Source: Petrimonas sp. IBARAKI
GTDB taxonomy: Bacteria; Bacteroidota; Bacteroidia; Bacteroidales; Dysgonomonadaceae
Direction: 5' to 3'
Assembly: GCA_002356435.2 (NCBI GenBank)
Contig: AP018040.2
Coordinates: 1,240,001 to 1,304,000, forward strand
Length of the DNA stretch: 64,000 bases
Part shown: positions 1 to 64,000 of the stretch, in pieces
How positions within the stretch are numbered: position 1 is the stretch's first letter
Layout of the letters: each line of letters opens with the position of its first letter
Translations under genes and position numbers: made by a program
The notes under the pieces: model-generated
The model's input: the letters and a program-made list of their open reading frames with translations, nothing else
Told to the model about the DNA's origin: nothing
The model's database searches: none

Positions 1-1897
1 TTGGATGGGGAACTGCTTTCATATTGGTATTCATAAAATGAATCACTCTCTTCCCTTTGTAATCACGTAACCTTACTACCCAACCGATATCGCCAGAGAC
101 CTGACGTACTATCGGTGAAAAGGACTTGTCCAGAACAAATTGCTGAAATACATTGTCGTTATCAGAAATTGAATCTATCAGTTTCAGATTTTTCCGCTTG
201 CTGTTTATCAATATATCGGAAAGGGGTTTCTTCCTTAGGTTTCCTTTCTCATCGTGGGTGCCAAAGGGAAGAGAGACCCAGAGTGTACCTCCCCTGGATA
301 CATATTTTTCAATGGCATTATACTGGTTGTCAGATAGGGATGCCACACCATCGAGCAAGAGCGGACTCTTTTCTGAAAGCAGACAATTTACATCCGATAA
401 TTCTTTGTATCTGAGAATTCTATAACCAATATTATTTTCTAGAAATTTTTTTGACCACATTTTTGTCTTATTCCAGTGTTCTACACCTTTTTGGTCTTTC
501 CAGCCGTTAATCCTGCAATAATAATTGTACACCAATCTAACTTCCGGAAGATCTTTCGATTGATGGTGATTGAGATCGCTGAGCTTCATTTCCCAATTGT
601 TGTAAGGGCGGATCATATCTTCTGTCTCCATAGAATCGGCAGGGTCCTCTTCGTAAACCCGATGCTGAAATGTGCTTGCCCAGTTAGCCACTCCCCAGAA
701 GCGTGCAAGGCTCCATCCCAGATAACCACCGTCGGGATAAATGGTGTAGCTCAGGGCAATTGCGGGAGAATTACCTCTTTTCTCTGCAATATCTTTCTGT
801 TGCAGTGCTTCAGCATCCATTTCTCCCCAGTTTACGGAGCGAATGTTGATCCCCACATTCTCCAACATATAAAAATCGAGTTTATCTGCAATACGTTCGA
901 GGTTAAGAGATATTGAATTGAGTATGATGGGTCCGGTGCTCGAACAACAGGTGAAGAGCGGTTTATTGCCAATAACCTTTTTTACCATTGTTACATGATC
1001 GGCAATAATATCATCCTTCATTTTTATCCAGTCCCTGAACACAGGATTGCCATAGTTACCCCATTGGAGCATTGGTTTAGTAATATCTCCCCAGAAATTC
1101 GTGTCGGTTACCGGGGGAAACTCATGTCCATAATCGCGTTTGAATCTTTCTCTGCAATATTTGCAACCACAAGCCCTAAGACCCACATAGTCACACATAT
1201 CATCGATTTCATAACCATCAAAGTCCACTTCTTTGATGAGGCGCTCCAGGTATTTCTGATGCATATCCAGGAACCCCGGGTTGTTGTGACAGAAAGCCTC
1301 CATCTGGTATTGACGTGCATACCCTCTGCTACCATCAATGATATCTACCTCAACAAGATCCCTGAAGAGATGCCCTTCATATTGTGCATGCTCCGCAGCT
1401 TCCGGATCATGAAACAGCAGAACATGATGACGATGTGTCCGGTGCAGTTTCTCCCGCTCTTCTTTTCCCCTCGGACGGTGTACATGATTACAGGAATAAT
1501 GCTCGATAAATTTAATATCGTATTGGTTCAGTTCCTCCTTCACGAAATGAAAGTATTCATTCAGACGACCGAAATAGTTTGAATAGTCAAATCTCACATG
1601 AAAACCATAGTTCATGGCTGTATCAATATGGGCGCTGGCAAAACCTTCTGCCCTCCTTTTCACCTTGTCTTTAATGACCTTTTGCGACCAAAGCAAATCA
1701 TCCAGTGTATTCCACCAGCTGGCAACCCGTCTGGGTCGGAAAGGGATATCTGGAGCTGTAATCAGTCTCTGATCCGGAGTGATGGAAAGAAATGGATGTT
1801 CTGCAACAGCAGAATAAAGTTGATTCCCCAATCCTGTTCCGGCAACAACCAGTGCGGAACTTTTGATAAAATCTCTTCTGTTGATAATTGTTTTCAT
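1..1897 (-). CDS. exported TIM-barrel glycoside-hydrolase-like protein, 3' end cut by window
   Basis: The minus frame stays open from the ATG at 1897 to the window edge (632 codons). I checked the frame at both ends and it is consistent, so the gene is intact as far as it is visible. The N-terminus carries NRRDFIKSS followed by a short hydrophobic stretch, a Tat-like export signal almost identical to that of the DegT protein at 7797. Around residue 230 there is a DGYEIDDMCDY segment followed by CGCKYC, typical of uncharacterised TIM-barrel proteins related to glycoside hydrolases. A later part reads like a Rossmann-type or beta-galactosidase-trimerisation domain (GGTLWVSLPFG). It lies 92 bp downstream of the SGNH gene and is probably the last visible gene of the mur cluster. 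Substrate unknown. Confidence 0.75.
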   Translation of the reverse strand, partial: MKTIINRRDFIKSSALVVAGTGLGNQLYSAVAEHPFLSITPDQRLITAPDIPFRPRRVASWWNTLDDLLWSQKVIKDKVKRRAEGFASAHIDTAMNYGFHVRFDYSNYFGRLNEYFHFVKEELNQYDIKFIEHYSCNHVHRPRGKEEREKLHRTHRHHVLLFHDPEAAEHAQYEGHLFRDLVEVDIIDGSRGYARQYQMEAFCHNNPGFLDMHQKYLERLIKEVDFDGYEIDDMCDYVGLRACGCKYCRERFKRDYGHEFPPVTDTNFWGDITKPMLQWGNYGNPVFRDWIKMKDDIIADHVTMVKKVIGNKPLFTCCSSTGPIILNSISLNLERIADKLDFYMLENVGINIRSVNWGEMDAEALQQKDIAEKRGNSPAIALSYTIYPDGGYLGWSLARFWGVANWASTFQHRVYEEDPADSMETEDMIRPYNNWEMKLSDLNHHQSKDLPEVRLVYNYYCRINGWKDQKGVEHWNKTKMWSKKFLENNIGYRILRYKELSDVNCLLSEKSPLLLDGVASLSDNQYNAIEKYVSRGGTLWVSLPFGTHDEKGNLRKKPLSDILINSKRKNLKLIDSISDNDNVFQQFVLDKSFSPIVRQVSGDIGWVVRLRDYKGKRVIHFMNTNMKAVPHP

Positions 1898-1989
1898 GTA
1901 ATACTTATATTTTTAACCCTATGGTATAAGCTTTCTGTCCCGAAAAATTGTTTAAACACCGGTTATATATGATTGTATTGTTTTCAACA

Positions 1990-2727
1990 CTATTCCGCAT
2001 TATTCCGGAAGTTTTCAGATTCATTACTCAAAAAATGAGTTAACGAACGGAATAATGCATCTGCAATCAGCTCATGTCCCAGATCATTGGGATGGATACC
2101 GTCCAGGTATAGAAAATCAATATCACCCGCGACATGGGTTGCAGAAGCATGTCGGCTGAACAATTCCCAGGAATCAACTAACGCCACCTTTTGTTCTCTG
2201 GCGATAGCCCGTACACAGTTGGCATACTTCTCTACCTGGCTTTTTCTGAACTGCTCATACCTGCTACCCAAAGGATTCGGCGTGAGGAGGATTACATTTC
2301 CCCCTTGATCTTTTATTTTTTTGATAAAATATTCAAGGTTCTCACGGTATTTTACCAAAGGTATCCTTGGTTTGCCTTTGATTCCTTCATCCTGATAAGC
2401 ATCATTCAGTCCGAAATTAATAATTACCCAATTGGGTCGGAGATCCAGCACATCGGTTTTAAACCGATCCATCCCGTGTTTTACCTTTGCAAAATCATTA
2501 TCTTTAATTGACCCGGTATGGCTGCTTCCAACCCCTGAATTGACTACACAAGCACAAATGCCAGCCTGGGTAAGTTTCTCTTGTAACCTGACCGAATAGA
2601 CTTTATCCACCCCTTTTCTAAAGGCAGTGGTGGAATTGCCAAAGGCCACAATCCTTAATGAGTCGGTCTGCGGCAGGGCAGAGATAGATATCAGAAAAAA
2701 GAATATGACAGAAAGAATTTTATTCAT
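1990..2727 (-). CDS. secreted SGNH/GDSL-family hydrolase
   Basis: 245 aa with a classical signal peptide (hydrophobic residues 4-18, then ALPQ). SGNH blocks are visible: block I as GNSTT with the nucleophile Ser32 (the usual GDS is GNS here), block III as NFGLND with Asn108, and block V as DGIHPND with Asp209 and His212. The length is normal for a single-domain SGNH esterase. Its ATG overlaps the TGA of the upstream kinase by four bases (ATGA), so the two are translationally coupled. In this context it may remove O-acetyl groups from amino sugars or peptidoglycan fragments before uptake; that role is inferred from neighbours only. Confidence 0.85.
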   Translation of the reverse strand: MNKILSVIFFFLISISALPQTDSLRIVAFGNSTTAFRKGVDKVYSVRLQEKLTQAGICACVVNSGVGSSHTGSIKDNDFAKVKHGMDRFKTDVLDLRPNWVIINFGLNDAYQDEGIKGKPRIPLVKYRENLEYFIKKIKDQGGNVILLTPNPLGSRYEQFRKSQVEKYANCVRAIAREQKVALVDSWELFSRHASATHVAGDIDFLYLDGIHPNDLGHELIADALFRSLTHFLSNESENFRNNAE

Positions 2728-3584
2728 GACAGATCTTTTCGGTGATAGGCAATCAATCCCTTTATCGGATCTTTATCAATAATTCCCAGTAGCATGCCCT
2801 GTTCAATAACTACCCTTTCCAGGAGTTCGCGAAAATAGTAAGCGATGGAACCGACACAGTTAAACTTGTATTTCCGGTAGTTGGGATACAGGACTACAAT
2901 ATTCCGGAAGAAATCCCGAAAGGCGCTGACTATCAGGTGTTCATAATAGGAGTCCTCCTGTAAATGATTGCCTGCAAATTTTGCAAAGGAGGCGCAGTAA
3001 CGATTGGCTAAAGGATGTTCATAAACTTTGTTCAACAAATCCGTACCGGTGAGATTATACGTTTGAAAAAAAACATCCCTGATTGTATCAGGCATCACTT
3101 CCCGGATATAATCTCCAATTAATTTCTTCCCTATATAACTGCCGCTTCCTTCATCACCCAGCAGGAATCCAAGTGATTCAATATTGACTGTCACCTCTTC
3201 CCCGTTGTAAATACAGCTATTGGTTCCTGTGCCCAGGATGGCGGCAAAACCTTCCTTATCACCCAACAGTGCACGGGCAGCAGCCAGCAGGTCGGTTTCA
3301 ATAATAATCTGCGCCGATGTAAAGACACCTGATATTCCTTTTACAAGGATGCTATCAGTCTCCTGAGAATAGCCTCCACCAGCACTATAGAAAAAGATTC
3401 TTTCAACACTACAGGCCTTCTCTTTCAGCTCTTCTGGCAGTTTCTTCTCCAGTGAGTCACGGATGTAGTCACTCCCCACGAAAAAAGGATGGTACCCCTC
3501 AGTCTCAAATTGCAGCACTTCCCCTGTCTGATCCAGCAGCACCCAGCTTGTCTTTGTTGATCCTCCATCAGCAATCAGTATCAT
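2724..3584 (-). CDS. murK: BadF/BadG-type ATPase, probable MurNAc/GlcNAc kinase (MurK-like)
   Basis: I start the protein at the ATG at 3584 (286 aa), because the family begins with the phosphate-1 motif and the upstream in-frame codons only mirror the MFS gene. Residues 6-12 are DGGSTKT (ATP phosphate loop), Asp98 sits in an ETDLLAAARALLG segment that fits the catalytic Asp, and residues 117-123 are LGTGTNS (phosphate-2). This is the ASKHA-fold N-acetylglucosamine/N-acetylmuramic acid kinase family. The order murQ, MFS, kinase matches the genes of the Tannerella forsythia murTKQ operon, so phosphorylation of imported MurNAc to MurNAc-6P is the likely reaction. GlcNAc kinase activity is the main alternative. 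Confidence 0.82.
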   Translation of the reverse strand: MILIADGGSTKTSWVLLDQTGEVLQFETEGYHPFFVGSDYIRDSLEKKLPEELKEKACSVERIFFYSAGGGYSQETDSILVKGISGVFTSAQIIIETDLLAAARALLGDKEGFAAILGTGTNSCIYNGEEVTVNIESLGFLLGDEGSGSYIGKKLIGDYIREVMPDTIRDVFFQTYNLTGTDLLNKVYEHPLANRYCASFAKFAGNHLQEDSYYEHLIVSAFRDFFRNIVVLYPNYRKYKFNCVGSIAYYFRELLERVVIEQGMLLGIIDKDPIKGLIAYHRKDLS

Positions 3585-3631
3585 ATCAGTTAATAATTCG
3601 GTGTTAAAATTTATGTAACTATTTTTTGTTG

Positions 3632-4900
3632 CTACCTCTTTCTGATTCTGATTTTGTGTCCCCACAAAGCGTAGAGCGCAATAATCATATAGCAGGGGAC
3701 TACCATCCAGTATGCCTGACGTGCATCCAGGCTGCCAGCCAGTCGCTCGTAGATGAGCGGCAGTACGGCTCCTCCGGAAATAGCCATCACTAACAGGGAA
3801 GAGCCAGTCTTGGTGAATCGTCCCAAATCGGATATTGCCAGGGGCCATATGGAAGGCCACATCAAGGAGTTAGCCAATCCCAACAGCGCAATAAAAAGTA
3901 CCGACACAAAACCACTGGTTAGCTGAGAGGCGATGATGAAAATAATGCCGAGCAGTGCGGAAAATATGAGTGACTGCTGCTGAGAGAAGTATTTGGGGAT
4001 ACCGATGATTCCAATAACATAACCCGTCAGCATGAAAAAGAGGGTCATTGAAGTGAATAGCTTGGCACTGCTTAAAGCTATTCCCTGGTAAGAGCCATAT
4101 CCTATAATGGTGTTCCCGGCAATCACTTCGACCCCTACGTAAAGGAAGAGGGTGAAGACGCCTAGCATAAGGTGTGGGAACTGAACAATGCTTTTTTTTG
4201 AAGCGCTATAACTAGTCTCTGACGACCCCTCCGTTTCTTCCTCAACCACCTCCGGCAGTGAGGAAAAATAGATTGCCAAGGCAACCAGTACAAGCAAGGC
4301 TGCAATCAGCAGGTAGGGTACAATCACCTTGCGGGCCAGTTCATCGAGCACTACTGCTTTGTCGGCAGCGGCCATCGTCTCGAGTGCAGCAGTAAGTCCG
4401 TCTGCATCCTTCAGGACAATGGATCCCAAGATGAGGGGCCCCAGAATACCGGCAACACCATTGCAGATGCCCATGATGCTCATCCTGCGGGCTCCGCTTT
4501 CCCGGGGACCAAGAATGGTCACGTAAGGATTGGATGCGGTTTGCAGTATGGAAAGGCCTAATCCCTGGACAAACAGTCCGAGGAGGAAGATGGCATAAAT
4601 ACGGGTTATCGCTGCCGGAATAAACAGCAATGAACCAACAGCCATGCTTACAAGACCAAATGTGAGTGCATTCTTGTAGCCGATCCTTTTCAGTAGATAC
4701 CCTGAAGGGATCGCCATCACAAAATAGGAAATATAGAAGGCTGAGGAGACCAACATGGCCTGGATTGATGTCAATTCACAGGCAATCTGCAGATAAGGGA
4801 TCAATACGGCGATAGCCCAGGTGACGAAGCCAAAAATAAAAAATAATCCCCCGATAATCATTAAAGGGTAGAGATAAGCGTTCTTGCGTGCAGCATCCAT
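3632..4900 (-). CDS. murT: FucP/GluP-type sugar:H+ symporter (MFS), probable MurNAc transporter
   Basis: About 422 aa with twelve hydrophobic segments and the FHS-family pattern (GGLFFIFGFVTW at the first helix, QTASNPYVT in helix 4). The start is the ATG at 4900, which shares a base with the murQ stop (TGATG); a GTG one codon earlier is also possible. It lies between murQ and the kinase with almost no spacing, so it should import the substrate of that pathway. In Tannerella the equivalent position is held by the MurNAc transporter MurT. Specificity for MurNAc rather than another amino sugar is inferred from context. Confidence 0.82.
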   Translation of the reverse strand: MDAARKNAYLYPLMIIGGLFFIFGFVTWAIAVLIPYLQIACELTSIQAMLVSSAFYISYFVMAIPSGYLLKRIGYKNALTFGLVSMAVGSLLFIPAAITRIYAIFLLGLFVQGLGLSILQTASNPYVTILGPRESGARRMSIMGICNGVAGILGPLILGSIVLKDADGLTAALETMAAADKAVVLDELARKVIVPYLLIAALLVLVALAIYFSSLPEVVEEETEGSSETSYSASKKSIVQFPHLMLGVFTLFLYVGVEVIAGNTIIGYGSYQGIALSSAKLFTSMTLFFMLTGYVIGIIGIPKYFSQQQSLIFSALLGIIFIIASQLTSGFVSVLFIALLGLANSLMWPSIWPLAISDLGRFTKTGSSLLVMAISGGAVLPLIYERLAGSLDARQAYWMVVPCYMIIALYALWGHKIRIRKR

Positions 4901-5727
4901 CACTTTCTAATTCCTCCGTTTTGGTGTAACGTTTTCAAGGCATTGGCTACACTGCCTTGTTCAAGCAAAAACGTATGTGCCTGATCGTAGTCTCTGATAT
5001 CGGATTTGTCCATCAAAATCCGCACAGCCCTGTCGGTAATCTTGCGGTTGATCAGCTGCACGTTTACCATTCTGTTGTCGAGCACCCTGCCCATTTGGAT
5101 CCAGACCGTAGTGCTGATCATGTCAAACACCATCTTCTGTGAAGTGCCTGCTTTCATCCTGGTGCTGCCGGTCACGAACTCGGGGCCGGTGATAACTTCA
5201 ACCGGATAGTCAGAGACTTCCGCGATCGGTGAGCCGGGGTTATTGACAATGCAGCAGGTGGTGATTCCGTTTTCTCTGCAATTCTTAAGGCCGCTCAATA
5301 CAAAAGGTGTAGTTCCGCTGGCCGAGATGCCCACCACGATGTCACGGGATGAGACACCCTTTTCGGTGAGCATCTGCCATGACTCTTCGGTATCGTCTTC
5401 TTTCTCTTCCAGCGCCAGTATCAGTTTATCTATACCACCAGCGAGCACAGCGCAGATGGTATCATCTTCCATACCAAAGGTTGTGGGTAGTTCCAGTACA
5501 TCAAGCACTGAAAGACGTCCACCTGTGCCAGCTCCCAGATAGATCATCCGTCCACCTGCTTTCACTTTCTCCACAACAGCATTCAAAAGCCTGTCGAGCT
5601 GCGGCTTGGCAGCCTCAACTGCCAGTGCAATTTTTTTATATTCAGAAATCAATCCAGATGTCAGTTCTTCTACACTTTTCTTCTCCAGATCGTTGTATAA
5701 CGAGGGTTGTTCGGTAATTTTTTCCAT
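4900..5727 (-). CDS. murQ: N-acetylmuramic acid 6-phosphate etherase
   Basis: 275 aa, the usual MurQ length with one SIS domain. The sugar-phosphate loop is GAGTGGRLS (residues 65-73; most MurQ have TSGRLG), Glu79 corresponds to the conserved catalytic Glu of the LDxxE segment, GISASGTTPFV is at 133-143, and the family signature GSTRMKAGTSQKM is at 187-199. The enzyme cleaves the lactyl ether of MurNAc-6P to give GlcNAc-6P and D-lactate in the cytoplasm. It is the first of a tightly packed murQ/MFS/kinase/SGNH set. This is the firmest functional anchor of the cluster. Confidence 0.95.
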   Translation of the reverse strand: MEKITEQPSLYNDLEKKSVEELTSGLISEYKKIALAVEAAKPQLDRLLNAVVEKVKAGGRMIYLGAGTGGRLSVLDVLELPTTFGMEDDTICAVLAGGIDKLILALEEKEDDTEESWQMLTEKGVSSRDIVVGISASGTTPFVLSGLKNCRENGITTCCIVNNPGSPIAEVSDYPVEVITGPEFVTGSTRMKAGTSQKMVFDMISTTVWIQMGRVLDNRMVNVQLINRKITDRAVRILMDKSDIRDYDQAHTFLLEQGSVANALKTLHQNGGIRK

Positions 5728-5790
5728 ATTTGTCTTGATGAGTAAAATAAGTTGTCCTGTTCGTTTATCTATATTAAATGTATGAAATTT

Positions 5791-7725
5791 TTATCGGTTG
5801 TTATTTTTAATTTCAGTAAGGATCTTTTCTTCTACATTCCACGGATAAGTATCGGGCATTCCATACCAGTAAAAGGAATCCATCCCTTCATAATTCCGCT
5901 TTTCGATATGTAAGTGAGTAGGTAGATAACTGGAAACATCGTTTGTATAACCGGTTACAGAGACCATTTGGCCTGGCCACATCTTCTTTACATGCAAACT
6001 GTAGGGTGTAGTTGTTTCCCGCGAGAAGCCCACCAGTTTCCAGTTCCCGACATTCAGTGTATGCACATAGACCGGCATCGGAAATTGCTTCGTTCCCCGT
6101 TTCAGGTAATCCAGCATGATCTCACCCCAGGTCTGGTTCCTTTCGGCAAGCATGGCGTTGGCATTGATTTTTTCATCCCCTGTATAGGCCAGGATCTCAT
6201 CCCTGCTTTTCACCGGTACATCAAAAACAACGCTGTCGAGAAAAAAGGTGAGAGGCCCACCGATCTTTTCCATTGGACGATTCAGCACAGCCATCACTTC
6301 GTTGCCCAACTTTTCACCCGTCGTATATTCTGAATTGTCTGTCGGATTGATGTCCCCGGCGGTACCCTGTAAAAAGAGAGTACGGGTGATGCCGCTTTTT
6401 TCTTCGATCACTTTTCTCGCTACCCCCGGGAAGTTGGCAGAAAGTGTAAAACGATCCTCCGGTGAACTGAATACTGGATGGCACGCAGCAATAAAGAGAC
6501 ATCCTTCGCTTTGATCATGCAGATAACGGAAGCGAAGTACATCGACGGCATTATCATAGATCTCCGGATGATCCCTGAGGCTCCTGTTGTAGCCGAGCTG
6601 TGCACTGCCTCTGCCAATGAATAGTTCGGCTGGCTTAGCATTGTCTATCGATTCTTCCACCGCCTTTACAATTGCCTCACGTACCACTGTATAGAGATAG
6701 GTGGAGTCAGCAATCCGGTTGCTCTCCTGCCAGGTAGGCCAGTTTTGAGTGACCGGGGCAAAGTGTGTATGGGAAGAGTTGATAAATACAGCCGAGTGAG
6801 GGAGAGCCCGTTTTTTATAGAGTTCATTCTTGACCATGTTGGTAAAGGAGTCATTGATACCGGTCAGGTCCAGAGCGACAACTATTACGGTTTTATCGGC
6901 AGTGGCAATGGAGAGTGCTCTTGCCGAGAGCTCCTGCCTGCTTCGGTGTTCTCCCTGAAATAACCTGTTGGAGCTGTCTATCCCATAGAATTGGTGTCCG
7001 GCAAGGGCCAGGGCCTTGATATCCTCATGGACAGTTACACCGTTTTTATAACCGATCTTGATCCATTTACCCTGCTGATAGGTGCCACCCTGTTGATAAA
7101 GTACCCCTTCCCGGGTAAGAGCAAGCAATCTGTCAGTATCACCAGCCAGAGAAATTACATCTTCAAGGGGGAAAAAAGAGGCCTTTTCCCATTTCAGTTT
7201 CCTGGCTTTAAGGTCTGCGACATGAAATAATCCCTCTTTGTCTGCCAGATATAGTTTATTTCCTGCAACAGCAATGGCATGGACCGGTTGATCCCAGTGG
7301 CCCAAGTTTTTCCACCTGAGCTTTTTCCGGGATAAATCACTTTTTTTCAGCTGGCCCTCCGAATCAACACCATAGATTGTGTTCGTTCCCGCGGCTATTT
7401 GTCGAATACCGGTTGCATCGCCGATTTTCTCCCATCGAGAAGTGTTTTTGCTACTGCTGCGGTACAGCGATTGGCCATCCACAAAAAAGAGGTGGCTTTC
7501 TCCACCGGTAATTCCCAAATAAGCGGGCATTGTTCCCTTTTCTTTCCAGTGCAGTGTGAATCGGCCTTCCCAAGGAGCAGCATAGCCGGCAAGGGTAAGT
7601 GAGACAAACTGATCGTCCGGCTCAAGACTTGTAGAGGAAAAACCCACCCGGTAGGAATCCTGAGAAAAACAGGGGTATAGAAACAAAACGATCAGTTGAG
7701 AAATAAAGACTGTTTTTATTCTCAT
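5791..7725 (-). CDS. neutral/alkaline ceramidase-like protein with an inserted beta-propeller
   Basis: 644 aa with a signal peptide (residues 1-21). Residues 25-57 and about 263-600 form one neutral-ceramidase N-terminal domain: the beginning (VGFSSTSLEPDD, LAGYAAPWEGRF) is separated from its continuation (ELSARALSIATADKTV, then VALDLTGIND). The zinc-site region HTH is at 319-321 (INSSHTHFAP). The insert, roughly residues 58-262, is made of repeated units of about 40-50 residues with W-K/E-x-L/I-G and ALAVAGNKLY-type strands, as in tachylectin-like propellers. The shorter paralogue at 10245 has no insert. It probably hydrolyses an amide in an exported lipid or cell-wall fragment; true ceramidase activity is not proven. 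It is 63 bp upstream of murQ and likely cotranscribed. Confidence 0.78.
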   Translation of the reverse strand: MRIKTVFISQLIVLFLYPCFSQDSYRVGFSSTSLEPDDQFVSLTLAGYAAPWEGRFTLHWKEKGTMPAYLGITGGESHLFFVDGQSLYRSSSKNTSRWEKIGDATGIRQIAAGTNTIYGVDSEGQLKKSDLSRKKLRWKNLGHWDQPVHAIAVAGNKLYLADKEGLFHVADLKARKLKWEKASFFPLEDVISLAGDTDRLLALTREGVLYQQGGTYQQGKWIKIGYKNGVTVHEDIKALALAGHQFYGIDSSNRLFQGEHRSRQELSARALSIATADKTVIVVALDLTGINDSFTNMVKNELYKKRALPHSAVFINSSHTHFAPVTQNWPTWQESNRIADSTYLYTVVREAIVKAVEESIDNAKPAELFIGRGSAQLGYNRSLRDHPEIYDNAVDVLRFRYLHDQSEGCLFIAACHPVFSSPEDRFTLSANFPGVARKVIEEKSGITRTLFLQGTAGDINPTDNSEYTTGEKLGNEVMAVLNRPMEKIGGPLTFFLDSVVFDVPVKSRDEILAYTGDEKINANAMLAERNQTWGEIMLDYLKRGTKQFPMPVYVHTLNVGNWKLVGFSRETTTPYSLHVKKMWPGQMVSVTGYTNDVSSYLPTHLHIEKRNYEGMDSFYWYGMPDTYPWNVEEKILTEIKNNNR

Positions 7726-7796
7726 AAATATACGGTTTGAAGTGATTTATTCTTGAACCTGAAACTCTTTATAATTTGAAATGAAGTACAGGAAAA

Positions 7797-9152
7797 TTAC
7801 AACTTGCTGATTGCTTTCGCTTCACGGGATATCTTCCTGATAGCGTCGGCAATCATATCCATGTTCTTTCTGTCACCAAGCAGCATGGTTTGGGTAAACC
7901 ATAACGCTTCTTCTTCGCATAACTTATCGTTCACGGGGCAGGCAATCTGTTCGAGCCATTGTTTCATTCCCCTCTCCCCGTAAATTTTCAGGTAGTGCTT
8001 GTTCTTCGCCAGATTATGTACATAGGCCTCTTTGGTCAGGGAAGTATAACCTGTCGAACAGGGAATGCCTTCCGCATTTAATGCCCGGACAAATGTGGAG
8101 CGATCTATACCGGCGAAGGCTTCCTTGTTGTAACGGAACATATAGAGATGGAAAGCGCTGCGGGTGGTCCCTTCATAGAGCTTGGCGGGCTTGATCCCGG
8201 GAATCTCGGAAAGTAACCCTGAGAGATATGCAGCATTTTCTGATCGTTGTTTTATTTGTTCAGGGATGCGCGTCATCTGCGCCAGAAGGATTGCTGCCTG
8301 GAACTCCGTCATTCTCAGGTTTGAACCACGGGTGCCCGAGCCGGGTTCAAGGCTTGCCGCATCGGAACCCTGTCCCTGGTGGTGAAAACTGTAGCATTTG
8401 TTGTAGAAACCCTTATCGTTGGTGATGATCGCTCCTCCTTCCCCGGAATTGAGGTTTTTGGAAGCCTGGAAACTGAAAGCCCCTCCCAGTCCGAAATTAC
8501 CGACTTTTTTCCCTTTCCATTCGGCAAAATGTGCTTGGCAGGCATCCTCAATGACAGGGAGATTATGCTTGGAGGCAACCTTCATCACGGTATCCACATC
8601 AAATGGCGATCCGCCAATATGTACCGGCATTAATGCACGGGTTTGAGAAGTGATCGCCGACTCAATCTTTGAGGCATCAATCTGGAAACTTTCTATATCC
8701 GTATCCACAAAAATGGGCAGCGCATAGTTTTGTACAATCACGTTGTAGGTGGCGATAAAAGTATAGGGTGGCAAGATCACCTCATCGCCGGGGCCGATAT
8801 CCAATGCTCCGAGCATCGTCGTTAAGGCCGTGGTACCACTAGAGGTGGCAAGGGCATGTCCAGAACCGGTCATTTTCCGGTATTCGTCTTCAAACCGTGG
8901 TGCTGTGGAACTGCCCAGGCGACACCATTTTCCACTTCGTAATACTTTTAACAACTCTTCTTCTTCTGGAGTTCCAACTACAGGCCATCCGTGCCAGGTA
9001 CCGTTGAACGAGCGTTTTCCACCAAGAATTGCCGACCTGCGCGTCTGCGATTGCATTGAGTAGGGCAAGCCTGACAGCCCAAGGGCTGCTCCCATACCTA
9101 TCATCGATGAGCTTTTAATAAAGCCTCTTCTGTTGATTTTTTTTGTTGTCAT
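7797..9152 (-). CDS. exported DegT/DnrJ/EryC1/StrS-family PLP protein
   Basis: 451 aa. The N-terminus has NRRGFIKSSS followed by a Gly/Ala-rich hydrophobic stretch ending near residue 35, a Tat-type signal. The rest is a full DegT fold: SSGTTAL (104-110), IEDACQAH with Asp203 for the pyridine nitrogen, and the PLP lysine Lys232 in FSFQASKNLNSGEGG. All key residues are present, so it should be a working PLP enzyme, yet it appears exported. Tat export of a cofactor-loaded protein is plausible. Cytoplasmic DegT proteins usually transaminate nucleotide-linked keto sugars; an extracytoplasmic one must act on something else. It lies 36 bp downstream of the DeoR gene. Confidence 0.85.
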   Translation of the reverse strand: MTTKKINRRGFIKSSSMIGMGAALGLSGLPYSMQSQTRRSAILGGKRSFNGTWHGWPVVGTPEEEELLKVLRSGKWCRLGSSTAPRFEDEYRKMTGSGHALATSSGTTALTTMLGALDIGPGDEVILPPYTFIATYNVIVQNYALPIFVDTDIESFQIDASKIESAITSQTRALMPVHIGGSPFDVDTVMKVASKHNLPVIEDACQAHFAEWKGKKVGNFGLGGAFSFQASKNLNSGEGGAIITNDKGFYNKCYSFHHQGQGSDAASLEPGSGTRGSNLRMTEFQAAILLAQMTRIPEQIKQRSENAAYLSGLLSEIPGIKPAKLYEGTTRSAFHLYMFRYNKEAFAGIDRSTFVRALNAEGIPCSTGYTSLTKEAYVHNLAKNKHYLKIYGERGMKQWLEQIACPVNDKLCEEEALWFTQTMLLGDRKNMDMIADAIRKISREAKAISKL

Positions 9153-9188
9153 ATTATAATCTTTTAGTTATTAAATTGATGTGGTAAA

Positions 9189-9944
9189 CTAATGGATATT
9201 TATGTGGCTGTATTGATTCCGGAATCCGTCGAGAAAAGGATTATTACAATCCAGTTCGGTGATCAAGAAATCGATGTCGGACAAATCTGATACCTGATGG
9301 CGTTGCGATAAATTCAGTTTTTCAGCAATTGTAAGCAGTACATTCTTTTCCGATACCTCAAACATGGCCTTGTTCACCTCAACAACCTCCATATCGATAT
9401 CTGTCATTCCCCGTTCAACGGAGATCGCATTTACTCCCATAAAACAAAGATCAAATCTTATTCGATGCAACTCATTAATGGTGTGAGCACCTACATGAAT
9501 GTTATGATCTTTTTTTAATTCCCCCCCAATAGTAAATACTTTTATGTTTTTGTACTCCGAAAGAGAGATTGCTATCTGCGGACTTATGGTAAAAATGGTG
9601 AGGTTGAGATTTTCAGGAATAACCTTCGTCAGTTCAAAAATAGTGGTCCCTCCCTCAAAAAGCAAGGTCATGTTGTTTTCAATCAGTTTTACAGCTTTTG
9701 CAGCAATAATCCTCTTTTCTTCTATCGAATAAACATTGACGTCAGCAATAAAAGGCCTGACCAGGGATTTACTGATGGCACCGCCGTGAACCCTGACAAT
9801 GTGTCCGCCATCAGCCAGTTCTTTCAAGTCTCTTCTGATGGTGTCTTCTGATACGTTTAACAATTTGCTCAGATCAACAGAAAGCACTTTATTGTGCAAA
9901 TTGATCTGTTTCATGATAATCTTAAATCGTTCTTCCTTTAGCAT
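9189..9944 (-). CDS. DeoR-family transcriptional regulator
   Basis: 251 aa. Residues 1-56 form the DeoR winged helix (KEERFKIIMKQI, then LSVDLSKLLNVSEDTIRRDLKEL), and residues 75-235 the DeoR C-terminal sugar-phosphate sensor domain (LFEGGTTIFELTKVIP, FTIGGELKK). It is the first gene of the set running through the DegT, ceramidase-like and mur genes. It probably represses that operon and is released by a sugar phosphate, for example MurNAc-6P or GlcNAc-6P; the effector is inferred. A TATATTTG -7 box lies at 10047-10054 upstream. Confidence 0.88.
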   Translation of the reverse strand: MLKEERFKIIMKQINLHNKVLSVDLSKLLNVSEDTIRRDLKELADGGHIVRVHGGAISKSLVRPFIADVNVYSIEEKRIIAAKAVKLIENNMTLLFEGGTTIFELTKVIPENLNLTIFTISPQIAISLSEYKNIKVFTIGGELKKDHNIHVGAHTINELHRIRFDLCFMGVNAISVERGMTDIDMEVVEVNKAMFEVSEKNVLLTIAEKLNLSQRHQVSDLSDIDFLITELDCNNPFLDGFRNQYSHINIH

Positions 9945-10244
9945 ATCCTGTCGTCTTTGATTTCAATTAGGTTTGGTGCAGCTACAACGCATACATTTAA
10001 GTATAACTAAAAAACAGTTATTGCGTTTTTATGCGCTTTTACAATGCAAATATAGGCATAAATAAGTACTTAGAAGTAGGATCTTAATAGAAAAAAGTAA
10101 TTTAGTAATATTTAACTATTTTCCGGAGACAGGATTTTTATACTCAGGCAGTACAAAAGAATGAAAACGATCCTAAAACGCTAATCGTGATTGATTGTGA
10201 TGGAGCCGATGATTATATGATTGATTCCTTTTGTGAATTCTGGG
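9945..10244. promoter_or_regulatory. regulatory gap upstream of the DeoR operon
   Basis: This 300-bp gap lies between two minus-strand genes. On the minus strand TATATTTG at 10047-10054 matches the Bacteroidetes -7 box TAnnTTTG, about 100 nt before the DeoR start. Next to it (10021-10046) are two TGCG-T-rich half copies (ttgcgttttt, atgcgctttt) that could be a DeoR operator. I see no gene or RNA in the rest. Confidence 0.45.
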
Positions 10245-11627
10245 TTACTTCTGGGTTAGTAAACTTTCGATTGCTTGCATCAGAGTATCACTTGCTTCGG
10301 GGGAGATACCCGATACCTCTACTTCATAACCTCCCTGTTTATAAGCTTCCCGGGGGGCTATATAGCCCGGGCCGTAATCTCCATAGGCAGCAACTGCTAC
10401 AAACAAATCGGGACGGATTTTTTTTGCAAACAGCTGAAATTCTACAAAACACTCTCCGGGTAGTCCGATTATTCTGGCTTTTCCGATTTTTAAACACGTG
10501 ATGTCAGTTTCTCCGCCATCCCTGTATCGTTGAATATATGCAACCCGGGAGACAATTCCTGGCAGAGCCTCTTTCTCCTTGGTTTTTTCCCATTTGTTAA
10601 CCTCTTCAAGACTCTTGTCAGAAGGACGCAAACGTACCGGTTGAACCAACCACTCTACTGAAACTGCCGCGACGGCTTCTTTCTCTGTGGCGCTCCAGGC
10701 CCTTCTCATGCCATCCGCCAGACGTTGAGCGAGAATCCATCTGTTTATCTTCGAGCCGTCGTTGTATTTTCCAGCGGCAATATTGCCACCTGCTCCGTTA
10801 AAATGCAGATGCAAAACATCAGGCACCTCCAGCTGTCTGAGAAAACGGGCTATTCCCGGAAAATCGGGGTTGGCAATACCGGTCCGATAATAACTTTGAG
10901 GATGGGTTGCATAAAAACTCAGTATAGCTACCGGTTTTTCTCTCTCCCAAAAACTGATCAGGGACACTTTGGGATCAATCAGCCCTTCTGGCTCGTCTCT
11001 GAGATTACGATCCCCACATGCCGAAAAACGGGTAGCTTTGACAAGGGAATCACTTCCGAAAATGCGGCGATTGGAAGCAACTTGATACACTTCAGCCTCT
11101 CCCAGACCAATATGTGTAATAGGGTGGGGGTTCTTTAGTGATTCTTTCACAGCATCAGCCAATTTAACCATCAGCTGACGGTCGTAGGTGCCTTCATATC
11201 GTTCGGGATCAAGATTTGCTTCAATTAACAACTTCTCAGCTCCAAAATCGGAACGGGGAGCATCATGCTGATGAAGCGAGTGTAATGCGACTCTGTTGGG
11301 AGTGGTTCCTGCTGCTTCAGCCAATGCTTTTCTGAAAGCCACATGACTTTCATTGGCGATGCCAATCCAGTCAATTGCACATAAGACAATCGGTTCCCCC
11401 GATCCCAGGATCACTACTCCTCGAGCACGAAGGCCCAAATCCCAGCTGTTTTTCATTTCATCATATGCCAGAGCTGTCCCAACGGAAGGGGTAGCATCCA
11501 GATCGAAGACAGATATTGCAATTGAATTATTGGCTGGAGGAATCTGATTTTTAGCCATCATCATATACGGTGCCCAGGTAATGGACAACACCATCAGCAA
11601 ACATTTCAATCGTTTATGAACTGTCAT
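10245..11627 (-). CDS. neutral/alkaline ceramidase-like secreted protein
   Basis: 460 aa with a signal peptide (residues 1-25, ending MMMA). It is the N-terminal domain of the neutral ceramidase family without the C-terminal Ig-like domain: LRARGVVILGSGEPIVLCAIDWIGIAN, then LHSLHQHDAP carrying the HxH zinc ligands, ATHPQSYY, and NGAGGNIAAGKYN. It is related to the propeller-containing protein at 5791 but lacks the insert. It is 300 bp upstream of the DeoR gene, so probably a separate transcript with a linked function. Members of this family in Bacteroidetes are rarely characterised, and the substrate could be a lipid amide or a sugar derivative. Confidence 0.8.
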   Translation of the reverse strand: MTVHKRLKCLLMVLSITWAPYMMMAKNQIPPANNSIAISVFDLDATPSVGTALAYDEMKNSWDLGLRARGVVILGSGEPIVLCAIDWIGIANESHVAFRKALAEAAGTTPNRVALHSLHQHDAPRSDFGAEKLLIEANLDPERYEGTYDRQLMVKLADAVKESLKNPHPITHIGLGEAEVYQVASNRRIFGSDSLVKATRFSACGDRNLRDEPEGLIDPKVSLISFWEREKPVAILSFYATHPQSYYRTGIANPDFPGIARFLRQLEVPDVLHLHFNGAGGNIAAGKYNDGSKINRWILAQRLADGMRRAWSATEKEAVAAVSVEWLVQPVRLRPSDKSLEEVNKWEKTKEKEALPGIVSRVAYIQRYRDGGETDITCLKIGKARIIGLPGECFVEFQLFAKKIRPDLFVAVAAYGDYGPGYIAPREAYKQGGYEVEVSGISPEASDTLMQAIESLLTQK

Positions 11628-11763
11628 GACATTTATTCTTAGAACATATTAATAATCATTCGTGCCAACGATATGGATGATTTCAACACGTGAATTAAAA
11701 ACCGAAGCCGGCAGGTCACTCTTTAATAGCTGTTATTGTCGGGCCAGCCGGCTAAGGTACCGT

Positions 11764-13023
11764 TCAGGTGTCAAGAAAGATTTTTACCAGATCATCTATC
11801 TTTTTTCCATTATGATCAAATCTGGCAACGGTATAGATATCATTATCATCACCGATAGCAATAGAATTTACATAGGTGGGGAAATTGCCATTCTCATAAA
11901 AAACCGGGCCCAGATCCTTATATTTTTGCTCCGGAATATTATACGTAACAACGTGCAGATATTCTAATCCTTTAGGAGCGCCCATGCTTATTTTTTCCAA
12001 TCCGGCTATTCGTTTTCCATCCTTATATATAGGAGCACCGGTAAGATAAAAAATGGTATCGTTCTTAATTTTAAATCCCAGGTATCCATAGCTAAACTGA
12101 TCGAACATTCCGCTTTTACGAGAAGGTTCAGACGTGATTCTTTCGACGATCTCAATCTTCCGGCTCTTAGGATCGAAGTTGAAAAGATATCCTGAGTTCC
12201 CATGTACACCGTAAGCTTTGTTTTCTGGCCCGTACCAGAAGATTTTCCTCCAGTTATATCCCATGCTGCCGGCATCCTTTACATCGTATTTCCCAAAGTA
12301 ATCAAGTCTCATGCTTACCTCCTCCATTTTCTGTGGAACCTGATCTGTGAAAGGATCATATTCGTAGATATCACCTTCAGCCGTAGAATAAAAAACATGT
12401 CCGTCATCAGGGTTTACAAGGATGGAACGGCACAACACCCTGTAATCTTCCCCTCTTTTTCCGAACTCGCCCAGTCCATTGATAAGACCCAGATTTTTTA
12501 GTGTATTCTTTTTTATATCGTAATCGATAAAATATCCCTTGGGCCAGGTTATGCCATACAAACGTTCTCTTTCTTTATCCATTGTCATGGTAAGAATTCC
12601 TTCCCCATCGGGTGCCAATGCTAGATCCTGAATCTCTCCGGTGGTCATATCGTAATAGAGAAAATGTCCACCCGGATAAAGTTTATATCCATCAGGTGCA
12701 TTTACAGGAAGTTGCTGTGCACCATCGATCATTTCGTAATATCCAACATGTGTGGCAAAAAAGAGTTTGTTGTCGTGTTCAAAGAATTCGGTATGACTCT
12801 TTCCCTGAGAAATATAATTCAGTTTCTTCTCCCCCAGGGCTTCTGAGAGATCCGCCAGAAACTGAGTCTTGTCTGAAGCCGGATCGTAGCAATACATCTG
12901 AGCTCCAACGTCGTGCCGGGTTGAACAGAGGACGTAGTAAATTTTTCCGTCACTGGCTTCGGAAATGGCATTGTAGGTTTCATGAGCATCCTGAAATCCT
13001 GAAAAATAGGTTTTAGCAATCAT
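11764..13023 (-). CDS. beta-propeller protein of unknown function
   Basis: 419 aa without a signal peptide. It has repeated strands of the type GKIYYVLCSTRHDVGAQMYCYDP, KLFFATHVGYYE and HVFYSTAEGDIYEYDP about every 50-60 residues, which fits a six- or seven-bladed propeller of the oligogalacturonate-lyase or PQQ-like type. The absence of a signal suggests a cytoplasmic protein, although a missed upstream start cannot be excluded. It is 136 bp upstream of the ceramidase-like gene on the same strand. A sugar lyase or a binding protein are both possible; I do not assign a reaction. Confidence 0.65.
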   Translation of the reverse strand: MIAKTYFSGFQDAHETYNAISEASDGKIYYVLCSTRHDVGAQMYCYDPASDKTQFLADLSEALGEKKLNYISQGKSHTEFFEHDNKLFFATHVGYYEMIDGAQQLPVNAPDGYKLYPGGHFLYYDMTTGEIQDLALAPDGEGILTMTMDKERERLYGITWPKGYFIDYDIKKNTLKNLGLINGLGEFGKRGEDYRVLCRSILVNPDDGHVFYSTAEGDIYEYDPFTDQVPQKMEEVSMRLDYFGKYDVKDAGSMGYNWRKIFWYGPENKAYGVHGNSGYLFNFDPKSRKIEIVERITSEPSRKSGMFDQFSYGYLGFKIKNDTIFYLTGAPIYKDGKRIAGLEKISMGAPKGLEYLHVVTYNIPEQKYKDLGPVFYENGNFPTYVNSIAIGDDNDIYTVARFDHNGKKIDDLVKIFLDT

Positions 13024-13393
13024 TTTTCTAATATTAATAGGTTTTATTATTGTACGTTTTATTATCCGTAAACAATCATAGAAATCTACTGGGATTTCCG
13101 TTTTTTCATTTTTTTCAAAGTTCGCCAGGATAAACCATATAATATCAGAAAATTGCGCAAAGCTTCTTTCAAAAAGCGCAAGAAAGAGAAGACATGTTCC
13201 ATTAGTTGCTTAAAACCTTGGATAATTGTTCTCATTGCGTCAGATCTTATAAAGATAGAACAAAGTATATTTCAGGCGTCCGAATGCAGACAGCCGGAAT
13301 TAAAAAAAATCCGCCAGGATTTTTGTGTGTTAACCTTACAAAAATCTGGCGGAATGAAAGAATGAAAGAATGAGAGAATTTATAAGAATGAAT
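13024..13393. other. intergenic region with a terminator and GAATGAAA repeats
   Basis: This 370-bp gap holds the terminator of the 13394 gene (13302-13353, listed separately) and, at 13352-13380, three tandem copies of an 8-mer close to GAATGAAA. The remaining AT-rich part (13024-13300) carries the upstream region of the propeller gene. I see no clear -7 box and no open gene there. Confidence 0.5.
13302..13353 (-). terminator. rho-independent terminator of the Gfo/Idh gene
   Basis: Arms at 13310-13326 and 13338-13353 pair over 16 bp with a one-base bulge around an 11-nt loop. In the minus transcript the stem is followed by a run of eight T (13302-13309). It ends the gene that stops at 13394. 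Confidence 0.85.
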
Positions 13394-14737
13394 TTAAAGT
13401 TTCATTTCCCAACCTTTTTGATATTTCCTGCTCCACAGTTTGCTGGCTGCACGGTTATTGATAATGTGGGCGTTGGTGGGATTTGTCTCGAATGTAGTTC
13501 TTGTGCGTTGGGCTATATTCCCTAAATGTGCCAGGGTTGTGCTGATACATCCTACGTTAATATCGGCATTAAGCGTAGACCCTTTTCTGATACCGTCCAA
13601 AAAGTTGGAAAAATGGAACGAGTCCAATTGTTGGGTGGGGTTTGTAGTATCCCCGGCCTTGAAACTCATTTCACTGGTTACCTCTTTTACAAGCTTATTC
13701 TTCAGGTCGTACACCTTGTAAGCATTTCCTCCTCCGATCACCAGGGTGCCGGATTCGCCGTAGAATGCGCAGCCTACCGAAGAGTCTTCAATATTCCGAC
13801 CGTTGCAACTCCGACCTTCCCATGTGATTAGCTTGTTGCCTCCAAATTCGAGGTTGACGATTTGTGTATCTGGAAATTCCCAGTCATCACTATAAAGGTA
13901 TCTGCCTCCTGAGGAATCAACATGGGTAGGATAGGTCAAGTCCATTCCCCAACGGAGAATATCAAGAAAATGCACACCATTATTTCCAGCTTCGCCGGTA
14001 CCCCAATTGTAGAACCAATGCCAGTTATAGTGGAGATAGTTGTCTTTGTAGCTAGTTACCCTTGGTGCCGGACCTTGCCACAGTTCCCAGTCAAGCCATT
14101 CCGGTACAGCCGTAACGTTTCCTGTTCCAATTGATGGCCTGTTATTTGCGTACCAGGCTTTACCGAAGTAGACTTTGCCAATGATTCCCTCTTTTATTTC
14201 CTGTACCGCTTTGATTACATTAGGCCACGATCTGCGTTGCATACCTGTTGCAGTAACTATGTTATATTTTTTCACTGCCTGCATGAGGATTTCATCCTCT
14301 GCCGGATTGTGACTGGTGGGTTTTTCCAGATAGACATTTTTGCCGGCTTTCATAGCCATCAGAGCAGCTGGTGCATGCCAATGTTCGGGTGTAGCAATGA
14401 TCACAGCATCTAAATCCTTTATTTCAAGTAACTTTCTTAGGTCTTTTTCTCCCTGAGGGGTATTGCCTGCAATTTTTTTTACGTTGGTGATACATTTTTC
14501 CATGGCACGTCTGTCTACGTCGCAAACGTAAGCTATTTCGCATCCTTTTTCCCGTGCAAAACCTCCCGACAAGGCGTTACCACGTGAGTTTACACCAATA
14601 GCGCCCATTTTTATTTTCTCGTTGGCCCCGACTATGTTTTTGTAGCTTCTGGCGCTAAATCCAGGTAAAACACCCCCTATAGAAACCAGTGTTGTGCCAA
14701 TGGCTGCTTTTTTGATAAATTCTCTTCTTGTAGTCAT
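13394..14737 (-). CDS. Tat-exported Gfo/Idh/MocA-family oxidoreductase
   Basis: I start at the ATG at 14737 (447 aa), because TTRREFIKKAAIG is a proper Tat signal and the 15 residues upstream are not. The nucleotide-binding turn is MGAIGVNSRG. The family catalytic region EKPTSHNP follows PEHWHAPAALMAMKAGKNVYL, and YNWHWFYNWGTGEAGNNGVHFLDILRWGM carries the Asp/His pair seen in sugar dehydrogenases. NAD(P) is expected to be bound before export. It is monocistronic with its own terminator. A role in oxidising a glycoside at the envelope, as proposed for relatives in Bacteroidetes, is likely but not shown. Confidence 0.85.
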   Translation of the reverse strand: MTTRREFIKKAAIGTTLVSIGGVLPGFSARSYKNIVGANEKIKMGAIGVNSRGNALSGGFAREKGCEIAYVCDVDRRAMEKCITNVKKIAGNTPQGEKDLRKLLEIKDLDAVIIATPEHWHAPAALMAMKAGKNVYLEKPTSHNPAEDEILMQAVKKYNIVTATGMQRRSWPNVIKAVQEIKEGIIGKVYFGKAWYANNRPSIGTGNVTAVPEWLDWELWQGPAPRVTSYKDNYLHYNWHWFYNWGTGEAGNNGVHFLDILRWGMDLTYPTHVDSSGGRYLYSDDWEFPDTQIVNLEFGGNKLITWEGRSCNGRNIEDSSVGCAFYGESGTLVIGGGNAYKVYDLKNKLVKEVTSEMSFKAGDTTNPTQQLDSFHFSNFLDGIRKGSTLNADINVGCISTTLAHLGNIAQRTRTTFETNPTNAHIINNRAASKLWSRKYQKGWEMKL

Positions 14738-14837
14738 GATGATATTTTTAGAAAAACACGTTTGAATTTGACAAAAATACAAAATTAATTGGCAACGGTT
14801 TTTCTATTTACGTTTGATTATCATCAAAAAACGCAGA

Positions 14838-15368
14838 TTACTTCATTTTCACGAAGGTTCTTACAACGCCTTCATCAGGCGCAAGCATCGTGACGCTGTA
14901 GCCTTTCTTTTGTAGCAAATCGATCAGTGGGGTGGGAGGAAACGAAGAGATAAATTCCAGACAATCTCCTTGATTCAACTTATTGGCGAGATCAAGTATT
15001 TGATCCTTAGGGTGATTTCCGGATTCGATGATGGGGCGGACATCCAACGTGTGCGTAATGGTTGCCGGGAGCATTTTTTCTGAGAAAGGGATATGAATAT
15101 CTTCACTGTTTGGACAGAAACTGTTCTCAAGCGGCAATAGTCCTGCTTCCTTTCTGAGCGTATTAACCATCTCCACTATACTCACACCTCCCACTTTTGC
15201 CGCTTGCTGCAACGAGGTTACTTTTGCTACCGTTTTTCGCAATACCGGATTTTTTAATGCGGCAAAAGCAGGAGAGAAATGCTTCAAAAGCTCTTCCAGT
15301 TGCGGAAATTCTTTTAATAAATCGGCAACTTTGGTGTCGGGAGTGATGTCGGGTTTATTTGTGTTCAT
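14838..15368 (-). CDS. DUF1858 + DUF2249 domain protein
   Basis: 176 aa. Residues 8-65 match DUF1858 (TPDTKVADLLKEFPQLEELLKHFSPAF, then the helical KVTSLQQAAKVGGVSI), and residues 100-175 match DUF2249 (LDVRPIIESGNHPKDQILDLANKL..GDCLEFISSFPPTPLIDLLQKKGY). These small domains often accompany hemerythrin-like NO-response proteins. Its start lies 14 bp inside the DUF438 gene, so it is the last gene of the cupin/DUF438/DUF1858 operon. Likely part of the nitrosative-stress response. Confidence 0.8.
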   Translation of the reverse strand: MNTNKPDITPDTKVADLLKEFPQLEELLKHFSPAFAALKNPVLRKTVAKVTSLQQAAKVGGVSIVEMVNTLRKEAGLLPLENSFCPNSEDIHIPFSEKMLPATITHTLDVRPIIESGNHPKDQILDLANKLNQGDCLEFISSFPPTPLIDLLQKKGYSVTMLAPDEGVVRTFVKMK

Positions 15369-16590
15369 ACGAAAGCAGTCGCTGGTCGCCTTCCAGTTTT
15401 CTCATTTGTGTGATATCTTGCGTTACTTCCACAACACCCAGATACTCCCCTTCTTTTCCGCGTACAGCCGAGTATTCGATATAGATGAACCGCCCCATGA
15501 AGTTCGACATCCAAAAAACGGCTTTGTTTTCTTTCCCGCTTTTGAAATCGGAAAGTATTTGCTCTACCACGTGCACACTTCCCGGCGGATGGCACATCCG
15601 TACATCACGTCCGATAATAGAACGGTTTCGCTCGAAAACCCTGTTGGGACTGTGTGAAAAGAAACGTACCTTATCGATTTTGTCCACAAATGTAATGTCG
15701 ATGGGAAGATGTAAGAAAAGGGCTTCTAGCTCAGCGAGATTAAATGCTCCGGAGGAAAGGCGTATAGCATCGGCGGTCACGTATTCCTGTTTTTCAACCT
15801 TTGTGCCGGACGGTTGCCATTCGTCTTCCGGGTCAAAAAGGCAGTAACCGAAATTAGGCGTTTCCTGATAGACCTTGTACCATTCTTCTTCGGTTAATGT
15901 GTCCATTGCCATTGGGAACAAAATTTCCTCTTCTTTCATAATCATTCCGTCCAACATCTCAACGGCCGGAACAAGTACGAGCTGAACAAGGGATTTCATT
16001 TCTTCCACCGTTGAAACGGGTGATTCCAGCGCTTCAAAAGAACTTTTCAACAAATCCCTGATTTCGTCGTGTTTACCCCACATCACCTTTGGAGGGCCTG
16101 TGATAAGGTGTTTCTCCAAAAAGGGGAAAAGCAGATATTCCTTCCGTTTGTAGTGTTTATCCACATCGGATAAGTTATTGAATATTGTACGAAGCTGCAG
16201 TATAAATCCCGGCAGTTGTTTTTCGCTAAGGTCAGTTACGTTATCAAACAGGCCGGCGATTTTAATTACTTCTCTTTTTAATGACTGATTTTCTTTTTTG
16301 AATGTGTCCACCGGATGCCCTGCGGGAACGGGTTTGGCACCACCCAAATCGATGCTACCGTCGAGTACAGCCGTATGCAAATCGCAGAAATCGAGAATTT
16401 CTTCCTCGGTAAGTGCGTTGCTATTGATGAGTTCCTGTTCAACTTCCACCACTTCGTTGTATGGGATGTTGCGGAGCACTTCGATAAGTCTTTGTCGCAG
16501 CACTTCGGGGTTTTCTCCTTCGTGTAAACGGAGGAGAAGGTGTCGCAACAGTTCTTTGCGCTGCGACGAGTTATTGATTACTTCACTCAT
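15355..16590 (-). CDS. DUF438 / hemerythrin / PAS protein
   Basis: 411 aa with three domains: DUF438 (about residues 10-80), a hemerythrin-like four-helix domain (about 115-255; HYKRKEYLLFPFLEKH, KHDEIRD and EEEILFPM supply His and Glu ligands for a di-iron site), and a PAS-like domain (about 285-400; NRSIIGRDVRMCHPP, FIYIEYSAVRGKEGEYLGVVEVTQDIT). It is probably a di-iron NO or O2 sensor or scavenger in the cytoplasm. It sits 4 bp downstream of the cupin and overlaps the next gene, and it shares an operator with hcp through the cupin promoter. Confidence 0.88.
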   Translation of the reverse strand: MSEVINNSSQRKELLRHLLLRLHEGENPEVLRQRLIEVLRNIPYNEVVEVEQELINSNALTEEEILDFCDLHTAVLDGSIDLGGAKPVPAGHPVDTFKKENQSLKREVIKIAGLFDNVTDLSEKQLPGFILQLRTIFNNLSDVDKHYKRKEYLLFPFLEKHLITGPPKVMWGKHDEIRDLLKSSFEALESPVSTVEEMKSLVQLVLVPAVEMLDGMIMKEEEILFPMAMDTLTEEEWYKVYQETPNFGYCLFDPEDEWQPSGTKVEKQEYVTADAIRLSSGAFNLAELEALFLHLPIDITFVDKIDKVRFFSHSPNRVFERNRSIIGRDVRMCHPPGSVHVVEQILSDFKSGKENKAVFWMSNFMGRFIYIEYSAVRGKEGEYLGVVEVTQDITQMRKLEGDQRLLSYEHK

Positions 16591-16594
16591 AAAT

Positions 16595-16918
16595 TTATTG
16601 CTTAATCATTGTCAACACCATTTTAAACGGCTCAATAGCATAGAGTGCATGAGAGAACCCGGCAGGCATAATGATGCACTCACCTTTTTTCAAATGGTGA
16701 GGATTGCCGTCTATGCGGATTTCTGCCTCACCGTCCAGCAGGTATACCATCGCATCATAGGGCGAGGTGTGTTCCGTCAGTCCCTGGTCTTTATCGAAAG
16801 AAAACAATGTGACGTTTCCCGATTGCTTTTTTATAACTTGTTTGCTGACGACGCCTCCCGAAGAGTATTCAATTGAATTTTCCATCGAGAAAATTTTTGC
16901 AGGTTCAAAAGTTGCCAT
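16595..16918 (-). CDS. small cupin-domain protein
   Basis: 107 aa, one cupin barrel: motif 1 lies around GLTEHTSPYDAMVYLLDGEAEI and motif 2 around GECIIMPAGFSHALYA. It is the first gene of the cupin/DUF438/DUF1858 operon, preceded by a Crp/Fnr-type operator and a TATCTTTG -7 box. Stand-alone cupins of this type are common next to hcp-like genes in anaerobes. Its ligand is unknown; a metal-bound stress sensor is one possibility. Confidence 0.82.
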   Translation of the reverse strand: MATFEPAKIFSMENSIEYSSGGVVSKQVIKKQSGNVTLFSFDKDQGLTEHTSPYDAMVYLLDGEAEIRIDGNPHHLKKGECIIMPAGFSHALYAIEPFKMVLTMIKQ

Positions 16919-16946
16919 AATTGTTTTTTATTGATGATTGATACTG

Positions 16947-16954
16947 CAAAGATA
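16947..16954 (-). promoter_or_regulatory. -7 box of the cupin operon
   Basis: On the minus strand this reads TATCTTTG, a perfect Bacteroidetes TAnnTTTG box, 28 nt before the cupin ATG. It lies exactly 21 nt downstream of the palindrome at 16976-16991, the same spacing as at hcp. Confidence 0.8.
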
Positions 16955-16975
16955 TTATTTAGATTGAAACTAAAT

Positions 16976-16991
16976 TGTAACTTGAGTTACA
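16976..16991. promoter_or_regulatory. Crp/Fnr-type operator of the cupin operon
   Basis: The sequence is TGTAACTTGAGTTACA, a dyad with six-base arms TGTAAC/GTTACA and a four-base centre. The same arms occur upstream of hcp at 18771-18786. With the -7 box 21 nt away, the centre falls near -41, as for activators that contact RNA polymerase directly. Confidence 0.8.
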
Positions 16992-17034
16992 GTTTAGAAC
17001 TTTTTTGACACCTTTGGCTTTTTGAGTATCCGGG

Positions 17035-18705
17035 TTATTTGCACTCCACCGTTTCGAGGAGAAGTTTCATATCTTCGTCCACGCTTGTAATTCCCGTAAT
17101 TCCAAAGTTGTTTACCAGTACATTCACCACGTTGGGTGAAAGGAATGCAGGGAGGGTCGGTCCAAGGTGGATGTTCTTCACTCCCAAATAGAGCAGGGCC
17201 AGCAAAACAATTACCGCCTTTTGTTCATACCAGGCAATGTTATAAGCGATGGGCAAATCGTTCAAGTCGTTTAAACCTAGGGCTTCTTTTAATGCGAGAG
17301 CGATTTTTACGAGTGAGTAGCTGTCGTTGCACTGTCCGGCGTCAAGTACACGGGGAATGCCATTGATATCACCCAACGGTAACTTGTTGTACCGGTATTT
17401 GGCACAACCGGCGGTTAAGATGACTGTATCCCCGGGCAGTTTTTGAGCGAACTCGGTATAATAGTTTCTTCCGTTCATTCTCCCGTCGCATCCTCCCATC
17501 ACAAAGAATTTGCGAATGGCGCCGGACTCGACTGCTTCAACCACTTTATCAGCAAGAGCAATGACCTGATTGTGTGCGAATCCGCCTACAATCTCACCCG
17601 TTTCGATTTCTTTGGGAGCAGCACATTTTTTGGCATGTTCGATTATTGCAGAAAAGTCTTTTGGTTGTCCCTCCTTTCGGTCCCCGATATGCTTGAATCC
17701 TTCGAATCCCGATGCCCCTGTTGTATAGACCCTGTCGATGTAAGTGGATGATTTTCGGGGAGGGACAATGCAGTTGGTCGTAAACAGGATAATTCCGTTA
17801 AAATTCTCAAAATCTTCGGTTTGATGCCACCATGAACTCCCGTAATTGCCCACGAAGTGGCTGTATTTCTTAAATGCCGGATAGTAGTTTGCCGGAAGCA
17901 TTTCACTGTGCGTGTAAACATCTACCCCTGTCCCTTCGGTTTGTTTCAGCAGATCTTCCATATCCTTTAAGTCGTGTCCGCTGATGAGAATTCCCGGATT
18001 GTTACGTACGCCAAGGTTTACTTTTGTGATTTCCGGATTTCCGTAACTCGATGTGTTTGCTCTATCCAGCAATGCCATTACCTGTACACCGTATTTCCCG
18101 GTTTCGAGAACCAGTGCGGTCAACTCGTCAACCGAAAGGGTGTCGTCCGTTGTTGCTACCAGCGCACGCTGCATAAAAGCGAAAATTTCGTTTTCTGTGT
18201 AACCTAAGTTGAAAGCGTGTTCGGCATATGCAGCCATTCCTTTTAATCCGTAAATGGTGAGTTCACGAAGAGAGCGGACATCTTCATTTTTTGTGGTAAG
18301 CACACCCACTTCGAACGCTTTTTTTGATATTTCGGCTTCGGTTTCTCCCACCCAGAGAGCACCGTCAAAAGTGATCCCATCAATATTTCCCCCTGTGTTA
18401 GTCAGGCGTTCCCTTGCGGCATTCCGCATTTCGAAAGCCATTAACAGGCGTGTGGTAAACCGGTTTTTGTCGAAATTGGCATTTGTGATGGTCATAAACA
18501 AGCTATCGGTAATAAATTTGTTGATCTGCGGAATTTCAATCCCATATTTTCTCAACGGAACGGTATAATGTGAAATTCCTTTGCACAAGAACAACAGCAA
18601 ATCCTGAAGGTTGGCCACATCTGCGGTTTTTCCACATACTCCCTTTACGGTGCAGCCTTCGTTCTTTGCTGCTTCCTGACACTGAAAACAAAACATTTTA
18701 TCCAT
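17035..18705 (-). CDS. hcp: hydroxylamine reductase / hybrid-cluster protein
   Basis: 556 aa. The N-terminal 4Fe-4S motif is C-x2-C-x8-C-x5-C (Cys6, 9, 18, 24), the class I spacing found in strict anaerobes; E. coli Hcp has a longer middle spacing. The hybrid-cluster ligand regions follow ([68 protein letters not shown]). Hcp acts in the cytoplasm on NO or hydroxylamine and is a hallmark of nitrosative stress. It is monocistronic and divergent from the Crp/Fnr gene, with a strong operator and -7 box. Confidence 0.97.
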
Positions 18706-18741
18706 AATACTTTTAATTTTTATTGTTATTGTTTAGTGACA

Positions 18742-18749
18742 CAAAGGTA
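18742..18749 (-). promoter_or_regulatory. -7 box of hcp
   Basis: Minus-strand TACCTTTG, a perfect TAnnTTTG box, 37 nt before the hcp ATG and 21 nt from the operator at 18771-18786. There is no good -33 box, which fits a promoter that depends on an activator. Confidence 0.8.
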
Positions 18750-18770
18750 GTCCGGAGAATCATGAACTTT

Positions 18771-18786
18771 TGTAACCCAGGTTACA
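18771..18786. promoter_or_regulatory. Crp/Fnr-type operator of hcp
   Basis: TGTAACCCAGGTTACA: seven-base arms TGTAACC/GGTTACA around CA. The six outer bases of each arm are the same as in the cupin operator. The likely ligand is the Crp/Fnr protein encoded 160 bp away. Confidence 0.82.
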
Positions 18787-18945
18787 CGAGATTTTTTTAG
18801 GTAATTTTAAATAGTTTGTTGGATTTTCAGGGTGCATATGCAACCATTTGGAAGAATAACCTGCGGAACTTAACTGCTTGAGTAAATAAACGTGTTTTTT
18901 TGATTGTTTGTATGGATTTAATTATTTTTGTTTTTAAAAAAATAC

Positions 18946-19608
18946 ATGTACAACCCAATTCTTGCTGATTGTCCACTGTTTTCCGGAATCGACGATAAAA
19001 CTCTTGAGGATTTTATATCCGATACAGTATGTGAAATCCGGACTTTTCAGAAAGGAGAATACGTGGTTAGACAGGGAGACACTATCACTTTTCTGTACTT
19101 ATTGACGGAAGGGATTGTGCGCACTGAAATGATTACAGCTGAGGGTAATTTGGTTGAAATTGAATTTATTGAGGCCGTTCGTCCATTAGCACCTGCATTT
19201 ATTTTTTCCGACCAGCACAGGTTTCCTGTCGATGCCATTACCATGGAGAAGGCAGTTGTTTATATGATTCCAAAATCTGTTTTTCTCAAAAAAATGATGT
19301 TGAATGAAACGTTGCTGAGAAACTTTTTGAGGCTGAATTCCAATATGACGGTCTTTTTATCAGGGAAGGTCAAAATGCTTTCTATCAAGAGTCTGCGTGC
19401 GAAGTTGTCCTTATATATCCTCGAGAACACCTCTCCCGATCAGGACAGTTTTATTTTAAAAAGAACTCAGACGCAATTAGCCGAATATTTTGGTGTTCAG
19501 CGTCCGTCCCTTGCACGCACCATTGGCGAGATGATCAATGATGGTGTTATTTCTTTATACAAAAAGGAATTAAAGGTGTTAAACCGGAAAAAGCTGGAGC
19601 ATTATTAA
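18946..19608 (+). CDS. hcpR: Crp/Fnr-family regulator, probable HcpR
   Basis: 220 aa from the ATG at 18946 (an upstream TTG start would add six residues). The N-terminal cyclic-nucleotide-binding-type fold spans about residues 8-125 (FQKGEYVVRQGDTITFLYLLTEGIVR), followed by a dimer helix and a C-terminal HTH (TQLAEYFGVQRPSLARTIGEM, about 172-192). Only two cysteines are visible, both near the N-terminus, so an Fnr-type 4Fe-4S cluster is unlikely; heme sensing, as reported for the Porphyromonas HcpR, is a better guess. It is divergent from hcp, whose operator has the right symmetry for this family. It probably activates hcp and the cupin operon when NO is present. Confidence 0.85.
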   Translation: MYNPILADCPLFSGIDDKTLEDFISDTVCEIRTFQKGEYVVRQGDTITFLYLLTEGIVRTEMITAEGNLVEIEFIEAVRPLAPAFIFSDQHRFPVDAITMEKAVVYMIPKSVFLKKMMLNETLLRNFLRLNSNMTVFLSGKVKMLSIKSLRAKLSLYILENTSPDQDSFILKRTQTQLAEYFGVQRPSLARTIGEMINDGVISLYKKELKVLNRKKLEHY

Positions 19609-19634
19609 AGCATTTTTTCCACAATAAATGGACT

Positions 19635-19661
19635 TATATTTGAATTTATCCGTTATATTTG
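19635..19661 (+). promoter_or_regulatory. two TATATTTG boxes upstream of the Gfo/Idh pair
   Basis: TATATTTG occurs at 19635-19642 and again at 19654-19661, both matching TAnnTTTG. The second leaves a leader of about 55 nt before the ATG at 19723. Neither has a clear -33 box at the standard distance. Confidence 0.4.
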
Positions 19662-19722
19662 TAAAGTTTAAAGAAAAAAGTTATACTTAAAAAAATTATA
19701 CTTAAAAATTTATCTAAAAGTC

Positions 19723-21045
19723 ATGAGTAATCAATTAACAAGAAGAAAATTTTTGAAAACGGCGGCTATCGGTGCTGTTGGTGTAGCCGTATTCCCACAG
19801 TTCGTAACGTCTTGTCAGAACAAGAAAGCCGGTGAAGTTGCCGATGGAATTATCCGTCTGGGATTTATTGGTTTAGGGCAGCAAGCCATGTATTTGCTGA
19901 ACGGATTTATGGGGATGCCGGAAGTAGAAGTTGTGGCCGGATGCGACGTGTACGGTATCAAGCGGGAACGATTTCTGAAGCGCGTAAACGATCACAATGT
20001 CACACAGCAGAAATCTGTAGCAGTAGAGGTGTATGAGAACTATAAGGACTTGATCGCACGAGAGGATATCGATGCGGTTGTGATTGCTACGCCCGATCAC
20101 TGGCACGCGTTTATTGCCATAGCAGCATGTAATGCCAAGAAAAACGTCTATCTCGAAAAACCGTTAACATTTACTATAAAGGAAGGCCAGGAATTGGTAA
20201 AAGCAGTAAGAAACAACGGAGTAATTCTTGCTGTTGGCAGCCAACAGCGTTCAGATCCTAATTTCCAGCACGCTGTAAAAATGGTACAAGAAGGAAAAAT
20301 TGGAAAAATAGAAAAAGTAAATGCTTACGTAGGCGCTCCCCCAACACCGTATGATCTTCCCGAAGAGTCCGTTCCGGCCGACTTGAACTGGCCACTGTGG
20401 TTGGGCCCCTCTGAATTTATACATTATAACTCGCAATTAAACCCGCCCATTTCACTTGATCCCGAGCAAAAAGAACAGTTCTGGGGAGCATGGCGCTGGT
20501 ACAAAGAGCTAGGGGGTGGATTCACTACCGACTGGGGTGCCCATATGTTTGATATTGCACAATGGGGATTAGGCATGGACAATAGTGGTCCGGTGGAAAT
20601 TATTCCCGCAGGATATCAAGATACAAAATTTCTCACGTACAAATATGCTGATGGCGCTGTAATGACTGAAGAACCTTTCGACGAAAAACAAACAAAAGGT
20701 GTGAAGTTTTGGGGTGATAAAGGTTGGATTGAAGTATCGAGGGGGCACTACTTAGCTTCGGATGACAGTTTGTTACCTCCTAAAGTTGAAGAAACAGAAG
20801 GTGCATATGAAACGAAAGTCCCGCATTTGGAAAACTTCATCAATGCTGTAAAAACGAAAACCGATCCGGTTGTGCCGGTTGAAATCGGACATCGCAGTTG
20901 TACAGTATGTACGCTCGGAAACATCGCTTACGACATGAAGCGCCCGATAAAATGGGATCCTGCCACAGAAAAATTTGTAGATGATCCGGAAGCGGATAAA
21001 AACAGGTTGTTTAATAAAACCTATACTGAAGGTTATATCCTTTAA
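19723..21045 (+). CDS. Gfo/Idh/MocA-family oxidoreductase, Tat lipoprotein (copy 1)
   Basis: 440 aa. The N-terminus combines a Tat motif (TRRKFLK) with a lipobox (VTSC, Cys31), so it is probably exported folded and then lipidated. The Rossmann turn is IRLGFIGLGQQ, the catalytic lysine region PDHWHAF..KKNVYLEKPLTF, and GGGFTTDWGAHMFDIAQWGLGM holds the conserved Asp/His. It is followed 154 bp later by a close paralogue with the same first residues (MSNQLTRRKF) and a similar leader. The pair is probably one transcript ending at 22569. Substrate unknown; a sugar or cyclitol is typical of the family. Confidence 0.88.
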   Translation: MSNQLTRRKFLKTAAIGAVGVAVFPQFVTSCQNKKAGEVADGIIRLGFIGLGQQAMYLLNGFMGMPEVEVVAGCDVYGIKRERFLKRVNDHNVTQQKSVAVEVYENYKDLIAREDIDAVVIATPDHWHAFIAIAACNAKKNVYLEKPLTFTIKEGQELVKAVRNNGVILAVGSQQRSDPNFQHAVKMVQEGKIGKIEKVNAYVGAPPTPYDLPEESVPADLNWPLWLGPSEFIHYNSQLNPPISLDPEQKEQFWGAWRWYKELGGGFTTDWGAHMFDIAQWGLGMDNSGPVEIIPAGYQDTKFLTYKYADGAVMTEEPFDEKQTKGVKFWGDKGWIEVSRGHYLASDDSLLPPKVEETEGAYETKVPHLENFINAVKTKTDPVVPVEIGHRSCTVCTLGNIAYDMKRPIKWDPATEKFVDDPEADKNRLFNKTYTEGYIL

Positions 21046-21199
21046 AAGAAGCAATTTATGGCGTGAGGGTGTTCTTTAAGGAATACCCTCATCATTTTTC
21101 CTGCTGATCCATGTTTACATACCATTTTGAATAAAATCCAGACAAGTCGAAAGACTGGTGTCGGGTGTTAAATTAACTTATATTTATTTATCTAAAGTC

Positions 21200-22525
21200 A
21201 TGAGTAATCAATTAACAAGGAGAAAATTTATTAAATCAGCAGCCGTTGGAGTGGTTGGTGTAACGGTGCTTCCCCAGTTTTTGGCTTCCTGCAACTCAAA
21301 CAAAAAATCGGGAAATGAGAAGATTGACGATGGTATCACTCGTTTAGGGTTCATCGGTTTAGGTCAGCAGGGTATAGGCCTGTTGGGTGCATTTCTGACT
21401 ATTTCAGGAGTGGAGGTTGTAGCAGGAAGTGATGTATACGGTATTAAGCGGGAACGTTTTCTAAAACGGTTGAACGATCATTATGGATCGCAGCAAAAAA
21501 CTGTTTCAGTGGATGTTTATGAAAATTACAAAGATCTTCTGGCTCGCGATGATATTGATGCCGTTGTGATTGCCACACCCGATCATTGGCACGCTTTTAT
21601 TGCCATTGATGCTTGTAAAGCAAAGAAACACATTTATCTGGAAAAACCGTTAACATTTACGATAAAAGAGGGTCAGGAACTGGTCAAGGCCGTACGCGAA
21701 AATAATGTAATTCTTGGTGTAGGCAGCCAGCAACGTTCGGATCCGAATTTTCAACATGCTGTGAAAATGGTTCAGGAAGGGAAGATCGGGAAAGTTGAGA
21801 AAGTGAATGCTTATGTAGGCCCTGGACCACATCCGTATGATCTGCCGGAAGAACCTGTACCTGCCGATTTGAATTGGAAAATGTGGCTAGGCCCGTTGGA
21901 GTATTTTCATTACAATTCCCGGTTGAATCCACCCATCTCGCTTGATCCGGAGCAGAATGAAAGTTATTGGGCTGAATGGCGTTACAACAAGGGATTAGGC
22001 GGAGGATACACTACCGACTGGGGAGCGCACAACTTCGATATCGCTCAATGGGGTATCGGGATGGATAAGAGCGGTCCAGTTGAAATTATTCCCGCCGGCT
22101 ACGCGGGCACGGAATTTCTCACGTTCAAATACGATAATGGAGTAGTTGTGACCAACGAGCCGTTTGACGAGGAAAAAACATTGGGAATTAAGTTCTGGGG
22201 AGATAAAGGCTGGATTGAAGTTTCGAGACAATTCTATCATGCTTCCGATGAAAGTCTGATGCCTCCTAAGGCAGAAACTCAGGGAGGAAGATATGAAACG
22301 AGAGTTCCACATAATCAGAACTTTATCGATGCCGTAAAGTCAAATATTGATCCCATTGTCCCGGTAGAGATTGGGCACAGCACGTGTACTACGTGCAATC
22401 TAGGCAATATTGCCATTGAACTGAAACGTCCGGTTAAATGGGATCCGCAAACTCAAACATTTGTAGATGACCCCGAAGCGACAAAATACCTCACGAAAAC
22501 ATACAGTGAAGGGTTTTCGATCTGA
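21200..22525 (+). CDS. Gfo/Idh/MocA-family oxidoreductase, Tat lipoprotein (copy 2)
   Basis: 441 aa from the ATG at 21200. I reject the upstream start because MSNQLTRRKFIK is the Tat motif shared with copy 1; the lipobox is LASC. The Rossmann turn is TRLGFIGLGQQ, the lysine motif HIYLEKPLTF, and GGGYTTDWGAHNFDIAQWGIGM follows. Identity with copy 1 is high over the whole length, with most change at the signal and in the segment after the first Rossmann turn. The 19 bases before each ATG are also similar, so the duplication included the ribosome-binding region. The two copies may act on different epimers or form a hetero-oligomer. Confidence 0.88.
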   Translation: MSNQLTRRKFIKSAAVGVVGVTVLPQFLASCNSNKKSGNEKIDDGITRLGFIGLGQQGIGLLGAFLTISGVEVVAGSDVYGIKRERFLKRLNDHYGSQQKTVSVDVYENYKDLLARDDIDAVVIATPDHWHAFIAIDACKAKKHIYLEKPLTFTIKEGQELVKAVRENNVILGVGSQQRSDPNFQHAVKMVQEGKIGKVEKVNAYVGPGPHPYDLPEEPVPADLNWKMWLGPLEYFHYNSRLNPPISLDPEQNESYWAEWRYNKGLGGGYTTDWGAHNFDIAQWGIGMDKSGPVEIIPAGYAGTEFLTFKYDNGVVVTNEPFDEEKTLGIKFWGDKGWIEVSRQFYHASDESLMPPKAETQGGRYETRVPHNQNFIDAVKSNIDPIVPVEIGHSTCTTCNLGNIAIELKRPVKWDPQTQTFVDDPEATKYLTKTYSEGFSI

Positions 22526-22569
22526 TATTAAAAAAGCTGCCAAAAAAATTTTGGCAGCTTTTTTAATAT
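22525..22569. terminator. bidirectional rho-independent terminator
   Basis: A perfect 21-bp stem (22525-22545 and 22549-22569) with a three-base AAA loop; the arms contain AAAAAAGCTGCC and its complement. T-runs exist on both strands. It separates the convergent Gfo/Idh copy 2 and aspS. Confidence 0.95.
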
Positions 22570-22585
22570 TATTGTTCGCCAAAAC

Positions 22586-24340
22586 TTATTTTTCTTTTTC
22601 TACGATAATCAAGCCCAGTTCATCCAGCTGCTCTTGTTCAATGCGCGAAGGAGCATCAATCATGACGTCGCGTCCGGAATTGTTTTTCGGGAAAGCGATG
22701 CAGTCGCGAATACTATCGAGCCCGGCAAAGAGTGAAACCAGCCTGTCCAAGCCGAAGGCTATCCCTCCGTGCGGAGGTGCCCCGTACTTGAAAGCGTTCA
22801 TCAGAAATCCAAATTGTTCCTGGGCGCGTTCTTCGGTAAAACCAAGAACCGAAAACATTTTCTTTTGCAGCGCGCTGTCATGGATACGGATAGATCCGCC
22901 ACCAACTTCCACGCCATTGATTACTAAATCGTAAGCGTTGGCGCGAACAGCTCCCGGATCTGAATCAAGCAGTGCGATATCTTCCGGTTTGGGGGAGGTA
23001 AAGGGATGATGCTTGGCGAAAAACCGGTTCAACTCTTCGTCTTTTTCCAGCAAAGGAAAATCTACTACCCAAAGGCATTTGTAATTGTTTTTGTCTCGTA
23101 ATCCTAGGCGCGCACCCATTTCGAGACGAAGTTCAGAGAGTTGTTTTTGTGTTTTCTCGGTTTCTCCACTTAACACAAGAAGCAGGTCTCCGGGTTTGGC
23201 GTTGCAACGTTCCGCCCACAATTTCAAATCGCTTTCGGAGAAGAATTTATCTACCGATGATTTTAAGGTTGCATCTTCATTATAACGAACATGGATTAAT
23301 CCTCTGGCTCCGATTTGCGGTCGTTTTACAAAATCCGTCAACTCGTCGAGTTGTTTGCGGGTGTATGCACCGCATCCCTGAGCACAAATGGCACCGACGT
23401 ATTCCGATGAGTCGAAGACACCAAAACCCCGGCCGGTTGTCAAATCCTTTATTTCCACAAACTTCATGTCGAAACGGATATCGGGCTTGTCCGATCCGTA
23501 TTGCCGCATGGCATCGGCGTAGCTCATCCGCGGAAAATCGGGAAGCTCAATTCCTTTCTGCGTTTTAAAAAGATGTTTCGTCAGTCCCTCAAACATATTC
23601 AGCACGTCTTCCTGCTCAACGAACGACATTTCACAATCGATTTGTGTAAATTCCGGTTGGCGGTCGGCGCGCAGGTCCTCATCCCGAAAGCATTTCACGA
23701 TCTGGAAATAACGATCGAATCCCGAAACCATCAGTAGCTGCTTAAAGAGCTGCGGCGATTGTGGCAGCGCGTAAAACTCTCCCTGGTTCATACGCGATGG
23801 TACAATGAAATCGCGTGCACCTTCCGGAGTAGAACCGATAAGCACGGGAGTTTCTACTTCCAGAAAGTCTCTTTCATCGAGATACTTCCGTGCCTCGAAC
23901 GCCATTTTGTGACGAAGTTCAAGGTTTTTTCTAACTATGCTGCGTCGTAAATCGAGGTAGCGGTATTTCATGCGTAAATCATCACCCCCATCAGTTTCTG
24001 TTTCGATGGTGAAAGGAGGCGTTTGTGCTGCGTTTAAAACAGTCACAGCCGTTGCTACTATTTCAATATCTCCGGTAGGTATGTTTTGATTCTTGCTTGA
24101 TCTTTCTGCTACTTTTCCCGTCACCTGAATTACATATTCACGTGCCAGTTTATTTGCCTGTTCGCAAAGTTCGCGGTCTATCTCCTGGTTAAACGATAAT
24201 TGAGTGACTCCGTATCGGTCGCGTAAGTCAATAAAAGTCATACCTCCCATTTTACGAATTTTGTGCACCCAGCCCGAAAGGGTGACCTCCTTATTTATGT
24301 CGGCGATTCGTAATTCGCCACAAGTCCTGTTTCTATACAT
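22586..24340 (-). CDS. aspS: aspartyl-tRNA synthetase
   Basis: 584 aa from the ATG at 24340 ([10 protein letters not shown]); the eleven upstream residues do not belong to the family. It is a bacterial-type class II enzyme: an N-terminal OB-fold ([24 protein letters not shown]), motif 2 [18 protein letters not shown], a GAD insert domain (about residues 295-400), and motif 3 [10 protein letters not shown] near the C-terminus. It charges tRNA-Asp in the cytoplasm. It is monocistronic between the shared terminator and tRNA-Pro. Confidence 0.98.
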
Positions 24341-24484
24341 ATATTTTGCTCGTTTGCCATGTTTGAATTGCAAATTTACACATTTCTAACGTTGAAACCG
24401 CTTATCGATTAAAAAAAGCTGAAAAGTTTTGATATTATCGGGATAAAATCGTACTTTTGCACCCACGTTTTGAAAAGAACGACT

Positions 24485-24559
24485 CGGGGTGTAGCACAGT
24501 CCGGTTAGTGTACCTGCTTTGGGAGCAGGGGGTCGCGAGTTCGAATCCCGCCACCCCGA
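24485..24559 (+). tRNA. tRNA-Pro (anticodon TGG)
   Basis: 75 nt without an encoded CCA. The acceptor pairs CGGGGTG with CACCCCG, with discriminator A. The anticodon stem CCTGC/GCAGG carries the loop TTTGGGA with anticodon TGG, and the T-loop is TTCGAAT. The 3' part from 24515 is the left attachment core of the integrated element, which rebuilds an intact tRNA at this end. Confidence 0.96.
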
Positions 24560-24560
24560 C
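24515..24560 (+). repeat. attL core (46-bp direct repeat with 40680-40725)
   Basis: These 46 bases, from the anticodon stem to one base past the discriminator, recur without mismatch at 40680-40725. The bases on both sides differ, so the repeat is exact and defines the element ends. Confidence 0.95.
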
Positions 24561-24571
24561 GTTGAAAATCA

Positions 24572-24605
24572 AACACTTATCTGAATATTCAGGTAAGTGT
24601 TTTTT
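24572..24605 (+). terminator. terminator after tRNA-Pro, carried by the element
   Basis: A near-perfect 15-bp inverted repeat (AACACTTATCTGAAT / ATTCAGGTAAGTGTT, one T-G pair) followed by a T-run at 24600-24605. It lies 12 bp inside the element, so the tRNA now uses an element-encoded terminator. Confidence 0.8.
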
Positions 24606-24835
24606 CTTTAGAACACACATTTCACACACGCAATCGGATAGTTTTTATAAGCTATCGAGATCATATAACTCCGTCTCGCTTCATACCTCCGCCCACATTT
24701 GACGCTCTTTTCCATTCCGGTGCGATGGTCAATAAAAAATTATTGTCGTTCTGAGAGCCTTAAAATGGGCCGTTTCTTAACAGACGAAATGTTTGACCCC
24801 AAAATAGAACGGTTATTATCTGGAAAAAAAATTAC

Positions 24836-25129
24836 TCACATCCCATCAATAATTTTATCAATCACATCTAAATCATCCCCATCCAATACCCAGTCAGGAA
24901 ATTCAATGTTTGTACTATTCTCTTTGTTGTATTTTTCAATTTCTTTTTTTGCCTCTATGCCTTTCTCCATTGCTTCAATAGCCTTTCTACCTGTAGCCCG
25001 GAGGAGCTCCTTCATTTCTTCAATGTCAGATACGCGCTCCCCGGCCTCATCTCTTTCAATCAGCTTTTGCAAATCTTCTTCGCTCATCGTTGATTTAAAT
25101 TTTTCTTTGTAATAGTCCATGTCGTTCAT
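24836..25129 (-). CDS. hypothetical acidic helical protein (element)
   Basis: 97 aa, strongly charged and helical, with heptad-like stretches between residues 15 and 70 (EEDLQKLIERDEAGERVSDIEEMKELL) and an acidic C-terminus (WVLDGDDLDVIDKIIDG). I do not recognise the family. It is the last gene before attL and is separated from the next gene upstream by 260 bp that contains three stem-loops. The codon usage looks like that of its element neighbours. Confidence 0.6.
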   Translation of the reverse strand: MNDMDYYKEKFKSTMSEEDLQKLIERDEAGERVSDIEEMKELLRATGRKAIEAMEKGIEAKKEIEKYNKENSTNIEFPDWVLDGDDLDVIDKIIDGM

Positions 25130-25389
25130 ATTTAATAAATTATTAATGTCATTTAAATGGCCGCCCCTATTTTCACAAACGGAAGCGGTAAGTATTCAAT
25201 TATACGAAAATCAAATAGATGTTGTGCGGATTACGGAAATTTTGTTCCGGGAGGATGAACAAACATACCTCCCGGCTTACTTGAAGTGCGCCATTCGGCT
25301 ACTCTTTCCCGTCGTCCGGTTTCGCCTGACTGATGGCGCTCAGTCCAATTTTTAAGCATGTCAAAGATCGAGAGTCTGACGTAAAACCG
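25130..25389. other. structured intergenic region with three stem-loops (element)
   Basis: No gene is visible. Three inverted repeats lie in a row: 25160-25187 (7 bp, 14-nt loop), 25247-25275 (perfect 8-bp CCGGGAGG/CCTCCCGG, 13-nt loop) and 25288-25339 (7-bp GCGCCAT/ATGGCGC arms with a long loop). On the minus strand the loops of the first two contain GTTTGT. None is followed by a T-run, so they are not ordinary terminators. A structured RNA, a packaging site or a replication signal are possible. Confidence 0.5.
25160..25187. repeat. stem-loop with GTTTGTGA loop, copy A
   Basis: Its sequence is 19/23 identical in the core to the stem-loop at 30743-30772 (CCTATTTTCACAAACGG against CCTATTCTCACGAACCG). 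Both keep a GC-rich stem and a 14-nt loop, and both lie upstream of a minus-strand start codon. Confidence 0.55.
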
Positions 25390-25665
25390 TTATATGGCGG
25401 TGCAGCTGACTGATGCCAATAGGTTTTGCGATATCTGGGCTGCCATGAGTTTTAGGATTTCATCCCGCAAACCGTCCAGTTTCTCGATCAGATCTTCTGT
25501 CATAGAATCGACCGCGCTCGCGCCCCAATATTCCTCTACTTGTCTCATAACTAAATCGACACCATTATCGACCATCCGATAGGCCACCAGATAGTATTTT
25601 GTTCCCTCGCTCAACGTGGCGTTTCTCATTTTCTCGGGTTTTATTCTGTTTGTCATTACTTCCAT
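25390..25665 (-). CDS. hypothetical protein (element)
   Basis: 91 aa, two helices around a short beta region (GTKYYLVAYRMVDNGVDLVMRQVEEYWG, then EDLIEKLDGLRDEILKLMAAQI). No family recognised. It is 15 bp downstream of the 116-aa gene and belongs to the six-gene minus-strand set that is divergent from the XRE repressor, so it is probably expressed early and repressed by it. Confidence 0.6.
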   Translation of the reverse strand: MEVMTNRIKPEKMRNATLSEGTKYYLVAYRMVDNGVDLVMRQVEEYWGASAVDSMTEDLIEKLDGLRDEILKLMAAQISQNLLASVSCTAI

Positions 25666-25680
25666 GATTGATATTTTTTT

Positions 25681-26031
25681 TTAAATGTCGTCATCCAGAC
25701 GATACAGGCGTACCGGTGTTTTAATACCATGCTGCTTGTTGTATCGCACTTCATCAAAAGCTCTTTTCCGTTGTTGGCTATGCATCCTGCTCATTTTTCC
25801 AGCCAACTTACTAAGTTCGTTTGCTTTTTTTATCTTTTCATCAAACGAGTTGGCTTCCCTGGACGATAGTTCCGCAAGCTTTTCGCCCAAGGCATCGTAT
25901 TTTGCTTTTGCTTCGAGATACTCCTTATAAAAATCTCTTTTCCCTGCTTCCATAGGTCTGATAATTGGTAGGTGAATAAAATATATGTTGGTTTGTCCTT
26001 TAAGTTCACTCAATGTGGCTTCATTTTTCAT
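25681..26031 (-). CDS. hypothetical coiled-coil protein (element)
   Basis: 116 aa. Residues 35-85 are a long charged helix (FYKEYLEAKAKYDALGEKLAELSS, EKIKKANELSKLAGKMS) likely to form a coiled coil. The C-terminus is basic then acidic (RRYNKQHG-like, ending YRLDDDI). It overlaps the start region of its upstream neighbour by 11 bp, a sign of coupling. No family recognised. Confidence 0.6.
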   Translation of the reverse strand: MKNEATLSELKGQTNIYFIHLPIIRPMEAGKRDFYKEYLEAKAKYDALGEKLAELSSREANSFDEKIKKANELSKLAGKMSRMHSQQRKRAFDEVRYNKQHGIKTPVRLYRLDDDI

Positions 26032-26344
26032 CGTTCACGAGAGAGGATGTTTTGCCTGCTCCCAATAATTTAAGTAGTTCCGGCCGAAACATAAATGTGT
26101 TGAGGTCAGTCGCGGTTTTCTCCAGATCGTTTCTGGTTGACCGGATAAACATTTTAACTTTGAAGAAAGCATCTTTGAGCTCATCCTGGGAGAGGGGAAG
26201 GGTTCCGGTCTCATAGAACGTGCATAGATCCATTATGCCATCCAGCGAGGCCCCATGTTCATAAATTGAAAAATTAAAGTCGTTTGCTTTGGTCATGTAG
26301 GTGTCTACCGTAAATCGCTGATCTTCTTTTAAATTTTGTGTCAT
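26021..26344 (-). CDS. hypothetical protein (element)
   Basis: 107 aa with no motif that I recognise. It is helical with an aromatic N-terminal part (FTVDTYMTKANDFNFSIYEHG) and a central SQDELKDAFFKVKMFIRSTRNDLEKTATDLNTF helix pair. It is 43 bp from the gene upstream and overlaps the next one by 11 bp. Probably an early or regulatory element protein. Confidence 0.6.
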   Translation of the reverse strand: MTQNLKEDQRFTVDTYMTKANDFNFSIYEHGASLDGIMDLCTFYETGTLPLSQDELKDAFFKVKMFIRSTRNDLEKTATDLNTFMFRPELLKLLGAGKTSSLVNDEK

Positions 26345-26387
26345 AAGTCTAAAAAATTAAATGATTAATACTCAATTTCTTTGTTTT

Positions 26388-26699
26388 TCATATTATTTTC
26401 CTTTTGCGTTTTTGAATGTTGTTGAGGTGTCTCGCGATTCTCTGGTCCTTGAGATTGCGTCTTCCGTTGGGATTAGGGGCAGGAGCCTCGGACGCTTCCA
26501 GCAGCTCCCGCATAATCCCCTCCAGTTGACTTGCAAGGTCGATTAGTCTCTCACGAGTTATTCTTTTAGGGCCTTGTATGGTTTCCAGATCTGAAAACTC
26601 CAGCATAGCCTTTACTATTTCATTTTCAATTCTTGCCATGTCCGTGCTCGGCAGGTGTTTTTTCAATACCGATGCCGCGAGGGTCTCTCTATTTTTCAT
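26388..26699 (-). CDS. hypothetical protein with basic tail (element)
   Basis: 103 aa, helical, ending in a strongly basic segment (GRRNLKDQRIARHLNNIQKRKRKII) that could bind nucleic acid. Its ATG overlaps the stop of the 82-aa gene (4 bp). No family recognised; a small DNA- or RNA-binding protein is a reasonable guess. Confidence 0.6.
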   Translation of the reverse strand: MKNRETLAASVLKKHLPSTDMARIENEIVKAMLEFSDLETIQGPKRITRERLIDLASQLEGIMRELLEASEAPAPNPNGRRNLKDQRIARHLNNIQKRKRKII

Positions 26700-26944
26700 C
26701 TCCGTGCTTTTTTAAGATTTAAACCTCTGATGCCGTTAGCGTGTTCTATTCTCCGTAGCTTAACCACCTCGGCATATCCGAAATGGGTGTGCAAGGATCC
26801 TCCCTCCGTCTCCAGCTCCATATAGTCCGGATCGTAGTCGGTGTGGAGTATTCCCACAACTCCGGATATCACGATAAGATCTCCCTTGCGAACAATGGCG
26901 CCGCGTACCTCTGCGTAGTTACCTTGCTTGAATTGCCTGATCAT
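26696..26944 (-). CDS. hypothetical small beta-rich protein (element)
   Basis: 82 aa, predicted beta-barrel-like (GNYAEVRGAIVRKGDLIVISGVVGILHTDYDPDYMELE), similar in style to SH3 or KOW barrels. It is the first gene of the minus-strand set divergent from the XRE repressor. TAGCTTTG at 26992-26999 (minus) is a good -7 box 47 nt before its ATG. Role unknown. Confidence 0.6.
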   Translation of the reverse strand: MIRQFKQGNYAEVRGAIVRKGDLIVISGVVGILHTDYDPDYMELETEGGSLHTHFGYAEVVKLRRIEHANGIRGLNLKKARR

Positions 26945-27124
26945 GGTTGAGCCCTCCTGTTATTAGTGCACATGAATGTCGTTTATTTTCACAAAGCTAC
27001 ATTATAATATCGTATTATCAAAATATAGATACATCAAAATGCAGTTTTTAATTTTATTTAACGATACCATAATGTAGTATTGCAGTTTTAATGCGTAACT
27101 TTGAAGCCGTAAAACATAGTACAA
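26945..27124. promoter_or_regulatory. divergent control region of the element repressor
   Basis: Minus promoter: CAAAGCTA at 26992-26999 (TAGCTTTG on the minus strand). Plus promoter: TAACTTTG at 27096-27103, 22 nt before the repressor ATG. Two related AT-rich dyads lie between or beside them: ATAATATCGTATTAT at 27004-27018 and AATGTAGTATT at 27071-27081 (8 of 11 core bases shared). They are candidate operators for the XRE protein. Confidence 0.55.
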
Positions 27125-27391
27125 ATGCTAAAAATCAAGGAAATAGCAAGAGAAAAAGGATACACCATGCAGCAGCTCGCCGATAAGCTGGGAATTGTCA
27201 GGGATACTTTGACCAGGCAGGCACACGGTAACCCTACAATAAGTACGCTTCAAAAGATCGCCGAAGTACTCGAGGTCGATATTACGGAGCTGTTCGATAC
27301 TGCGGCCATTGAGAAGTATAAAAAAATCACTGCTATCAACTGTCCGAAGTGCGGGGAAGAAATCCGTTTAAGCATTGAAGAAGAGAACTGA
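27125..27391 (+). CDS. XRE-family HTH regulator, likely element repressor
   Basis: 88 aa. Residues 1-58 are a typical HTH_3 fold (IKEIAREKGYTMQQLADKLGIVRDTLTRQAHGNPTISTLQKIAEVLEVDITELF), and the C-terminus has one CPKCG knuckle (residues 76-80), a pattern common in Bacteroidetes regulators. It is the only plus-strand gene of the element and lies between the late-type genes and the six-gene set, like a lysogeny repressor. It has its own promoter and a strong terminator. Confidence 0.88.
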   Translation: MLKIKEIAREKGYTMQQLADKLGIVRDTLTRQAHGNPTISTLQKIAEVLEVDITELFDTAAIEKYKKITAINCPKCGEEIRLSIEEEN

Positions 27392-27420
27392 TTTTTCAGG
27401 CCGTTTTTTATTTAGGTAAG

Positions 27421-27451
27421 ACTGCCCTCCAACCGGGGGGCGGTTTTTTTT
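27421..27451 (+). terminator. terminator of the XRE gene
   Basis: A 10-bp stem ACTGCCCTCC/GGGGGGCGGT (27421-27430, 27435-27444; two G-T pairs) with loop AACC, followed by a run of T. Confidence 0.9.
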
Positions 27452-27747
27452 GTCCAATCTCAGAGGAAAGACCTTTCTGGAGTTGTCAAATAATGCCTAA
27501 ATACCGATAAAAAATGCCCTTTTTTACCCTTTTTCTGTATCATTTTTGCTCCGTTTTGCCGGTTGATATAAGAATGAGAGAGGCGTGATTCACACCGGGC
27601 CTCTCTCTGACAAAGAAAAACATATAAACCTTGTTCATGGACCCCTACTAAAAACGAAAATGTGGAAAAAGCACGTTGACTACCACGTCCAGAAGTTTAC
27701 TCATATTGGGAATATAAAAACCCGGAATATACTTATCACTCATACTG
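27452..27747. other. intergenic region between convergent element genes
   Basis: It lies between the XRE terminator and the last late-type gene. It holds one 9-bp inverted repeat GAGAGAGGC/GCCTCTCTC (27576-27584, 27599-27607) without a T-run. I see no credible gene here; open frames on either strand have no support. Confidence 0.5.
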
Positions 27748-28011
27748 TCAATAATTACTTCCAACCATCTGAAACGAAAAATCCAGGTTGGCGAGTGATC
27801 CGCTGCCGTTCCTAACCTCCACCGTAAAATATGTGGAATACATTCCTGTAACAACGCATCTTTGACCACTTACCAAAGGTTGACAAAAAACACAGTAATC
27901 TGCCGTCTTTATCAAACCATTAGGCCTTTGAAAATCTATTCTCATAATCCCTGTGGATATCCATTGGTCGGCAACTATATCTATTGCCCCCCATTTATTT
28001 ACTACTGCCAT
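27748..28011 (-). CDS. small protein, possibly tail-tip/fibre-like (element)
   Basis: 87 aa, beta-rich (WISTGIMRIDFQRP, ADYCVFCQPLVSGQRCVVTGMYSTYFTVEVRNG, LDFSFQMVG). The rhythm resembles the C-terminal beta-sandwich of phage fibres and H-type lectins, where a short protein trimer forms the tip. Similarity is by pattern only. It is the last gene of the late-type set, where fibre genes often lie, 2 bp after the 174-aa gene. Confidence 0.5.
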   Translation of the reverse strand: MAVVNKWGAIDIVADQWISTGIMRIDFQRPNGLIKTADYCVFCQPLVSGQRCVVTGMYSTYFTVEVRNGSGSLANLDFSFQMVGSNY

Positions 28012-28013
28012 GA

Positions 28014-28538
28014 CTATATATATTGCTCTGTTGCAAAATAACTTCCCGTAGCCTGCTGGTTAAGTTCCCAGTCCGTCAGGAATCGGTTGAAGCTGTCATA
28101 CAATGGTTGGACTGCCTCCGACTGTTCGGCATCGGCTTTTTCCATTGCCATCTTATAAGCTCCCACAATGTTAAGTACTTCTCCGTGGCTGTATAGAATA
28201 GCCTCCGTAGGTATGTTGTTGTAAGGCTGGAATAACATCTCAATATTGCAGTCTGAATCCGGCAATAGGGAAAAATGTTCCGTAATCTCTGTGGGTAGCT
28301 CTGTTTTCGGCTTGTTTGCCTTCCACACACGATACTCGGATAATCCAGTCAAAACACTTTCAACCGTGGAATATTCTATCGCTTCGGGATCTAACAGTCC
28401 CTTGGCTACAATTAGGCTTGCCTCAAAATGAGAGACAAACGTATCGTTGGAAAATATGCAGGCAGGGTAAAAATCACCCCGTTCGTTGATAGTCTGCTGC
28501 ATTGTGATCTTTGCTTGTAATGGTATAATTCTTGCCAT
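28014..28538 (-). CDS. hypothetical phage-type protein (element)
   Basis: 174 aa, no motif that I recognise. The N-terminus is beta-rich (IIPLQAKITMQQTINERGDFYPACIFS) and the C-terminus helical (NIVGAYKMAMEKADAEQSEAVQPLYDSFNRFLTDWEL). It lies between the tape measure and the last gene, the position of distal tail or baseplate genes in prophages. Possibly a tail accessory protein. Confidence 0.6.
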   Translation of the reverse strand: MARIIPLQAKITMQQTINERGDFYPACIFSNDTFVSHFEASLIVAKGLLDPEAIEYSTVESVLTGLSEYRVWKANKPKTELPTEITEHFSLLPDSDCNIEMLFQPYNNIPTEAILYSHGEVLNIVGAYKMAMEKADAEQSEAVQPLYDSFNRFLTDWELNQQATGSYFATEQYI

Positions 28539-28577
28539 AATATTAATTATTAATTTGTTTGTATTTTAGTCCGTAAC

Positions 28578-30392
28578 TCATAGTCTGCTTCTTTTTCTCG
28601 CTTCCTGCTCCAATATGCCGACTAACCGGCTGCCTTCTATCTCGAATCTTACATTACCGTTCGTGCCGCTCTGCAACGCCCCGGCAAGGTTGTTCTGCTG
28701 CGCCCTGTTAAGGATCAGCTCGCCGGAGTTGACCCGGGCGAGCATCTTGTCGCCTGAATAGGAGTTTCCCGGTACGATCCCGCCGAACTCGAACTTCGGT
28801 ATGTTCATCAGCGCCCCCATGATCGAGAGAACTGCACCCGCCGCCAGGATAGGGCCGACGATGGGGATGCCCGCCACTGATCCCGCGCCATCCGCCGCCG
28901 CTTTTGCCGCGCTTGCGTTGGCCAACGCCAATATCGCCGGAATGGCTTGCCCCGCTGTCGTCACTACGTTTGCACCCCACTGCAGCCATTTGCCTGCACT
29001 CTCGCCAAGTATGTCACTCATGCCGTACATCACATTGCCAATACCGGTAAAAGAATCGATAAGGTTGGCGTTTTGCGCGGCAATCTGACTTACGTAATCG
29101 GAATAAGACGAAACCTCCCCGAAAGGCTTTATCTTATCATTCATATCAATGTGCGGCAAGTTGATTTTGCCGTCAAGGTCAGTAAATTTGCTGTCTACAT
29201 TGGCGAATTTGCCGACCGGTTTGATATTTCCGACTCCTCCCGGGTATTTGAACCCTATCTCGATAAACGCCTTTTTTGCCTCCAACACTTTGATCAGTTC
29301 GTCGGCGGACCGTCTCGCCTCGTCTGTTGTGGCGTTGAGGAAGTTCTTCCGGGCGGTGGAGATCTGTTTTTCCAGTTCTGCGATTGATCCTGTGGGTACG
29401 ATATCGACTTTCGGGGATCCTTCTCCTCCCCGTTCTTTTCCATACCGGCGTTCGACCGTGGCCTGTTGACGCTTCAGCGATGCGATATTATTCTCGATGG
29501 TTCGCCCCTGCTGCCGTAACTGCACGATCTCCGTTCTTTTCGTGTCGCTGATCAGCTCGTTGATACGATAATACTTCTCCAGTTCGGCATTATTCGCTTT
29601 TAGACTCTCGAGTTGTTCCTTCGCGACCTTGGCGTCTTCAGTCGGCATATTTCTAACCGAGGTTCCCTCACCAAAGCCGTATATTTTAGTTTCCATCTTC
29701 GCCGCCCTTTGGGATAATTCCGTTCTCTTGTCCATGTAGTTGTAGAACTCGGTATCGTCGTGCATAGAGATCCCCTGCAGGTAACGCTTCACGTCCTCCT
29801 CAGTCACGTTGTCCATCTGTGCCTCGCGCCTTGCTGTTGCAACTACCGCGGTCGCGGTTTGAGCAATAATCCCCTTACTCTTTCTCTCCAGGAGAGCGAT
29901 GTACTTCTTGTTCTCTTCCATCATCGCCTTACGATCGGCCAACGGCGTGTTTGTGTCGTAGATGGCCGCTATATTCTCATTGATCTTTGTGCGATACTCG
30001 TTTTCCACATCCGTCCATCCTGCCTGCATGTCGCCCAGCGTGTCCATAGCATCGTAGAGTTCCCGCGCCCGCGCGATGGCTTTGTCAAAACCTCTCAGCA
30101 TGTTGCCGAAGTCGCCTATTGCGATGGAGTCGAAAAAGCTGTCTACGACGGCCTTACCCTGTTCCATTTTGGAGTTGAACCGGTCGGTATTCCCCTGCGT
30201 GGAGTCGATGATCTTGCGGAATGCCTCGGTAGCGCTGGCAGCGACCCCGAAGGCCCCCGCCATTTTAGTGATCATCCCCGTCCCGGCTCCGACGAATTCT
30301 TTAAAATGAGAAAGTTGGTTTTTACTTTTTTCAAGGGTATTATTGAACTGCTTATCGTCCATTAATATCCGGGTCATTAAATCTGCTGCCAT
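28578..30392 (-). CDS. phage tail tape measure protein
   Basis: 604 aa from the ATG at 30392; an upstream TTG would add nine residues and overlaps the previous gene. Long helical segments (residues 15-330), a glycine/alanine-rich hydrophobic stretch (about 490-535; WLQWGANVVTTAGQAIPAILALANASAAKAA, GIPIVGPILAAGAVLSIMGALM), and the typical C-terminal FEFGGIVPGNSYSGDKMLARVNSGELILN. The protein normally sets tail length inside the tube; at about 0.15 nm per residue this one would fit a tail near 90 nm (inference). It is notable that no tail-tube gene is visible in the element. Confidence 0.88.
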   Translation of the reverse strand: MAADLMTRILMDDKQFNNTLEKSKNQLSHFKEFVGAGTGMITKMAGAFGVAASATEAFRKIIDSTQGNTDRFNSKMEQGKAVVDSFFDSIAIGDFGNMLRGFDKAIARARELYDAMDTLGDMQAGWTDVENEYRTKINENIAAIYDTNTPLADRKAMMEENKKYIALLERKSKGIIAQTATAVVATARREAQMDNVTEEDVKRYLQGISMHDDTEFYNYMDKRTELSQRAAKMETKIYGFGEGTSVRNMPTEDAKVAKEQLESLKANNAELEKYYRINELISDTKRTEIVQLRQQGRTIENNIASLKRQQATVERRYGKERGGEGSPKVDIVPTGSIAELEKQISTARKNFLNATTDEARRSADELIKVLEAKKAFIEIGFKYPGGVGNIKPVGKFANVDSKFTDLDGKINLPHIDMNDKIKPFGEVSSYSDYVSQIAAQNANLIDSFTGIGNVMYGMSDILGESAGKWLQWGANVVTTAGQAIPAILALANASAAKAAADGAGSVAGIPIVGPILAAGAVLSIMGALMNIPKFEFGGIVPGNSYSGDKMLARVNSGELILNRAQQNNLAGALQSGTNGNVRFEIEGSRLVGILEQEARKRSRL

Positions 30393-30415
30393 AAATAATA
30401 AATTTAAATTTGTGT

Positions 30416-30715
30416 TCAATTCAAGCCCGGGGCGCCTATCGCCGCCTCGAACTGATCCCTGTCAAAGGGTTTGATTATCACCCAGAACGCACCGTTCACG
30501 AACACCACATCACAATCTAAAATGGCGGAAGCCTTATAATAAACGTGAAGCGCATGCACGAGCGTTTTGAAATTTAGCTCACCTGTGACCCGTGATGGAT
30601 CCTGCATCAAATTCCTTGTGATCGTCTCGCTGAGCGTCACCGCCTGCACCTGGTTTAGGAGTTTTTCGAAAGTCTTGCCGATATACTCAGCCATACCTGT
30701 CTGATATCTTATCAT
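30416..30715 (-). CDS. hypothetical protein upstream of the tape measure (element)
   Basis: 99 aa with helix-strand pattern (EYIGKTFEKLLNQVQAVTLSETITRNL, then CDVVFVNGAFWVIIKPFDRDQF). No family recognised. Its position between capsid and tape measure is where head-completion, tail-terminator or tail-tube genes usually lie, but the size and strand pattern do not let me choose. A stem-loop (30743-30772) precedes it by 28 bp. Confidence 0.6.
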   Translation of the reverse strand: MIRYQTGMAEYIGKTFEKLLNQVQAVTLSETITRNLMQDPSRVTGELNFKTLVHALHVYYKASAILDCDVVFVNGAFWVIIKPFDRDQFEAAIGAPGLN

Positions 30716-30742
30716 AATTCATTCATTTTTAAGTGTTATAGA

Positions 30743-30772
30743 CCCGTTCCTATTCTCACGAACCGGAGCGGG
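30743..30772. repeat. stem-loop with GGTTCGTGA loop, copy B
   Basis: Arms CCCGTTCC/GGAGCGGG (7 of 8 pairs) with a 14-nt loop that reads GGTTCGTGAGAATA on the minus strand. It is related to copy A at 25160-25187. It sits between the capsid gene and the 99-aa gene. Confidence 0.55.
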
Positions 30773-30795
30773 AATTTTGAAACAGAATAATATTG

Positions 30796-31770
30796 TTATT
30801 TTGTTGAATAAATCGAGAATGACTCCGAACGGATAAAGCCCATATCCCAGTATGAGTTAACCGTCAGTATCACCATGCCGGTGGTGGCTAGAGTGTAGGG
30901 ATCCGCGATCAGCTCGGCTGCCCCCCATTGCCCTACAAAGTAGTCGGCCCAATTACCGAACACGATTCCGTACTCGTCCGAAGCTACCCCCATCTCACTG
31001 GGGATGTTGTTTGTCCGGAATGCCGGGTAACCGTTAAGCCCGGTCTCGGCGATGAACCCTCCCGCGCCTGTAGCATCTTTTAGCCGGCTTTTTAAGGTAC
31101 CGAAAATTGATGGATGGGTGACGTACGCCACATTCCCCATGAGAGAATTGGCCAGGTCTGCGTCTGTTTCCAGCTTGACAACATTTGCCCACGTTAGAGC
31201 GCCCAGACTCTCCGCGTCGTCAAACATGCCGTCGGGAACGTCCGTAACACCGGCGGATGCGCTGAACGCTGCTTCTTCAACCTTTTGTAGGATGGCGGCC
31301 GTTAGCAAGGTACGCAGGTAATTCTCTACACCCGCGCCATCCTGCACGAGCAGTTGTTTCGAGATAAGGACTTTCGCGGTTAGGCGTTTGGGGGTAAACA
31401 AAGGGCCCTTCTGTGTTTCTCCGGCTCCGTCGGATGCCGCTTCATTCTCACCTGCCCAAGTGACGCTAACTGACGTAAGCCCCGAAAAACGTACATCGTG
31501 CGTTAATTCCGTCATGACCGTGGCTCCCGCTTTGGCCAAAACCAGACTGTCCTCCAGCGGGAGTAATAAACCCTGCTTATCCTCTTGCATTATCGGAGAA
31601 CCTCCCGCGGTTAGTGCCGCACGTGTTGAAATAGGTATGAGGGTGCAGTTTGTGGCCGCATTGATTCCCCTGATGCGGTAATGTCTTTCACTTAACTGTG
31701 GATCGACAGTTGCGCGTCTTTCCATTTGGGCAATAATTGCCTCTCTGATTGAAAATTTTTCTTTACTCAT
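30796..31770 (-). CDS. phage major capsid protein (HK97-fold type)
   Basis: 324 aa. The pattern fits the Phage_capsid family: an N-arm with LIPISTRAALTAGGSPI, the E-loop region (GLTSVSVTWAGENEAASDG), GPLFTPKRLTAKVLISKQLLVQD, the spine helix VENYLRTLLTAAILQKVEEAAF, and a late P-domain part (VAYVTHPSIFGTLKSRLKD, YPAFRTNNIPSEMG, IVFGNWADYFVGQWGAAELIADPYT). The N-terminal scaffold region is short. It lies just downstream of the protease and chaperone-like genes. It should form the shell, possibly a small one that excludes the helper genome. Confidence 0.88.
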   Translation of the reverse strand: MSKEKFSIREAIIAQMERRATVDPQLSERHYRIRGINAATNCTLIPISTRAALTAGGSPIMQEDKQGLLLPLEDSLVLAKAGATVMTELTHDVRFSGLTSVSVTWAGENEAASDGAGETQKGPLFTPKRLTAKVLISKQLLVQDGAGVENYLRTLLTAAILQKVEEAAFSASAGVTDVPDGMFDDAESLGALTWANVVKLETDADLANSLMGNVAYVTHPSIFGTLKSRLKDATGAGGFIAETGLNGYPAFRTNNIPSEMGVASDEYGIVFGNWADYFVGQWGAAELIADPYTLATTGMVILTVNSYWDMGFIRSESFSIYSTK

Positions 31771-31790
31771 AAGATTTACTATTTAAAAAA

Positions 31791-32090
31791 TTAAACTGCT
31801 TCTGCTTCGTTTTCCATCTGCTCTCTCGTCCAGGCGATCGCCTGTTTCATCTGCTGCTGACTGATAGCATCCACGAAGTCATCAAACGTAATCGTTGCTT
31901 CTTGCGTTGCTCCATGTGCTCCCGAGAGCAACATCGCGTACAGGAATATCACCCAGTCGGACGTACACGCCAGTGTAAAGGGTTTGTCGGATAGTTTCTC
32001 GAACAGCACGATTGCACGGATGTTATACTTTAACTGATAGCTTTTGCCGGCCAGATCCATGGCCCCGTTTGAAAATTGTTTTGTCTTCAT
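31791..32090 (-). CDS. tail-assembly-chaperone-like small protein (element)
   Basis: 99 aa: beta start (LAGKSYQLKYNIRAIVLFEKLSDKPF) then helices with a TFDDFVDAISQQQM segment. This layout (a Lys-Tyr-x-Ile-x-Ala start followed by an EEF/DDF helix) is common in phage tail assembly chaperones of Bacteroidetes and gene-transfer agents. The call is by pattern; the position between protease and capsid is unusual for such a gene. Confidence 0.5.
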   Translation of the reverse strand: MKTKQFSNGAMDLAGKSYQLKYNIRAIVLFEKLSDKPFTLACTSDWVIFLYAMLLSGAHGATQEATITFDDFVDAISQQQMKQAIAWTREQMENEAEAV

Positions 32091-32095
32091 TTTTT

Positions 32096-32683
32096 TTAAT
32101 TTATTTGGTCAATCCATTTATTTAATTCTGCATAATACTCGGCCATCTCTTCGGCTTTTGCCTTCCGGTCTATTGCCCGGGCTGAGACGGTTGTCTTCGA
32201 ATAGGCGGCATCGTACACCGGCGAAACATCGAAGAGCTCATCGAATTTCTTGATCGTCCGCCTGGTCTTTGTGCCTGCCTTTTCCCATACATCATCCTTA
32301 ACCGTGAATGCAAAGGAGGACTCCGTCACTTCACCACGTTTCAGGTATTCCAGCAGTTCGTCGCCCAATGCCGTGTTGGGGGCGTCGAACGAATAGAGTA
32401 GCCCTTTGCTGTCAATCTCCAGCTTTAATGTTCCCTTGCCGGATTTGCACCTTGCAAGGATGCCCCGGCTCGAGTCGTGGTTGAGCAGAGCGAATACATT
32501 GCTTTTTTCGATCACGCCATCCAGGGCGCCGGGGATAATAACCTCCTCGAAATCCAGCGCATCGCTGGGTGTGTTGAAAAGAAGGGCGTACCCCTCGACC
32601 CTCCGGCCGGATTCCTTTCCTTTGCTGCTGATTCTTACTTCGGAGCCGGTCAGCCTGATTTCAGTTTCTGTTTTTTTGTTCAT
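32096..32683 (-). CDS. HK97-family prohead protease
   Basis: 195 aa. Catalytic regions are visible: FALLNHDSSRGILAR (His) and GEVTESSFAFTV (Ser), within the serine protease fold of the family. It matures the capsid by cutting its N-terminal scaffold. It is 5 bp upstream of the chaperone-like gene and two genes upstream of the capsid gene. Its presence argues that capsids of this element are self-encoded and not only borrowed. Confidence 0.92.
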   Translation of the reverse strand: MNKKTETEIRLTGSEVRISSKGKESGRRVEGYALLFNTPSDALDFEEVIIPGALDGVIEKSNVFALLNHDSSRGILARCKSGKGTLKLEIDSKGLLYSFDAPNTALGDELLEYLKRGEVTESSFAFTVKDDVWEKAGTKTRRTIKKFDELFDVSPVYDAAYSKTTVSARAIDRKAKAEEMAEYYAELNKWIDQIN

Positions 32684-32860
32684 CGTTTAAAAAATTAATA
32701 TTATCATTTTGATACTTTTTAACTAAAAAATGGATTTTTGAAAAAATGCCGTGCGTGTCGAGTCTGGTTTGTGGGGGTTTCAGAGCCTTAATCCTCTAAA
32801 ATTTTACCCCATACCCCCATCGCTAAAAAATTCTACTATCATTTTGTCAATACCGGTATA

Positions 32861-33346
32861 TCATTTTGTTTTTTCATTGTCGCTCCCGAAAGTAACCGGA
32901 TCAATCTCACCGCGGGCGAGTATCTGCCGCTCCAGGGCCTTATCCATCTTTGCCGACCACATCAGATTATCGAATCTGTACATGAATAGATCGATGATTT
33001 CTTCCTCGCTCGCACCCTTTACCTGTTCATCCCGGATTACATGTTCATAAGATTCATGCAGTACGTCCTCACTATTGTAACCTCTGAAGGTCCTGCAGGG
33101 TGTTTCCTTGATCATTGCCATCTCCCGGAGTCTATCCCAGTTCTTCGCCAGGATATCACTGCACCGCTGGTCGGGCTCTATAGCGAGGACCTTCTTAGGC
33201 ACTAAACGCTTCTTAGGCACTGGCCTGCGAAGTTCCTCGGCCAATCTCTCAACCACATTGGCGAGATCCACCTGTACTCTCTCCGGTTTTAGATGACCGA
33301 ACAGGCGCTCCCTCAACTGATCCTCTTTTGTTTTCTTTTTCGCCAT
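32861..33346 (-). CDS. sigma-region-2-like protein (element)
   Basis: 161 aa. Residues 95-140 (RTFRGYNSEDVLHESYEHVIRD, then EEEIIDLFMYRFDNLMW) resemble region 2.1-2.3 of ECF sigma factors (NxEDLLHETYxxV), but no region 4 follows. The N-terminal 60 residues are basic. Just before the capsid genes, such a protein could switch on late transcription, or it could be a small terminase-like DNA-binding protein. The similarity is a short pattern only. Confidence 0.5.
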   Translation of the reverse strand: MAKKKTKEDQLRERLFGHLKPERVQVDLANVVERLAEELRRPVPKKRLVPKKVLAIEPDQRCSDILAKNWDRLREMAMIKETPCRTFRGYNSEDVLHESYEHVIRDEQVKGASEEEIIDLFMYRFDNLMWSAKMDKALERQILARGEIDPVTFGSDNEKTK

Positions 33347-33363
33347 CGACTGGGTTTATAAAA

Positions 33364-33401
33364 GAGCCGGTTGCAAGCTGTGAGCTGCTTACTCCCGGCT
33401 C
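33364..33401. repeat. nested inverted repeat between late-type genes
   Basis: Outer arms GAGCCGG/CCGGCTC (33364-33370, 33395-33401) enclose inner arms GCAAGCT/AGCTGC (33373-33379, 33383-33388). The adjacent CTCACGAACC (33399-33408) equals the loop sequence of copy B at 30755-30764 (on the plus strand). Confidence 0.5.
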
Positions 33402-33408
33402 ACGAACC

Positions 33409-34119
33409 TCATTTAAACAATGGCAAAATGCTCACAAATAGGTTTTTTTCATCCATCCGGTAATCCTGCACGTCTCCCATCATGAAAAGCTGGCGCATGT
33501 ATATATCACGGTTAAGAATTTTTCCCTCCTTCGCGTAGACCATGGCCAGCTCCTGAAAGTTCCGGGCGATTGCCGTGGATAGGTTGTACACCTTCTGCTG
33601 TGCCTCGTTCTCAACACTGTAAAGGCTGTTTGTCTCGATCCAATCCAGTAAGGCGTCCGTGGGAAGTGCCTCATCCTTTTTGATCACGAAGTCGGATCCC
33701 CTGCAGGTTCTTCCATCAATGATTGGGGGTTCTATGGATCTCAACGGTGCGATATTTCCGAACCGGGGGTATTTGCCTCTTCTTTCGGTCATGTTGGTGG
33801 TGGTTAGAACATAGAGGATCTCCTCCACTTTTTCATCCGTGGCATTGATACCACCAAACGGGGTGGCGGTGCCGACAATACGCAATAACTTTCCCCGGGA
33901 TCCGGAGTCCCGTTCTGCGGTTGTTACTTCAAATAGGTTCGCCTCATCGATAAGATGGGTAACCTTGTTGAATTTTCTCAGTGCGCGTAGGTTCTCGGTC
34001 AGGATCCGGCAGAATTGTGCAACTTGATTCTTTTCGTCGGTTGCTCTGCTGACGTCTTTGAATTCGATCTTTTTCATTTTGTAATTGGCTTTAAATGTTT
34101 GTATCAGTCTGTTCATCAT
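33409..34119 (-). CDS. hypothetical protein (element)
   Basis: 236 aa, no recognised family. The N-terminus is basic and helical, the middle is beta-rich (GKLLRIVGTATPFGG, EEILYVLTTTN), and the C-terminus helical with many aromatic residues. An alternative start at residue 15 (MKKIEFKDV) is possible. It is 24 bp downstream of the 169-aa gene and belongs to the same transcript as the primase or to the start of the late set. Confidence 0.6.
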   Translation of the reverse strand: MMNRLIQTFKANYKMKKIEFKDVSRATDEKNQVAQFCRILTENLRALRKFNKVTHLIDEANLFEVTTAERDSGSRGKLLRIVGTATPFGGINATDEKVEEILYVLTTTNMTERRGKYPRFGNIAPLRSIEPPIIDGRTCRGSDFVIKKDEALPTDALLDWIETNSLYSVENEAQQKVYNLSTAIARNFQELAMVYAKEGKILNRDIYMRQLFMMGDVQDYRMDEKNLFVSILPLFK

Positions 34120-34143
34120 ATGTTTTTTTTAAATACGTCAGGT

Positions 34144-34653
34144 TTAAAATAGCTGTCTCAGACTCCCGCAGTCCCGTATTTCATTCATTGCCCGAAGGGT
34201 GGCGGTTGTAAGCCCGATAGTCTCCCGGGTGAGAGGGTCCTTGTGACTTTTAAAACCGCGTCGAGCTGCTTCATATCGATAGCGAGTCGCGTCATAAAGA
34301 TCTACTTCGCCTTTCCGGAATGCGGTCCAACCATCGTAAAAGCCGTCGCGGTACCGTTTCTCCCATAACTTGGCGATCTCGGACTCCAGCCCTTTCCACT
34401 TTGCAATCTCGATCATACATACATCTGAAATATGTCTGGCAGGAAAATAATCGATCACTGGCTGGCCGGTGATCGGGTCAATCTGGCGGCTCCAGTCTTC
34501 AGCCTCACCATCGCGGACGAACTGCGCCGCGTGCCCCGGCGTGATCAGCCTCTGCGCTGCGAAAAATACAGCCTGGGCAAAACCCCTGCAATACGCGCGC
34601 TCCCCTTTTTGCATCACAATGCGGCGAATAGTACTAATCTGTTTCATATCCAT
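34144..34653 (-). CDS. hypothetical protein (element)
   Basis: 169 aa from the ATG at 34653 (a TTG one codon upstream is less likely). It is basic with many Arg and aromatic residues (ERAYCRGFAQAVFFAAQRLITPGHAAQFV, RYRDGFYDGWTAFRKGEVDLYDATRYRYEAARRGF). No family recognised. It overlaps the 78-aa gene by 20 bp, a sign of translational coupling. Confidence 0.6.
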   Translation of the reverse strand: MDMKQISTIRRIVMQKGERAYCRGFAQAVFFAAQRLITPGHAAQFVRDGEAEDWSRQIDPITGQPVIDYFPARHISDVCMIEIAKWKGLESEIAKLWEKRYRDGFYDGWTAFRKGEVDLYDATRYRYEAARRGFKSHKDPLTRETIGLTTATLRAMNEIRDCGSLRQLF

Positions 34654-34870
34654 CAATTTTTAATTTTCGTTTGTTGCAATTGTTGCAGGTGTCTTCTTCG
34701 CGTGCCGGGTCAGACCGGCGCGACGCTCTTTTTCGTTTCACTCTCACGTCGTCATCGACCTTTGAAAAGATGAAGATGTGACCGGTTCGTGATTCCCAAA
34801 TGTCATTCCACTTCGTTTCCTCAACGTGGGTCAATGCCAGTTTTTCAATCCATTTTTCCTTCAGTCCCAT
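34634..34870 (-). CDS. hypothetical small protein with CxxC (element)
   Basis: 78 aa. The N-terminal half has Trp and beta strands (KWNDIWESRTGHIFIFSK), the C-terminal half is basic with one CNNC pair (VKRKRASRRSD..TCNNCNKRK). It is the first gene downstream of the repeat-rich gap that follows the primase gene. The function is unknown; DNA binding near the putative origin is conceivable. Confidence 0.55.
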   Translation of the reverse strand: MGLKEKWIEKLALTHVEETKWNDIWESRTGHIFIFSKVDDDVRVKRKRASRRSDPAREEDTCNNCNKRKLKIDGYETD

Positions 34871-35163
34871 AATTGTATCCTCCTATTTTAAATTATTATT
34901 ATTATTCAAAACCACAAAACCACATAAAAATCGCTGCTTATACATTATATCCGGTTTAAAGCATTATTACGTATACTATTCAATAAAAATCTCTTTATTT
35001 CAATACAGTCTTAAAAAATCTTTGTGGTTTTGTGGTTATGGTGTTTACGTATTTGATTATGAGAACATAACCGACCACATAACCGACCACATTTTGCATT
35101 TTGATTTGTGGTTTTGTGGTTTAAAATCGGCTTTCTAAAACCACAAACCCCAAAAACCACAAA
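34871..35163. other. iteron-rich, AT-rich region, candidate replication origin (element)
   Basis: About nine copies of an octamer near ACCACAAA lie here or just inside the primase end, in both orientations: 34911 and 34919 (direct, 8-bp period), 35021 and 35029 (inverted), 35105 and 35113 (inverted), 35140 and 35157 (direct), plus one at 35178. A 12-bp tandem repeat CCGACCACATAA/CCGACCACATTT occupies 35071-35094. Between 34925 and 35020 the sequence is very AT-rich. Iterons flanking an AT-rich part next to the replicase gene is the layout of satellite and plasmid origins. Confidence 0.65.
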
Positions 35164-37701
35164 TCATTTTAGCCCCTTTTGTGGTTTTCTTCTAAACGCT
35201 CTCACAGAAATCCCGCGGTAACTTGTATCGTATTGCTCCCAGTTTTCCATGCTCCGCATGATCTTCCGAATTCTCTTTGCGGGGATAGTGTCAATGACTT
35301 TGAACTCCCTCAGCGCATAACGGTATAGCTGCTCGACGGTCACCTTATCACGAAGCACCCAGCCCGTCTTGTCGGTGGCGAAGTCTTCGGACACTCCCGG
35401 GTTCTCCCAGTAGTCGGGTGGCGCCGGCGTTTCAAGAAAAGCGGCAATCGTGTCCTCCCAGGAGTCTTTTTCACGGTGTTGCTCCTGCATGGCATTTGCG
35501 AACGCCTCCAGCTTCGGATCATCCAGGTAGAGAGCTTCACCGGCTTTGTAGATCTGAACCGCTTCGGCCCATATCTGGTCAACCTCCACGGGCAGATCAT
35601 CTTTCACGCTCTTTTTGGGTTTCTGCTTATTAGTTTCAACCGGCCAGAATCTCCGGTTTCCAGTACTGTCGGAGAGGAAGTCTATATTGTTTGTGGTGCC
35701 GATGAAAATACACTGCCTCGGAAAATATCCCTTCTCTTCCTTGTACGCAAGCCTCGCCTCATCCTGGCGGGTGGATATAAAGCTCTTGATCGCGTCGGCG
35801 TTCTTTCCGTACAGAGCCGCCAGTTCCGGTATCTCCATAATCCACACACCCAGCAGCTGCTCGATGTCCCGCTTATCTCCCCGCCCGGATAGGCTGAAAT
35901 TGTCACTGCTCCATCCACGGCCTTCATGATCGGCATACCCAAGGATCTGCACCAGCATGCTTTTGCCGATGCCCTGAGCGCCCACTATCACCAGAACGTA
36001 GTCGAACTTACACCCTGGTCGGAAAACCCGTGCCGCTGCAGCCGTCAAAGTTTTTCGGGTCACCGCTCTGGTGTACGGATTGTCCTCAGCCCCCAGGTAA
36101 TCGATTATCAATGTGTCCACCCGATTGGTACCATCCCATACCAATGAGTTCAGATGATCCCTTACAGGGTGGTAACGCTGGCGGGAAAAAACGTTGCGTA
36201 ACGCTACCTTGATTACACGTTCTGACGTTATTCCCCAATACTTCTCCATGTATGCCAAAAGTTCGGCATAGTCAAAATCTGACCAGATTCCCAATTCAGT
36301 TTTTGACTTAGGCCATGGAGGCACACCTGTAACGTCATTGGTATGGGAGAAATCATTGTGCGATAACCGTGCAGATTTCAGCCGCTGGTCGTTGGTGAGT
36401 ATCAGTTCAGTATTCTCGATAGTCTGTGAATAGGTTCCATTTTTTTCTATCTTCAGCTGCGTGATCCACTCGTCGTTTTCCCCTTCATCTCCAACCGGAT
36501 CCTCGGAAGCGTCGCCGAAGTCGCCCAGTGCGGACTGCAGACGCTCCCTGCCCAGTGTCATTTTCACCTTTTCGTCATTGGTTGCAAACTCCTGCATGGC
36601 AATGTATGAGGGTATTTTTGGGGCTGGCGTCCCGGGTTTTGCATTCTCATCCAGCTGACCGAACAGGTGGATCCTGACCAGGTCAAACGCATTATGCAGC
36701 TTGCCTCCGCCGGCAGGGTCGGTACCATGGTGCGAATAGGCCCACTTGTCCTCATATGTGATCAAGCCGCCGGCGGTAGATCCTGCTTGGTAGGTATATC
36801 TGTTTTCTCCAATCTCACATTTTTGGTAAATATCGGACAGGTGTGTCTCGATAGCTTCATGGATGTCATAGGAACGGCAGAACGCTCCTACAATACCGTG
36901 CTTCCCAACTGGATCACCCGCTTTTTTCTTCTCTCTTGTAATCACGCTCTCAGTGCGGGAGCTTACAGGCCACTGTGCGGGATCCTGCCAGTTATCATAT
37001 TCTGCAAGAATTGCATCGGGATACAGCCACTTACCGTCCTGATACCTGAAATAGAATTCCCCATCAACGGATGTGGATGGCCAGTACATAAGGCGTTCGG
37101 CTTCATACGTAGTATCATCGAAGGCATCAATTCCGATAGCAAAGGCTACTTTCCGGGATATCGCTTCGTATTCTGTCGCGCTCACTCGCCGACTCAACGG
37201 GATCACAAGCCTCAGCCTGTTCCTCTCAGGGGTATGCTTGTGCGTCGAGTACACGCACGCCGCGCAGTCGTACATCAGCCCGAAGGTGTCCCAAAGATCT
37301 GAGCCCGGGGTATCGGCATCCAATGTTAATATACTTCTCACTGATACATTTCCCGCTTTACGACGGCCGTCCTTCAATATTCCACCAACGAAGCCCCCAA
37401 CATCTTTAATATCATCCTGCTTGGTTTTCGGCATCGAGGTGTATTCAGCCTGTGTTTCCTTGGTGCGCGTGGTCTCGGATAACTTAACGGCCAATTTCGA
37501 CCAGAGCATCTCCCCGTTATTCCAATGCACCGCTTTTCTCGAGTCAGCGGTTGCAATTGACAAAATCCCATCGTGCATTATCTTCATATCGTTTTTTTGT
37601 TTTTCACGTAAAGGCATGACGGATCTCACCCCAACTCGCACAGGGCGGGAGAGTGTCACCTCATTAAGAACTTCACCTGTGGAATCTGATCTGTTCATCA
37701 T
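35164..37701 (-). CDS. primase-helicase, BT4734-like/VirE family (element replicase)
   Basis: 845 aa. The N-terminal third looks like an AEP-type primase (LTLDAD at 126-130 for metal binding, HKHTPERNRLRLVIPLSR at 154-171). The C-terminal half is the VirE superfamily 3-like helicase: Walker A GAQGIGKS (574-581), Walker B-like VWIMEIPE (619-626), sensor IFIGTTN (665-671) and an Arg-finger region GNRRFWPV (681-688). It should start and unwind replication of the excised element. It lies 13 bp downstream of the excisionase-like gene and its 3' end runs into the repeat-rich region, as in satellites where replicase and origin are adjacent. Confidence 0.92.
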   Translation of the reverse strand: MMNRSDSTGEVLNEVTLSRPVRVGVRSVMPLREKQKNDMKIMHDGILSIATADSRKAVHWNNGEMLWSKLAVKLSETTRTKETQAEYTSMPKTKQDDIKDVGGFVGGILKDGRRKAGNVSVRSILTLDADTPGSDLWDTFGLMYDCAACVYSTHKHTPERNRLRLVIPLSRRVSATEYEAISRKVAFAIGIDAFDDTTYEAERLMYWPSTSVDGEFYFRYQDGKWLYPDAILAEYDNWQDPAQWPVSSRTESVITREKKKAGDPVGKHGIVGAFCRSYDIHEAIETHLSDIYQKCEIGENRYTYQAGSTAGGLITYEDKWAYSHHGTDPAGGGKLHNAFDLVRIHLFGQLDENAKPGTPAPKIPSYIAMQEFATNDEKVKMTLGRERLQSALGDFGDASEDPVGDEGENDEWITQLKIEKNGTYSQTIENTELILTNDQRLKSARLSHNDFSHTNDVTGVPPWPKSKTELGIWSDFDYAELLAYMEKYWGITSERVIKVALRNVFSRQRYHPVRDHLNSLVWDGTNRVDTLIIDYLGAEDNPYTRAVTRKTLTAAAARVFRPGCKFDYVLVIVGAQGIGKSMLVQILGYADHEGRGWSSDNFSLSGRGDKRDIEQLLGVWIMEIPELAALYGKNADAIKSFISTRQDEARLAYKEEKGYFPRQCIFIGTTNNIDFLSDSTGNRRFWPVETNKQKPKKSVKDDLPVEVDQIWAEAVQIYKAGEALYLDDPKLEAFANAMQEQHREKDSWEDTIAAFLETPAPPDYWENPGVSEDFATDKTGWVLRDKVTVEQLYRYALREFKVIDTIPAKRIRKIMRSMENWEQYDTSYRGISVRAFRRKPQKGLK

Positions 37702-37714
37702 CTTTTGGATTTTT

Positions 37715-38044
37715 TTACATTTTTCGTCTTGCGGACTGCCTCACTGATTCAGTTACGGTATTTTGTCTTTTTGCCAGTCGGTCCTCCACCCAGCGGTCCA
37801 GGTCTTCGACATTGAAAACGATCCTCCGGTCACCAAAACGTGAAAATGGAATAGTTTTGTCCATTGTGTTCTTGTACACTGTGCTCTTGCTGATCGGTAC
37901 GCCGGACTCGTTCAGGTACGCGACAGCCTCGTCCATGTTAAGCATCTTTTTCTCCGGTGCACGGAGCTTCAGGGCTTTCTCGACCGCCTCTTTCATGATC
38001 CTGTCGAGTTCGGATCGTTGGAGTACTACCAAATCGTTTATCAT
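37715..38044 (-). CDS. excisionase-like MerR-type HTH protein (element)
   Basis: 109 aa from the ATG at 38044; the longer frame starts in a low-complexity Asn run. Residues 35-90 hold a helix-turn-helix of the excisionase type (MLNMDEAVAYLNESGVPISKSTVYKNT, then IPFSRFGDRRIVFNVEDLDRWVEDRL). Small proteins of this kind bend DNA at att sites or activate the replication genes. It precedes the primase by 13 bp and has a promoter with a nearby triple repeat. Confidence 0.85.
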   Translation of the reverse strand: MINDLVVLQRSELDRIMKEAVEKALKLRAPEKKMLNMDEAVAYLNESGVPISKSTVYKNTMDKTIPFSRFGDRRIVFNVEDLDRWVEDRLAKRQNTVTESVRQSARRKM

Positions 38045-38070
38045 ATGGTTATTATTATTATTTTCTGTTG

Positions 38071-38101
38071 CAAAGAAATTGAATAAAACTATAATAAACA
38101 A
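38071..38101 (-). promoter_or_regulatory. promoter of the HTH/primase operon
   Basis: Minus-strand TTG (38099-38101), 20-nt spacer and TTTCTTTG (38071-38078), one mismatch to TAnnTTTG. The start codon is 27 nt downstream. Confidence 0.6.
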
Positions 38102-38116
38102 CTGATTATCAATGCG

Positions 38117-38143
38117 AAAAGCGACCTTTTTAGGGTCGCTTTT
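38117..38143. terminator. hairpin AAAAGCGACC/GGTCGCTTTT
   Basis: A 10-bp stem (38117-38126, 38134-38143) with a 7-nt loop. It lies downstream of the 286-aa gene and could end its transcript. It overlaps the GGTCGCTTT repeats. Confidence 0.6.
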
Positions 38144-38173
38144 ACTTGTTTCACGGTCGCTTTAGGTCGCTTT
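38118..38173. repeat. GGTCGCTTT repeats (three direct, one inverted)
   Basis: Direct copies start at 38134, 38155 and 38165; an inverted copy is at 38118-38126. Spacings of 21 and 10 bp put the direct copies on one DNA face. They lie about 20-70 bp upstream of the promoter of the HTH/primase operon. Confidence 0.65.
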
Positions 38174-38185
38174 TAGCTTAAATAC

Positions 38186-39046
38186 TTAATCTCCAATGGT
38201 CGCAAATTTTTTGAGTATTCCATACAGTTCTTCAAATATCGGGTCGTTTTCGAGCTTGGCCGGGTTATTTTTAATTGCGGCGCCAGAGATTAGTTCTCCT
38301 TTATGTGTAAAAAATGTTTGGCAAACTTTTGGTATATCTTTTTCTTTCAGATTATTACTTTTAAGCCCGATTGTCGGTTCTGGATATTTATCAATACCTA
38401 TTGGAGCTTGCCCCCAAATTAACACCCGGAGCGTTATTTTATCACCCGGCAGCCAGTTAACGGGTTTGAAGTTTCCGGGATCGATCCCCTCACCAGTGAA
38501 CATCGCTTTAAAGTCCTTTAAGTCACCCTCCATGAAACTCATTTTTCCAATAGGTTTTACTTCTCGAACGCGAGTCAGCTCGTTAAACAAAAATTCAATT
38601 TGTCTCTCTGTTAATACCCGTAGGAATTTACCGCCAATTCTCGGGTTATCGCCCGCAATAGCTTTTAATAGTATCGGATTCTTGTCAATGTACGTAAACA
38701 CCCACGCCCAGTCACCAACATATTCCGAAGTTAAATTTATACCGAGCGTGTTTTTTACTTCCTCTATATCGGACGCAATGCGCTTCGAGATGTTCACTAT
38801 CTCTTTTTTAACCGATTCCTGGTCCTTTGGTTTCTGGCCCTCCGGTATCTCAAAACTATCCCGAAAATCACGAATTGCACATAAATGTTTATATTTTCCT
38901 ATATGTTTTTCGATAGATTTCTCCCACAATTTAACTCTGAGTTGTTCATCCGGTACCAAAGCAAGGAATGCGATCAGATCATCGATATCTCCGTAAAGAA
39001 CTTTTCCCATCCCCCTGAGGGGTTCATTGTTGCTAATTACTGTCAT
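38186..39046 (-). CDS. hypothetical 286-aa protein beside the integrase
   Basis: 286 aa, soluble, no signal or membrane segment. The N-terminal half is helical and charged (residues 15-120), the C-terminal half mixed (NWLPGDKITLRVLIWGQAPIGIDKYPEP). Its codon use is more AT-rich than that of the neighbouring primase and integrase. I do not recognise the family. The place between integrase and replication genes is a frequent cargo site in satellites, where anti-phage or helper-interference genes lie, but nothing in the protein itself proves such a role. Confidence 0.6.
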   Translation of the reverse strand: MTVISNNEPLRGMGKVLYGDIDDLIAFLALVPDEQLRVKLWEKSIEKHIGKYKHLCAIRDFRDSFEIPEGQKPKDQESVKKEIVNISKRIASDIEEVKNTLGINLTSEYVGDWAWVFTYIDKNPILLKAIAGDNPRIGGKFLRVLTERQIEFLFNELTRVREVKPIGKMSFMEGDLKDFKAMFTGEGIDPGNFKPVNWLPGDKITLRVLIWGQAPIGIDKYPEPTIGLKSNNLKEKDIPKVCQTFFTHKGELISGAAIKNNPAKLENDPIFEELYGILKKFATIGD

Positions 39047-39057
39047 CTTATATCGCT

Positions 39058-40485
39058 TTAAAAGTTGAAATTCATTAAGTTTTCACTGTAGTTCTTTTCC
39101 GGGTTGAGCAGTTGCGAGTTTATCTCGCGCCGTTTCTTCGGTGTTATGTTGACATAGCCGGCTGTCACGTCCTTTTTCGTGCTGTGGCCGACCATCTGTT
39201 TAACCACGATCGGGTTGGTCAGTTCCTCCCCGACCAGGTGCGTAATGTAGCTGTTCCGGGTGTACGATGTAGTCAGATCCTCGGTAAACCCCAGCTGTGC
39301 CGCTATCGCTTTTAACGCCGTATTTATCGGAGCCAGCGCCAGGCTTATCGCGCCCTTTATCCTGGCCTCGTTCCTTGCTGTAGGTTCGATGCCGTTCAGG
39401 AACGGAAAAATATAACCTCCTTGGTCTTTATTACCGTGCCTGGTGATGATCTCCATCATCGGTGGAAGGATCGGGGCGAATATCGGCGACTGGTTCTTCA
39501 TCTTCGCGATAGTTTTCTTCCGGTAGAACTGAATTTCGCCGGTGGCCGGGTTGATATCCTTGTACCGTAACCTGCAAAGATCCCCGAAGTTCAGCCCGTT
39601 GCAGTAAAACATGAAAACAAAAACGTCCCGTGCCAGTGTCAGGGCGGGCTGCTCTGTTTCAAAGAGCTCGATCCGCCATATCGTTTTTATGGGAAGCGCT
39701 ATGCTCCTTCGCCCTCCTTCGGGGATGAGGTACTTCCCGCCGCTTTCTCCGAAGGGGTATCTGTTTCCGGATAGATAGGGCTTCCCGGCTTCTTTGTTAT
39801 TCACCAGTGCCCGCAGTGTCCGCATGTACATGCCTATCGAGTTGTCGGAGAGTTCTATCTCTCTCCAGAATTCCTCACAGTCAGATAAGAATTTCGGGGT
39901 CAGCTCGCTGAACTTGATTTCCGCGGATAAATTCAGTACTTCTCTTCCGGCGGTTTTATGTTTGTCCGCAATACATCTTTCAATGAACTCAAGCTTCCGC
40001 TCGGCACCTTTCAGACCTTTATAGTATTTGAATCGTTCCAATGCGGTGAACGCGGTACGATAAACTCCGGCATTTCCGATTTGATTCCTGGTCTTTAGCT
40101 GTTCAATCCTCTCGCGAAATGCGGCATTCACGCTATTGCCGTCTTTGATCTCTCCGGTCAGGGCCATGTTTAGTGCATCGAAAGAGAAATCGTCTTTCAG
40201 CTCGTTGATGGAGGGTTTCAATTTCTCTTCGAAATAGCCCACCAGGTCGTCGCGGATCTCTTTCATGTGGCCCAACTTCGTTTTATAGTCGAAATCCTTT
40301 AGATCCGCAGCTTCGAAACGCTCCCACTCGTCGACGGTCATTTTATGGCCCGCAGGGTAGTAAACCCGCTGCCGGTTGTACGTCACGCAGAATTTTAGCG
40401 GGCAAGGACTCTGCGGATCCTTCTTTCTGACGTCTCTCATCAGGTATGCCGTTATGCCTGACTGTGTAGAATGATATAGCTTCAT
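39058..40485 (-). CDS. int: tyrosine recombinase, integrase of the tRNA-Pro element
   Basis: 475 aa from the ATG at 40485 (MKLYHSTQSG); the longer frame starts in the leader. The N-terminal arm-binding and SAM-like core-binding domains are followed by the catalytic domain. Box I reads NGLNFGDLCRLRYKDI, so the usual box-I Arg of GLR is replaced by Asn, as other Bacteroidetes integrases such as IntDOT also lack it. Box II reads SYTRNSYITHL (Arg kept, His changed), with QMVGHSTKK and nucleophile Tyr in TAGYVNI. It faces attR 194 bp away. TATCTTTG (minus) at 40552-40559 is its likely -7 box. Confidence 0.92.
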   Translation of the reverse strand: MKLYHSTQSGITAYLMRDVRKKDPQSPCPLKFCVTYNRQRVYYPAGHKMTVDEWERFEAADLKDFDYKTKLGHMKEIRDDLVGYFEEKLKPSINELKDDFSFDALNMALTGEIKDGNSVNAAFRERIEQLKTRNQIGNAGVYRTAFTALERFKYYKGLKGAERKLEFIERCIADKHKTAGREVLNLSAEIKFSELTPKFLSDCEEFWREIELSDNSIGMYMRTLRALVNNKEAGKPYLSGNRYPFGESGGKYLIPEGGRRSIALPIKTIWRIELFETEQPALTLARDVFVFMFYCNGLNFGDLCRLRYKDINPATGEIQFYRKKTIAKMKNQSPIFAPILPPMMEIITRHGNKDQGGYIFPFLNGIEPTARNEARIKGAISLALAPINTALKAIAAQLGFTEDLTTSYTRNSYITHLVGEELTNPIVVKQMVGHSTKKDVTAGYVNITPKKRREINSQLLNPEKNYSENLMNFNF

Positions 40486-40501
40486 TTTTTTAACTTTTTT
40501 C

Positions 40502-40515
40502 CGACCCCCTGCTCC
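40502..40515 (-). repeat. inverted 14-bp partial copy of the att core in the integrase leader
   Basis: On the minus strand this is GGAGCAGGGGGTCG, identical to 24522-24535 and 40687-40700 inside the att core. It lies 17 bp before the integrase start codon, within the mRNA leader. Confidence 0.7.
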
Positions 40516-40577
40516 GGGGCATTTGGTCAAATGGAACACACAAATCACACACAAAGATAGCAAATAATTGAAAATAA

Positions 40578-40661
40578 CGGAAAAATACGGAAAATATTTT
40601 TATATTTATGTAGTTTGATTTTCAGATATTTACAATCATTTCGGAAAAGTGCGGAAAAGTG
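40578..40661. repeat. CGGAAAA decamer pairs, candidate integrase arm sites
   Basis: Four 10-mers CGGAAAA-n3 in two tandem pairs with exact 10-bp period: 40578-40597 and 40642-40661 (CGGAAAAGTG twice). They lie 19-102 bp from attR inside the element, where arm-type sites of tyrosine recombinases are expected. Confidence 0.6.
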
Positions 40662-40679
40662 TTAAAAATCCAGTTTAAG

Positions 40680-40725
40680 TGCTTTGGGAGCAGGGGGTCG
40701 CGAGTTCGAATCCCGCCACCCCGAC
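40680..40725 (+). repeat. attR core (3' fragment of tRNA-Pro)
   Basis: An exact 46-bp copy of 24515-24560. It holds the anticodon loop, variable region, T-arm and 3' acceptor strand but no 5' half, so it is not a functional tRNA. It marks the right end of the element. Confidence 0.95.
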
Positions 40726-40734
40726 TTAAAAATG

Positions 40735-40771
40735 AGGGAGTTACAGTTAATATTGTAACTCCCTTAATTTT
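40735..40771 (+). terminator. original tRNA-Pro terminator, displaced by the element
   Basis: An 11-bp perfect stem AGGGAGTTACA/TGTAACTCCCT (40735-40745, 40754-40764) with an 8-nt loop and T-run. It lies 10 bp after attR and would follow tRNA-Pro directly in a strain without the element. Confidence 0.85.
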
Positions 40772-41189
40772 TGATTGAAATACAGTTGAAACATTTAGTT
40801 TCCAGTTTTCGCTATATTAACTACTATGAAATACATACTTTAATCTTTCCTGATTTTTTTAATGGAGGTGTGATGAAGTGCTATACTTCACATTAGCTGC
40901 AAAACTATTCTACTTTCTGTTATTTATTATTAAATGGGTTAGTGAATTAATATCCATAAGTTTACATTCATCACTGATTTTTTGGTTATGTTCAAATCTG
41001 CACTACTTGGAGTTAAGTTACCAGAAGGATAATTATGTATCAAAACTATCGATGACGATGCTTATTCAATGAGACTGCCATAAGAAAAAATAAATCTCTG
41101 CTAGCATAAAACCGTAGTGGTATGACAAAAGTAAAAAGTTTTTTTTGAATTTCTTTATTTTAGCTTACTCCTTTTTGAAACTTAAAGCC

Positions 41190-41219
41190 TTGTAGCTTCA
41201 ACGAATTTACGTACTTTTG
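41190..41219 (+). promoter_or_regulatory. promoter of the double-domain esterase
   Basis: TTG at 41190-41192, 19-nt spacer and TACTTTTG at 41212-41219 match the Bacteroidetes consensus. The ATG follows after 33 nt. Confidence 0.75.
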
Positions 41220-41252
41220 TATACGTTACTTTATCTTAAATAATATTCAGCT

Positions 41253-42983
41253 ATGAGAAAAATGGCATGCTTATTAACTTTGTTTATTAGTATAAGTTTA
41301 TTTGCTAGTGAAAGAGTTCCTATTTGGCCAAAGGATAAAATGCCACATAGGCAAGATCATCAGATTGCAGCCATGGTAGACGAGGCTGGGAAAAAAGATT
41401 TTAATGCAGACAAGAATCGGGTAGCTTACCTGGAATGGTTTGATGCCCCCCCTAAGGAAGTACGTAATGGAGGATGTATGATTCTTATTTCTGGCGGTTC
41501 TTACGAGTCCTGTTGTGATGTAGAACTCATTAAACTATGGAATAAAACATTTACTCAATTAGGGTTTCAATGTATAAACTTTGTGTATAGGACGCCTAGG
41601 CCTGTGGGGCTTCCTATTTATCAAACTGCATGGGAAGATGGACAACGTGCCGTACGTAAAGTACGGAGTGAAGCTAAAAAACGTGGATTTGATCCAGAAA
41701 AAATAGGAGTTATATCCATGTCAGCAGGTTCACATTTAGCTTTATTGCTAGCGACTAGTTCACAAACATCGGCTTATGAAAAAGTGGACCCAATTGACGA
41801 ACTACCTTGCAACATTAATTGGGCGATTATTAATGCTCCAGCCTATGGTACTAACGATGCAGAAACAGGTATACCTGCTAGCCGACAAGGATATGGAACG
41901 GATGTGAATTTGAGTAATGTTTTTAAATTTGATGAACGTACCTGTCCGATGAGTCTTCATCACGGAGGAACTGATATTTATGCTTCACAGACCTCGACAT
42001 TGGTTTACCGCCAACTCAGACGAATGAATATTCCTGCCGAATTACATCTATATGCGGATAAGGGACATGGCGCTTTTGGACTAGAAAGAGGAGTTGAATT
42101 TATGCGCCAAATGGGATATATGGGTAAGCTAGCTGGGGAAGAAGAATTGATGAAGCGATATGCTTCCGATGATAGTCGTACCGATTATTTTAAGATGAAT
42201 ATTTGGCCAGAGGGAAAAACACCAGATATTCAACCGAATCAATGCACACCTTATTTAGAATGGCATACACCAAAAAACCTAAAGATAAAAGCGATACAAA
42301 TTATCTACTCGGGCGGAAGTTATGAAGGCAACGACCCAGATGGTTTTGAAGTGGCTCCTGCCCGTCGCTATCTAAATGAAATGGGAATGACAGTAGTAAC
42401 CTTAAAGTATCGTACACCTAGACCTACTACAGGGTTATCTAAACATACCACAGCTTGGCAAGACTTGCAGCGTGCCATCAAAATCGTACGAAGCGAAGCG
42501 TCTAAACGCGGGCTTGATCCAGAACGAATAGGTATTATGGGTAGTTCTGCAGGTGGGCATTTAACTTTGATGGGGGTTACTTCGTCTTTGCATCAGTCTT
42601 ATTTGCCTATTGACGAAATTGATAAACTTCGTTGTAATGTACAATGGGGAATTGGTATTTATCCTGCATATGCGCTAACCGATGGCTCGGAGCAACCCAA
42701 TATAGATAAAGGCAATGAAGATAGTGCCGTTCTCGTTCCAGAACTCTCTTTCGATTTAAAAACGGCTCCTATGCTATTTGTACACGGAGATGCTGACGGA
42801 TGGGCTGCTATGAACTCAGTAAAGACTTGGGAAAAGATGCAACAGATGGGAATTCAAAGCGAACTTCATACCTTAGCTACTCGTGACCACTGTTTCCAGC
42901 TTAAAGCATCTCCAGGAACAGGGAGCTATACATACCTGGAACGTATTTGGGAATTTCTTTCCTCAAAAGGTTTTAATAAATAA
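41253..42983 (+). CDS. secreted protein with two tandem alpha/beta-hydrolase (BD-FAE-like) domains
   Basis: 576 aa with a signal peptide (residues 1-18). Two homologous halves are visible, about residues 20-300 and 310-576; both start with a WPxxKxP segment and share YRTPRP, TAWxDxQRAxxxVRSEAxKRGxDPExIG. Half 1 has the nucleophile elbow SMSAGSH (GxSxG with the first Gly replaced), half 2 the standard GSSAGGH. His candidates are DKGHGAF and TRDHCF. The oxyanion motif HGGG is SGGSY in both. The family deacetylates xylan and other acetylated sugars in the envelope. It is monocistronic, more AT-rich than its neighbours and next to attR, so it may have been acquired. Confidence 0.82.
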   Translation: MRKMACLLTLFISISLFASERVPIWPKDKMPHRQDHQIAAMVDEAGKKDFNADKNRVAYLEWFDAPPKEVRNGGCMILISGGSYESCCDVELIKLWNKTFTQLGFQCINFVYRTPRPVGLPIYQTAWEDGQRAVRKVRSEAKKRGFDPEKIGVISMSAGSHLALLLATSSQTSAYEKVDPIDELPCNINWAIINAPAYGTNDAETGIPASRQGYGTDVNLSNVFKFDERTCPMSLHHGGTDIYASQTSTLVYRQLRRMNIPAELHLYADKGHGAFGLERGVEFMRQMGYMGKLAGEEELMKRYASDDSRTDYFKMNIWPEGKTPDIQPNQCTPYLEWHTPKNLKIKAIQIIYSGGSYEGNDPDGFEVAPARRYLNEMGMTVVTLKYRTPRPTTGLSKHTTAWQDLQRAIKIVRSEASKRGLDPERIGIMGSSAGGHLTLMGVTSSLHQSYLPIDEIDKLRCNVQWGIGIYPAYALTDGSEQPNIDKGNEDSAVLVPELSFDLKTAPMLFVHGDADGWAAMNSVKTWEKMQQMGIQSELHTLATRDHCFQLKASPGTGSYTYLERIWEFLSSKGFNK

Positions 42984-43268
42984 TAGTTTAGTGTATCTCT
43001 TCAAACTAAAGTTTATCAGTGGAATTACTAACTTAGCCGGGACACAGGGTTAAGCCTAAAAGCTTATTTTTGTGTAGTCAGAGAAGTCAGGTAACACATT
43101 TTGTCCGGAGTATCCAATGTGCTTGTATATATTTGAATATATTGAATCCCGGGGTAATCATAAAGGGAGATTCTCATCATTGGGGAACTTAACCATTGAT
43201 GAATTTTGGAATCAGTTGATTCCCTGTCGATTCAATTTTATGGGCTTGTCGTACAAATTTAAACAAAA

Positions 43269-44573
43269 TTATTGAACAATTGCCACAATTATATCCATCA
43301 CGTTTGTACCTGTATTTCCGGTGATGATATGCCCTCCAACTTGTTGAAAAAAACGATAGGAGTCGCAATTGGAGAGGTAATGGTTCGGGTCGATACCCTT
43401 CTCTACAGCCTTGGTCGCGGTTTCGTAATCCACAACTGCCCCTGCTGCGTCTGTAGGCCCGTCTGTACCGTCGGTGCCCGCACAAAGAATAGTGATGTTT
43501 TTTTTACAACAGATTTTTGTTGCTAAATACAAGGCCAGGTGTTGGTTACGCCCACCTAGTCCCTTCCCCGAAACTTTTACTGTGGGCTCTCCGCCGAATA
43601 GCAGGCAAACGGGTTTGTTACCGGTGGGCTTCTGATTATCGATTGTTTTCAGAATAAAATTGGCGGTTTCGGTGACATCCTCCTGTATACTGTCGGTTAC
43701 TGTATGCGTTTCAAAGCCCAGTTCCACCGCTTTTTTTGCGGAGCTTTCGAGAGCGATACCATTACTACCGATAATGTAGTTGTGCACATTTTGAAAAACC
43801 GGATTGTCCGGTTTGGGAGTATCTGCAATTGAACCGTCTGCACCTTCGAGTAAATAATGCAACACAGACGAGGGGAGCCGGTTTTGTAGCGAATACTTAT
43901 CAATAATAGTCAGTGCATCCGCAAAACTACTTGAATCACCCACAGTTGGCCCAGACGCAATCACGTCCAGCCTATCACCGACCACATCCGATAATATCAG
44001 GCACACCGTTGTTGCCGGAAAGAGTATCCGGGCGAGTTGACCTCCTTTAATTTTTGATAAATGCTTACGTACCGTATTAATTTCGGTAATATTCGCGCCG
44101 CATTTGGTCAGCAATTCATTGGTGCGTTTTAAATCATCGAGAGTTACACCTTCCGGGAAATCGGCCATTAAAGCCGATGCTCCTCCGGATATTAGGCAGA
44201 TAACCAGGTCATCTTCGGTTGCTTTTCGGGCGATATTAACTATTTTTTGAGTACCTTTTACCCCCTCCGCATCGGGTATAGGATGACCAGCTTCGGTAAG
44301 TGTCAGGTAGTTCAGGTTCATTCCGTGTCCATACTTGGTGACAACGTGACCGTTTGTTATTTTGTCGCCTAAAACTTTTTCCACCCCCCTAGACATTGAG
44401 GCGGCTGCTTTACCGGCAGCTAAAACATAAATGTGCCTGAAACGGGATAACGGGAATCTCTTTTCTGCGACTTGCAATAGATCTCCGGAGAGTTTCACCT
44501 GTGATTGCATCAGCTTCTCAGGCAAGACACCGTTCACTCCGGCAAAAAATATCAGTTCGGCAATTTTTTTCAT
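43269..44573 (-). CDS. glycerate 2-kinase (MOFRL family)
   Basis: 434 aa. The N-terminal GckA/TtuD domain has AAGKAAASM (about 52-60), LISGGASAL (about 132-140) and the SDVVGDRLDVIASGPT loop; the C-terminal MOFRL domain has LFGGEPTVKVSGKGLGGRNQH and the AGTDGTDGPTDAAG signature. It phosphorylates D-glycerate in the cytoplasm. It lies 9 bp downstream of a GntP permease on the same strand, so the pair likely takes up and uses glycerate or a related sugar acid. Confidence 0.92.
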   Translation of the reverse strand: MKKIAELIFFAGVNGVLPEKLMQSQVKLSGDLLQVAEKRFPLSRFRHIYVLAAGKAAASMSRGVEKVLGDKITNGHVVTKYGHGMNLNYLTLTEAGHPIPDAEGVKGTQKIVNIARKATEDDLVICLISGGASALMADFPEGVTLDDLKRTNELLTKCGANITEINTVRKHLSKIKGGQLARILFPATTVCLILSDVVGDRLDVIASGPTVGDSSSFADALTIIDKYSLQNRLPSSVLHYLLEGADGSIADTPKPDNPVFQNVHNYIIGSNGIALESSAKKAVELGFETHTVTDSIQEDVTETANFILKTIDNQKPTGNKPVCLLFGGEPTVKVSGKGLGGRNQHLALYLATKICCKKNITILCAGTDGTDGPTDAAGAVVDYETATKAVEKGIDPNHYLSNCDSYRFFQQVGGHIITGNTGTNVMDIIVAIVQ

Positions 44574-44582
44574 CTTTTCCGG

Positions 44583-45911
44583 TTACAACATGAAGAGCGA
44601 AGTCAGCCACACGCAAAGAAACGTTACAATTCCCATCACAACGGTGGCTGATGAGTATACCTTCAGCGCTGTATTTGAGCCGATTCCCGAGAACCGGGAA
44701 ACCACCCAGAAGTAAGAATCATTGGCATGTGATACCATCATCGAACCTGCACCCATCGAGATCATTGCCAAAAGTTTTCCTGGTTCAGAGTCAAGTCCCA
44801 AAGCGGGTAGCATTGGTACAACGAAAGATGCAGCCGTGATAATTGCCACGGTAGAAGAACCTTGCGCCGTTTTTAAAATTGATGCTATGAGAAACGGAAC
44901 GGCAAGTCCCAATCCCGTTTGCAGCAAAAACTCGCCCGCATAAGCGCCCACCCCGGTTTCCTTGATCACCAGCCCGAACATTCCTCCTGCACCGGTAACG
45001 ATCAGTATCGGTCCAGCTTTTTCAATAGCAGATTCTAGGACTATATTGATATTTTTTATTGCCCTGTTTTTTAGTAGAAACAACGATAGCAATACCCCAA
45101 TCATCAGTGAAACGATAGGTTGTCCGAGAAAAGCCAATCCTTTTAGTATAAAGTTGACATTGGAAATATCCAGTACGGTTAGCAACGAGCCGGTTGCTAT
45201 AAGCAAAAGCGGTGTAACGATAGGTAACAAGGAAAGGTGAATCGGAGGAAGTTGTTCATTGCTCCGGATTTCATGATGAGAATTTTCGGTTTCTGTGTAA
45301 ATGTCGTTTCGGGTTTGCCATTTAATCCACAAAAAGGCGGCCAAAGCTGCAGGAATAGCAAACAGTGCTCCCAAGACGATCAGCATACCCAGGTTGGCAC
45401 CCAGAATCCCGGAGGCGGCCAAAGCACCGGGATGGGTGGGAGTGAGGCAATGAACTGAATAGAGCGAAGTCGCCAGTACAAATGCAATAAAAGGCAGCGC
45501 GACTTTGGCTTTGGAACTGAATGACTTTGCCAGTCCGCTCATAATGATATATCCAGAATCACAAAAAATGGGCAATCCTACAATGAATCCCGTGATTCCC
45601 ATTGCCGAGGCAGCGTTCCGGTGTCCTGTCTTCGATAAAATATAATTGGCGATGCTGGCTGCACCACCGGTTTTTTCCAATACCGCAGCAATGATTGCTC
45701 CAAAAATGATAAGAAATCCGATGGATGATACGGTGTTGCCGAAGCCCTGTTTAAGAATTTCCACGATGTCTTTACCCGGTAGTGCGATAACCGCAAGCAG
45801 TAAAGACACCATGAACAACGATGCAAATGCGTTGAGCTTTGTGACGGATGTAAGGATTACAATCAGTACGATGCTCAGCAGTACAAGAACGGAAATGGTA
45901 AGGATGCTCAT
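44583..45911 (-). CDS. GntP-family sugar-acid permease
   Basis: 442 aa with about 12 hydrophobic segments, including TKLNAFASLFMVSLLLAVI, GIVGLPIFCDSGYIIM-like (FIVGLPIFCDSGYIIMSGLAKS) and HCLTPTHPGALAA typical of the GntP family. It imports gluconate-like acids with protons; with the glycerate kinase downstream, glycerate is the best guess. No regulator is adjacent and no clear -7 box is seen upstream. Confidence 0.9.
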   Translation of the reverse strand: MSILTISVLVLLSIVLIVILTSVTKLNAFASLFMVSLLLAVIALPGKDIVEILKQGFGNTVSSIGFLIIFGAIIAAVLEKTGGAASIANYILSKTGHRNAASAMGITGFIVGLPIFCDSGYIIMSGLAKSFSSKAKVALPFIAFVLATSLYSVHCLTPTHPGALAASGILGANLGMLIVLGALFAIPAALAAFLWIKWQTRNDIYTETENSHHEIRSNEQLPPIHLSLLPIVTPLLLIATGSLLTVLDISNVNFILKGLAFLGQPIVSLMIGVLLSLFLLKNRAIKNINIVLESAIEKAGPILIVTGAGGMFGLVIKETGVGAYAGEFLLQTGLGLAVPFLIASILKTAQGSSTVAIITAASFVVPMLPALGLDSEPGKLLAMISMGAGSMMVSHANDSYFWVVSRFSGIGSNTALKVYSSATVVMGIVTFLCVWLTSLFML

Positions 45912-46050
45912 GTGTATTTTTAGGTTTTTTACTGGCTTTCCGGTAAGAATTTTTCAGATTTTTTTGTTTAAACAGCTAATAACAGAGGTAAAATAAATAT
46001 ATTTTATGTGTTTATTTTAACGATCTTGTTTTATTGCGACCGTGAAATAG

Positions 46051-46941
46051 TTATCGGCGGGAATCAGAACTCCTTCCTGAAGTTGTTTTCTCTCTGCTTC
46101 GTGTTGACGTTCCTTCACTCCTTGTTGAAGAACTACGCCCACTTGTGTTCCCGCGCATTTGTGGCTGAACTTTCACCGGTTGTCCGATTTCTCCGCCATA
46201 ATAATTGGTTTCTGCAGAACGGCTTGTGCTAGTACGCTGGGTAGTATTGGGTGTGGTCTGTCGAGCAGAAGTTTGCGCAGTGCGTGGTCGGGTTGTAGTC
46301 ATTCTCCCTTCTTCAGTATTTGCAATCTGCCTGAGCTCTTCAGGCGATACGGCAGTACGTTGTGCTACCCGGCGGGTAACTTCTTGCTGCACACGCCGGT
46401 CGTCGGTTGAGTATTTGAATTTACGTCCTTCGCGAATGTTCCTGTCACCCCATTCGCGTGCGTGGTTTCGTTCTGCTTCTCGCCAATATACTGCCCTGCG
46501 TCCGTTTTCGTTGTATCCCCTTACGTACGGGATATTGCTGAAATCGTAATAATCAATGTAATAATAGCGTGGATAGTGCGAATTGTAATAGTGATGATGC
46601 ATCCAGGGGGTGTACACACTGCGGTTGACGATTACAATAAATGCATTATTCAGGTTGAATGCAGCGTAAATGGGCGGAAGCGTTGGTACGAAAAGCCAAC
46701 GTCCGTTATTGAGATATACGAAATTGCGTGTGCCCAGATCGTAGTACGTTTCAATGTCGGGAAAATAGTAATAGCGCGTTCCAAAGTAATAATCGGGCGC
46801 CCATGCCGGATTGTAGTCGTAATAATTGTCGTAGTAATTGTTCTCCGCTGCCCCGTAATAGGAAGTTCCACAGCTTGTGAAACATAGAACCGTGATAAGT
46901 GCTATGAGAACGGTTGTTAATTTTGTAATAGCATTTTGCAT
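46051..46941 (-). CDS. Tyr-rich lipoprotein with Arg/Ser/Thr-rich tail
   Basis: 296 aa. The signal ends in a lipobox (CFTSC, Cys24). Residues 27-140 are extremely rich in Tyr (for example YYGAAENNYYDNYYDY) and His, and residues 175-296 in Arg, Ser and Thr with an ordered first part (VQQEVTRRVAQRTAVSPEELRQ) and a probably disordered end. I do not recognise the family. It is a surface or periplasmic protein and seems to follow sufB on the same strand 73 bp downstream, without obvious link to Fe-S assembly. Confidence 0.75.
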   Translation of the reverse strand: MQNAITKLTTVLIALITVLCFTSCGTSYYGAAENNYYDNYYDYNPAWAPDYYFGTRYYYFPDIETYYDLGTRNFVYLNNGRWLFVPTLPPIYAAFNLNNAFIVIVNRSVYTPWMHHHYYNSHYPRYYYIDYYDFSNIPYVRGYNENGRRAVYWREAERNHAREWGDRNIREGRKFKYSTDDRRVQQEVTRRVAQRTAVSPEELRQIANTEEGRMTTTRPRTAQTSARQTTPNTTQRTSTSRSAETNYYGGEIGQPVKVQPQMRGNTSGRSSSTRSEGTSTRSREKTTSGRSSDSRR

Positions 46942-47014
46942 TTCAGTGTCGGCTTTAAATAGTTATACAGCTAATTAACTTGTCTTCAATCCACAACCCA
47001 TACATACCCGGAGA

Positions 47015-48466
47015 TTAACCTACACTGCCTTCCAAACTGATCTGCAGCAGCTTTTGCGCTTCCACGGCAAACTCCATAGGAAGTTTATTTACTACTTCTT
47101 TCACATATCCGTTCACGATTAATCCTATGGCTTCTTCTTCTCCTAAACCGCGCTGATTGCAGTAAAAAATCTGATCTTCACTGATTTTTGAAGTAGTGGC
47201 TTCGTGTTCCAAAATCGCTGAGGGGTTTTGGATGTCGGTATAAGGAAAAGTGTGGGCTCCGCAATGATCGGTAAGTAACAAACTATCGCATTGTGAGTGG
47301 TTTCTTGCGTTGATCGCTTTTTTAGAAACCTTCACCAATCCCCGGTAGCTGTTTTGACTGCTTCCCGCTGAAATTCCTTTGGAGACGATGCGGCTGCGGG
47401 TATTTTTGCCCAGGTGGATCATTTTTGTTCCTGTGTCGGCCTGTTGGAAGTTGTTGGTAACGGCAACTGAATAAAACTCCCCTACGGAGTTGTCTCCTGC
47501 CATGATACACGAGGGATATTTCCAGGTAATTGCTGAACCAGTTTCAACCTGTGTCCAGGAAATCTTTGAATTATTGCCTTTGCAGATACCGCGTTTCGTA
47601 ACGAAGTTATAAACTCCGCCCTTACCGTTTTTATCACCCGGATACCAGTTTTGTACCGTCGAATATTTTACTTCGGCATTCTCAAGGGCAATGATCTCCA
47701 CCACTGCCGCGTGCAGCTGATTTTCGTCACGCATGGGGGCCGTGCATCCTTCCAGATAACTTACGTATGAATTGTCGTCAGCAACAATAAGCGTACGTTC
47801 AAACTGGCCTGTGTTTTGCGCATTTATACGGAAATAGGTAGATAATTCCATCGGGCAACGAACTCCTTTCGGGACATACACGAAAGAGCCGTCGCTGAAA
47901 ACGGCAGAGTTTAATGCTGCATAGAAGTTGTCCTTGTAAGGAACCACGGTAGCCAGGTATTTTTTCACCAGGTCGGGGTGGTTTTTCACGGCTTCACTGA
48001 AGGAGCTGAATATAATTCCTTTTTCAGCAAGGACCTCCTTGAAAGTCGTTTTTATGGAGACACTATCCATAACGGCATCTACGGCCACGCCGGTCAGCTG
48101 TTTTTGTTCGTTGAGCGGAATACCTAATCGTTCAAATGTTTTCAACAACTCAGGATCTACTTCCTCCAACGATTTTGGAGTCTTTTTTTGAGTCGGATCT
48201 GCGTAGTAAATAATTTCCTGAAAATCTATTTCCGGGATATTTAACTGCGCCCAGTCGGGCAGTTTCATTGTCAGCCAATGACGATATGCTTTTAACCGGA
48301 ATTCCAGTAACCATTCCGGCTCATTTTTTTTCGAAGAAATTAACCGGACAACGTCTTCATTCAGCCCTTTTTCAATTGTATATGTTTCAACGTCCGTGAC
48401 GAATCCGTATTTGTAATCTTGTGTTGTTAAGTCGGTTAATATCTGATCTTGATCTAATTCCTGCAT
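47015..48466 (-). CDS. sufB: Fe-S cluster assembly scaffold SufB
   Basis: 483 aa, full length. The beta-helix core is conserved ([61 protein letters not shown], and near the C-terminus [26 protein letters not shown] with the conserved Cys). It forms the SufBCD scaffold. sufC and sufD normally follow in Bacteroidales, but here the next gene is an unrelated lipoprotein. TAATTTTG on the minus strand at 48566-48573 is a likely -7 box. Confidence 0.95.
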
Positions 48467-48645
48467 GATAAATATTGATTATCGATCGCTGTGATCGGTT
48501 CTTAATAAAGAAGAGAGCCCAATTCCCCCTCCATGGATAAACAAACTTTGTATGGATTTGTTTACGCAAAATTACATCAATTTCTGAACAAAACCTGTGG
48601 TAGGTGGGTTAAAAGGTGGAATTAAATTAAAAAAGGAATAAAACG

Positions 48646-49215
48646 ATGAAAAAAACAGGTTTAACATTTTTAGTATTGTTTTTTATGTTCGGCTTAATGG
48701 CCCAAACGAGATATTTGGTGGATAAAGCACATTCTTCCGTCAATTTTAAAGTGAAACATAACGGAATATCTTTTGTCAACGGCAGTTTTAATTCTTTCGA
48801 AGGATTTATAGAAGGGGATTTAAACAGCCTGGAGAATGCCAATATTGAGTTTACGGTTGATGCGGAAAGTATTGATACCCGGATTGAGCCGCGTGATAAG
48901 CATTTGCGTAGTGCGGATTTTTTCGATGTGGAAAAGTATCCAAAAATGAGTTTTAAAAGTACAGACATCGAGAAAACCGGCGACAAGAAATACAAATTAA
49001 ACGGTTTGCTTACCGTCAAAGATGTAACAAAACCCGTTACGTTTGAGGTTAAATACGGTGGAAAAATTGTGGGCAGAGACGGTAAGGATATTATCGGCTT
49101 TACGGCTAAAAACAGTATCAACCGGTTGGATTATAACGTAGCTTACGATCCTGATTCCAAGGCGATTGCAAAAGATGTAGATCTTGTTCTTTATATGGAG
49201 TTTGTCGCCAATTAA
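48646..49215 (+). CDS. YceI-family periplasmic protein
   Basis: 189 aa with a signal peptide (residues 1-19, ending GLMAQ). The YceI lipocalin-like fold is clear: YLVDKAHSSVNFKVKH, FEGFIEGDLNSLENANIEFTVDAESIDTRIEPRDKHLRSADFFDVEKYPKMSFKS, GLLTVKDVTKPVTFEVKYGG. It binds an amphipathic ligand such as an isoprenoid. It is divergent from sufB. Confidence 0.95.
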   Translation: MKKTGLTFLVLFFMFGLMAQTRYLVDKAHSSVNFKVKHNGISFVNGSFNSFEGFIEGDLNSLENANIEFTVDAESIDTRIEPRDKHLRSADFFDVEKYPKMSFKSTDIEKTGDKKYKLNGLLTVKDVTKPVTFEVKYGGKIVGRDGKDIIGFTAKNSINRLDYNVAYDPDSKAIAKDVDLVLYMEFVAN

Positions 49216-49238
49216 CTGAATCTTTCAAAAAACTCGGG

Positions 49239-50108
49239 TCAGCGATGACCTGAGTTTAAAAAGAATTTTTGTGTAACGTTTTCCGGTTTGAGGATAGCCG
49301 ACAAATCCCCGTAGGGAATGTCAACATTAATTACGCCCATTGAGTAGGGTGCAATCTCGTATTGATTAAATGAGTAGTGAATCCCTTCATGGTCCAGCCA
49401 AAAGTTGTTGTTCGGAAAAACTTCGTCCAGATTAAAAAAACCTAAGCTGATTAAGGAATCAGGAACGCTGACATTGTATTGATCCATCAATCTGTTAATT
49501 ATGATTTCTGCGAGTGGCTTTTTATAATTGGACACAAAGATGTCCTCTTCCGAAACAGTAACCAATTCACCCAGATCGATGTTCGTATAAGTAATTCTGT
49601 ACGAGCCGTGTGCACCACCGGTATAATCACTATATTCTATAGCGTAACTCAGCAGTGAATCGTTTTGAAACATCACTTTATTGGTGTTGTACATATAATA
49701 CCAGTACCACATAGGTATCTCACCTTTTGGAAGTCGGCTCTTTTCGGAATAATAGGTGTTTGACAGCGACTTATATTCCTCTTTGTAACCGGAAACATAT
49801 GCCTTAACAGCTTCTTGCGGAGAAAGGGTGTCGAGGTGGAGGCTGTTGAAAAATGTACCGATAAAGATTTGTTGCAAACGGGCAAGGTCTTCCTTGTTGC
49901 CAAACTTTACCGGATAAGTAAAGCTTATTTTAACATCGGCAAAAGGCAATGTTGTGTCGTTCGTTTCGAGTAGGGGTATCTGGTCTTTAATCACGATACT
50001 GTCAAAAACTATTTTTGTGGAAATTTGTGCGGTCTTTTTGCAGGAAAACAATGTGCACAAAAGTAAGAAAAACAAAATAGCAACGGGAAGAAAAATATTT
50101 TTTCTCAT
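49239..50108 (-). CDS. DUF3298/DUF4163 (RsiV-like) lipoprotein
   Basis: 289 aa from the ATG at 50108, where MRKNIFLP begins a signal with lipobox LFSC (Cys23). DUF4163 lies around residues 40-140 (PFADVKISFTYPVKF) and DUF3298 around 165-280 (EYSDYTGGAHGSYRITYTNIDL, LVTVSEEDIF, GVINVDIPYGDLSAIL). The fold is shared with the lysozyme-binding RsiV. Here it is a membrane-anchored periplasmic protein without an adjacent sigma factor; its role is unknown. Confidence 0.85.
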   Translation of the reverse strand: MRKNIFLPVAILFFLLLCTLFSCKKTAQISTKIVFDSIVIKDQIPLLETNDTTLPFADVKISFTYPVKFGNKEDLARLQQIFIGTFFNSLHLDTLSPQEAVKAYVSGYKEEYKSLSNTYYSEKSRLPKGEIPMWYWYYMYNTNKVMFQNDSLLSYAIEYSDYTGGAHGSYRITYTNIDLGELVTVSEEDIFVSNYKKPLAEIIINRLMDQYNVSVPDSLISLGFFNLDEVFPNNNFWLDHEGIHYSFNQYEIAPYSMGVINVDIPYGDLSAILKPENVTQKFFLNSGHR

Positions 50109-50253
50109 ATCTAAATTATTTGTTGGGACTGCCAATAAAAATTCTTACCCTGCAGTCTCTGGTTTTCCACCTTTATATCCATGCGTCAGGTCTGAACAAA
50201 ATACCTTTTTCCGGCAATGTCCTTGACGCCGGCAGGATGAATAGGGTGTCTGA

Positions 50254-51336
50254 TTACTGAATAATCTGTTTTATGGCACCCAGATCGGGATAGAAAACTA
50301 CCTTAATGGGTTGTTTCATATTGTCGAACATTTTTTTGGCAAGTACATCCTTTGTGCCAAACTGAACGATATCTGTTTCCATATTTTTCAACGTTTTGTT
50401 CCTGAACTCCAGTGTGAGTTGCGCTTTTCCTGGAACATTATACACTACTCCTTCGGAGAGTTTTTTTGCGAGGCGTTCTTTATCTTTGTCGGTAAGAATG
50501 GTCTCTACTTTCTGTGTTTTACTTCTCAGTGTCAGGTAAATGGGAGCCCCGGCAAGATTATCAGCATCCACAGGACCAAGTTTTTCGGAAAACCTGCCAA
50601 TAATCCTTTTATCAATATCTTTTTCTGTGGGGATAACCACAATTTCTTTGGTGAAATATTCAGTTTGTGTACTTCCCGAAAACATTTCAGTCAATGCTTT
50701 TTCCTGATTGTTTATTTGCTCCATAACTACTTTGTAGGCTTCACCGTCGGGCGGCATATTATCGGCTTCGCCGATCAGGATATCGTTTCGGCTTCGCCGT
50801 AGCTCAAAAATCTGTTTCGAGACCAATTCTGCCTGCTTGGCTGTTGAACCCGCCATCAGCGTTTCTTCCGACAAAAACCTTCTCGGGTTTAGCGGAGCGG
50901 GAGATGGCTCAGGAACGTCGAAAGAAGGTGTTTTTTCTGATTCAGGGTCTGTGTTTATGGTAGAAATCAGTCCGTCTTGTGTGAGATGAACGTAAGGCGC
51001 GATTGAGTTAGGCCTGAAGATTACCATAAACGAATTATCCTTGTCGGCGACTCCTCGGTTCGTTACCATTACATCTTCAAGTGTAAATTCGGTTCTGCTT
51101 TCGGTGATAGGATCAATACTCAAGTATCGTTGTGCGAACTGATAAAACTCACCGCGATTGTAAACCGTTTTTTTTACTTTCAGCGTTACCACCAGAGATG
51201 TTTTCGGCAATGAATAGATTACCCCGTAGTCGTTGGCTTTGATGGCATTCATTCTCACGGTTTGCTGAGCCTGCATGCTAACTGCAGGGAGTAAAACAAT
51301 TAAAGCGGACAATACAAGACGTTTTATTTTTATCAT
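50254..51336 (-). CDS. DUF4831-family exported protein
   Basis: 360 aa with a signal peptide (residues 1-23). The DUF4831 pattern is present: GVIYSLPKTSLVVTLKVKKTVYNRGEFYQFAQRYL, then EFTLEDVMVTNRGVADKDNSFMVIF. The family is restricted largely to Bacteroidetes and uncharacterised. It is 84 bp downstream of pheS on the same strand, without signs of functional linkage. Confidence 0.85.
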   Translation of the reverse strand: MIKIKRLVLSALIVLLPAVSMQAQQTVRMNAIKANDYGVIYSLPKTSLVVTLKVKKTVYNRGEFYQFAQRYLSIDPITESRTEFTLEDVMVTNRGVADKDNSFMVIFRPNSIAPYVHLTQDGLISTINTDPESEKTPSFDVPEPSPAPLNPRRFLSEETLMAGSTAKQAELVSKQIFELRRSRNDILIGEADNMPPDGEAYKVVMEQINNQEKALTEMFSGSTQTEYFTKEIVVIPTEKDIDKRIIGRFSEKLGPVDADNLAGAPIYLTLRSKTQKVETILTDKDKERLAKKLSEGVVYNVPGKAQLTLEFRNKTLKNMETDIVQFGTKDVLAKKMFDNMKQPIKVVFYPDLGAIKQIIQ

Positions 51337-51420
51337 ATCATTTATTGTTTTATGATATTCAATTGTTTAGTTGAATAGTTTCCCGACACTACGAATAGCG
51401 GCCATATTGAATTTTAAAGT

Positions 51421-52440
51421 CTAATGTGCTGCCTGAAATTGCTTAAGGAAACTCAAATCGTTTTCCGAAAACATCCGCAGGTCTTTTACCTGGTATTTCA
51501 GGTTTGTAATACGCTCAATACCCATTCCAAGAGCGTATCCGGTGTAGATCCTACTATCTATTCCGCAATTATCCAATACATTGGGGTCAACCATGCCGCA
51601 TCCCAGGATTTCCACCCAACCGGTATATTTGCAGAATGGGCAACCTTCACCTCCACATAGGTTACAGGAGATATCCATTTCTGCACTGGGTTCTGTAAAC
51701 GGGAAATAAGAAGGACGAAGCCGGATTTTTGTTTCGTTACCAAACATTTCTTTGGCAAAGAAAAGCAACGCCTGTTTCAAATCGGCAAACGATACATCTT
51801 TGTCTACGTATAATGCTTCCACCTGATGGAAAAAACAATGTGCCCTGTACGAGATAGCTTCGTTCCTATAAACTCTCCCCGGACAAATAATGCGGATGGG
51901 CGGTTGCGTTTTCTCCATTACGCGAGTCTGGACAGATGAAGTGTGTGTGCGTAAAACAATATCCGGGTTGCTTTCGATAAAGAATGTGTCCTGCATATCT
52001 CGTGCAGGATGGTCTTCTGCGAAGTTAAGTGAAGAAAAAACATGCCAGTCGTCTTCCACTTCCGGCCCTTCGGCGATGGAAAATCCCAGACGTTTAAAAA
52101 TATCACAAATTTCTTCTTTCACAATCGATATCGGATGACGTGCTCCGAGAGCAACCGGATAAGCCGTCCGGGTCAGGTCGATATCCACGTTTTTTTCTTT
52201 GTTGCCGTTAAACATCTCTTTCAACGAAAGAATTTTTTCCTGGGCTTTCTGTTTCAGCTCGTTCAGCTTCATACCCACTTCGCGTTTTTGTTCGGGGGCA
52301 ACGTTTCTGAAATCGTCCATCAGCACAGAAATGATGCCCTTTTTGCTTAAGTACTTGATGCGTAATGCTTCCAGTTCATCGGCATCCGATGCTGAAAATT
52401 GATCTATTTCAGAAAGAAGGGAGTGAATTTTATCTAACAT
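51421..52440 (-). CDS. pheS: phenylalanyl-tRNA synthetase alpha subunit
   Basis: 339 aa from the ATG at 52440 (MLDKIHSLLSE). It has the N-terminal coiled coil (about 1-85), ARHPISIVKEEICDIFKRLGFSIAEGPEVEDDWHVF, motif 2 around GRVYRNEAISYRAHCFFHQVEALYVDK, and motif 3 GYALGMGIERITNLKYQV. A CNLCGGEGCPFCKYTGW segment gives four Cys that could bind zinc, seen in many bacterial PheS. pheT is not adjacent, as is usual in Bacteroidetes. Confidence 0.97.
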   Translation of the reverse strand: MLDKIHSLLSEIDQFSASDADELEALRIKYLSKKGIISVLMDDFRNVAPEQKREVGMKLNELKQKAQEKILSLKEMFNGNKEKNVDIDLTRTAYPVALGARHPISIVKEEICDIFKRLGFSIAEGPEVEDDWHVFSSLNFAEDHPARDMQDTFFIESNPDIVLRTHTSSVQTRVMEKTQPPIRIICPGRVYRNEAISYRAHCFFHQVEALYVDKDVSFADLKQALLFFAKEMFGNETKIRLRPSYFPFTEPSAEMDISCNLCGGEGCPFCKYTGWVEILGCGMVDPNVLDNCGIDSRIYTGYALGMGIERITNLKYQVKDLRMFSENDLSFLKQFQAAH

Positions 52441-52591
52441 ACGATCTTTATTGTCTTTAATTTTATGCAAAAATACATTTTTCTTGGCTATTTACCTTGA
52501 TTTTGAAGAAAGAAATCATTTCCCGCAATTTTTGAAAAACATATCGTATTTTTGCATTTACAAAAAATACCTGTTCGTATATCTTGAGCCG

Positions 52592-53911
52592 ATGCTTCAG
52601 AAAATAAAATCCTATATTGCCCAAAAACGTTTGTTGGAGAACGATAATGTGTTGATTACGGGGCTTAGTGGGGGCGCTGACTCCATGGCTTTACTGGATA
52701 TAATGACTTTATTGGGTTACCGGTGTATTGCCGCACATTGTAATTTCCATCTTCGGGGAGAAGAATCGGAGGAGGATGCCCGCTTTGTAAAGAAATGGTG
52801 TAAGGAGAGTGATATTGAATTTACAACCATCGACTTCGATACCCGGCAATATGCCGCCGATAAAAAAATTTCCATCGAGATGGCAGCACGTGAATTGCGT
52901 TACGCCTGGTTTGAAATAGTGAGGAAACAATTTAATGCCGATGCAATTGCCGTAGCTCATCACAAGGATGATTCGGTGGAAACGGTACTGATGAATTTAA
53001 TCCGCGGTACGGGAATAAGTGGATTGAGCGGAATTTCGCCCCAAAACGGAAAAGTTATCCGTCCGATGCTTTGTGTCTCCCGGGTCGAAATCGAAAATTA
53101 CCTGGTGGAACGTCAAATCCCTTTCAGGACTGACAGTACCAATCTCGAAGATATTTATACCCGGAATCACATACGGTTAAATGTTTTGCCGATGTTGCAG
53201 AAAATCAATCCGTCAGTCAACGAAACCATTTTCCGTACTGCTGAAAACTTGGCCGAAGCAGAGAAAATATATAAAAAAGCAGTTCATGCGGATATTGAAG
53301 TTGTTTTGAAAAATAACAGAATAGATATTGAGGCGCTAAAACTATCCGCTTCCCCCTTATCGGTTTTGTTTGAGATCCTGTCACCTTTAGGGTTTCATCC
53401 TGCCGTGATCGATGATGTGAAGGCTGGATTGGATGCTTCGCCGGGGAAGCAGTTTTTTTCACCTACACATCGGTTGATAAAAGATCGTACGTGTTTCCTA
53501 ATCGATAAAATAAAAAAAACGGAGTCCGATGACCCAATCTATTTTATCGATGCGGTATCGCAAGAAATATCCACTCCGGTAAATTTAGCTATTAAATTAA
53601 CAGGTGTACCGAAACTAATCGATAAAAAGAGTCGTATGTTATATGCCGATGTCGCTAAGCTGCAGTTCCCCCTCAAGTTGCGGAAATGGCAAGCCGGCGA
53701 CAGGTTTATTCCCTTTGGAATGAAAGGCAAAAAGAAGTTGAGTGATTTTTTCACTGATCAGAAATTTAACCTGAAAGAAAAGGAAGAAACATGGCTTTTG
53801 CTTTCGGGTGAGGAGGTGGTTTGGGTTGTGGGGCATCGGGCGGATAACCGGTTTAAAATTACACCAGCGACTGAACGTGTTTTGCAAATTGAGTTAAAAA
53901 CGATGAAATAG
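52592..53911 (+). CDS. tilS: tRNA(Ile)-lysidine synthase
   Basis: 439 aa from the ATG at 52592; the longer frame reads through AT-rich leader. The PP-loop LSGGADSMAL near residue 30, HCNFHLRGEESEEDARFVKKW and HHKDDSVETVLMNLIRGTGISGLSGI are conserved, followed by the C-terminal domain (RKWQAGDRFIPFGMKGKKKLSDFFTDQKFNLKEK). It modifies C34 of tRNA-Ile(CAU) to lysidine and is essential. Confidence 0.96.
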   Translation: MLQKIKSYIAQKRLLENDNVLITGLSGGADSMALLDIMTLLGYRCIAAHCNFHLRGEESEEDARFVKKWCKESDIEFTTIDFDTRQYAADKKISIEMAARELRYAWFEIVRKQFNADAIAVAHHKDDSVETVLMNLIRGTGISGLSGISPQNGKVIRPMLCVSRVEIENYLVERQIPFRTDSTNLEDIYTRNHIRLNVLPMLQKINPSVNETIFRTAENLAEAEKIYKKAVHADIEVVLKNNRIDIEALKLSASPLSVLFEILSPLGFHPAVIDDVKAGLDASPGKQFFSPTHRLIKDRTCFLIDKIKKTESDDPIYFIDAVSQEISTPVNLAIKLTGVPKLIDKKSRMLYADVAKLQFPLKLRKWQAGDRFIPFGMKGKKKLSDFFTDQKFNLKEKEETWLLLSGEEVVWVVGHRADNRFKITPATERVLQIELKTMK

Positions 53912-54051
53912 CTTGAATAAAACTATTTTCAGGATAATTTTCACCCTTATTTTTTGACGAAAAGGTATTTTTATGTAACTTCATAGCGGAAAAATTGATT
54001 TTGTTTAAACACAAAAGCAGATAAAACGGTTATAACTAAAAAACTACGATA

Positions 54052-54189
54052 ATGAAAAATAGTGTATTTAAGGATATCTTGGTGGTGGCAGCCTTTTCTG
54101 CAGTTTCATATATTGTGATGCGAAACTACCAGAGAAAGAAAAGGAGAGACCGTCAAATGAGGGATTTTGTTCATTTCCAATTGTTCTGA
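54052..54189 (+). CDS. 45-aa membrane-anchored small protein
   Basis: A short frame with one hydrophobic segment (residues 8-22, ILVVAAFSAVSYIVM) followed by a basic stretch (RNYQRKKRRDRQMR). The spacing between tilS and serS and the clean start support translation. The type is a single-span inner-membrane protein with a basic cytoplasmic tail; no family recognised. Confidence 0.55.
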   Translation: MKNSVFKDILVVAAFSAVSYIVMRNYQRKKRRDRQMRDFVHFQLF

Positions 54190-54249
54190 TTGCCGCTTTA
54201 CCGGTAAATATATTTTGTGTTACAACTGTTTCGGCGCGAGAATTTTTGC

Positions 54250-54257
54250 TACCTTTG
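54250..54257 (+). promoter_or_regulatory. -7 box of serS
   Basis: TACCTTTG, a perfect TAnnTTTG, 37 nt before the serS ATG. The -33 region is weak. Confidence 0.6.
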
Positions 54258-54294
54258 CATATTCTCAGTCAAAATAGTTGAAACTGTTTTTTTT

Positions 54295-55566
54295 ATGCTT
54301 ACACTCAAAGTAATAAACGAAGATCGCGAAGAAGTCATTCGCAAACTTGCCAAAAAAAGATTCGCCGCTGAAGATATAATTAATCAAATTGTGGCGTTAG
54401 ACGAAACACGTCGTAGTTCTCAAACTCTTCTGGATAGTCAGTTGTCGGAGATCAACCTCCTGTCGAAGTCGATCGGAGGGCTGATGAAAGAAGGCAAGAA
54501 GGCTGAAGCGGAAATTGCCAAGCAACAAGTTTCCGAACTGAAGGAGCTTTCCAAACTTAATGAAGCCGGGCTGAGAGAAGCTGAAGCAGCTATTCAAAAT
54601 TTGTTGGTTATTATTCCTAATTTACCGCACGATTCGGTGCCTGAAGGTAAATCTGCCGAAGATAATCTTGTAGAGCGTTCGGGAGGAAACATTCCGCAAC
54701 TCTCTACTGACGCTCTTCCTCATTGGGAGCTGGCAAAAAAATATGACCTGATAGACTTTGAATGGGGGGTGAAAATTACCGGTGCCGGGTTTCCTGTTTA
54801 CAAAACCAAAGGTAGTCGCCTGCAGCGCGCACTCATTAATTTCTTTCTTGACAATGCCCGTGATGCCGGATTTGTTGAAATTCAGCCGCCTTATGTCGTA
54901 AATGCGGCATCTGGCTTTGCGACTGGGCAGTTACCCGATAAGGAAGGACAAATGTATCATGTAGGATTAGACGATTTGTACCTGATACCAACGGCTGAGG
55001 TGCCGGTTACCAATCTTTACCGAGACGTGATTTTGGATGAAAAGGATCTGCCGGTAAAGAATACGGCTTATTCTGCTTGTTTTCGCCGTGAGGCAGGATC
55101 CTACGGAAAAGATGTGCGCGGATTGAACCGTTTGCATCAGTTTGATAAAGTAGAAATTGTGTGTATTGATAAGCCTGAAAATTCGTATCAGCGGTTGGAT
55201 GAGATGGTCTGTTATGTGCAAACTTTAGTGGAAAAGTTAGAACTCCCCTGGCGCATTTTACGTCTTTGTGGTGGTGATATGGGATTCACATCGGCGCTTA
55301 CGTTCGACTTTGAAGTCTATTCCGCGGCACAACAGAGGTGGTTGGAAGTGAGTTCCGTGTCTAATTTCGAGAGTTACCAGGCAAATCGGCTGAAATGCCG
55401 ATACCGCAACGAGGATCGAAAAACACAACTATGCCATACCCTCAACGGGAGCGCACTGGCTTTGCCACGTATCGTTGCCGCACTTCTGGAAAACAACCAA
55501 ACCCCAGAAGGAATAATTATACCGGCAGCATTGGTGCCTTATACAGGATTTGAGGTGATTGATTAA
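54295..55566 (+). CDS. serS: seryl-tRNA synthetase
   Basis: 423 aa from the ATG at 54295 (MLTLKVINEDREEVIRKL). The N-terminal tRNA-binding coiled coil spans about residues 30-100; motif 2 lies at AYSACFRREAGSYGKDVRGLNRLHQFDKVE and motif 3 at NGSALALPRIVAALLENNQ. It charges tRNA-Ser and tRNA-Sec where present. Monocistronic; convergent with the AraC gene. Confidence 0.98.
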   Translation: MLTLKVINEDREEVIRKLAKKRFAAEDIINQIVALDETRRSSQTLLDSQLSEINLLSKSIGGLMKEGKKAEAEIAKQQVSELKELSKLNEAGLREAEAAIQNLLVIIPNLPHDSVPEGKSAEDNLVERSGGNIPQLSTDALPHWELAKKYDLIDFEWGVKITGAGFPVYKTKGSRLQRALINFFLDNARDAGFVEIQPPYVVNAASGFATGQLPDKEGQMYHVGLDDLYLIPTAEVPVTNLYRDVILDEKDLPVKNTAYSACFRREAGSYGKDVRGLNRLHQFDKVEIVCIDKPENSYQRLDEMVCYVQTLVEKLELPWRILRLCGGDMGFTSALTFDFEVYSAAQQRWLEVSSVSNFESYQANRLKCRYRNEDRKTQLCHTLNGSALALPRIVAALLENNQTPEGIIIPAALVPYTGFEVID

Positions 55567-55569
55567 TTA

Positions 55570-56469
55570 TTATTTATCGTTGCCGTTTAATTTGCGGTAT
55601 TCAGAAGGAGTTATCCTGACCCGTTGTTTGAAAAAGGATAAAAAATATTCGATGGAGCTGAAATTGAGCTCATAGGCAATTTCCTTGATAGGTAAACTTG
55701 TTTCCGTCAACAGTTCTTTTGCTTTTCGGAGTTTCAATTCCTGAAAATATTGTGCGGGCGGATAGCCCGTATATTCTTTGAAAAATTTTCTGAACCAGGA
55801 ATAGCTTGTTCCCAGATTTGATGCAATTTCCTTTACATCGATGTCTTTATGGATGTTTTCTCTCATGATGATCTTGGCACGTTCAATTACTTGTGTCGAT
55901 TCATTAGCATCATAACTTTTGTTTTGAGAAAGTGATAAAATCATTCCTAAGATGTGAAAAGCTATTCCGGCGAGATACTGTTGGGCCGATTTTTTGTCTT
56001 CCTTGGCAACTCTGATAGCGGTTAAAAACAGATTGATAAGCTCTTCGTTCGTACCAATATCTAAAACCTGATTTTGTTCTGAAATAAAGCTCTTTTCGAT
56101 TACAGAGTCGATTATACTTCCTTCAAAACCAATATAATACTCGTTCCATCCCGTTTCTTTTACGGGTTGATACGAGTGCCACTGTCCTGGAAAAAGGACC
56201 ATTACCTGACCCTTTTCAATGGATGTTTTTTTTGTCGTGGCAGATGAAAAAACCCCTCTCCCTTTACAGATGTAAACAAATTGATACTCAGATAGTATTC
56301 TCCCTTTCTGGGGGTTAAAATAATAACTTTTGGGGTGGTCAGTGGAAGGATATAATGTGTTGGGTGCAATGTGCGAAAAACCAACAGTATTTACTGTTAA
56401 TCCAAATTCTTTATCTTTCTCGCTGACCAACAAGTATTTAAAATCTATACCCAAGTCGTTGTATCTCAT
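55570..56469 (-). CDS. rhaR: AraC-family regulator of the rhamnose locus
   Basis: 299 aa. An N-terminal cupin-like sensor (residues 40-150; FVYICKGRGVFSS, GQVMVLFPGQWHSYQP) and a C-terminal double HTH (about 195-295; IASNLGTSYSWFRKFFKEYTGYPPAQYFQELKL, IKEIAYELNFSSIEYFLSFFKQRVRITPSEYRK). It lies 116 bp downstream of rhaT on the same strand. In Bacteroides an AraC protein RhaR activates the rhamnose operon; the gene position supports the same role. Confidence 0.85.
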   Translation of the reverse strand: MRYNDLGIDFKYLLVSEKDKEFGLTVNTVGFSHIAPNTLYPSTDHPKSYYFNPQKGRILSEYQFVYICKGRGVFSSATTKKTSIEKGQVMVLFPGQWHSYQPVKETGWNEYYIGFEGSIIDSVIEKSFISEQNQVLDIGTNEELINLFLTAIRVAKEDKKSAQQYLAGIAFHILGMILSLSQNKSYDANESTQVIERAKIIMRENIHKDIDVKEIASNLGTSYSWFRKFFKEYTGYPPAQYFQELKLRKAKELLTETSLPIKEIAYELNFSSIEYFLSFFKQRVRITPSEYRKLNGNDK

Positions 56470-56585
56470 TTTTTCTGTTTTTGTGGTATGTAGCTTTTCT
56501 TTTTTTTACAAATTTACAAAAAAAAATGAAGCACAATGCAAACTCAATTGATTGCATTGTGCTTCTGAAAAAATGAGAGAATGAA

Positions 56586-57614
56586 TTAGAATAGATTTGG
56601 AATTATTAAAGAAAATATTAAGACGGCCATGCCGATGACAAGAAATGTGACGGCTTTTTTACCGGCTCCTTTCCATTCTTTCAGAATAATACCCCACACA
56701 TTACTGAAAACAACGTTTAAGGACATCAGGATGCTCCAGGAGAATGCCATCATCACACTGCCCGGTTCAAAAAAACTTTGCCCCATCCCTAATCCGAAGA
56801 ACTGAGAATACCAGAGTAAACCGGCCAAGGCACAGAAGAGAAGGTTGTTAACAAGTACCGATTTGGATGTTTTCCGAATTTCCCCGCTGGTCTTGTTTTT
56901 CGAATTCATGTACAGGCAATAGACCAGATTAGTGAAAAAACCGCCAATCGTCACCAAAAGTGTTACGGGGTTTTGAGCGAAAATTTCTTTTGCCCCCGCT
57001 GCAATAGCGGCTTCCTTTATCGGAATTCCGGCACTCAGGCCTAAACTGAAACAAGCACTCATTACTCCGGCAAACAACGCTATCAGCAACCCTTTTTTTA
57101 GGGCAAAGTCTTTTATGGCTTTCCTGCGTTCTTCTTCCGACATGTTTTTAGAGCGTAAACTGCCGGCGTATCCAACCAATGCAATCCCCACTAGGGTTAC
57201 AACAACGGCCAGTAACAGAACCAACCCTTTTGGTGAAAAGAGATTATCCCCGGCAAGAACAGCAGGGATTAGCGTTCCAAATCCAGCACATGTTCCCAAA
57301 GCAACAGATTGGCCAAGTGCAATTCCCAGGTACCGCATGCTAAGCCCGAAAGTTAATCCACCAATCCCCCACAAAGCGCCGTATCCAATCGATTGTAGTG
57401 CTGCACCGGAATTTGCAGAATAAACCTGTACCAACTCCGGAAGGGAATTAGCTAGAAATGCTCCTAAAACTGGAAAAATAAGCCAGGCGAAAACTCCTTG
57501 CACCAACCAGAAATTTTCCCACGACCAATTTTTAACTTTGTTGATAGGAACGTAGGAGCTTGACTGCCCCATACTTCCTATCGCTATAATAATCAGACCA
57601 ATAATGGTGTTCAT
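56586..57614 (-). CDS. rhaT: L-rhamnose/proton symporter RhaT
   Basis: 342 aa with ten hydrophobic segments and the RhaT pattern (SSYVPINKVKNWSWENFWLVQGVFAWLIFPVLGA at the start, GIGGLTFGLSMRYLGIALGQSVALG in the middle, WGIILKEWKGAGKK at the end). It imports L-rhamnose. It is 5 bp downstream of rhaI. Confidence 0.93.
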   Translation of the reverse strand: MNTIIGLIIIAIGSMGQSSSYVPINKVKNWSWENFWLVQGVFAWLIFPVLGAFLANSLPELVQVYSANSGAALQSIGYGALWGIGGLTFGLSMRYLGIALGQSVALGTCAGFGTLIPAVLAGDNLFSPKGLVLLLAVVVTLVGIALVGYAGSLRSKNMSEEERRKAIKDFALKKGLLIALFAGVMSACFSLGLSAGIPIKEAAIAAGAKEIFAQNPVTLLVTIGGFFTNLVYCLYMNSKNKTSGEIRKTSKSVLVNNLLFCALAGLLWYSQFFGLGMGQSFFEPGSVMMAFSWSILMSLNVVFSNVWGIILKEWKGAGKKAVTFLVIGMAVLIFSLIIPNLF

Positions 57615-57619
57615 TCTGC

Positions 57620-58879
57620 TTATCTTTTAGAGGTTACTTCCGATTCGTAACTTTCAATTTCTTTAATGTATTCGTTTCCAACGGGAACACCTTGTTGCAG
57701 GCAATAATAGTTGTAAACGGCATTCCAAGGCATGGCCTTCAGCTCTTCCAGATAAGCCAAACGCTGAAAATTATTGTCTTGATTCTCGTACTCACGCAGT
57801 TTTTCAGTCGGCTCTAAAAGCGCTTGTAATAAAGCTTTTTGGGTAGACCGGATTCCAACAACATATGCGCCAATACGATTGATAGATGCATCGAAATAAT
57901 CCAACCCGATATGTATTTTTTCCATCTGTCCGGAACGTACTATTTCTTGTGTTAACTCCAGCAATGCGTCGTTCAGGATTACTACATGGTCGCTGTCCCA
58001 ACGTTCTGGGCGGCTCACGTGCAGGGTAATTTCAGGAACAAAAAGCAACACGGAAGAAATTTTATCTGCAATTCCTTCGGTCGGATGGAAATGTCCTGCA
58101 TCTAGCGTTAACAACATGTTATTTTTAACGGCATATCCCATGTAAAACTCATGAGAACCTACCACATAGCTTTCGCTGCCAATACCGAAAAGTTTGCACT
58201 CAACACTATCTTTCAGGTATTCAGTGCTGATTTTTTCTGCCAATACCTCGTCTAGAGATTCTTTCAGCAGTTGCCTGTGTTGTATGCGGGATACGCTCTT
58301 GTCTTTTTCCCCATCGTGGATCCAGATATTGTGAACACATGCATCCCCTTGTTGACGGCCCATTTCTTCTCCAATACGGCGGCAACGGCGTAAGTGTTCT
58401 TTCCAGAAGTTGCGAATTTCCGGGTCGAAACTTGAAAGTGAATAATTGCCGCTTTTTGAATGAGAGAAAAAGGTAGAATTAAAATCCAGTTTAGCACCGG
58501 TTTCCTTTGCCCAATTCATCCATGTTTGAAAATGTTTGGGCTCAATCTGGTCCCTATCTACCAATTTACCTCCGAAATCACCGTAGATAGCGTGTAAACT
58601 TAAGCGATGTTTTCCAGGAATCAGATTCAACACTTTCCCGATGTCTTTTTTTAATTCATCAATCGTTCTGGCTTTGCCCGGATAGTTCCCTGTTGTTTGG
58701 ATTCCTCCGGTCAGTTCTCCGTCGGGATTTTCAAAGCCCAACACGTCGTCGGCTTGCCAGCAGTGAATGGAAATAGATACACTGTTTAGCTTCTCAATGG
58801 CTTTTTCTACATCAACTCCAAGTGCAGCGTATTGTTCTTTTGCAGCGGCAAACTCTTTTTTAATTTGTTCTTCTTTCAT
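57620..58879 (-). CDS. rhaI: L-rhamnose isomerase
   Basis: 419 aa from the ATG at 58879 (MKEEQIKKEF), which fits relatives better than the ATG six codons upstream at 58897. Conserved parts are SISIHCWQADDVLGFE near residue 45, the metal-site stretch HNIWIHDGEKD and LLTLDAGHFHPTEGIADK, and HVSRPERWDSDHVV. It converts L-rhamnose to L-rhamnulose with a divalent metal. rhaB lies 296 bp upstream, an unusually long gap. Confidence 0.93.
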   Translation of the reverse strand: MKEEQIKKEFAAAKEQYAALGVDVEKAIEKLNSVSISIHCWQADDVLGFENPDGELTGGIQTTGNYPGKARTIDELKKDIGKVLNLIPGKHRLSLHAIYGDFGGKLVDRDQIEPKHFQTWMNWAKETGAKLDFNSTFFSHSKSGNYSLSSFDPEIRNFWKEHLRRCRRIGEEMGRQQGDACVHNIWIHDGEKDKSVSRIQHRQLLKESLDEVLAEKISTEYLKDSVECKLFGIGSESYVVGSHEFYMGYAVKNNMLLTLDAGHFHPTEGIADKISSVLLFVPEITLHVSRPERWDSDHVVILNDALLELTQEIVRSGQMEKIHIGLDYFDASINRIGAYVVGIRSTQKALLQALLEPTEKLREYENQDNNFQRLAYLEELKAMPWNAVYNYYCLQQGVPVGNEYIKEIESYESEVTSKR

Positions 58880-59175
58880 GATTTTTTTATTGTTCATTTA
58901 ACTGATTTATGTTTTTAGATACTCTTTTGAATTTTATATTTCATATTCATTAGGCATTTTCTCGCTATGGCAAAGTCCAAACAAGTTTGGCTTTTCTCAT
59001 TTAGCTTAACGGAAATGTTCTATTTATTTCTACTTTCTTCATGCTGTTTTTCGCTGTTTTTCGCGTCCTTGAATTTTCATTTCTTCAAAATAGCCCGCTA
59101 TTATGCGCGGACTGAAAATCCAAATCCATGCAGAAATAGGCATGAAACAGGACATGAAAAAATTCAAAACAGTTT
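58880..59175. other. gap between rhaB and rhaI
   Basis: 296 bp without a supported gene; an 81-codon plus-strand frame at 58967 has no family features. An inverted repeat CCAAAC-aag-GTTTGG lies at 58977-58991. The length suggests a second promoter for rhaI-rhaT or a lost gene. Confidence 0.4.
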
Positions 59176-60663
59176 CTATAACTCTTTGAAAACGTTTAAA
59201 TATTCAGAATAGTGCTTGTCCCACAAGCTGGTATCCTCAGGTTCGATCCTCACAAGATCAATGGAGTTTCTGACCATTTTTCGTATATCGTTTTTGTCCT
59301 TTACTAATCCGAATGCTTTTGCTTGAAGCAATATGTTCCCAATGGCCGTAGCTTCCGACGGTCCGGCAACCACAGCTATTCCGATAGCGTTTGCAGTGAA
59401 TCTGTTCAGCATATTGTTTTGTGACCCTCCTCCGATAATATGTAAGGTGTCAATGGGAAAATCGGCCAGGCTTTTCAGGTTCCCGAGTACTTGTTTATAC
59501 CGGAAAGCCAGGCTTTCGTAAATACACCGGGCAATTTCTCCTATGCTCTGTGGAACAAACTGTTGGGTTTTTTTGCAATAGTTTTGTATTTCATCAATCA
59601 TTGATTCAGGGCTCGCAAAACAGGATGCGTCAGGATTAATGAAGCATTTAAAAGGGTCAGCCTGAGTAGCCTCAAGCACTATTTCGTCGTAAGAGACATC
59701 TTTTTCTTTTGTCCATTCTTTTCTGCATTGTTCAATAAGCCACATGCCGCAGATGTTTTTCAATAAACGGATAGAGCCGTCAGCTCCACCTTCGTTGGTG
59801 AAATTCAGTGAAAAAGTTTCCTCACTCACAACAGGTTCTTTCGATTCGATTCCCATCAACGACCAGGTGCCCGAGCTCAAATAGGCGAAGTTTTCATTTT
59901 CAGCCGGAGTAGCCATGACTGCCGACGCCGTATCGTGTCCTGCTACGGCAATAACCGGAACAGCTCCCAGGTGGGTTTGTTTTTGCGCGGATTCTGACAA
60001 TGTGCCGATTAGTGTTCCCGGAAAGACAATCGGCGCAAAATTATCTTTAGATAGATTTAACGCCTGTAATAGCTCTTCGTCAAAAGAACGTGTGAAAGGA
60101 TTCAACAGTTGAGATGTCGACGCTATCGTATATTCCGTAACCATCTTGTTTGTCAATAAGTAAGACAAAGCATCGGGCATAAACAAAAACTTGTCCGTTA
60201 CGGGATAGATGGGGTTGTTATCTTCGTGTTGAGTAAATAGCTGAAAAAGTGAATTGAAATTCATGATCTGAATTCCGGTTTTCAGGTAGGTATCCTTTTT
60301 CGATAAAACCTTATTGAAAAAATTTTCTGGAGCAGTGAAAGTGCGTGAATCGCGATAGCTGTAGGGCATACGAAGGGGTTCCCCGTCTTTGCCGAAAGAC
60401 ACGAAATCCACGCCCCAGGTGTCAATTCCAACAGATGCTATTTCAATACCTTGGTGTTGAATGTCTTTTAAAGATTTCACTATCTCACCATACAGATGAA
60501 ATAAGTCCCAGTATAATCTGCCGTTGATGTCGATAATCGGATTTGCAAAACGATTGACTTCTTTCAACTCTAACCGGTTGTTTTTGATTGTACCCAAAAT
60601 GGCTCGTCCGCTTGTTGCACCTAGATCGATAGCTAAAAAAGAGGTTAGTTTGCTTTCATTCAT
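59176..60663 (-). CDS. rhaB: rhamnulokinase
   Basis: 495 aa, FGGY family. AIDLGATSGRAILG near residue 12 is the N-terminal phosphate loop, GIDTWGVDFVSFG (about 79-91), AGHDTASAVMATPA (about 241-254), and IIGGGSQNNMLNRFTANAIG near 412 for ATP and adenine. It phosphorylates L-rhamnulose. Minus-strand TATTTTTG at 60698-60705 is a likely -7 box, 35 nt before the ATG, so rhaB is the first gene of the locus. Confidence 0.95.
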   Translation of the reverse strand: MNESKLTSFLAIDLGATSGRAILGTIKNNRLELKEVNRFANPIIDINGRLYWDLFHLYGEIVKSLKDIQHQGIEIASVGIDTWGVDFVSFGKDGEPLRMPYSYRDSRTFTAPENFFNKVLSKKDTYLKTGIQIMNFNSLFQLFTQHEDNNPIYPVTDKFLFMPDALSYLLTNKMVTEYTIASTSQLLNPFTRSFDEELLQALNLSKDNFAPIVFPGTLIGTLSESAQKQTHLGAVPVIAVAGHDTASAVMATPAENENFAYLSSGTWSLMGIESKEPVVSEETFSLNFTNEGGADGSIRLLKNICGMWLIEQCRKEWTKEKDVSYDEIVLEATQADPFKCFINPDASCFASPESMIDEIQNYCKKTQQFVPQSIGEIARCIYESLAFRYKQVLGNLKSLADFPIDTLHIIGGGSQNNMLNRFTANAIGIAVVAGPSEATAIGNILLQAKAFGLVKDKNDIRKMVRNSIDLVRIEPEDTSLWDKHYSEYLNVFKEL

Positions 60664-60988
60664 GATGAGGCTAAATAATATAAAAAGTTACAGTTCACAA
60701 AAATAAGAATAAGAACGGTAAGTAAAAATAATAAAAATGATTTTGTTGCTGTATTATTTGATATTTTATGACAAAAAATACAGTACAAAAATCAATAATT
60801 ACATTGATTAAGAAAGAAAACCCTCTATTTTTGCAACATCAAAAGTTGACCATTATTAGCATTATTTTATTTAATTTTTTTTTTGGATACTTTAGTTAAT
60901 ATGGGTAACTTTGTGTCAGCATAGTGTGGGATACTTAATACTGTGTTATAAATCAATTATTGAAGAGCTTTCTAAAATCAAAAAAAAT
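60664..60988. promoter_or_regulatory. divergent control region of rhaB and the E2 operon
   Basis: Toward rhaB: minus TATTTTTG at 60698-60705. Toward the E2 gene: TTTG at 60882-60885, 20-nt spacer and TAACTTTG at 60906-60913, a full Bacteroidetes promoter. The AT-rich part between (60706-60880) may hold RhaR sites. No gene. Confidence 0.6.
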
Positions 60989-62335
60989 ATGGCAATAGTG
61001 GTTATTATGCCCAAGCAGGGGCAGTCGGTCGAGAGTTGTATTATCGGCTCAATAAACAAGAAAAAAGGGGATAATGTAAAGAAAGGCGAAGTCCTTTTTT
61101 CCTATGAAACGGATAAAGCCTCCTTCGAGGAGGAATCCCCTTCGGACGGAGTGGTTCTCGAGTGTTTTTACCGGGAGGGTGATGAAGTGCCCGTCCTGGG
61201 AAACATGATGATTATCGGTGAGCCCGGCGAGGATTATTCCGCTTTGCTGCAAGGCAGTCCGGAGCCCGGGTCCGATAGCGGTAGCGAGGAGTCGATAACT
61301 GCAAGACAGGAAACTGTAAGCGCCGGGCCTGAAAATAACGCCCCGCAGAAGCTCGAATCCCGGAACGCAGGACCCGGAACCCGTTTCATTTCTCCCCGGG
61401 CCAAAAACCTCGCCTCAAAGGAAGCGGTCGATACCGCAGCGATAAGCGGGTCAGGGCCCCAGGGACGCATCCTGGAAAAAGACGTCCTGTCAACCCTGGA
61501 AAATCGTCCGAAAATGACTCCCCTGGCAAAAAAGATTGCCTCGCAGGAAAACCTGCAGCCACAATCGGGCACCGGCTTGGCGGGGACAGCCCGGTCCGCC
61601 GATTTGATTCCCTCGCCGAATACTGTCTACGCCAACGACTTTGAGGACAGGAAGCTCTCCAACATGCGCAAGCTCATTGCAAGAGCCATGCACGCTTCAC
61701 TGCAAAACTCGGCGCAGCTTACCCACCACCTGGGTGCCGACGCGCGCCGGATCCTTGAGCTCCGGAAACAGGTCAAAGCGGATGTGGAAGCCCGGAAGCT
61801 ATCGGCAAACATCACGCTGAACGACATGGTTTGCCATGCCGTGATCAAGGCCCTGAAGAAGTTCCCCAACGTCAATTCGCAATTTCTGGGCGACAGCATG
61901 CGCCTTTTCAACAAGGTGCATCTCGGGCTGGCGGTGGACACTGAACGTGGCCTGATGGTGCCGGTGGTGAAGAATGCCGATGACCTGTCGATCGTGGGGC
62001 TCTCAAACCAGCTGAAAGAGGTGGCGAACGCCTGCAAGGCGGGCAGCGTGAATCCGGATATCCTTTCCGCCGAGGCCGGTTCGTTCACCGTGTCCAACCT
62101 GGGGAATTACGGAGTGGAGATCTTCACTCCCGTTATTAACCTGCCGCAATCCGCCATATTGGGGGTAAACACGATAGTTCCGCGTCCGAAAGACCTGGGT
62201 GACGGGGTTTATGCCTTTGTTCCCTACATCGGCCTGAGCCTCACGTACGACCACCGGGCGCTTGACGGCGGGGAAGCCACACGCTTCCTGAAGCAGATTG
62301 CCCTGGAAATAGAAAATCTTGAAATCGATTATTAA
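60989..62335 (+). CDS. dihydrolipoamide acyltransferase (E2) of a 2-oxoacid dehydrogenase
   Basis: 448 aa from the ATG at 60989 (MAIVVIMPKQ). One lipoyl domain (about 1-80, lipoyl Lys43 in ETDKAS), a Ser/Gly/Pro-rich linker, the peripheral-subunit-binding domain (about 131-168, FISPRAKNLASKE..GSGPQGRILEKDV), a second partial such segment (KMTPLAKKIASQ), and the catalytic domain ending in DHRALDGG (His422, Asp426). It forms the core of a pyruvate or acetoin dehydrogenase type complex. E3 and E1 follow. The GC content is higher than in the region to the left. Confidence 0.93.
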   Translation: MAIVVIMPKQGQSVESCIIGSINKKKGDNVKKGEVLFSYETDKASFEEESPSDGVVLECFYREGDEVPVLGNMMIIGEPGEDYSALLQGSPEPGSDSGSEESITARQETVSAGPENNAPQKLESRNAGPGTRFISPRAKNLASKEAVDTAAISGSGPQGRILEKDVLSTLENRPKMTPLAKKIASQENLQPQSGTGLAGTARSADLIPSPNTVYANDFEDRKLSNMRKLIARAMHASLQNSAQLTHHLGADARRILELRKQVKADVEARKLSANITLNDMVCHAVIKALKKFPNVNSQFLGDSMRLFNKVHLGLAVDTERGLMVPVVKNADDLSIVGLSNQLKEVANACKAGSVNPDILSAEAGSFTVSNLGNYGVEIFTPVINLPQSAILGVNTIVPRPKDLGDGVYAFVPYIGLSLTYDHRALDGGEATRFLKQIALEIENLEIDY

Positions 62336-62352
62336 TCTAAAAAAACAAAATA

Positions 62353-63708
62353 ATGTACGACTTACTGATCATCGGTGGTGGACCGGCCGGTTATGTGGCC
62401 GCGGAACGCGCAGGGCACAAGGGGCTGAAGGTGGTGCTGTTCGAGAAGAAAAGCCTGGGAGGCGTTTGCCTTAACGAAGGCTGTATTCCCACCAAGACCA
62501 TGCTTTACAGTGCGAAGACCTATGAGAATGCCCTTCACGGGGACAAATACGGTGTTTTTGCGGAGAATGTCCGTTTTGAATACGACAAGATTGTATCCCG
62601 CAAAAATAAAGTGGTGCGCAAATTGGTCGCCGGCGTGAAAACCAAGATGAAGGCCAGCGATGTTGCGGTTGTTGAAGGCGAAGCCTGGATCTCGGGCAGA
62701 AGCGCCAAGGGAATCGAGGTGGTTTGCAACGGAGAGCATTACCTGGGAAACAACCTGTTGATATGTACCGGGTCCGAAGCGTCGGTTCCGCCCATTCCCG
62801 GATTAGGGGAAGCCGGCGATGTTGTCCTGACCAACCGTGAGGTTCTTGAACTCAAGGAGCAACCCAAAAGTCTAGTCGTCATCGGGGGAGGAGTTATCGG
62901 GATGGAGTTCGCCAGTTTTTACAACAGTTTAGGGTCCAGGGTGACCGTGATCGAGATGCTTCCCGAGATTCTGGGAAACAACGATTACGAGATATCAGCC
63001 CTTTCGCGCGATATTTTCACCAGGAAAGGCATCGAATTTCACCTTAACGCCAAGGTGGTCCGGGTGGACGGAAATAAAGTGGTTTTTGAGAAGGCGGGAG
63101 AAACACGCACCGTTGAAGGCGATAAAATCCTGTTGAGCGTCGGGCGCCGCGCGGTGACCAGGGGTTTTGGACTCGAAAATCTGAATGTGGAACTGGACAG
63201 GGGAGGCATCAAGGTCGATGAAAAGATGCGTACCAATGTGCCCAACGTCTTTGCCGCCGGCGACGTTACCGGTTTTTCGCTTTTGGCGCATACCGCCAGC
63301 CGTGAAGGCGAAGTGGTGGTTAACAACCTTACGGGAAAAGACGACATTATGCGTTATAATGCCATTCCGGGAGTCGTGTACATCAACCCTGAAATTGCAG
63401 GTGTGGGTGAAACCGAAGAAAGTGCCAGGGCAAAAGGGATTGCCTACAAGGTAGCCAGACTCTCCATGGCCTATGCCGGGCGTTTTGTCGCAGAAAACGA
63501 GGGCGGTGTCGGATTATGCAAGGTGCTTGCAGGTGAAAAATACGGCGAAGTCATCGGTGTTCACATGCTGGGAAACCCGAGCAGTGAAATGATTTACGGC
63601 GCCTGTCTGGCAATAGAGCAGGAGATGACGCTCGAAGAAATGAAAGAGGTCGTTTTTCCGCATCCTACAGTAAGTGAAATATTCAAGGAAGTGATTTTTG
63701 AATTTTGA
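62353..63708 (+). CDS. lpdA: dihydrolipoyl dehydrogenase (E3)
   Basis: 451 aa. FAD-binding IIGGGPAG (6-13), redox pair Cys39/Cys44 in GGVCLNEGCIPTK, NAD-binding VVIGGGVIGMEFASF (about 180), AAGDVTG, and the C-terminal His437/Glu442 pair in HPTVSE. It reoxidises the lipoyl arm of the E2 encoded 17 bp upstream. Confidence 0.96.
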   Translation: MYDLLIIGGGPAGYVAAERAGHKGLKVVLFEKKSLGGVCLNEGCIPTKTMLYSAKTYENALHGDKYGVFAENVRFEYDKIVSRKNKVVRKLVAGVKTKMKASDVAVVEGEAWISGRSAKGIEVVCNGEHYLGNNLLICTGSEASVPPIPGLGEAGDVVLTNREVLELKEQPKSLVVIGGGVIGMEFASFYNSLGSRVTVIEMLPEILGNNDYEISALSRDIFTRKGIEFHLNAKVVRVDGNKVVFEKAGETRTVEGDKILLSVGRRAVTRGFGLENLNVELDRGGIKVDEKMRTNVPNVFAAGDVTGFSLLAHTASREGEVVVNNLTGKDDIMRYNAIPGVVYINPEIAGVGETEESARAKGIAYKVARLSMAYAGRFVAENEGGVGLCKVLAGEKYGEVIGVHMLGNPSSEMIYGACLAIEQEMTLEEMKEVVFPHPTVSEIFKEVIFEF

Positions 63709-63792
63709 TTGCCCGGACTTGCTTGCTCAAAACCCAATAACAATTTATAAGAAAAATGACGATTGTAAAATCGATCGAAAAAATAAAACAGT

Positions 63793-64000
63793 ATGCCAAA
63801 AATTCAATTTATTGATCCGGCTGAAGCCCGGAAACCGGGCTTTGTGGAATTTCAGCCCATTCCTGTCAATCAGTATCAAAAAACGGTAAAAGAAGAACGC
63901 GAAAATTTTACCGACGAGGAACTAAAAGCCATTTATCACGACATGGCGCTCATCCGCGAGTTTGAAACCATGCTTAACCTTATCAAAACCAAAGGTGAAT
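63793..64000 (+). CDS. 2-oxoacid dehydrogenase E1 component, 5' part only
   Basis: The first 69 codons are visible (FTDEELKAIYHDMALIREFETMLNLIKTKGE is the start of the E1 alpha TPP-binding fold). The frame runs off the window. In Bacteroidetes this gene usually encodes a fused alpha-beta E1 of about 680 aa. It is 84 bp downstream of lpdA, so the order is E2-E3-E1. Confidence 0.85.
   Translation, partial: MPKIQFIDPAEARKPGFVEFQPIPVNQYQKTVKEERENFTDEELKAIYHDMALIREFETMLNLIKTKGE

Follow-up and report, generated by a model that had tools for sequence, protein, structure and literature searches.

The window is a 64,000-nt stretch of Petrimonas sp. IBARAKI DNA (AP018040.2, positions 1,240,001-1,304,000), and all coordinates given here are window positions. 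It contains an inserted unit of 16,165 bp, which is situated in a tRNA-Pro gene and flanked by exact 46-bp repeats. These are nested in a 61-nt repeat of 90% identity. A sequence-only reading of this DNA had described the element as closed by an exact 46-bp att repeat, and the two copies were found at 24515-24560 and 40680-40725. The joined 440-bp flanks give a 440/440 match in G049, a genome classed as the same species, from which the element is absent. The wider flanks also align to G049, one over 24,565 bp with 99.6% identity and the other over 2,087 bp with 99.7%; the junction is exact. The att repeats and the empty site are evidence of site-specific integration and mobility, as is general for satellites. 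Twenty-two proteins were called in the element, the features of which are arranged as follows.

24485-24560, plus strand: tRNA-Pro(TGG), into which the element is integrated; the left att copy (24515-24560) is formed by the 3' 46 bp of the gene
24836-26944, minus strand: six small genes (p82, p103, p107, p116, p91, p97)
27125-27391, plus strand: repressor (HTH; phrog_8, 1.7e-10), divergent from the small left-end genes
27748-28011, minus strand: p87
28014-28538, minus strand: p174
28578-30419, minus strand: tape measure protein (phrog_24676, 4e-11), some 603 aa long when counted from the probable start
30416-30715, minus strand: p99b, between the capsid and tape measure genes in the five related satellite loci that span that part
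30796-31770, minus strand: major capsid protein, HK97 type (PF05065, 2.8e-22; TIGR01554)
31791-32090, minus strand: p99a, tail-assembly chaperone (gpG-like), without the T domain that the phage version has in a second frame
32096-32683, minus strand: HK97-type prohead protease (PF04586, 1.1e-33; TIGR01543)
32684-32860, no strand: noncoding gap of 177 bp directly before the protease, a candidate helper cos site
32861-33346, minus strand: p161, full-phage homologues of which lie directly upstream of the HNH gene
33409-34119, minus strand: p236, homologue in 6/6 related satellite loci
34144-34656, minus strand: p170, homologue in 6/6 related satellite loci (25-99%)
34634-34870, minus strand: p78, homologue in 6/6 related satellite loci
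34871-35163, no strand: noncoding stretch with direct and inverted TTTGTGGTT repeats
35164-37701, minus strand: VapE-like primase-helicase, 845 aa (PF05272, 2.5e-72)
37715-38101, minus strand: HTH/excisionase-type protein (PF12728, phrog_66)
38186-39046, minus strand: p286, 39-84% identical in L002, L005 and L022
39058-40563, minus strand: tyrosine integrase, 501 aa (PF13102, PF00589)
40680-40725, plus strand: second exact 46-bp att copy; the empty site is known in G049

The tyrosine integrase, the HTH/excisionase-type protein, the VapE-like primase-helicase and the repressor form the mobility and replication set recognized in the sequence-only reading. The integrase is 99% identical in L005 and L022 and 34% identical in L002, and repressor homologues are present in L002, L003, L018 and the phage locus L006. 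A VapE homologue is also found in the full prophage L019. The stretch carrying the TTTGTGGTT repeats is a candidate replication origin, p286 is a possible cargo gene and p161 is possibly a late regulator. Profile searches of the PDB with p161, p236 and p170 gave nothing usable, and a Pfam scan of ten p161-family members gave matches at chance level only. The AlphaFold models of p236 and p99b have a mean pLDDT of 42 and 48, respectively, and are unusable. Among the loci fetched, p174 has no homologue and p87 no convincing one, and the Pfam and PHROGs scans were empty for both. Of the six small left-end genes, p116 is the only one lacking a homologue in the fetched loci. PADLOC matched p97 and p116 to profiles of long Cas and other proteins (E 0.0003-0.008), which was judged to be noise.

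The virion set consists of the prohead protease, the chaperone, the capsid protein and the tape measure, as had been read from the sequence. The profile match of the chaperone p99a is weak (phrog_2115, 0.0012), and p99a is 45-47% identical to the gene at the tail-chaperone position in phages L036-L038. It is internally deleted in two satellite loci, L003 and L018, and hence is not always needed. The N-terminal scaffold (delta) domain of the capsid protein is short by about 73 residues, a truncation present in all seven satellite capsid protein starts, whereas all four phages L019, L036, L037 and L038 have a full delta domain. p99b and p236 were not found in any of the full phages fetched. Inspection by eye spoke against p99b being the phage chaperone's T domain in a new place.

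Recognizable genes for completing the virion are missing from the element, a general property of satellites. Pfam was scanned with 20 proteins (all but p82 and the repressor), PHROGs with 20 of the 22 (all but VapE and the integrase) and NCBIfam with 10 of the 22. No convincing match to a terminase, portal, connector, tail tube, sheath, baseplate or lysis protein was found among the 22 proteins in these scans, which bears out the absences claimed earlier. The sole virion-machinery match of that sort, phrog_309 (0.002), sits on the HTH of the repressor and was discarded. The only coding-strand open reading frames longer than 250 aa are those of the integrase, p286, VapE, the capsid protein and the tape measure, so that no unassigned frame has the length of a typical full TerL or portal. 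When the helper TerS was compared with p161, p170, p236 and p99b on the basis of shallow alignments, the hhalign probabilities were 0.09-0.25%. A divergent TerS in the element is thus weakly excluded.

The nearest relatives found are L019, L036, L037 and L038, full phages from the same family of bacteria, with identities of 64-68% for the protease, 54% for the capsid protein and 46-48% for the tape measure. In trees of these three proteins the satellites group together with full support, next to L036-L038. The trees were built without L019, a near-copy of L037 with runs of N; L022 (runs of N) was left out for the capsid protein and tape measure, L024 (no clean reading frame) for the protease and tape measure, and L005 has no tape measure. 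Phages of this lineage are at least 37 kb in size. L038 encodes TerS, TerL, portal, two connector proteins, a tail terminator, a tail tube and a GH19-type enzyme, whereas no such packaging and tail genes were found in the element. The loci include IMG/VR contigs, which do not prove particles.

The virion module occurs at seven loci including the window, some of them ended by contig ends, with integrases of three types and two different replication modules. The gene order from p78 to the tape measure is common to all seven, barring the loss of p99a, an extra gene of 120-139 aa in four satellite loci, and contig ends. The family is found in the window host and two Proteiniphilum MAGs, at two tRNA sites. 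The second complete element sits in tRNA-Ser, the sizes of the two being 16.2 and 13.9 kb. That these two copies are bounded by att in different tRNA genes, and that the site is empty in a genome of the same species, argues against the region belonging to a larger prophage. A search for terminal repeats in L002-L006 and L017 (L006 as part of a contig) and in the L037 contig found none.

The module genes are mostly under purifying selection, with dN/dS mostly 0.06-0.27 for the protease, capsid protein, p99b, tape measure, p161 and p236 in a comparison made without L022, VapE being saturated against L002. The frames are open and tightly packed in the window, as the sequence-only reading had them, and the related copies keep the genes open, the exception being p99a in L003 and L018. 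The capsid protein, p161 and tape measure of L022 look broken because of runs of N. The element might instead be what remains of a decayed or domesticated prophage, immobile after the loss of its terminase, portal and tail genes. Its virion genes do descend from a full-phage lineage, and the p99a deletions would suit decay. However, the same layout recurs at seven loci with differing integrases and att sites, the dN/dS values are low, the empty site is exact within the species and the frames are open, making a remnant highly improbable.

The 177-bp gap is 94.9% identical over 158 bp to the gap between the HNH and TerS genes of L037 and L019, and 93% identical over 101 bp to L038; the L036 contig does not reach the site. 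At fourfold sites, by contrast, the element and L037 are identical at only 24 of 96 positions in the capsid gene and 22 of 57 in the protease gene, the p99a count having been set aside with 9 sites only. Together with the end of p161, the gap contains three CAAAATGAYA repeats with spacings of 22 and 135, and all three decamers recur in L037 with identical spacing. An exact 27-base core of the gap is present in six viral contigs, four satellites and two phages. In L038 the site is reduced to its right part and one decamer, and a GIY-YIG gene lies between the HNH gene and the gap. The left half has diverged in the satellites L003 and L018. The gap lies between HNH and TerS in L019, L020, L021 and L032, where the neighbours were confirmed by profile, except that TerS of L021 was identified by alignment only. 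In L020, L021 and L032 the GC-rich core is recognizable in the same place by alignment, and in L032 alone by blastn. No other noncoding stretch of the satellite gave a match to these phages in that search.

The cos site of HK97-type phages is located between HNH and TerS, and the gap is a candidate cos-type packaging site of the helper. A signal shared almost letter for letter with full phages suggests that the element may travel by hijacking them, and the near-identical gap, which could not be noticed in the sequence-only reading, is the strongest evidence for putatively borrowed packaging. It might alternatively be a late-operon control region for a phage regulator, with packaging directed from elsewhere in the satellite, for example by headful from a pac site. 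Consistent with this, the gap heads the structural operon just after p161 in the satellites and directly precedes TerS in the phages, and the repeated decamers could bind a regulator. We nevertheless consider this reading rather unlikely, because in the phages the gap sits between HNH and TerS, the GC-rich core keeps its place in L020, L021 and L032, and no second noncoding stretch matched. Late control and packaging are not mutually exclusive functions of the gap.

The tape measure is mosaic in structure, with 90-95% identity to the phage lineage in the last 105 residues and 20-23% in the satellite-specific middle. These values come from the window, L002, L003 and L018 compared with the phages L036, L037, L038, L017 and L023; L004 (equal to L003), L005, L022, L019, L024 and the long-tape-measure phages L006, L020, L029 and L030 were outside the comparison. 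Part of this contrast is ordinary, since the C-terminus is better conserved even between the distant phages L036 and L017 (48% versus 20% for the middle). The local identities to phages could alternatively be due to recombination rather than selection. The satellite tape measures are 600-603 aa long and those of the phages 611 aa, so no shortening of the tail is expected with phages of the L036-L038 type.

Comparison of the loci establishes site-specific integration, absence from a same-species genome, a family, and a noncoding site and tape-measure end shared with one lineage of full phages. Taken together, the element is probably a phage satellite that lives in Dysgonomonadaceae (Bacteroidales) and depends on a helper; it would supply shell and tail ruler itself, carry a candidate cos-type site, and borrow the motor, portal, tube and lysis. 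The finding of no terminase or portal, the open module genes and the absence of a larger prophage support the satellite with a borrowed motor proposed in the sequence-only reading. Upon phage infection or induction the satellite would excise and replicate by means of its own VapE module. The shared site would serve as cos for the TerS and TerL of the phage, which would pass unit-length satellite DNA by way of the phage portal into a shell that includes the delta-shortened satellite capsid protein and is matured by the satellite protease. The short delta domain may favour a smaller shell, as Ccm does in SaPIbov5, so that both the small head and the tail would be hybrids. The satellite tape measure and chaperone would nucleate a tail from the tube, terminator, tip and fibres of the phage, with the phage-like C-terminus of the tape measure docking onto the phage tail tip. 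Lysis would be supplied by the phage.

Alternatively, the element might be an interference island: its capsid protein, protease, chaperone and tape measure would poison the assembly of phages in defence of the host, and particles would transfer the element little or not at all. Ccm alone cuts the helper titre 1,000- to 10,000-fold, according to PMC5052747, and a delta-shortened capsid protein with a helper-type tape-measure end would suit such poisoning. However, poisoning needs neither a helper-type noncoding site nor replication genes, and the family occupies two tRNA sites in the window host and two Proteiniphilum MAGs, so that we find this explanation improbable. For the satellite, there is an even chance that it represents a distinct family reprogramming both halves of the virion, which contributes the parts setting size and shape (short-delta capsid protein, protease, tape measure, chaperone) and a packaging site and borrows the rest. 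The tape measure would then be an adapter, with a satellite rod and a docking end tracking the current helper, allowing the satellite to keep its own tail core while switching partners.

The element resembles the cos-type SaPIs (SaPIbov5, SaPIbov4) described in PMC5052747 and PMC8569155. SaPIbov5 is packaged from a helper cos site and uses the capsid-protein homologue Ccm; here a candidate site is found, together with a capsid homologue of the HK97 fold whose delta domain is shortened. Such SaPIs are about 14 kb and their helpers 42-45 kb, compared with 16.2 and 13.9 kb for the present elements and at least 37 kb for the phage. The capsid protein is 54% identical to that of the phage, whereas Ccm is 24% identical to CP (PMC5052747, PMC8569155). 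Unlike the Ccm SaPIs described there, the element has its own protease, tail chaperone and tape measure and belongs to another phylum. The PLEs, from Vibrio cholerae, differ from it in phylum and host.

The element shares with the PLEs a tape measure and a tail-assembly chaperone of its own. The PLE capsid-remodelling protein is TcaP, and to our knowledge the PLE carries no major capsid protein. According to PMC12987554, the PLE proteins are used with phage tail parts; they are about 20% identical to those of ICP1, compared with 90-95% for the tape-measure end of the element and the phage lineage. PMC10945586 describes the PLE as remodelling a stolen capsid with its own protein. The cf-PICIs likewise have their own capsid protein and head protease, and some carry putative tmp genes (PMC12987554, Extended Data Fig. 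10 legend). They encode portal, connectors, TerS, TerL and HNH, according to PMC10690885, none of which were found in the element, the exclusion of TerS being weak.

Among the satellites compared, SaPI, P4 and PLE redirect the capsid and packaging of a helper, and cf-PICIs make their own head and packaging and steal tails; the element differs in having a shell and a tail ruler and no motor. No published description of this combination was found in the open-licence literature searched, although each half has a precedent (Ccm of SaPIbov5; the PLE tape measure and chaperone). What satellites gain by altering the tail is a question left open in PMC12987554. The element has two measurable interfaces with one phage lineage, the DNA site and the tape-measure end, which makes this question directly testable. 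The same pair may serve as a signature revealing satellite-helper pairs in Bacteroidales without prior knowledge of the helper.

The single-contig host genome was searched for a resident helper with PF03237, PF03354 (the TerL class of these phages), the portal profile PF04860 and the L019 TerL protein, each giving 0/1. The profiles were found in 6, 3 and 4 of 14 control genomes, respectively, the protein query having no control. With no sign of a resident helper in the host genome, contact would have to come from infection. In another genome, G057, a satellite occurs together with a full prophage that carries the site.

The window covers bases 1,240,001-1,304,000 of a single-contig genome of 3.69 Mb. 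An exact 46-bp att repeat had been proposed to close the element, and the two copies are indeed identical at 46 of 46 bases. The bounds, and the gene order starting at the integrase, are as follows (p plus a number denotes an uncharacterised protein of the element).

24515-24560: att copy in tRNA-Pro
40680-40725: second att copy
Gene order: integrase, p286, HTH protein, VapE, p78, p170, p236, p161, 177-bp noncoding gap (32684-32860), prohead protease, p99a (tail-assembly chaperone), major capsid protein (MCP), p99b, tape measure protein (TMP), p174, p87, divergent repressor, six small genes

A genome labelled as the same species (G049) carries the empty site: the flanks, joined in the absence of the element, match it at 440 of 440 bases. 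The window flanks of 24,565 bp and 2,087 bp align to it at 99.6% and 99.7% with an exact junction. This comparison shows that the element is integrated in one genome and missing from another of the same species. The tRNA-Pro region occurs twice in G049, 54 kb apart (C1:2445567-2500133; L074-L076), one copy being the empty site, consistent with a direct chromosomal duplication. The noncoding stretch between p78 and VapE (34871-35163) is rich in TTTGTGGTT direct and inverted repeats and is a candidate replication origin. p174 and p87 (27748-28538), situated 3' of the TMP gene, lack homologues among the other loci fetched and are possibly recent cargo. At 61001-63000 of the window the G+C content rises to 0.545, against about 0.42 across most of the window; Rfam at gathering scores found no family there.

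The sequence-only reading found no terminase, portal, connector, tail tube, sheath, baseplate or lysis gene and proposed profile searches for packaging folds. The absence stands: profile scans of the 22 proteins of the element (Pfam on 20, PHROGs on 20, NCBIfam on 10) gave no convincing match to any of these functions. The only products above 250 aa on the coding strand are the integrase, VapE, MCP, TMP and p286, so that the unassigned genes are all too short for a typical large terminase subunit (TerL) or portal. The searches were less decisive for the small subunit (TerS). The helper TerS aligned to p161, p170, p236 and p99b with hhalign probabilities of 0.09-0.25% in shallow alignments, a weak exclusion of a divergent TerS. 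A match of the repressor to phrog_309 (terminase small subunit, 0.002) was rejected because it covers the HTH, where many repressor families score better.

The main alternative had been a decayed prophage. However, the same module is found in six relatives: four IMG/VR contigs of 9.5-14.7 kb (L002-L005) and two loci in metagenome-assembled genomes (MAGs), L018 (Proteiniphilum MAG SM3-B12.2, also L026) and L022 (UBA4977, also L027). Those with named records are Proteiniphilum MAGs; the family is Dysgonomonadaceae, Bacteroidales. L018 is complete, 13.9 kb long, between 27-bp repeats in tRNA-Ser, while L005 and L022 start inside the tRNA-Pro att core; in L004, L005 and L022 the sequence stops short of the end of the module or element. 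The seven loci, the window counted, have three integrase types: one in the window, L005 and L022 (99%), one in L002 (34% to the window) and a different 445-aa enzyme in L003, L004 and L018. In these last three VapE gives way to two proteins, one of AAA type and one of primase type (profiles run on L003 only). p99a is absent from L003 and L018, apparently by internal deletion, its ends being left over.

Relative to the window, dN/dS is low for the protease (0.06-0.09), MCP (0.10-0.25), p99b (0.10-0.12), TMP (0.12-0.15), p161 (0.14-0.19) and p236 (0.12-0.27). The values are less clear for p170 (0.53-0.60 against L003, L004 and L018, at high divergence), p99a (0.52 against L005, on very few changes), the repressor (0.39-0.46 against L003 and L018) and p286 (about 0.29). 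In trees of the protease (7 rows), MCP (6) and TMP (5) the satellites form a single fully supported group, with the phages L036-L038 nearest. On these comparisons, which show both a family and selection on its virion genes, the element is a family member and not a wreck. The family looks narrow: MCP matches 8 of 101 family genomes, closely in only three (its own, G057 and G079), and p99b occurs in 1 of 393 genomes of the order (its own), a sample evidently without G057 and G079. A gene of 120-139 aa, present in L002 (6180-6542), L003 (5976-6395), L004 and L018 (7776-8198) and absent from the window, L005 and L022, has as its only relative the N-terminal portion of a phage collagen-repeat protein (L038:19777-21186; 31-37%, E 4e-12 and 7e-18; weaker in L037). 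The collagen match (PF01391) is slightly under the cut-off. The satellite product may be a virion-attachment domain that lacks the fibre.

The nearest virion proteins of full phages are those of L036, L037, L038 and L019 (protease 64-68%, MCP 54%, TMP 46-48%), a lineage we infer to be the helper. L038 encodes TerS (phrog_83), TerL (phrog_9), portal (phrog_12), Ad1, Hc1, a tail terminator, a major tail protein and a GH19-type enzyme that may be a lysin. On the 44,002-bp contig of L037 the integrase ends near 37.0 kb, which puts the size of this phage at about 37 kb or more. None of PF03237, PF03354, PF04860 and the TerL protein of L019 has a match in the host genome itself (0 of 1 each); the three profiles match in 6, 3 and 4 of 14 control genomes, and the TerL query had no positive control. 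G057 has a satellite on contig 17 and the full L037-type prophage on contig 41. Two genes lie between TerL and portal in L036 (2124-4117) and L038 (2220-4219), the first with glycosyltransferase matches slightly under Pfam cut-offs, the second with none.

The gap matches the stretch between the HNH and TerS genes of L037 and L019 (94.9% over 158 bp) and the one in front of TerS in L038 (93% over 101 bp). Fourfold-degenerate sites identical to L037 number 24/96 in MCP, 22/57 in the protease and 62/136 in TMP, showing that the coding DNA, unlike the gap, is near saturation. Profiles confirm HNH (PF01844) in L019, L020, L021, L032 and the contig of L038, and TerS (PF05119 or phrog_83) in L019, L020, L032 and L038; in L021 TerS is recognised by alignment. 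The window (64 kb) has just three copies of the decamer CAAAATGAYA, which all lie here, with spacings of 22 and 135, the first overlapping the end of p161; L037 has three with identical spacing. L038 has lost the left part of the site and two of the three decamers, and a GIY-YIG endonuclease gene lies between its HNH gene and the gap and TerS (L073:5624-6850, L073 being the contig of L038), perhaps a homing gene inserted at the packaging site. In L003 and L018 the left half of the gap differs.

An exact 27-base core occurs in six contigs (L002-L005, L037, L038) of a viral collection of about 2.9 million by description. In L020, L021 and L032 a weaker core can be aligned at the equivalent position; blastn by itself picks up only L032 and L023, both at 73%, over 84 and 82 bp respectively. 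Among 101 family genomes 11 match the gap: its own, G057, G079, G021 (the L023 contig) and, over 24-68 bp, G017, G032, G043, G053, G073, G089 and G090. The alignments thus show a shared site, whose position in phages between HNH and TerS suggests a cos site. The main alternative is that the gap, which in the element precedes the protease gene, is a late promoter. As a cos site, it would presumably be recognised as the helper's own.

Aligned with the L019 protein, the satellite MCP starts 73 residues further in; it is 324 residues long, or 354 in L018, which has an insertion of 30 residues. In L005 and L022 it is cut or contains N, with the start position common to the other satellites. Full-phage MCPs have 403-419 residues in 13 of 15 loci; the other two, L024 and L025, have 337 and 385 in the reading frames as recovered and keep the N-terminal part. 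Since the satellite start is preceded by 20 bp and then p99a, or by 66 bp in L003, there is no room for a hidden delta domain. The comparison shows this scaffold domain to be truncated, of which a short remnant may persist. According to PMC5052747 and PMC8569155, the delta domain is shorter in Ccm, the capsid homologue of SaPIbov5, which occupies the pentamers and converts the shell to T=4. A T=4 satellite shell next to a T=7 phage shell would be in keeping with the sizes of the satellites (16.2 and 13.9 kb) and of L037 (37 kb or more).

Over its C-terminal 105 residues the window TMP shares 95, 90 and 92% identity with L036, L037 and L038, but 83, 72 and 70% with the sister satellites L002, L003 and L018; the corresponding DNA is 78-85% identical to the phages. 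Residues 100-300 are 77-82% identical to the sisters and 20-23% to L036-L038. Such a contrast between end and middle is ordinary in part, because the distant pair L036-L017 also has 48% against 20%. An end nearer to phages than to satellite kin is, on these alignments, out of the ordinary. L002 (82, 77 and 85% to L036, L037 and L038; 66% to L003 and L018) and L003 (75, 72 and 75%; 72% to the window, 66% to L002) tend the same way. The comparison thus shows a mosaic tape measure. The C-terminus of a siphophage tape measure is its tip-proximal end, and the pattern is therefore what would be expected if the satellite's rod docked onto the tail tip of a phage. The lengths are nearly equal (600-603 aa against 611 aa in the phages), so the gain from the satellite TMP would not be a shorter tail with phages of the L036-L038 type.

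The satellite and helper parts would together form a small hybrid shell and a hybrid tail, the latter with satellite TMP and phage components, and lysis would be borrowed from the helper. The element is not a cf-PICI as PMC10690885 describes these. The nearest precedent for a helper-type site with a capsid homologue is SaPIbov5, and that for an own TMP and tail-assembly chaperone is PLE. p99a is 45-47% identical to the phage chaperone (40% to the L019 copy, which is partly N). In L036 (9324-9922), L037 and L038 the chaperone has a second reading frame past an A-rich stretch, consistent with a -1 programmed frameshift and presumably corresponding to the gpG/gpGT pair; satellite p99a has neither the second frame nor the A-rich stretch.
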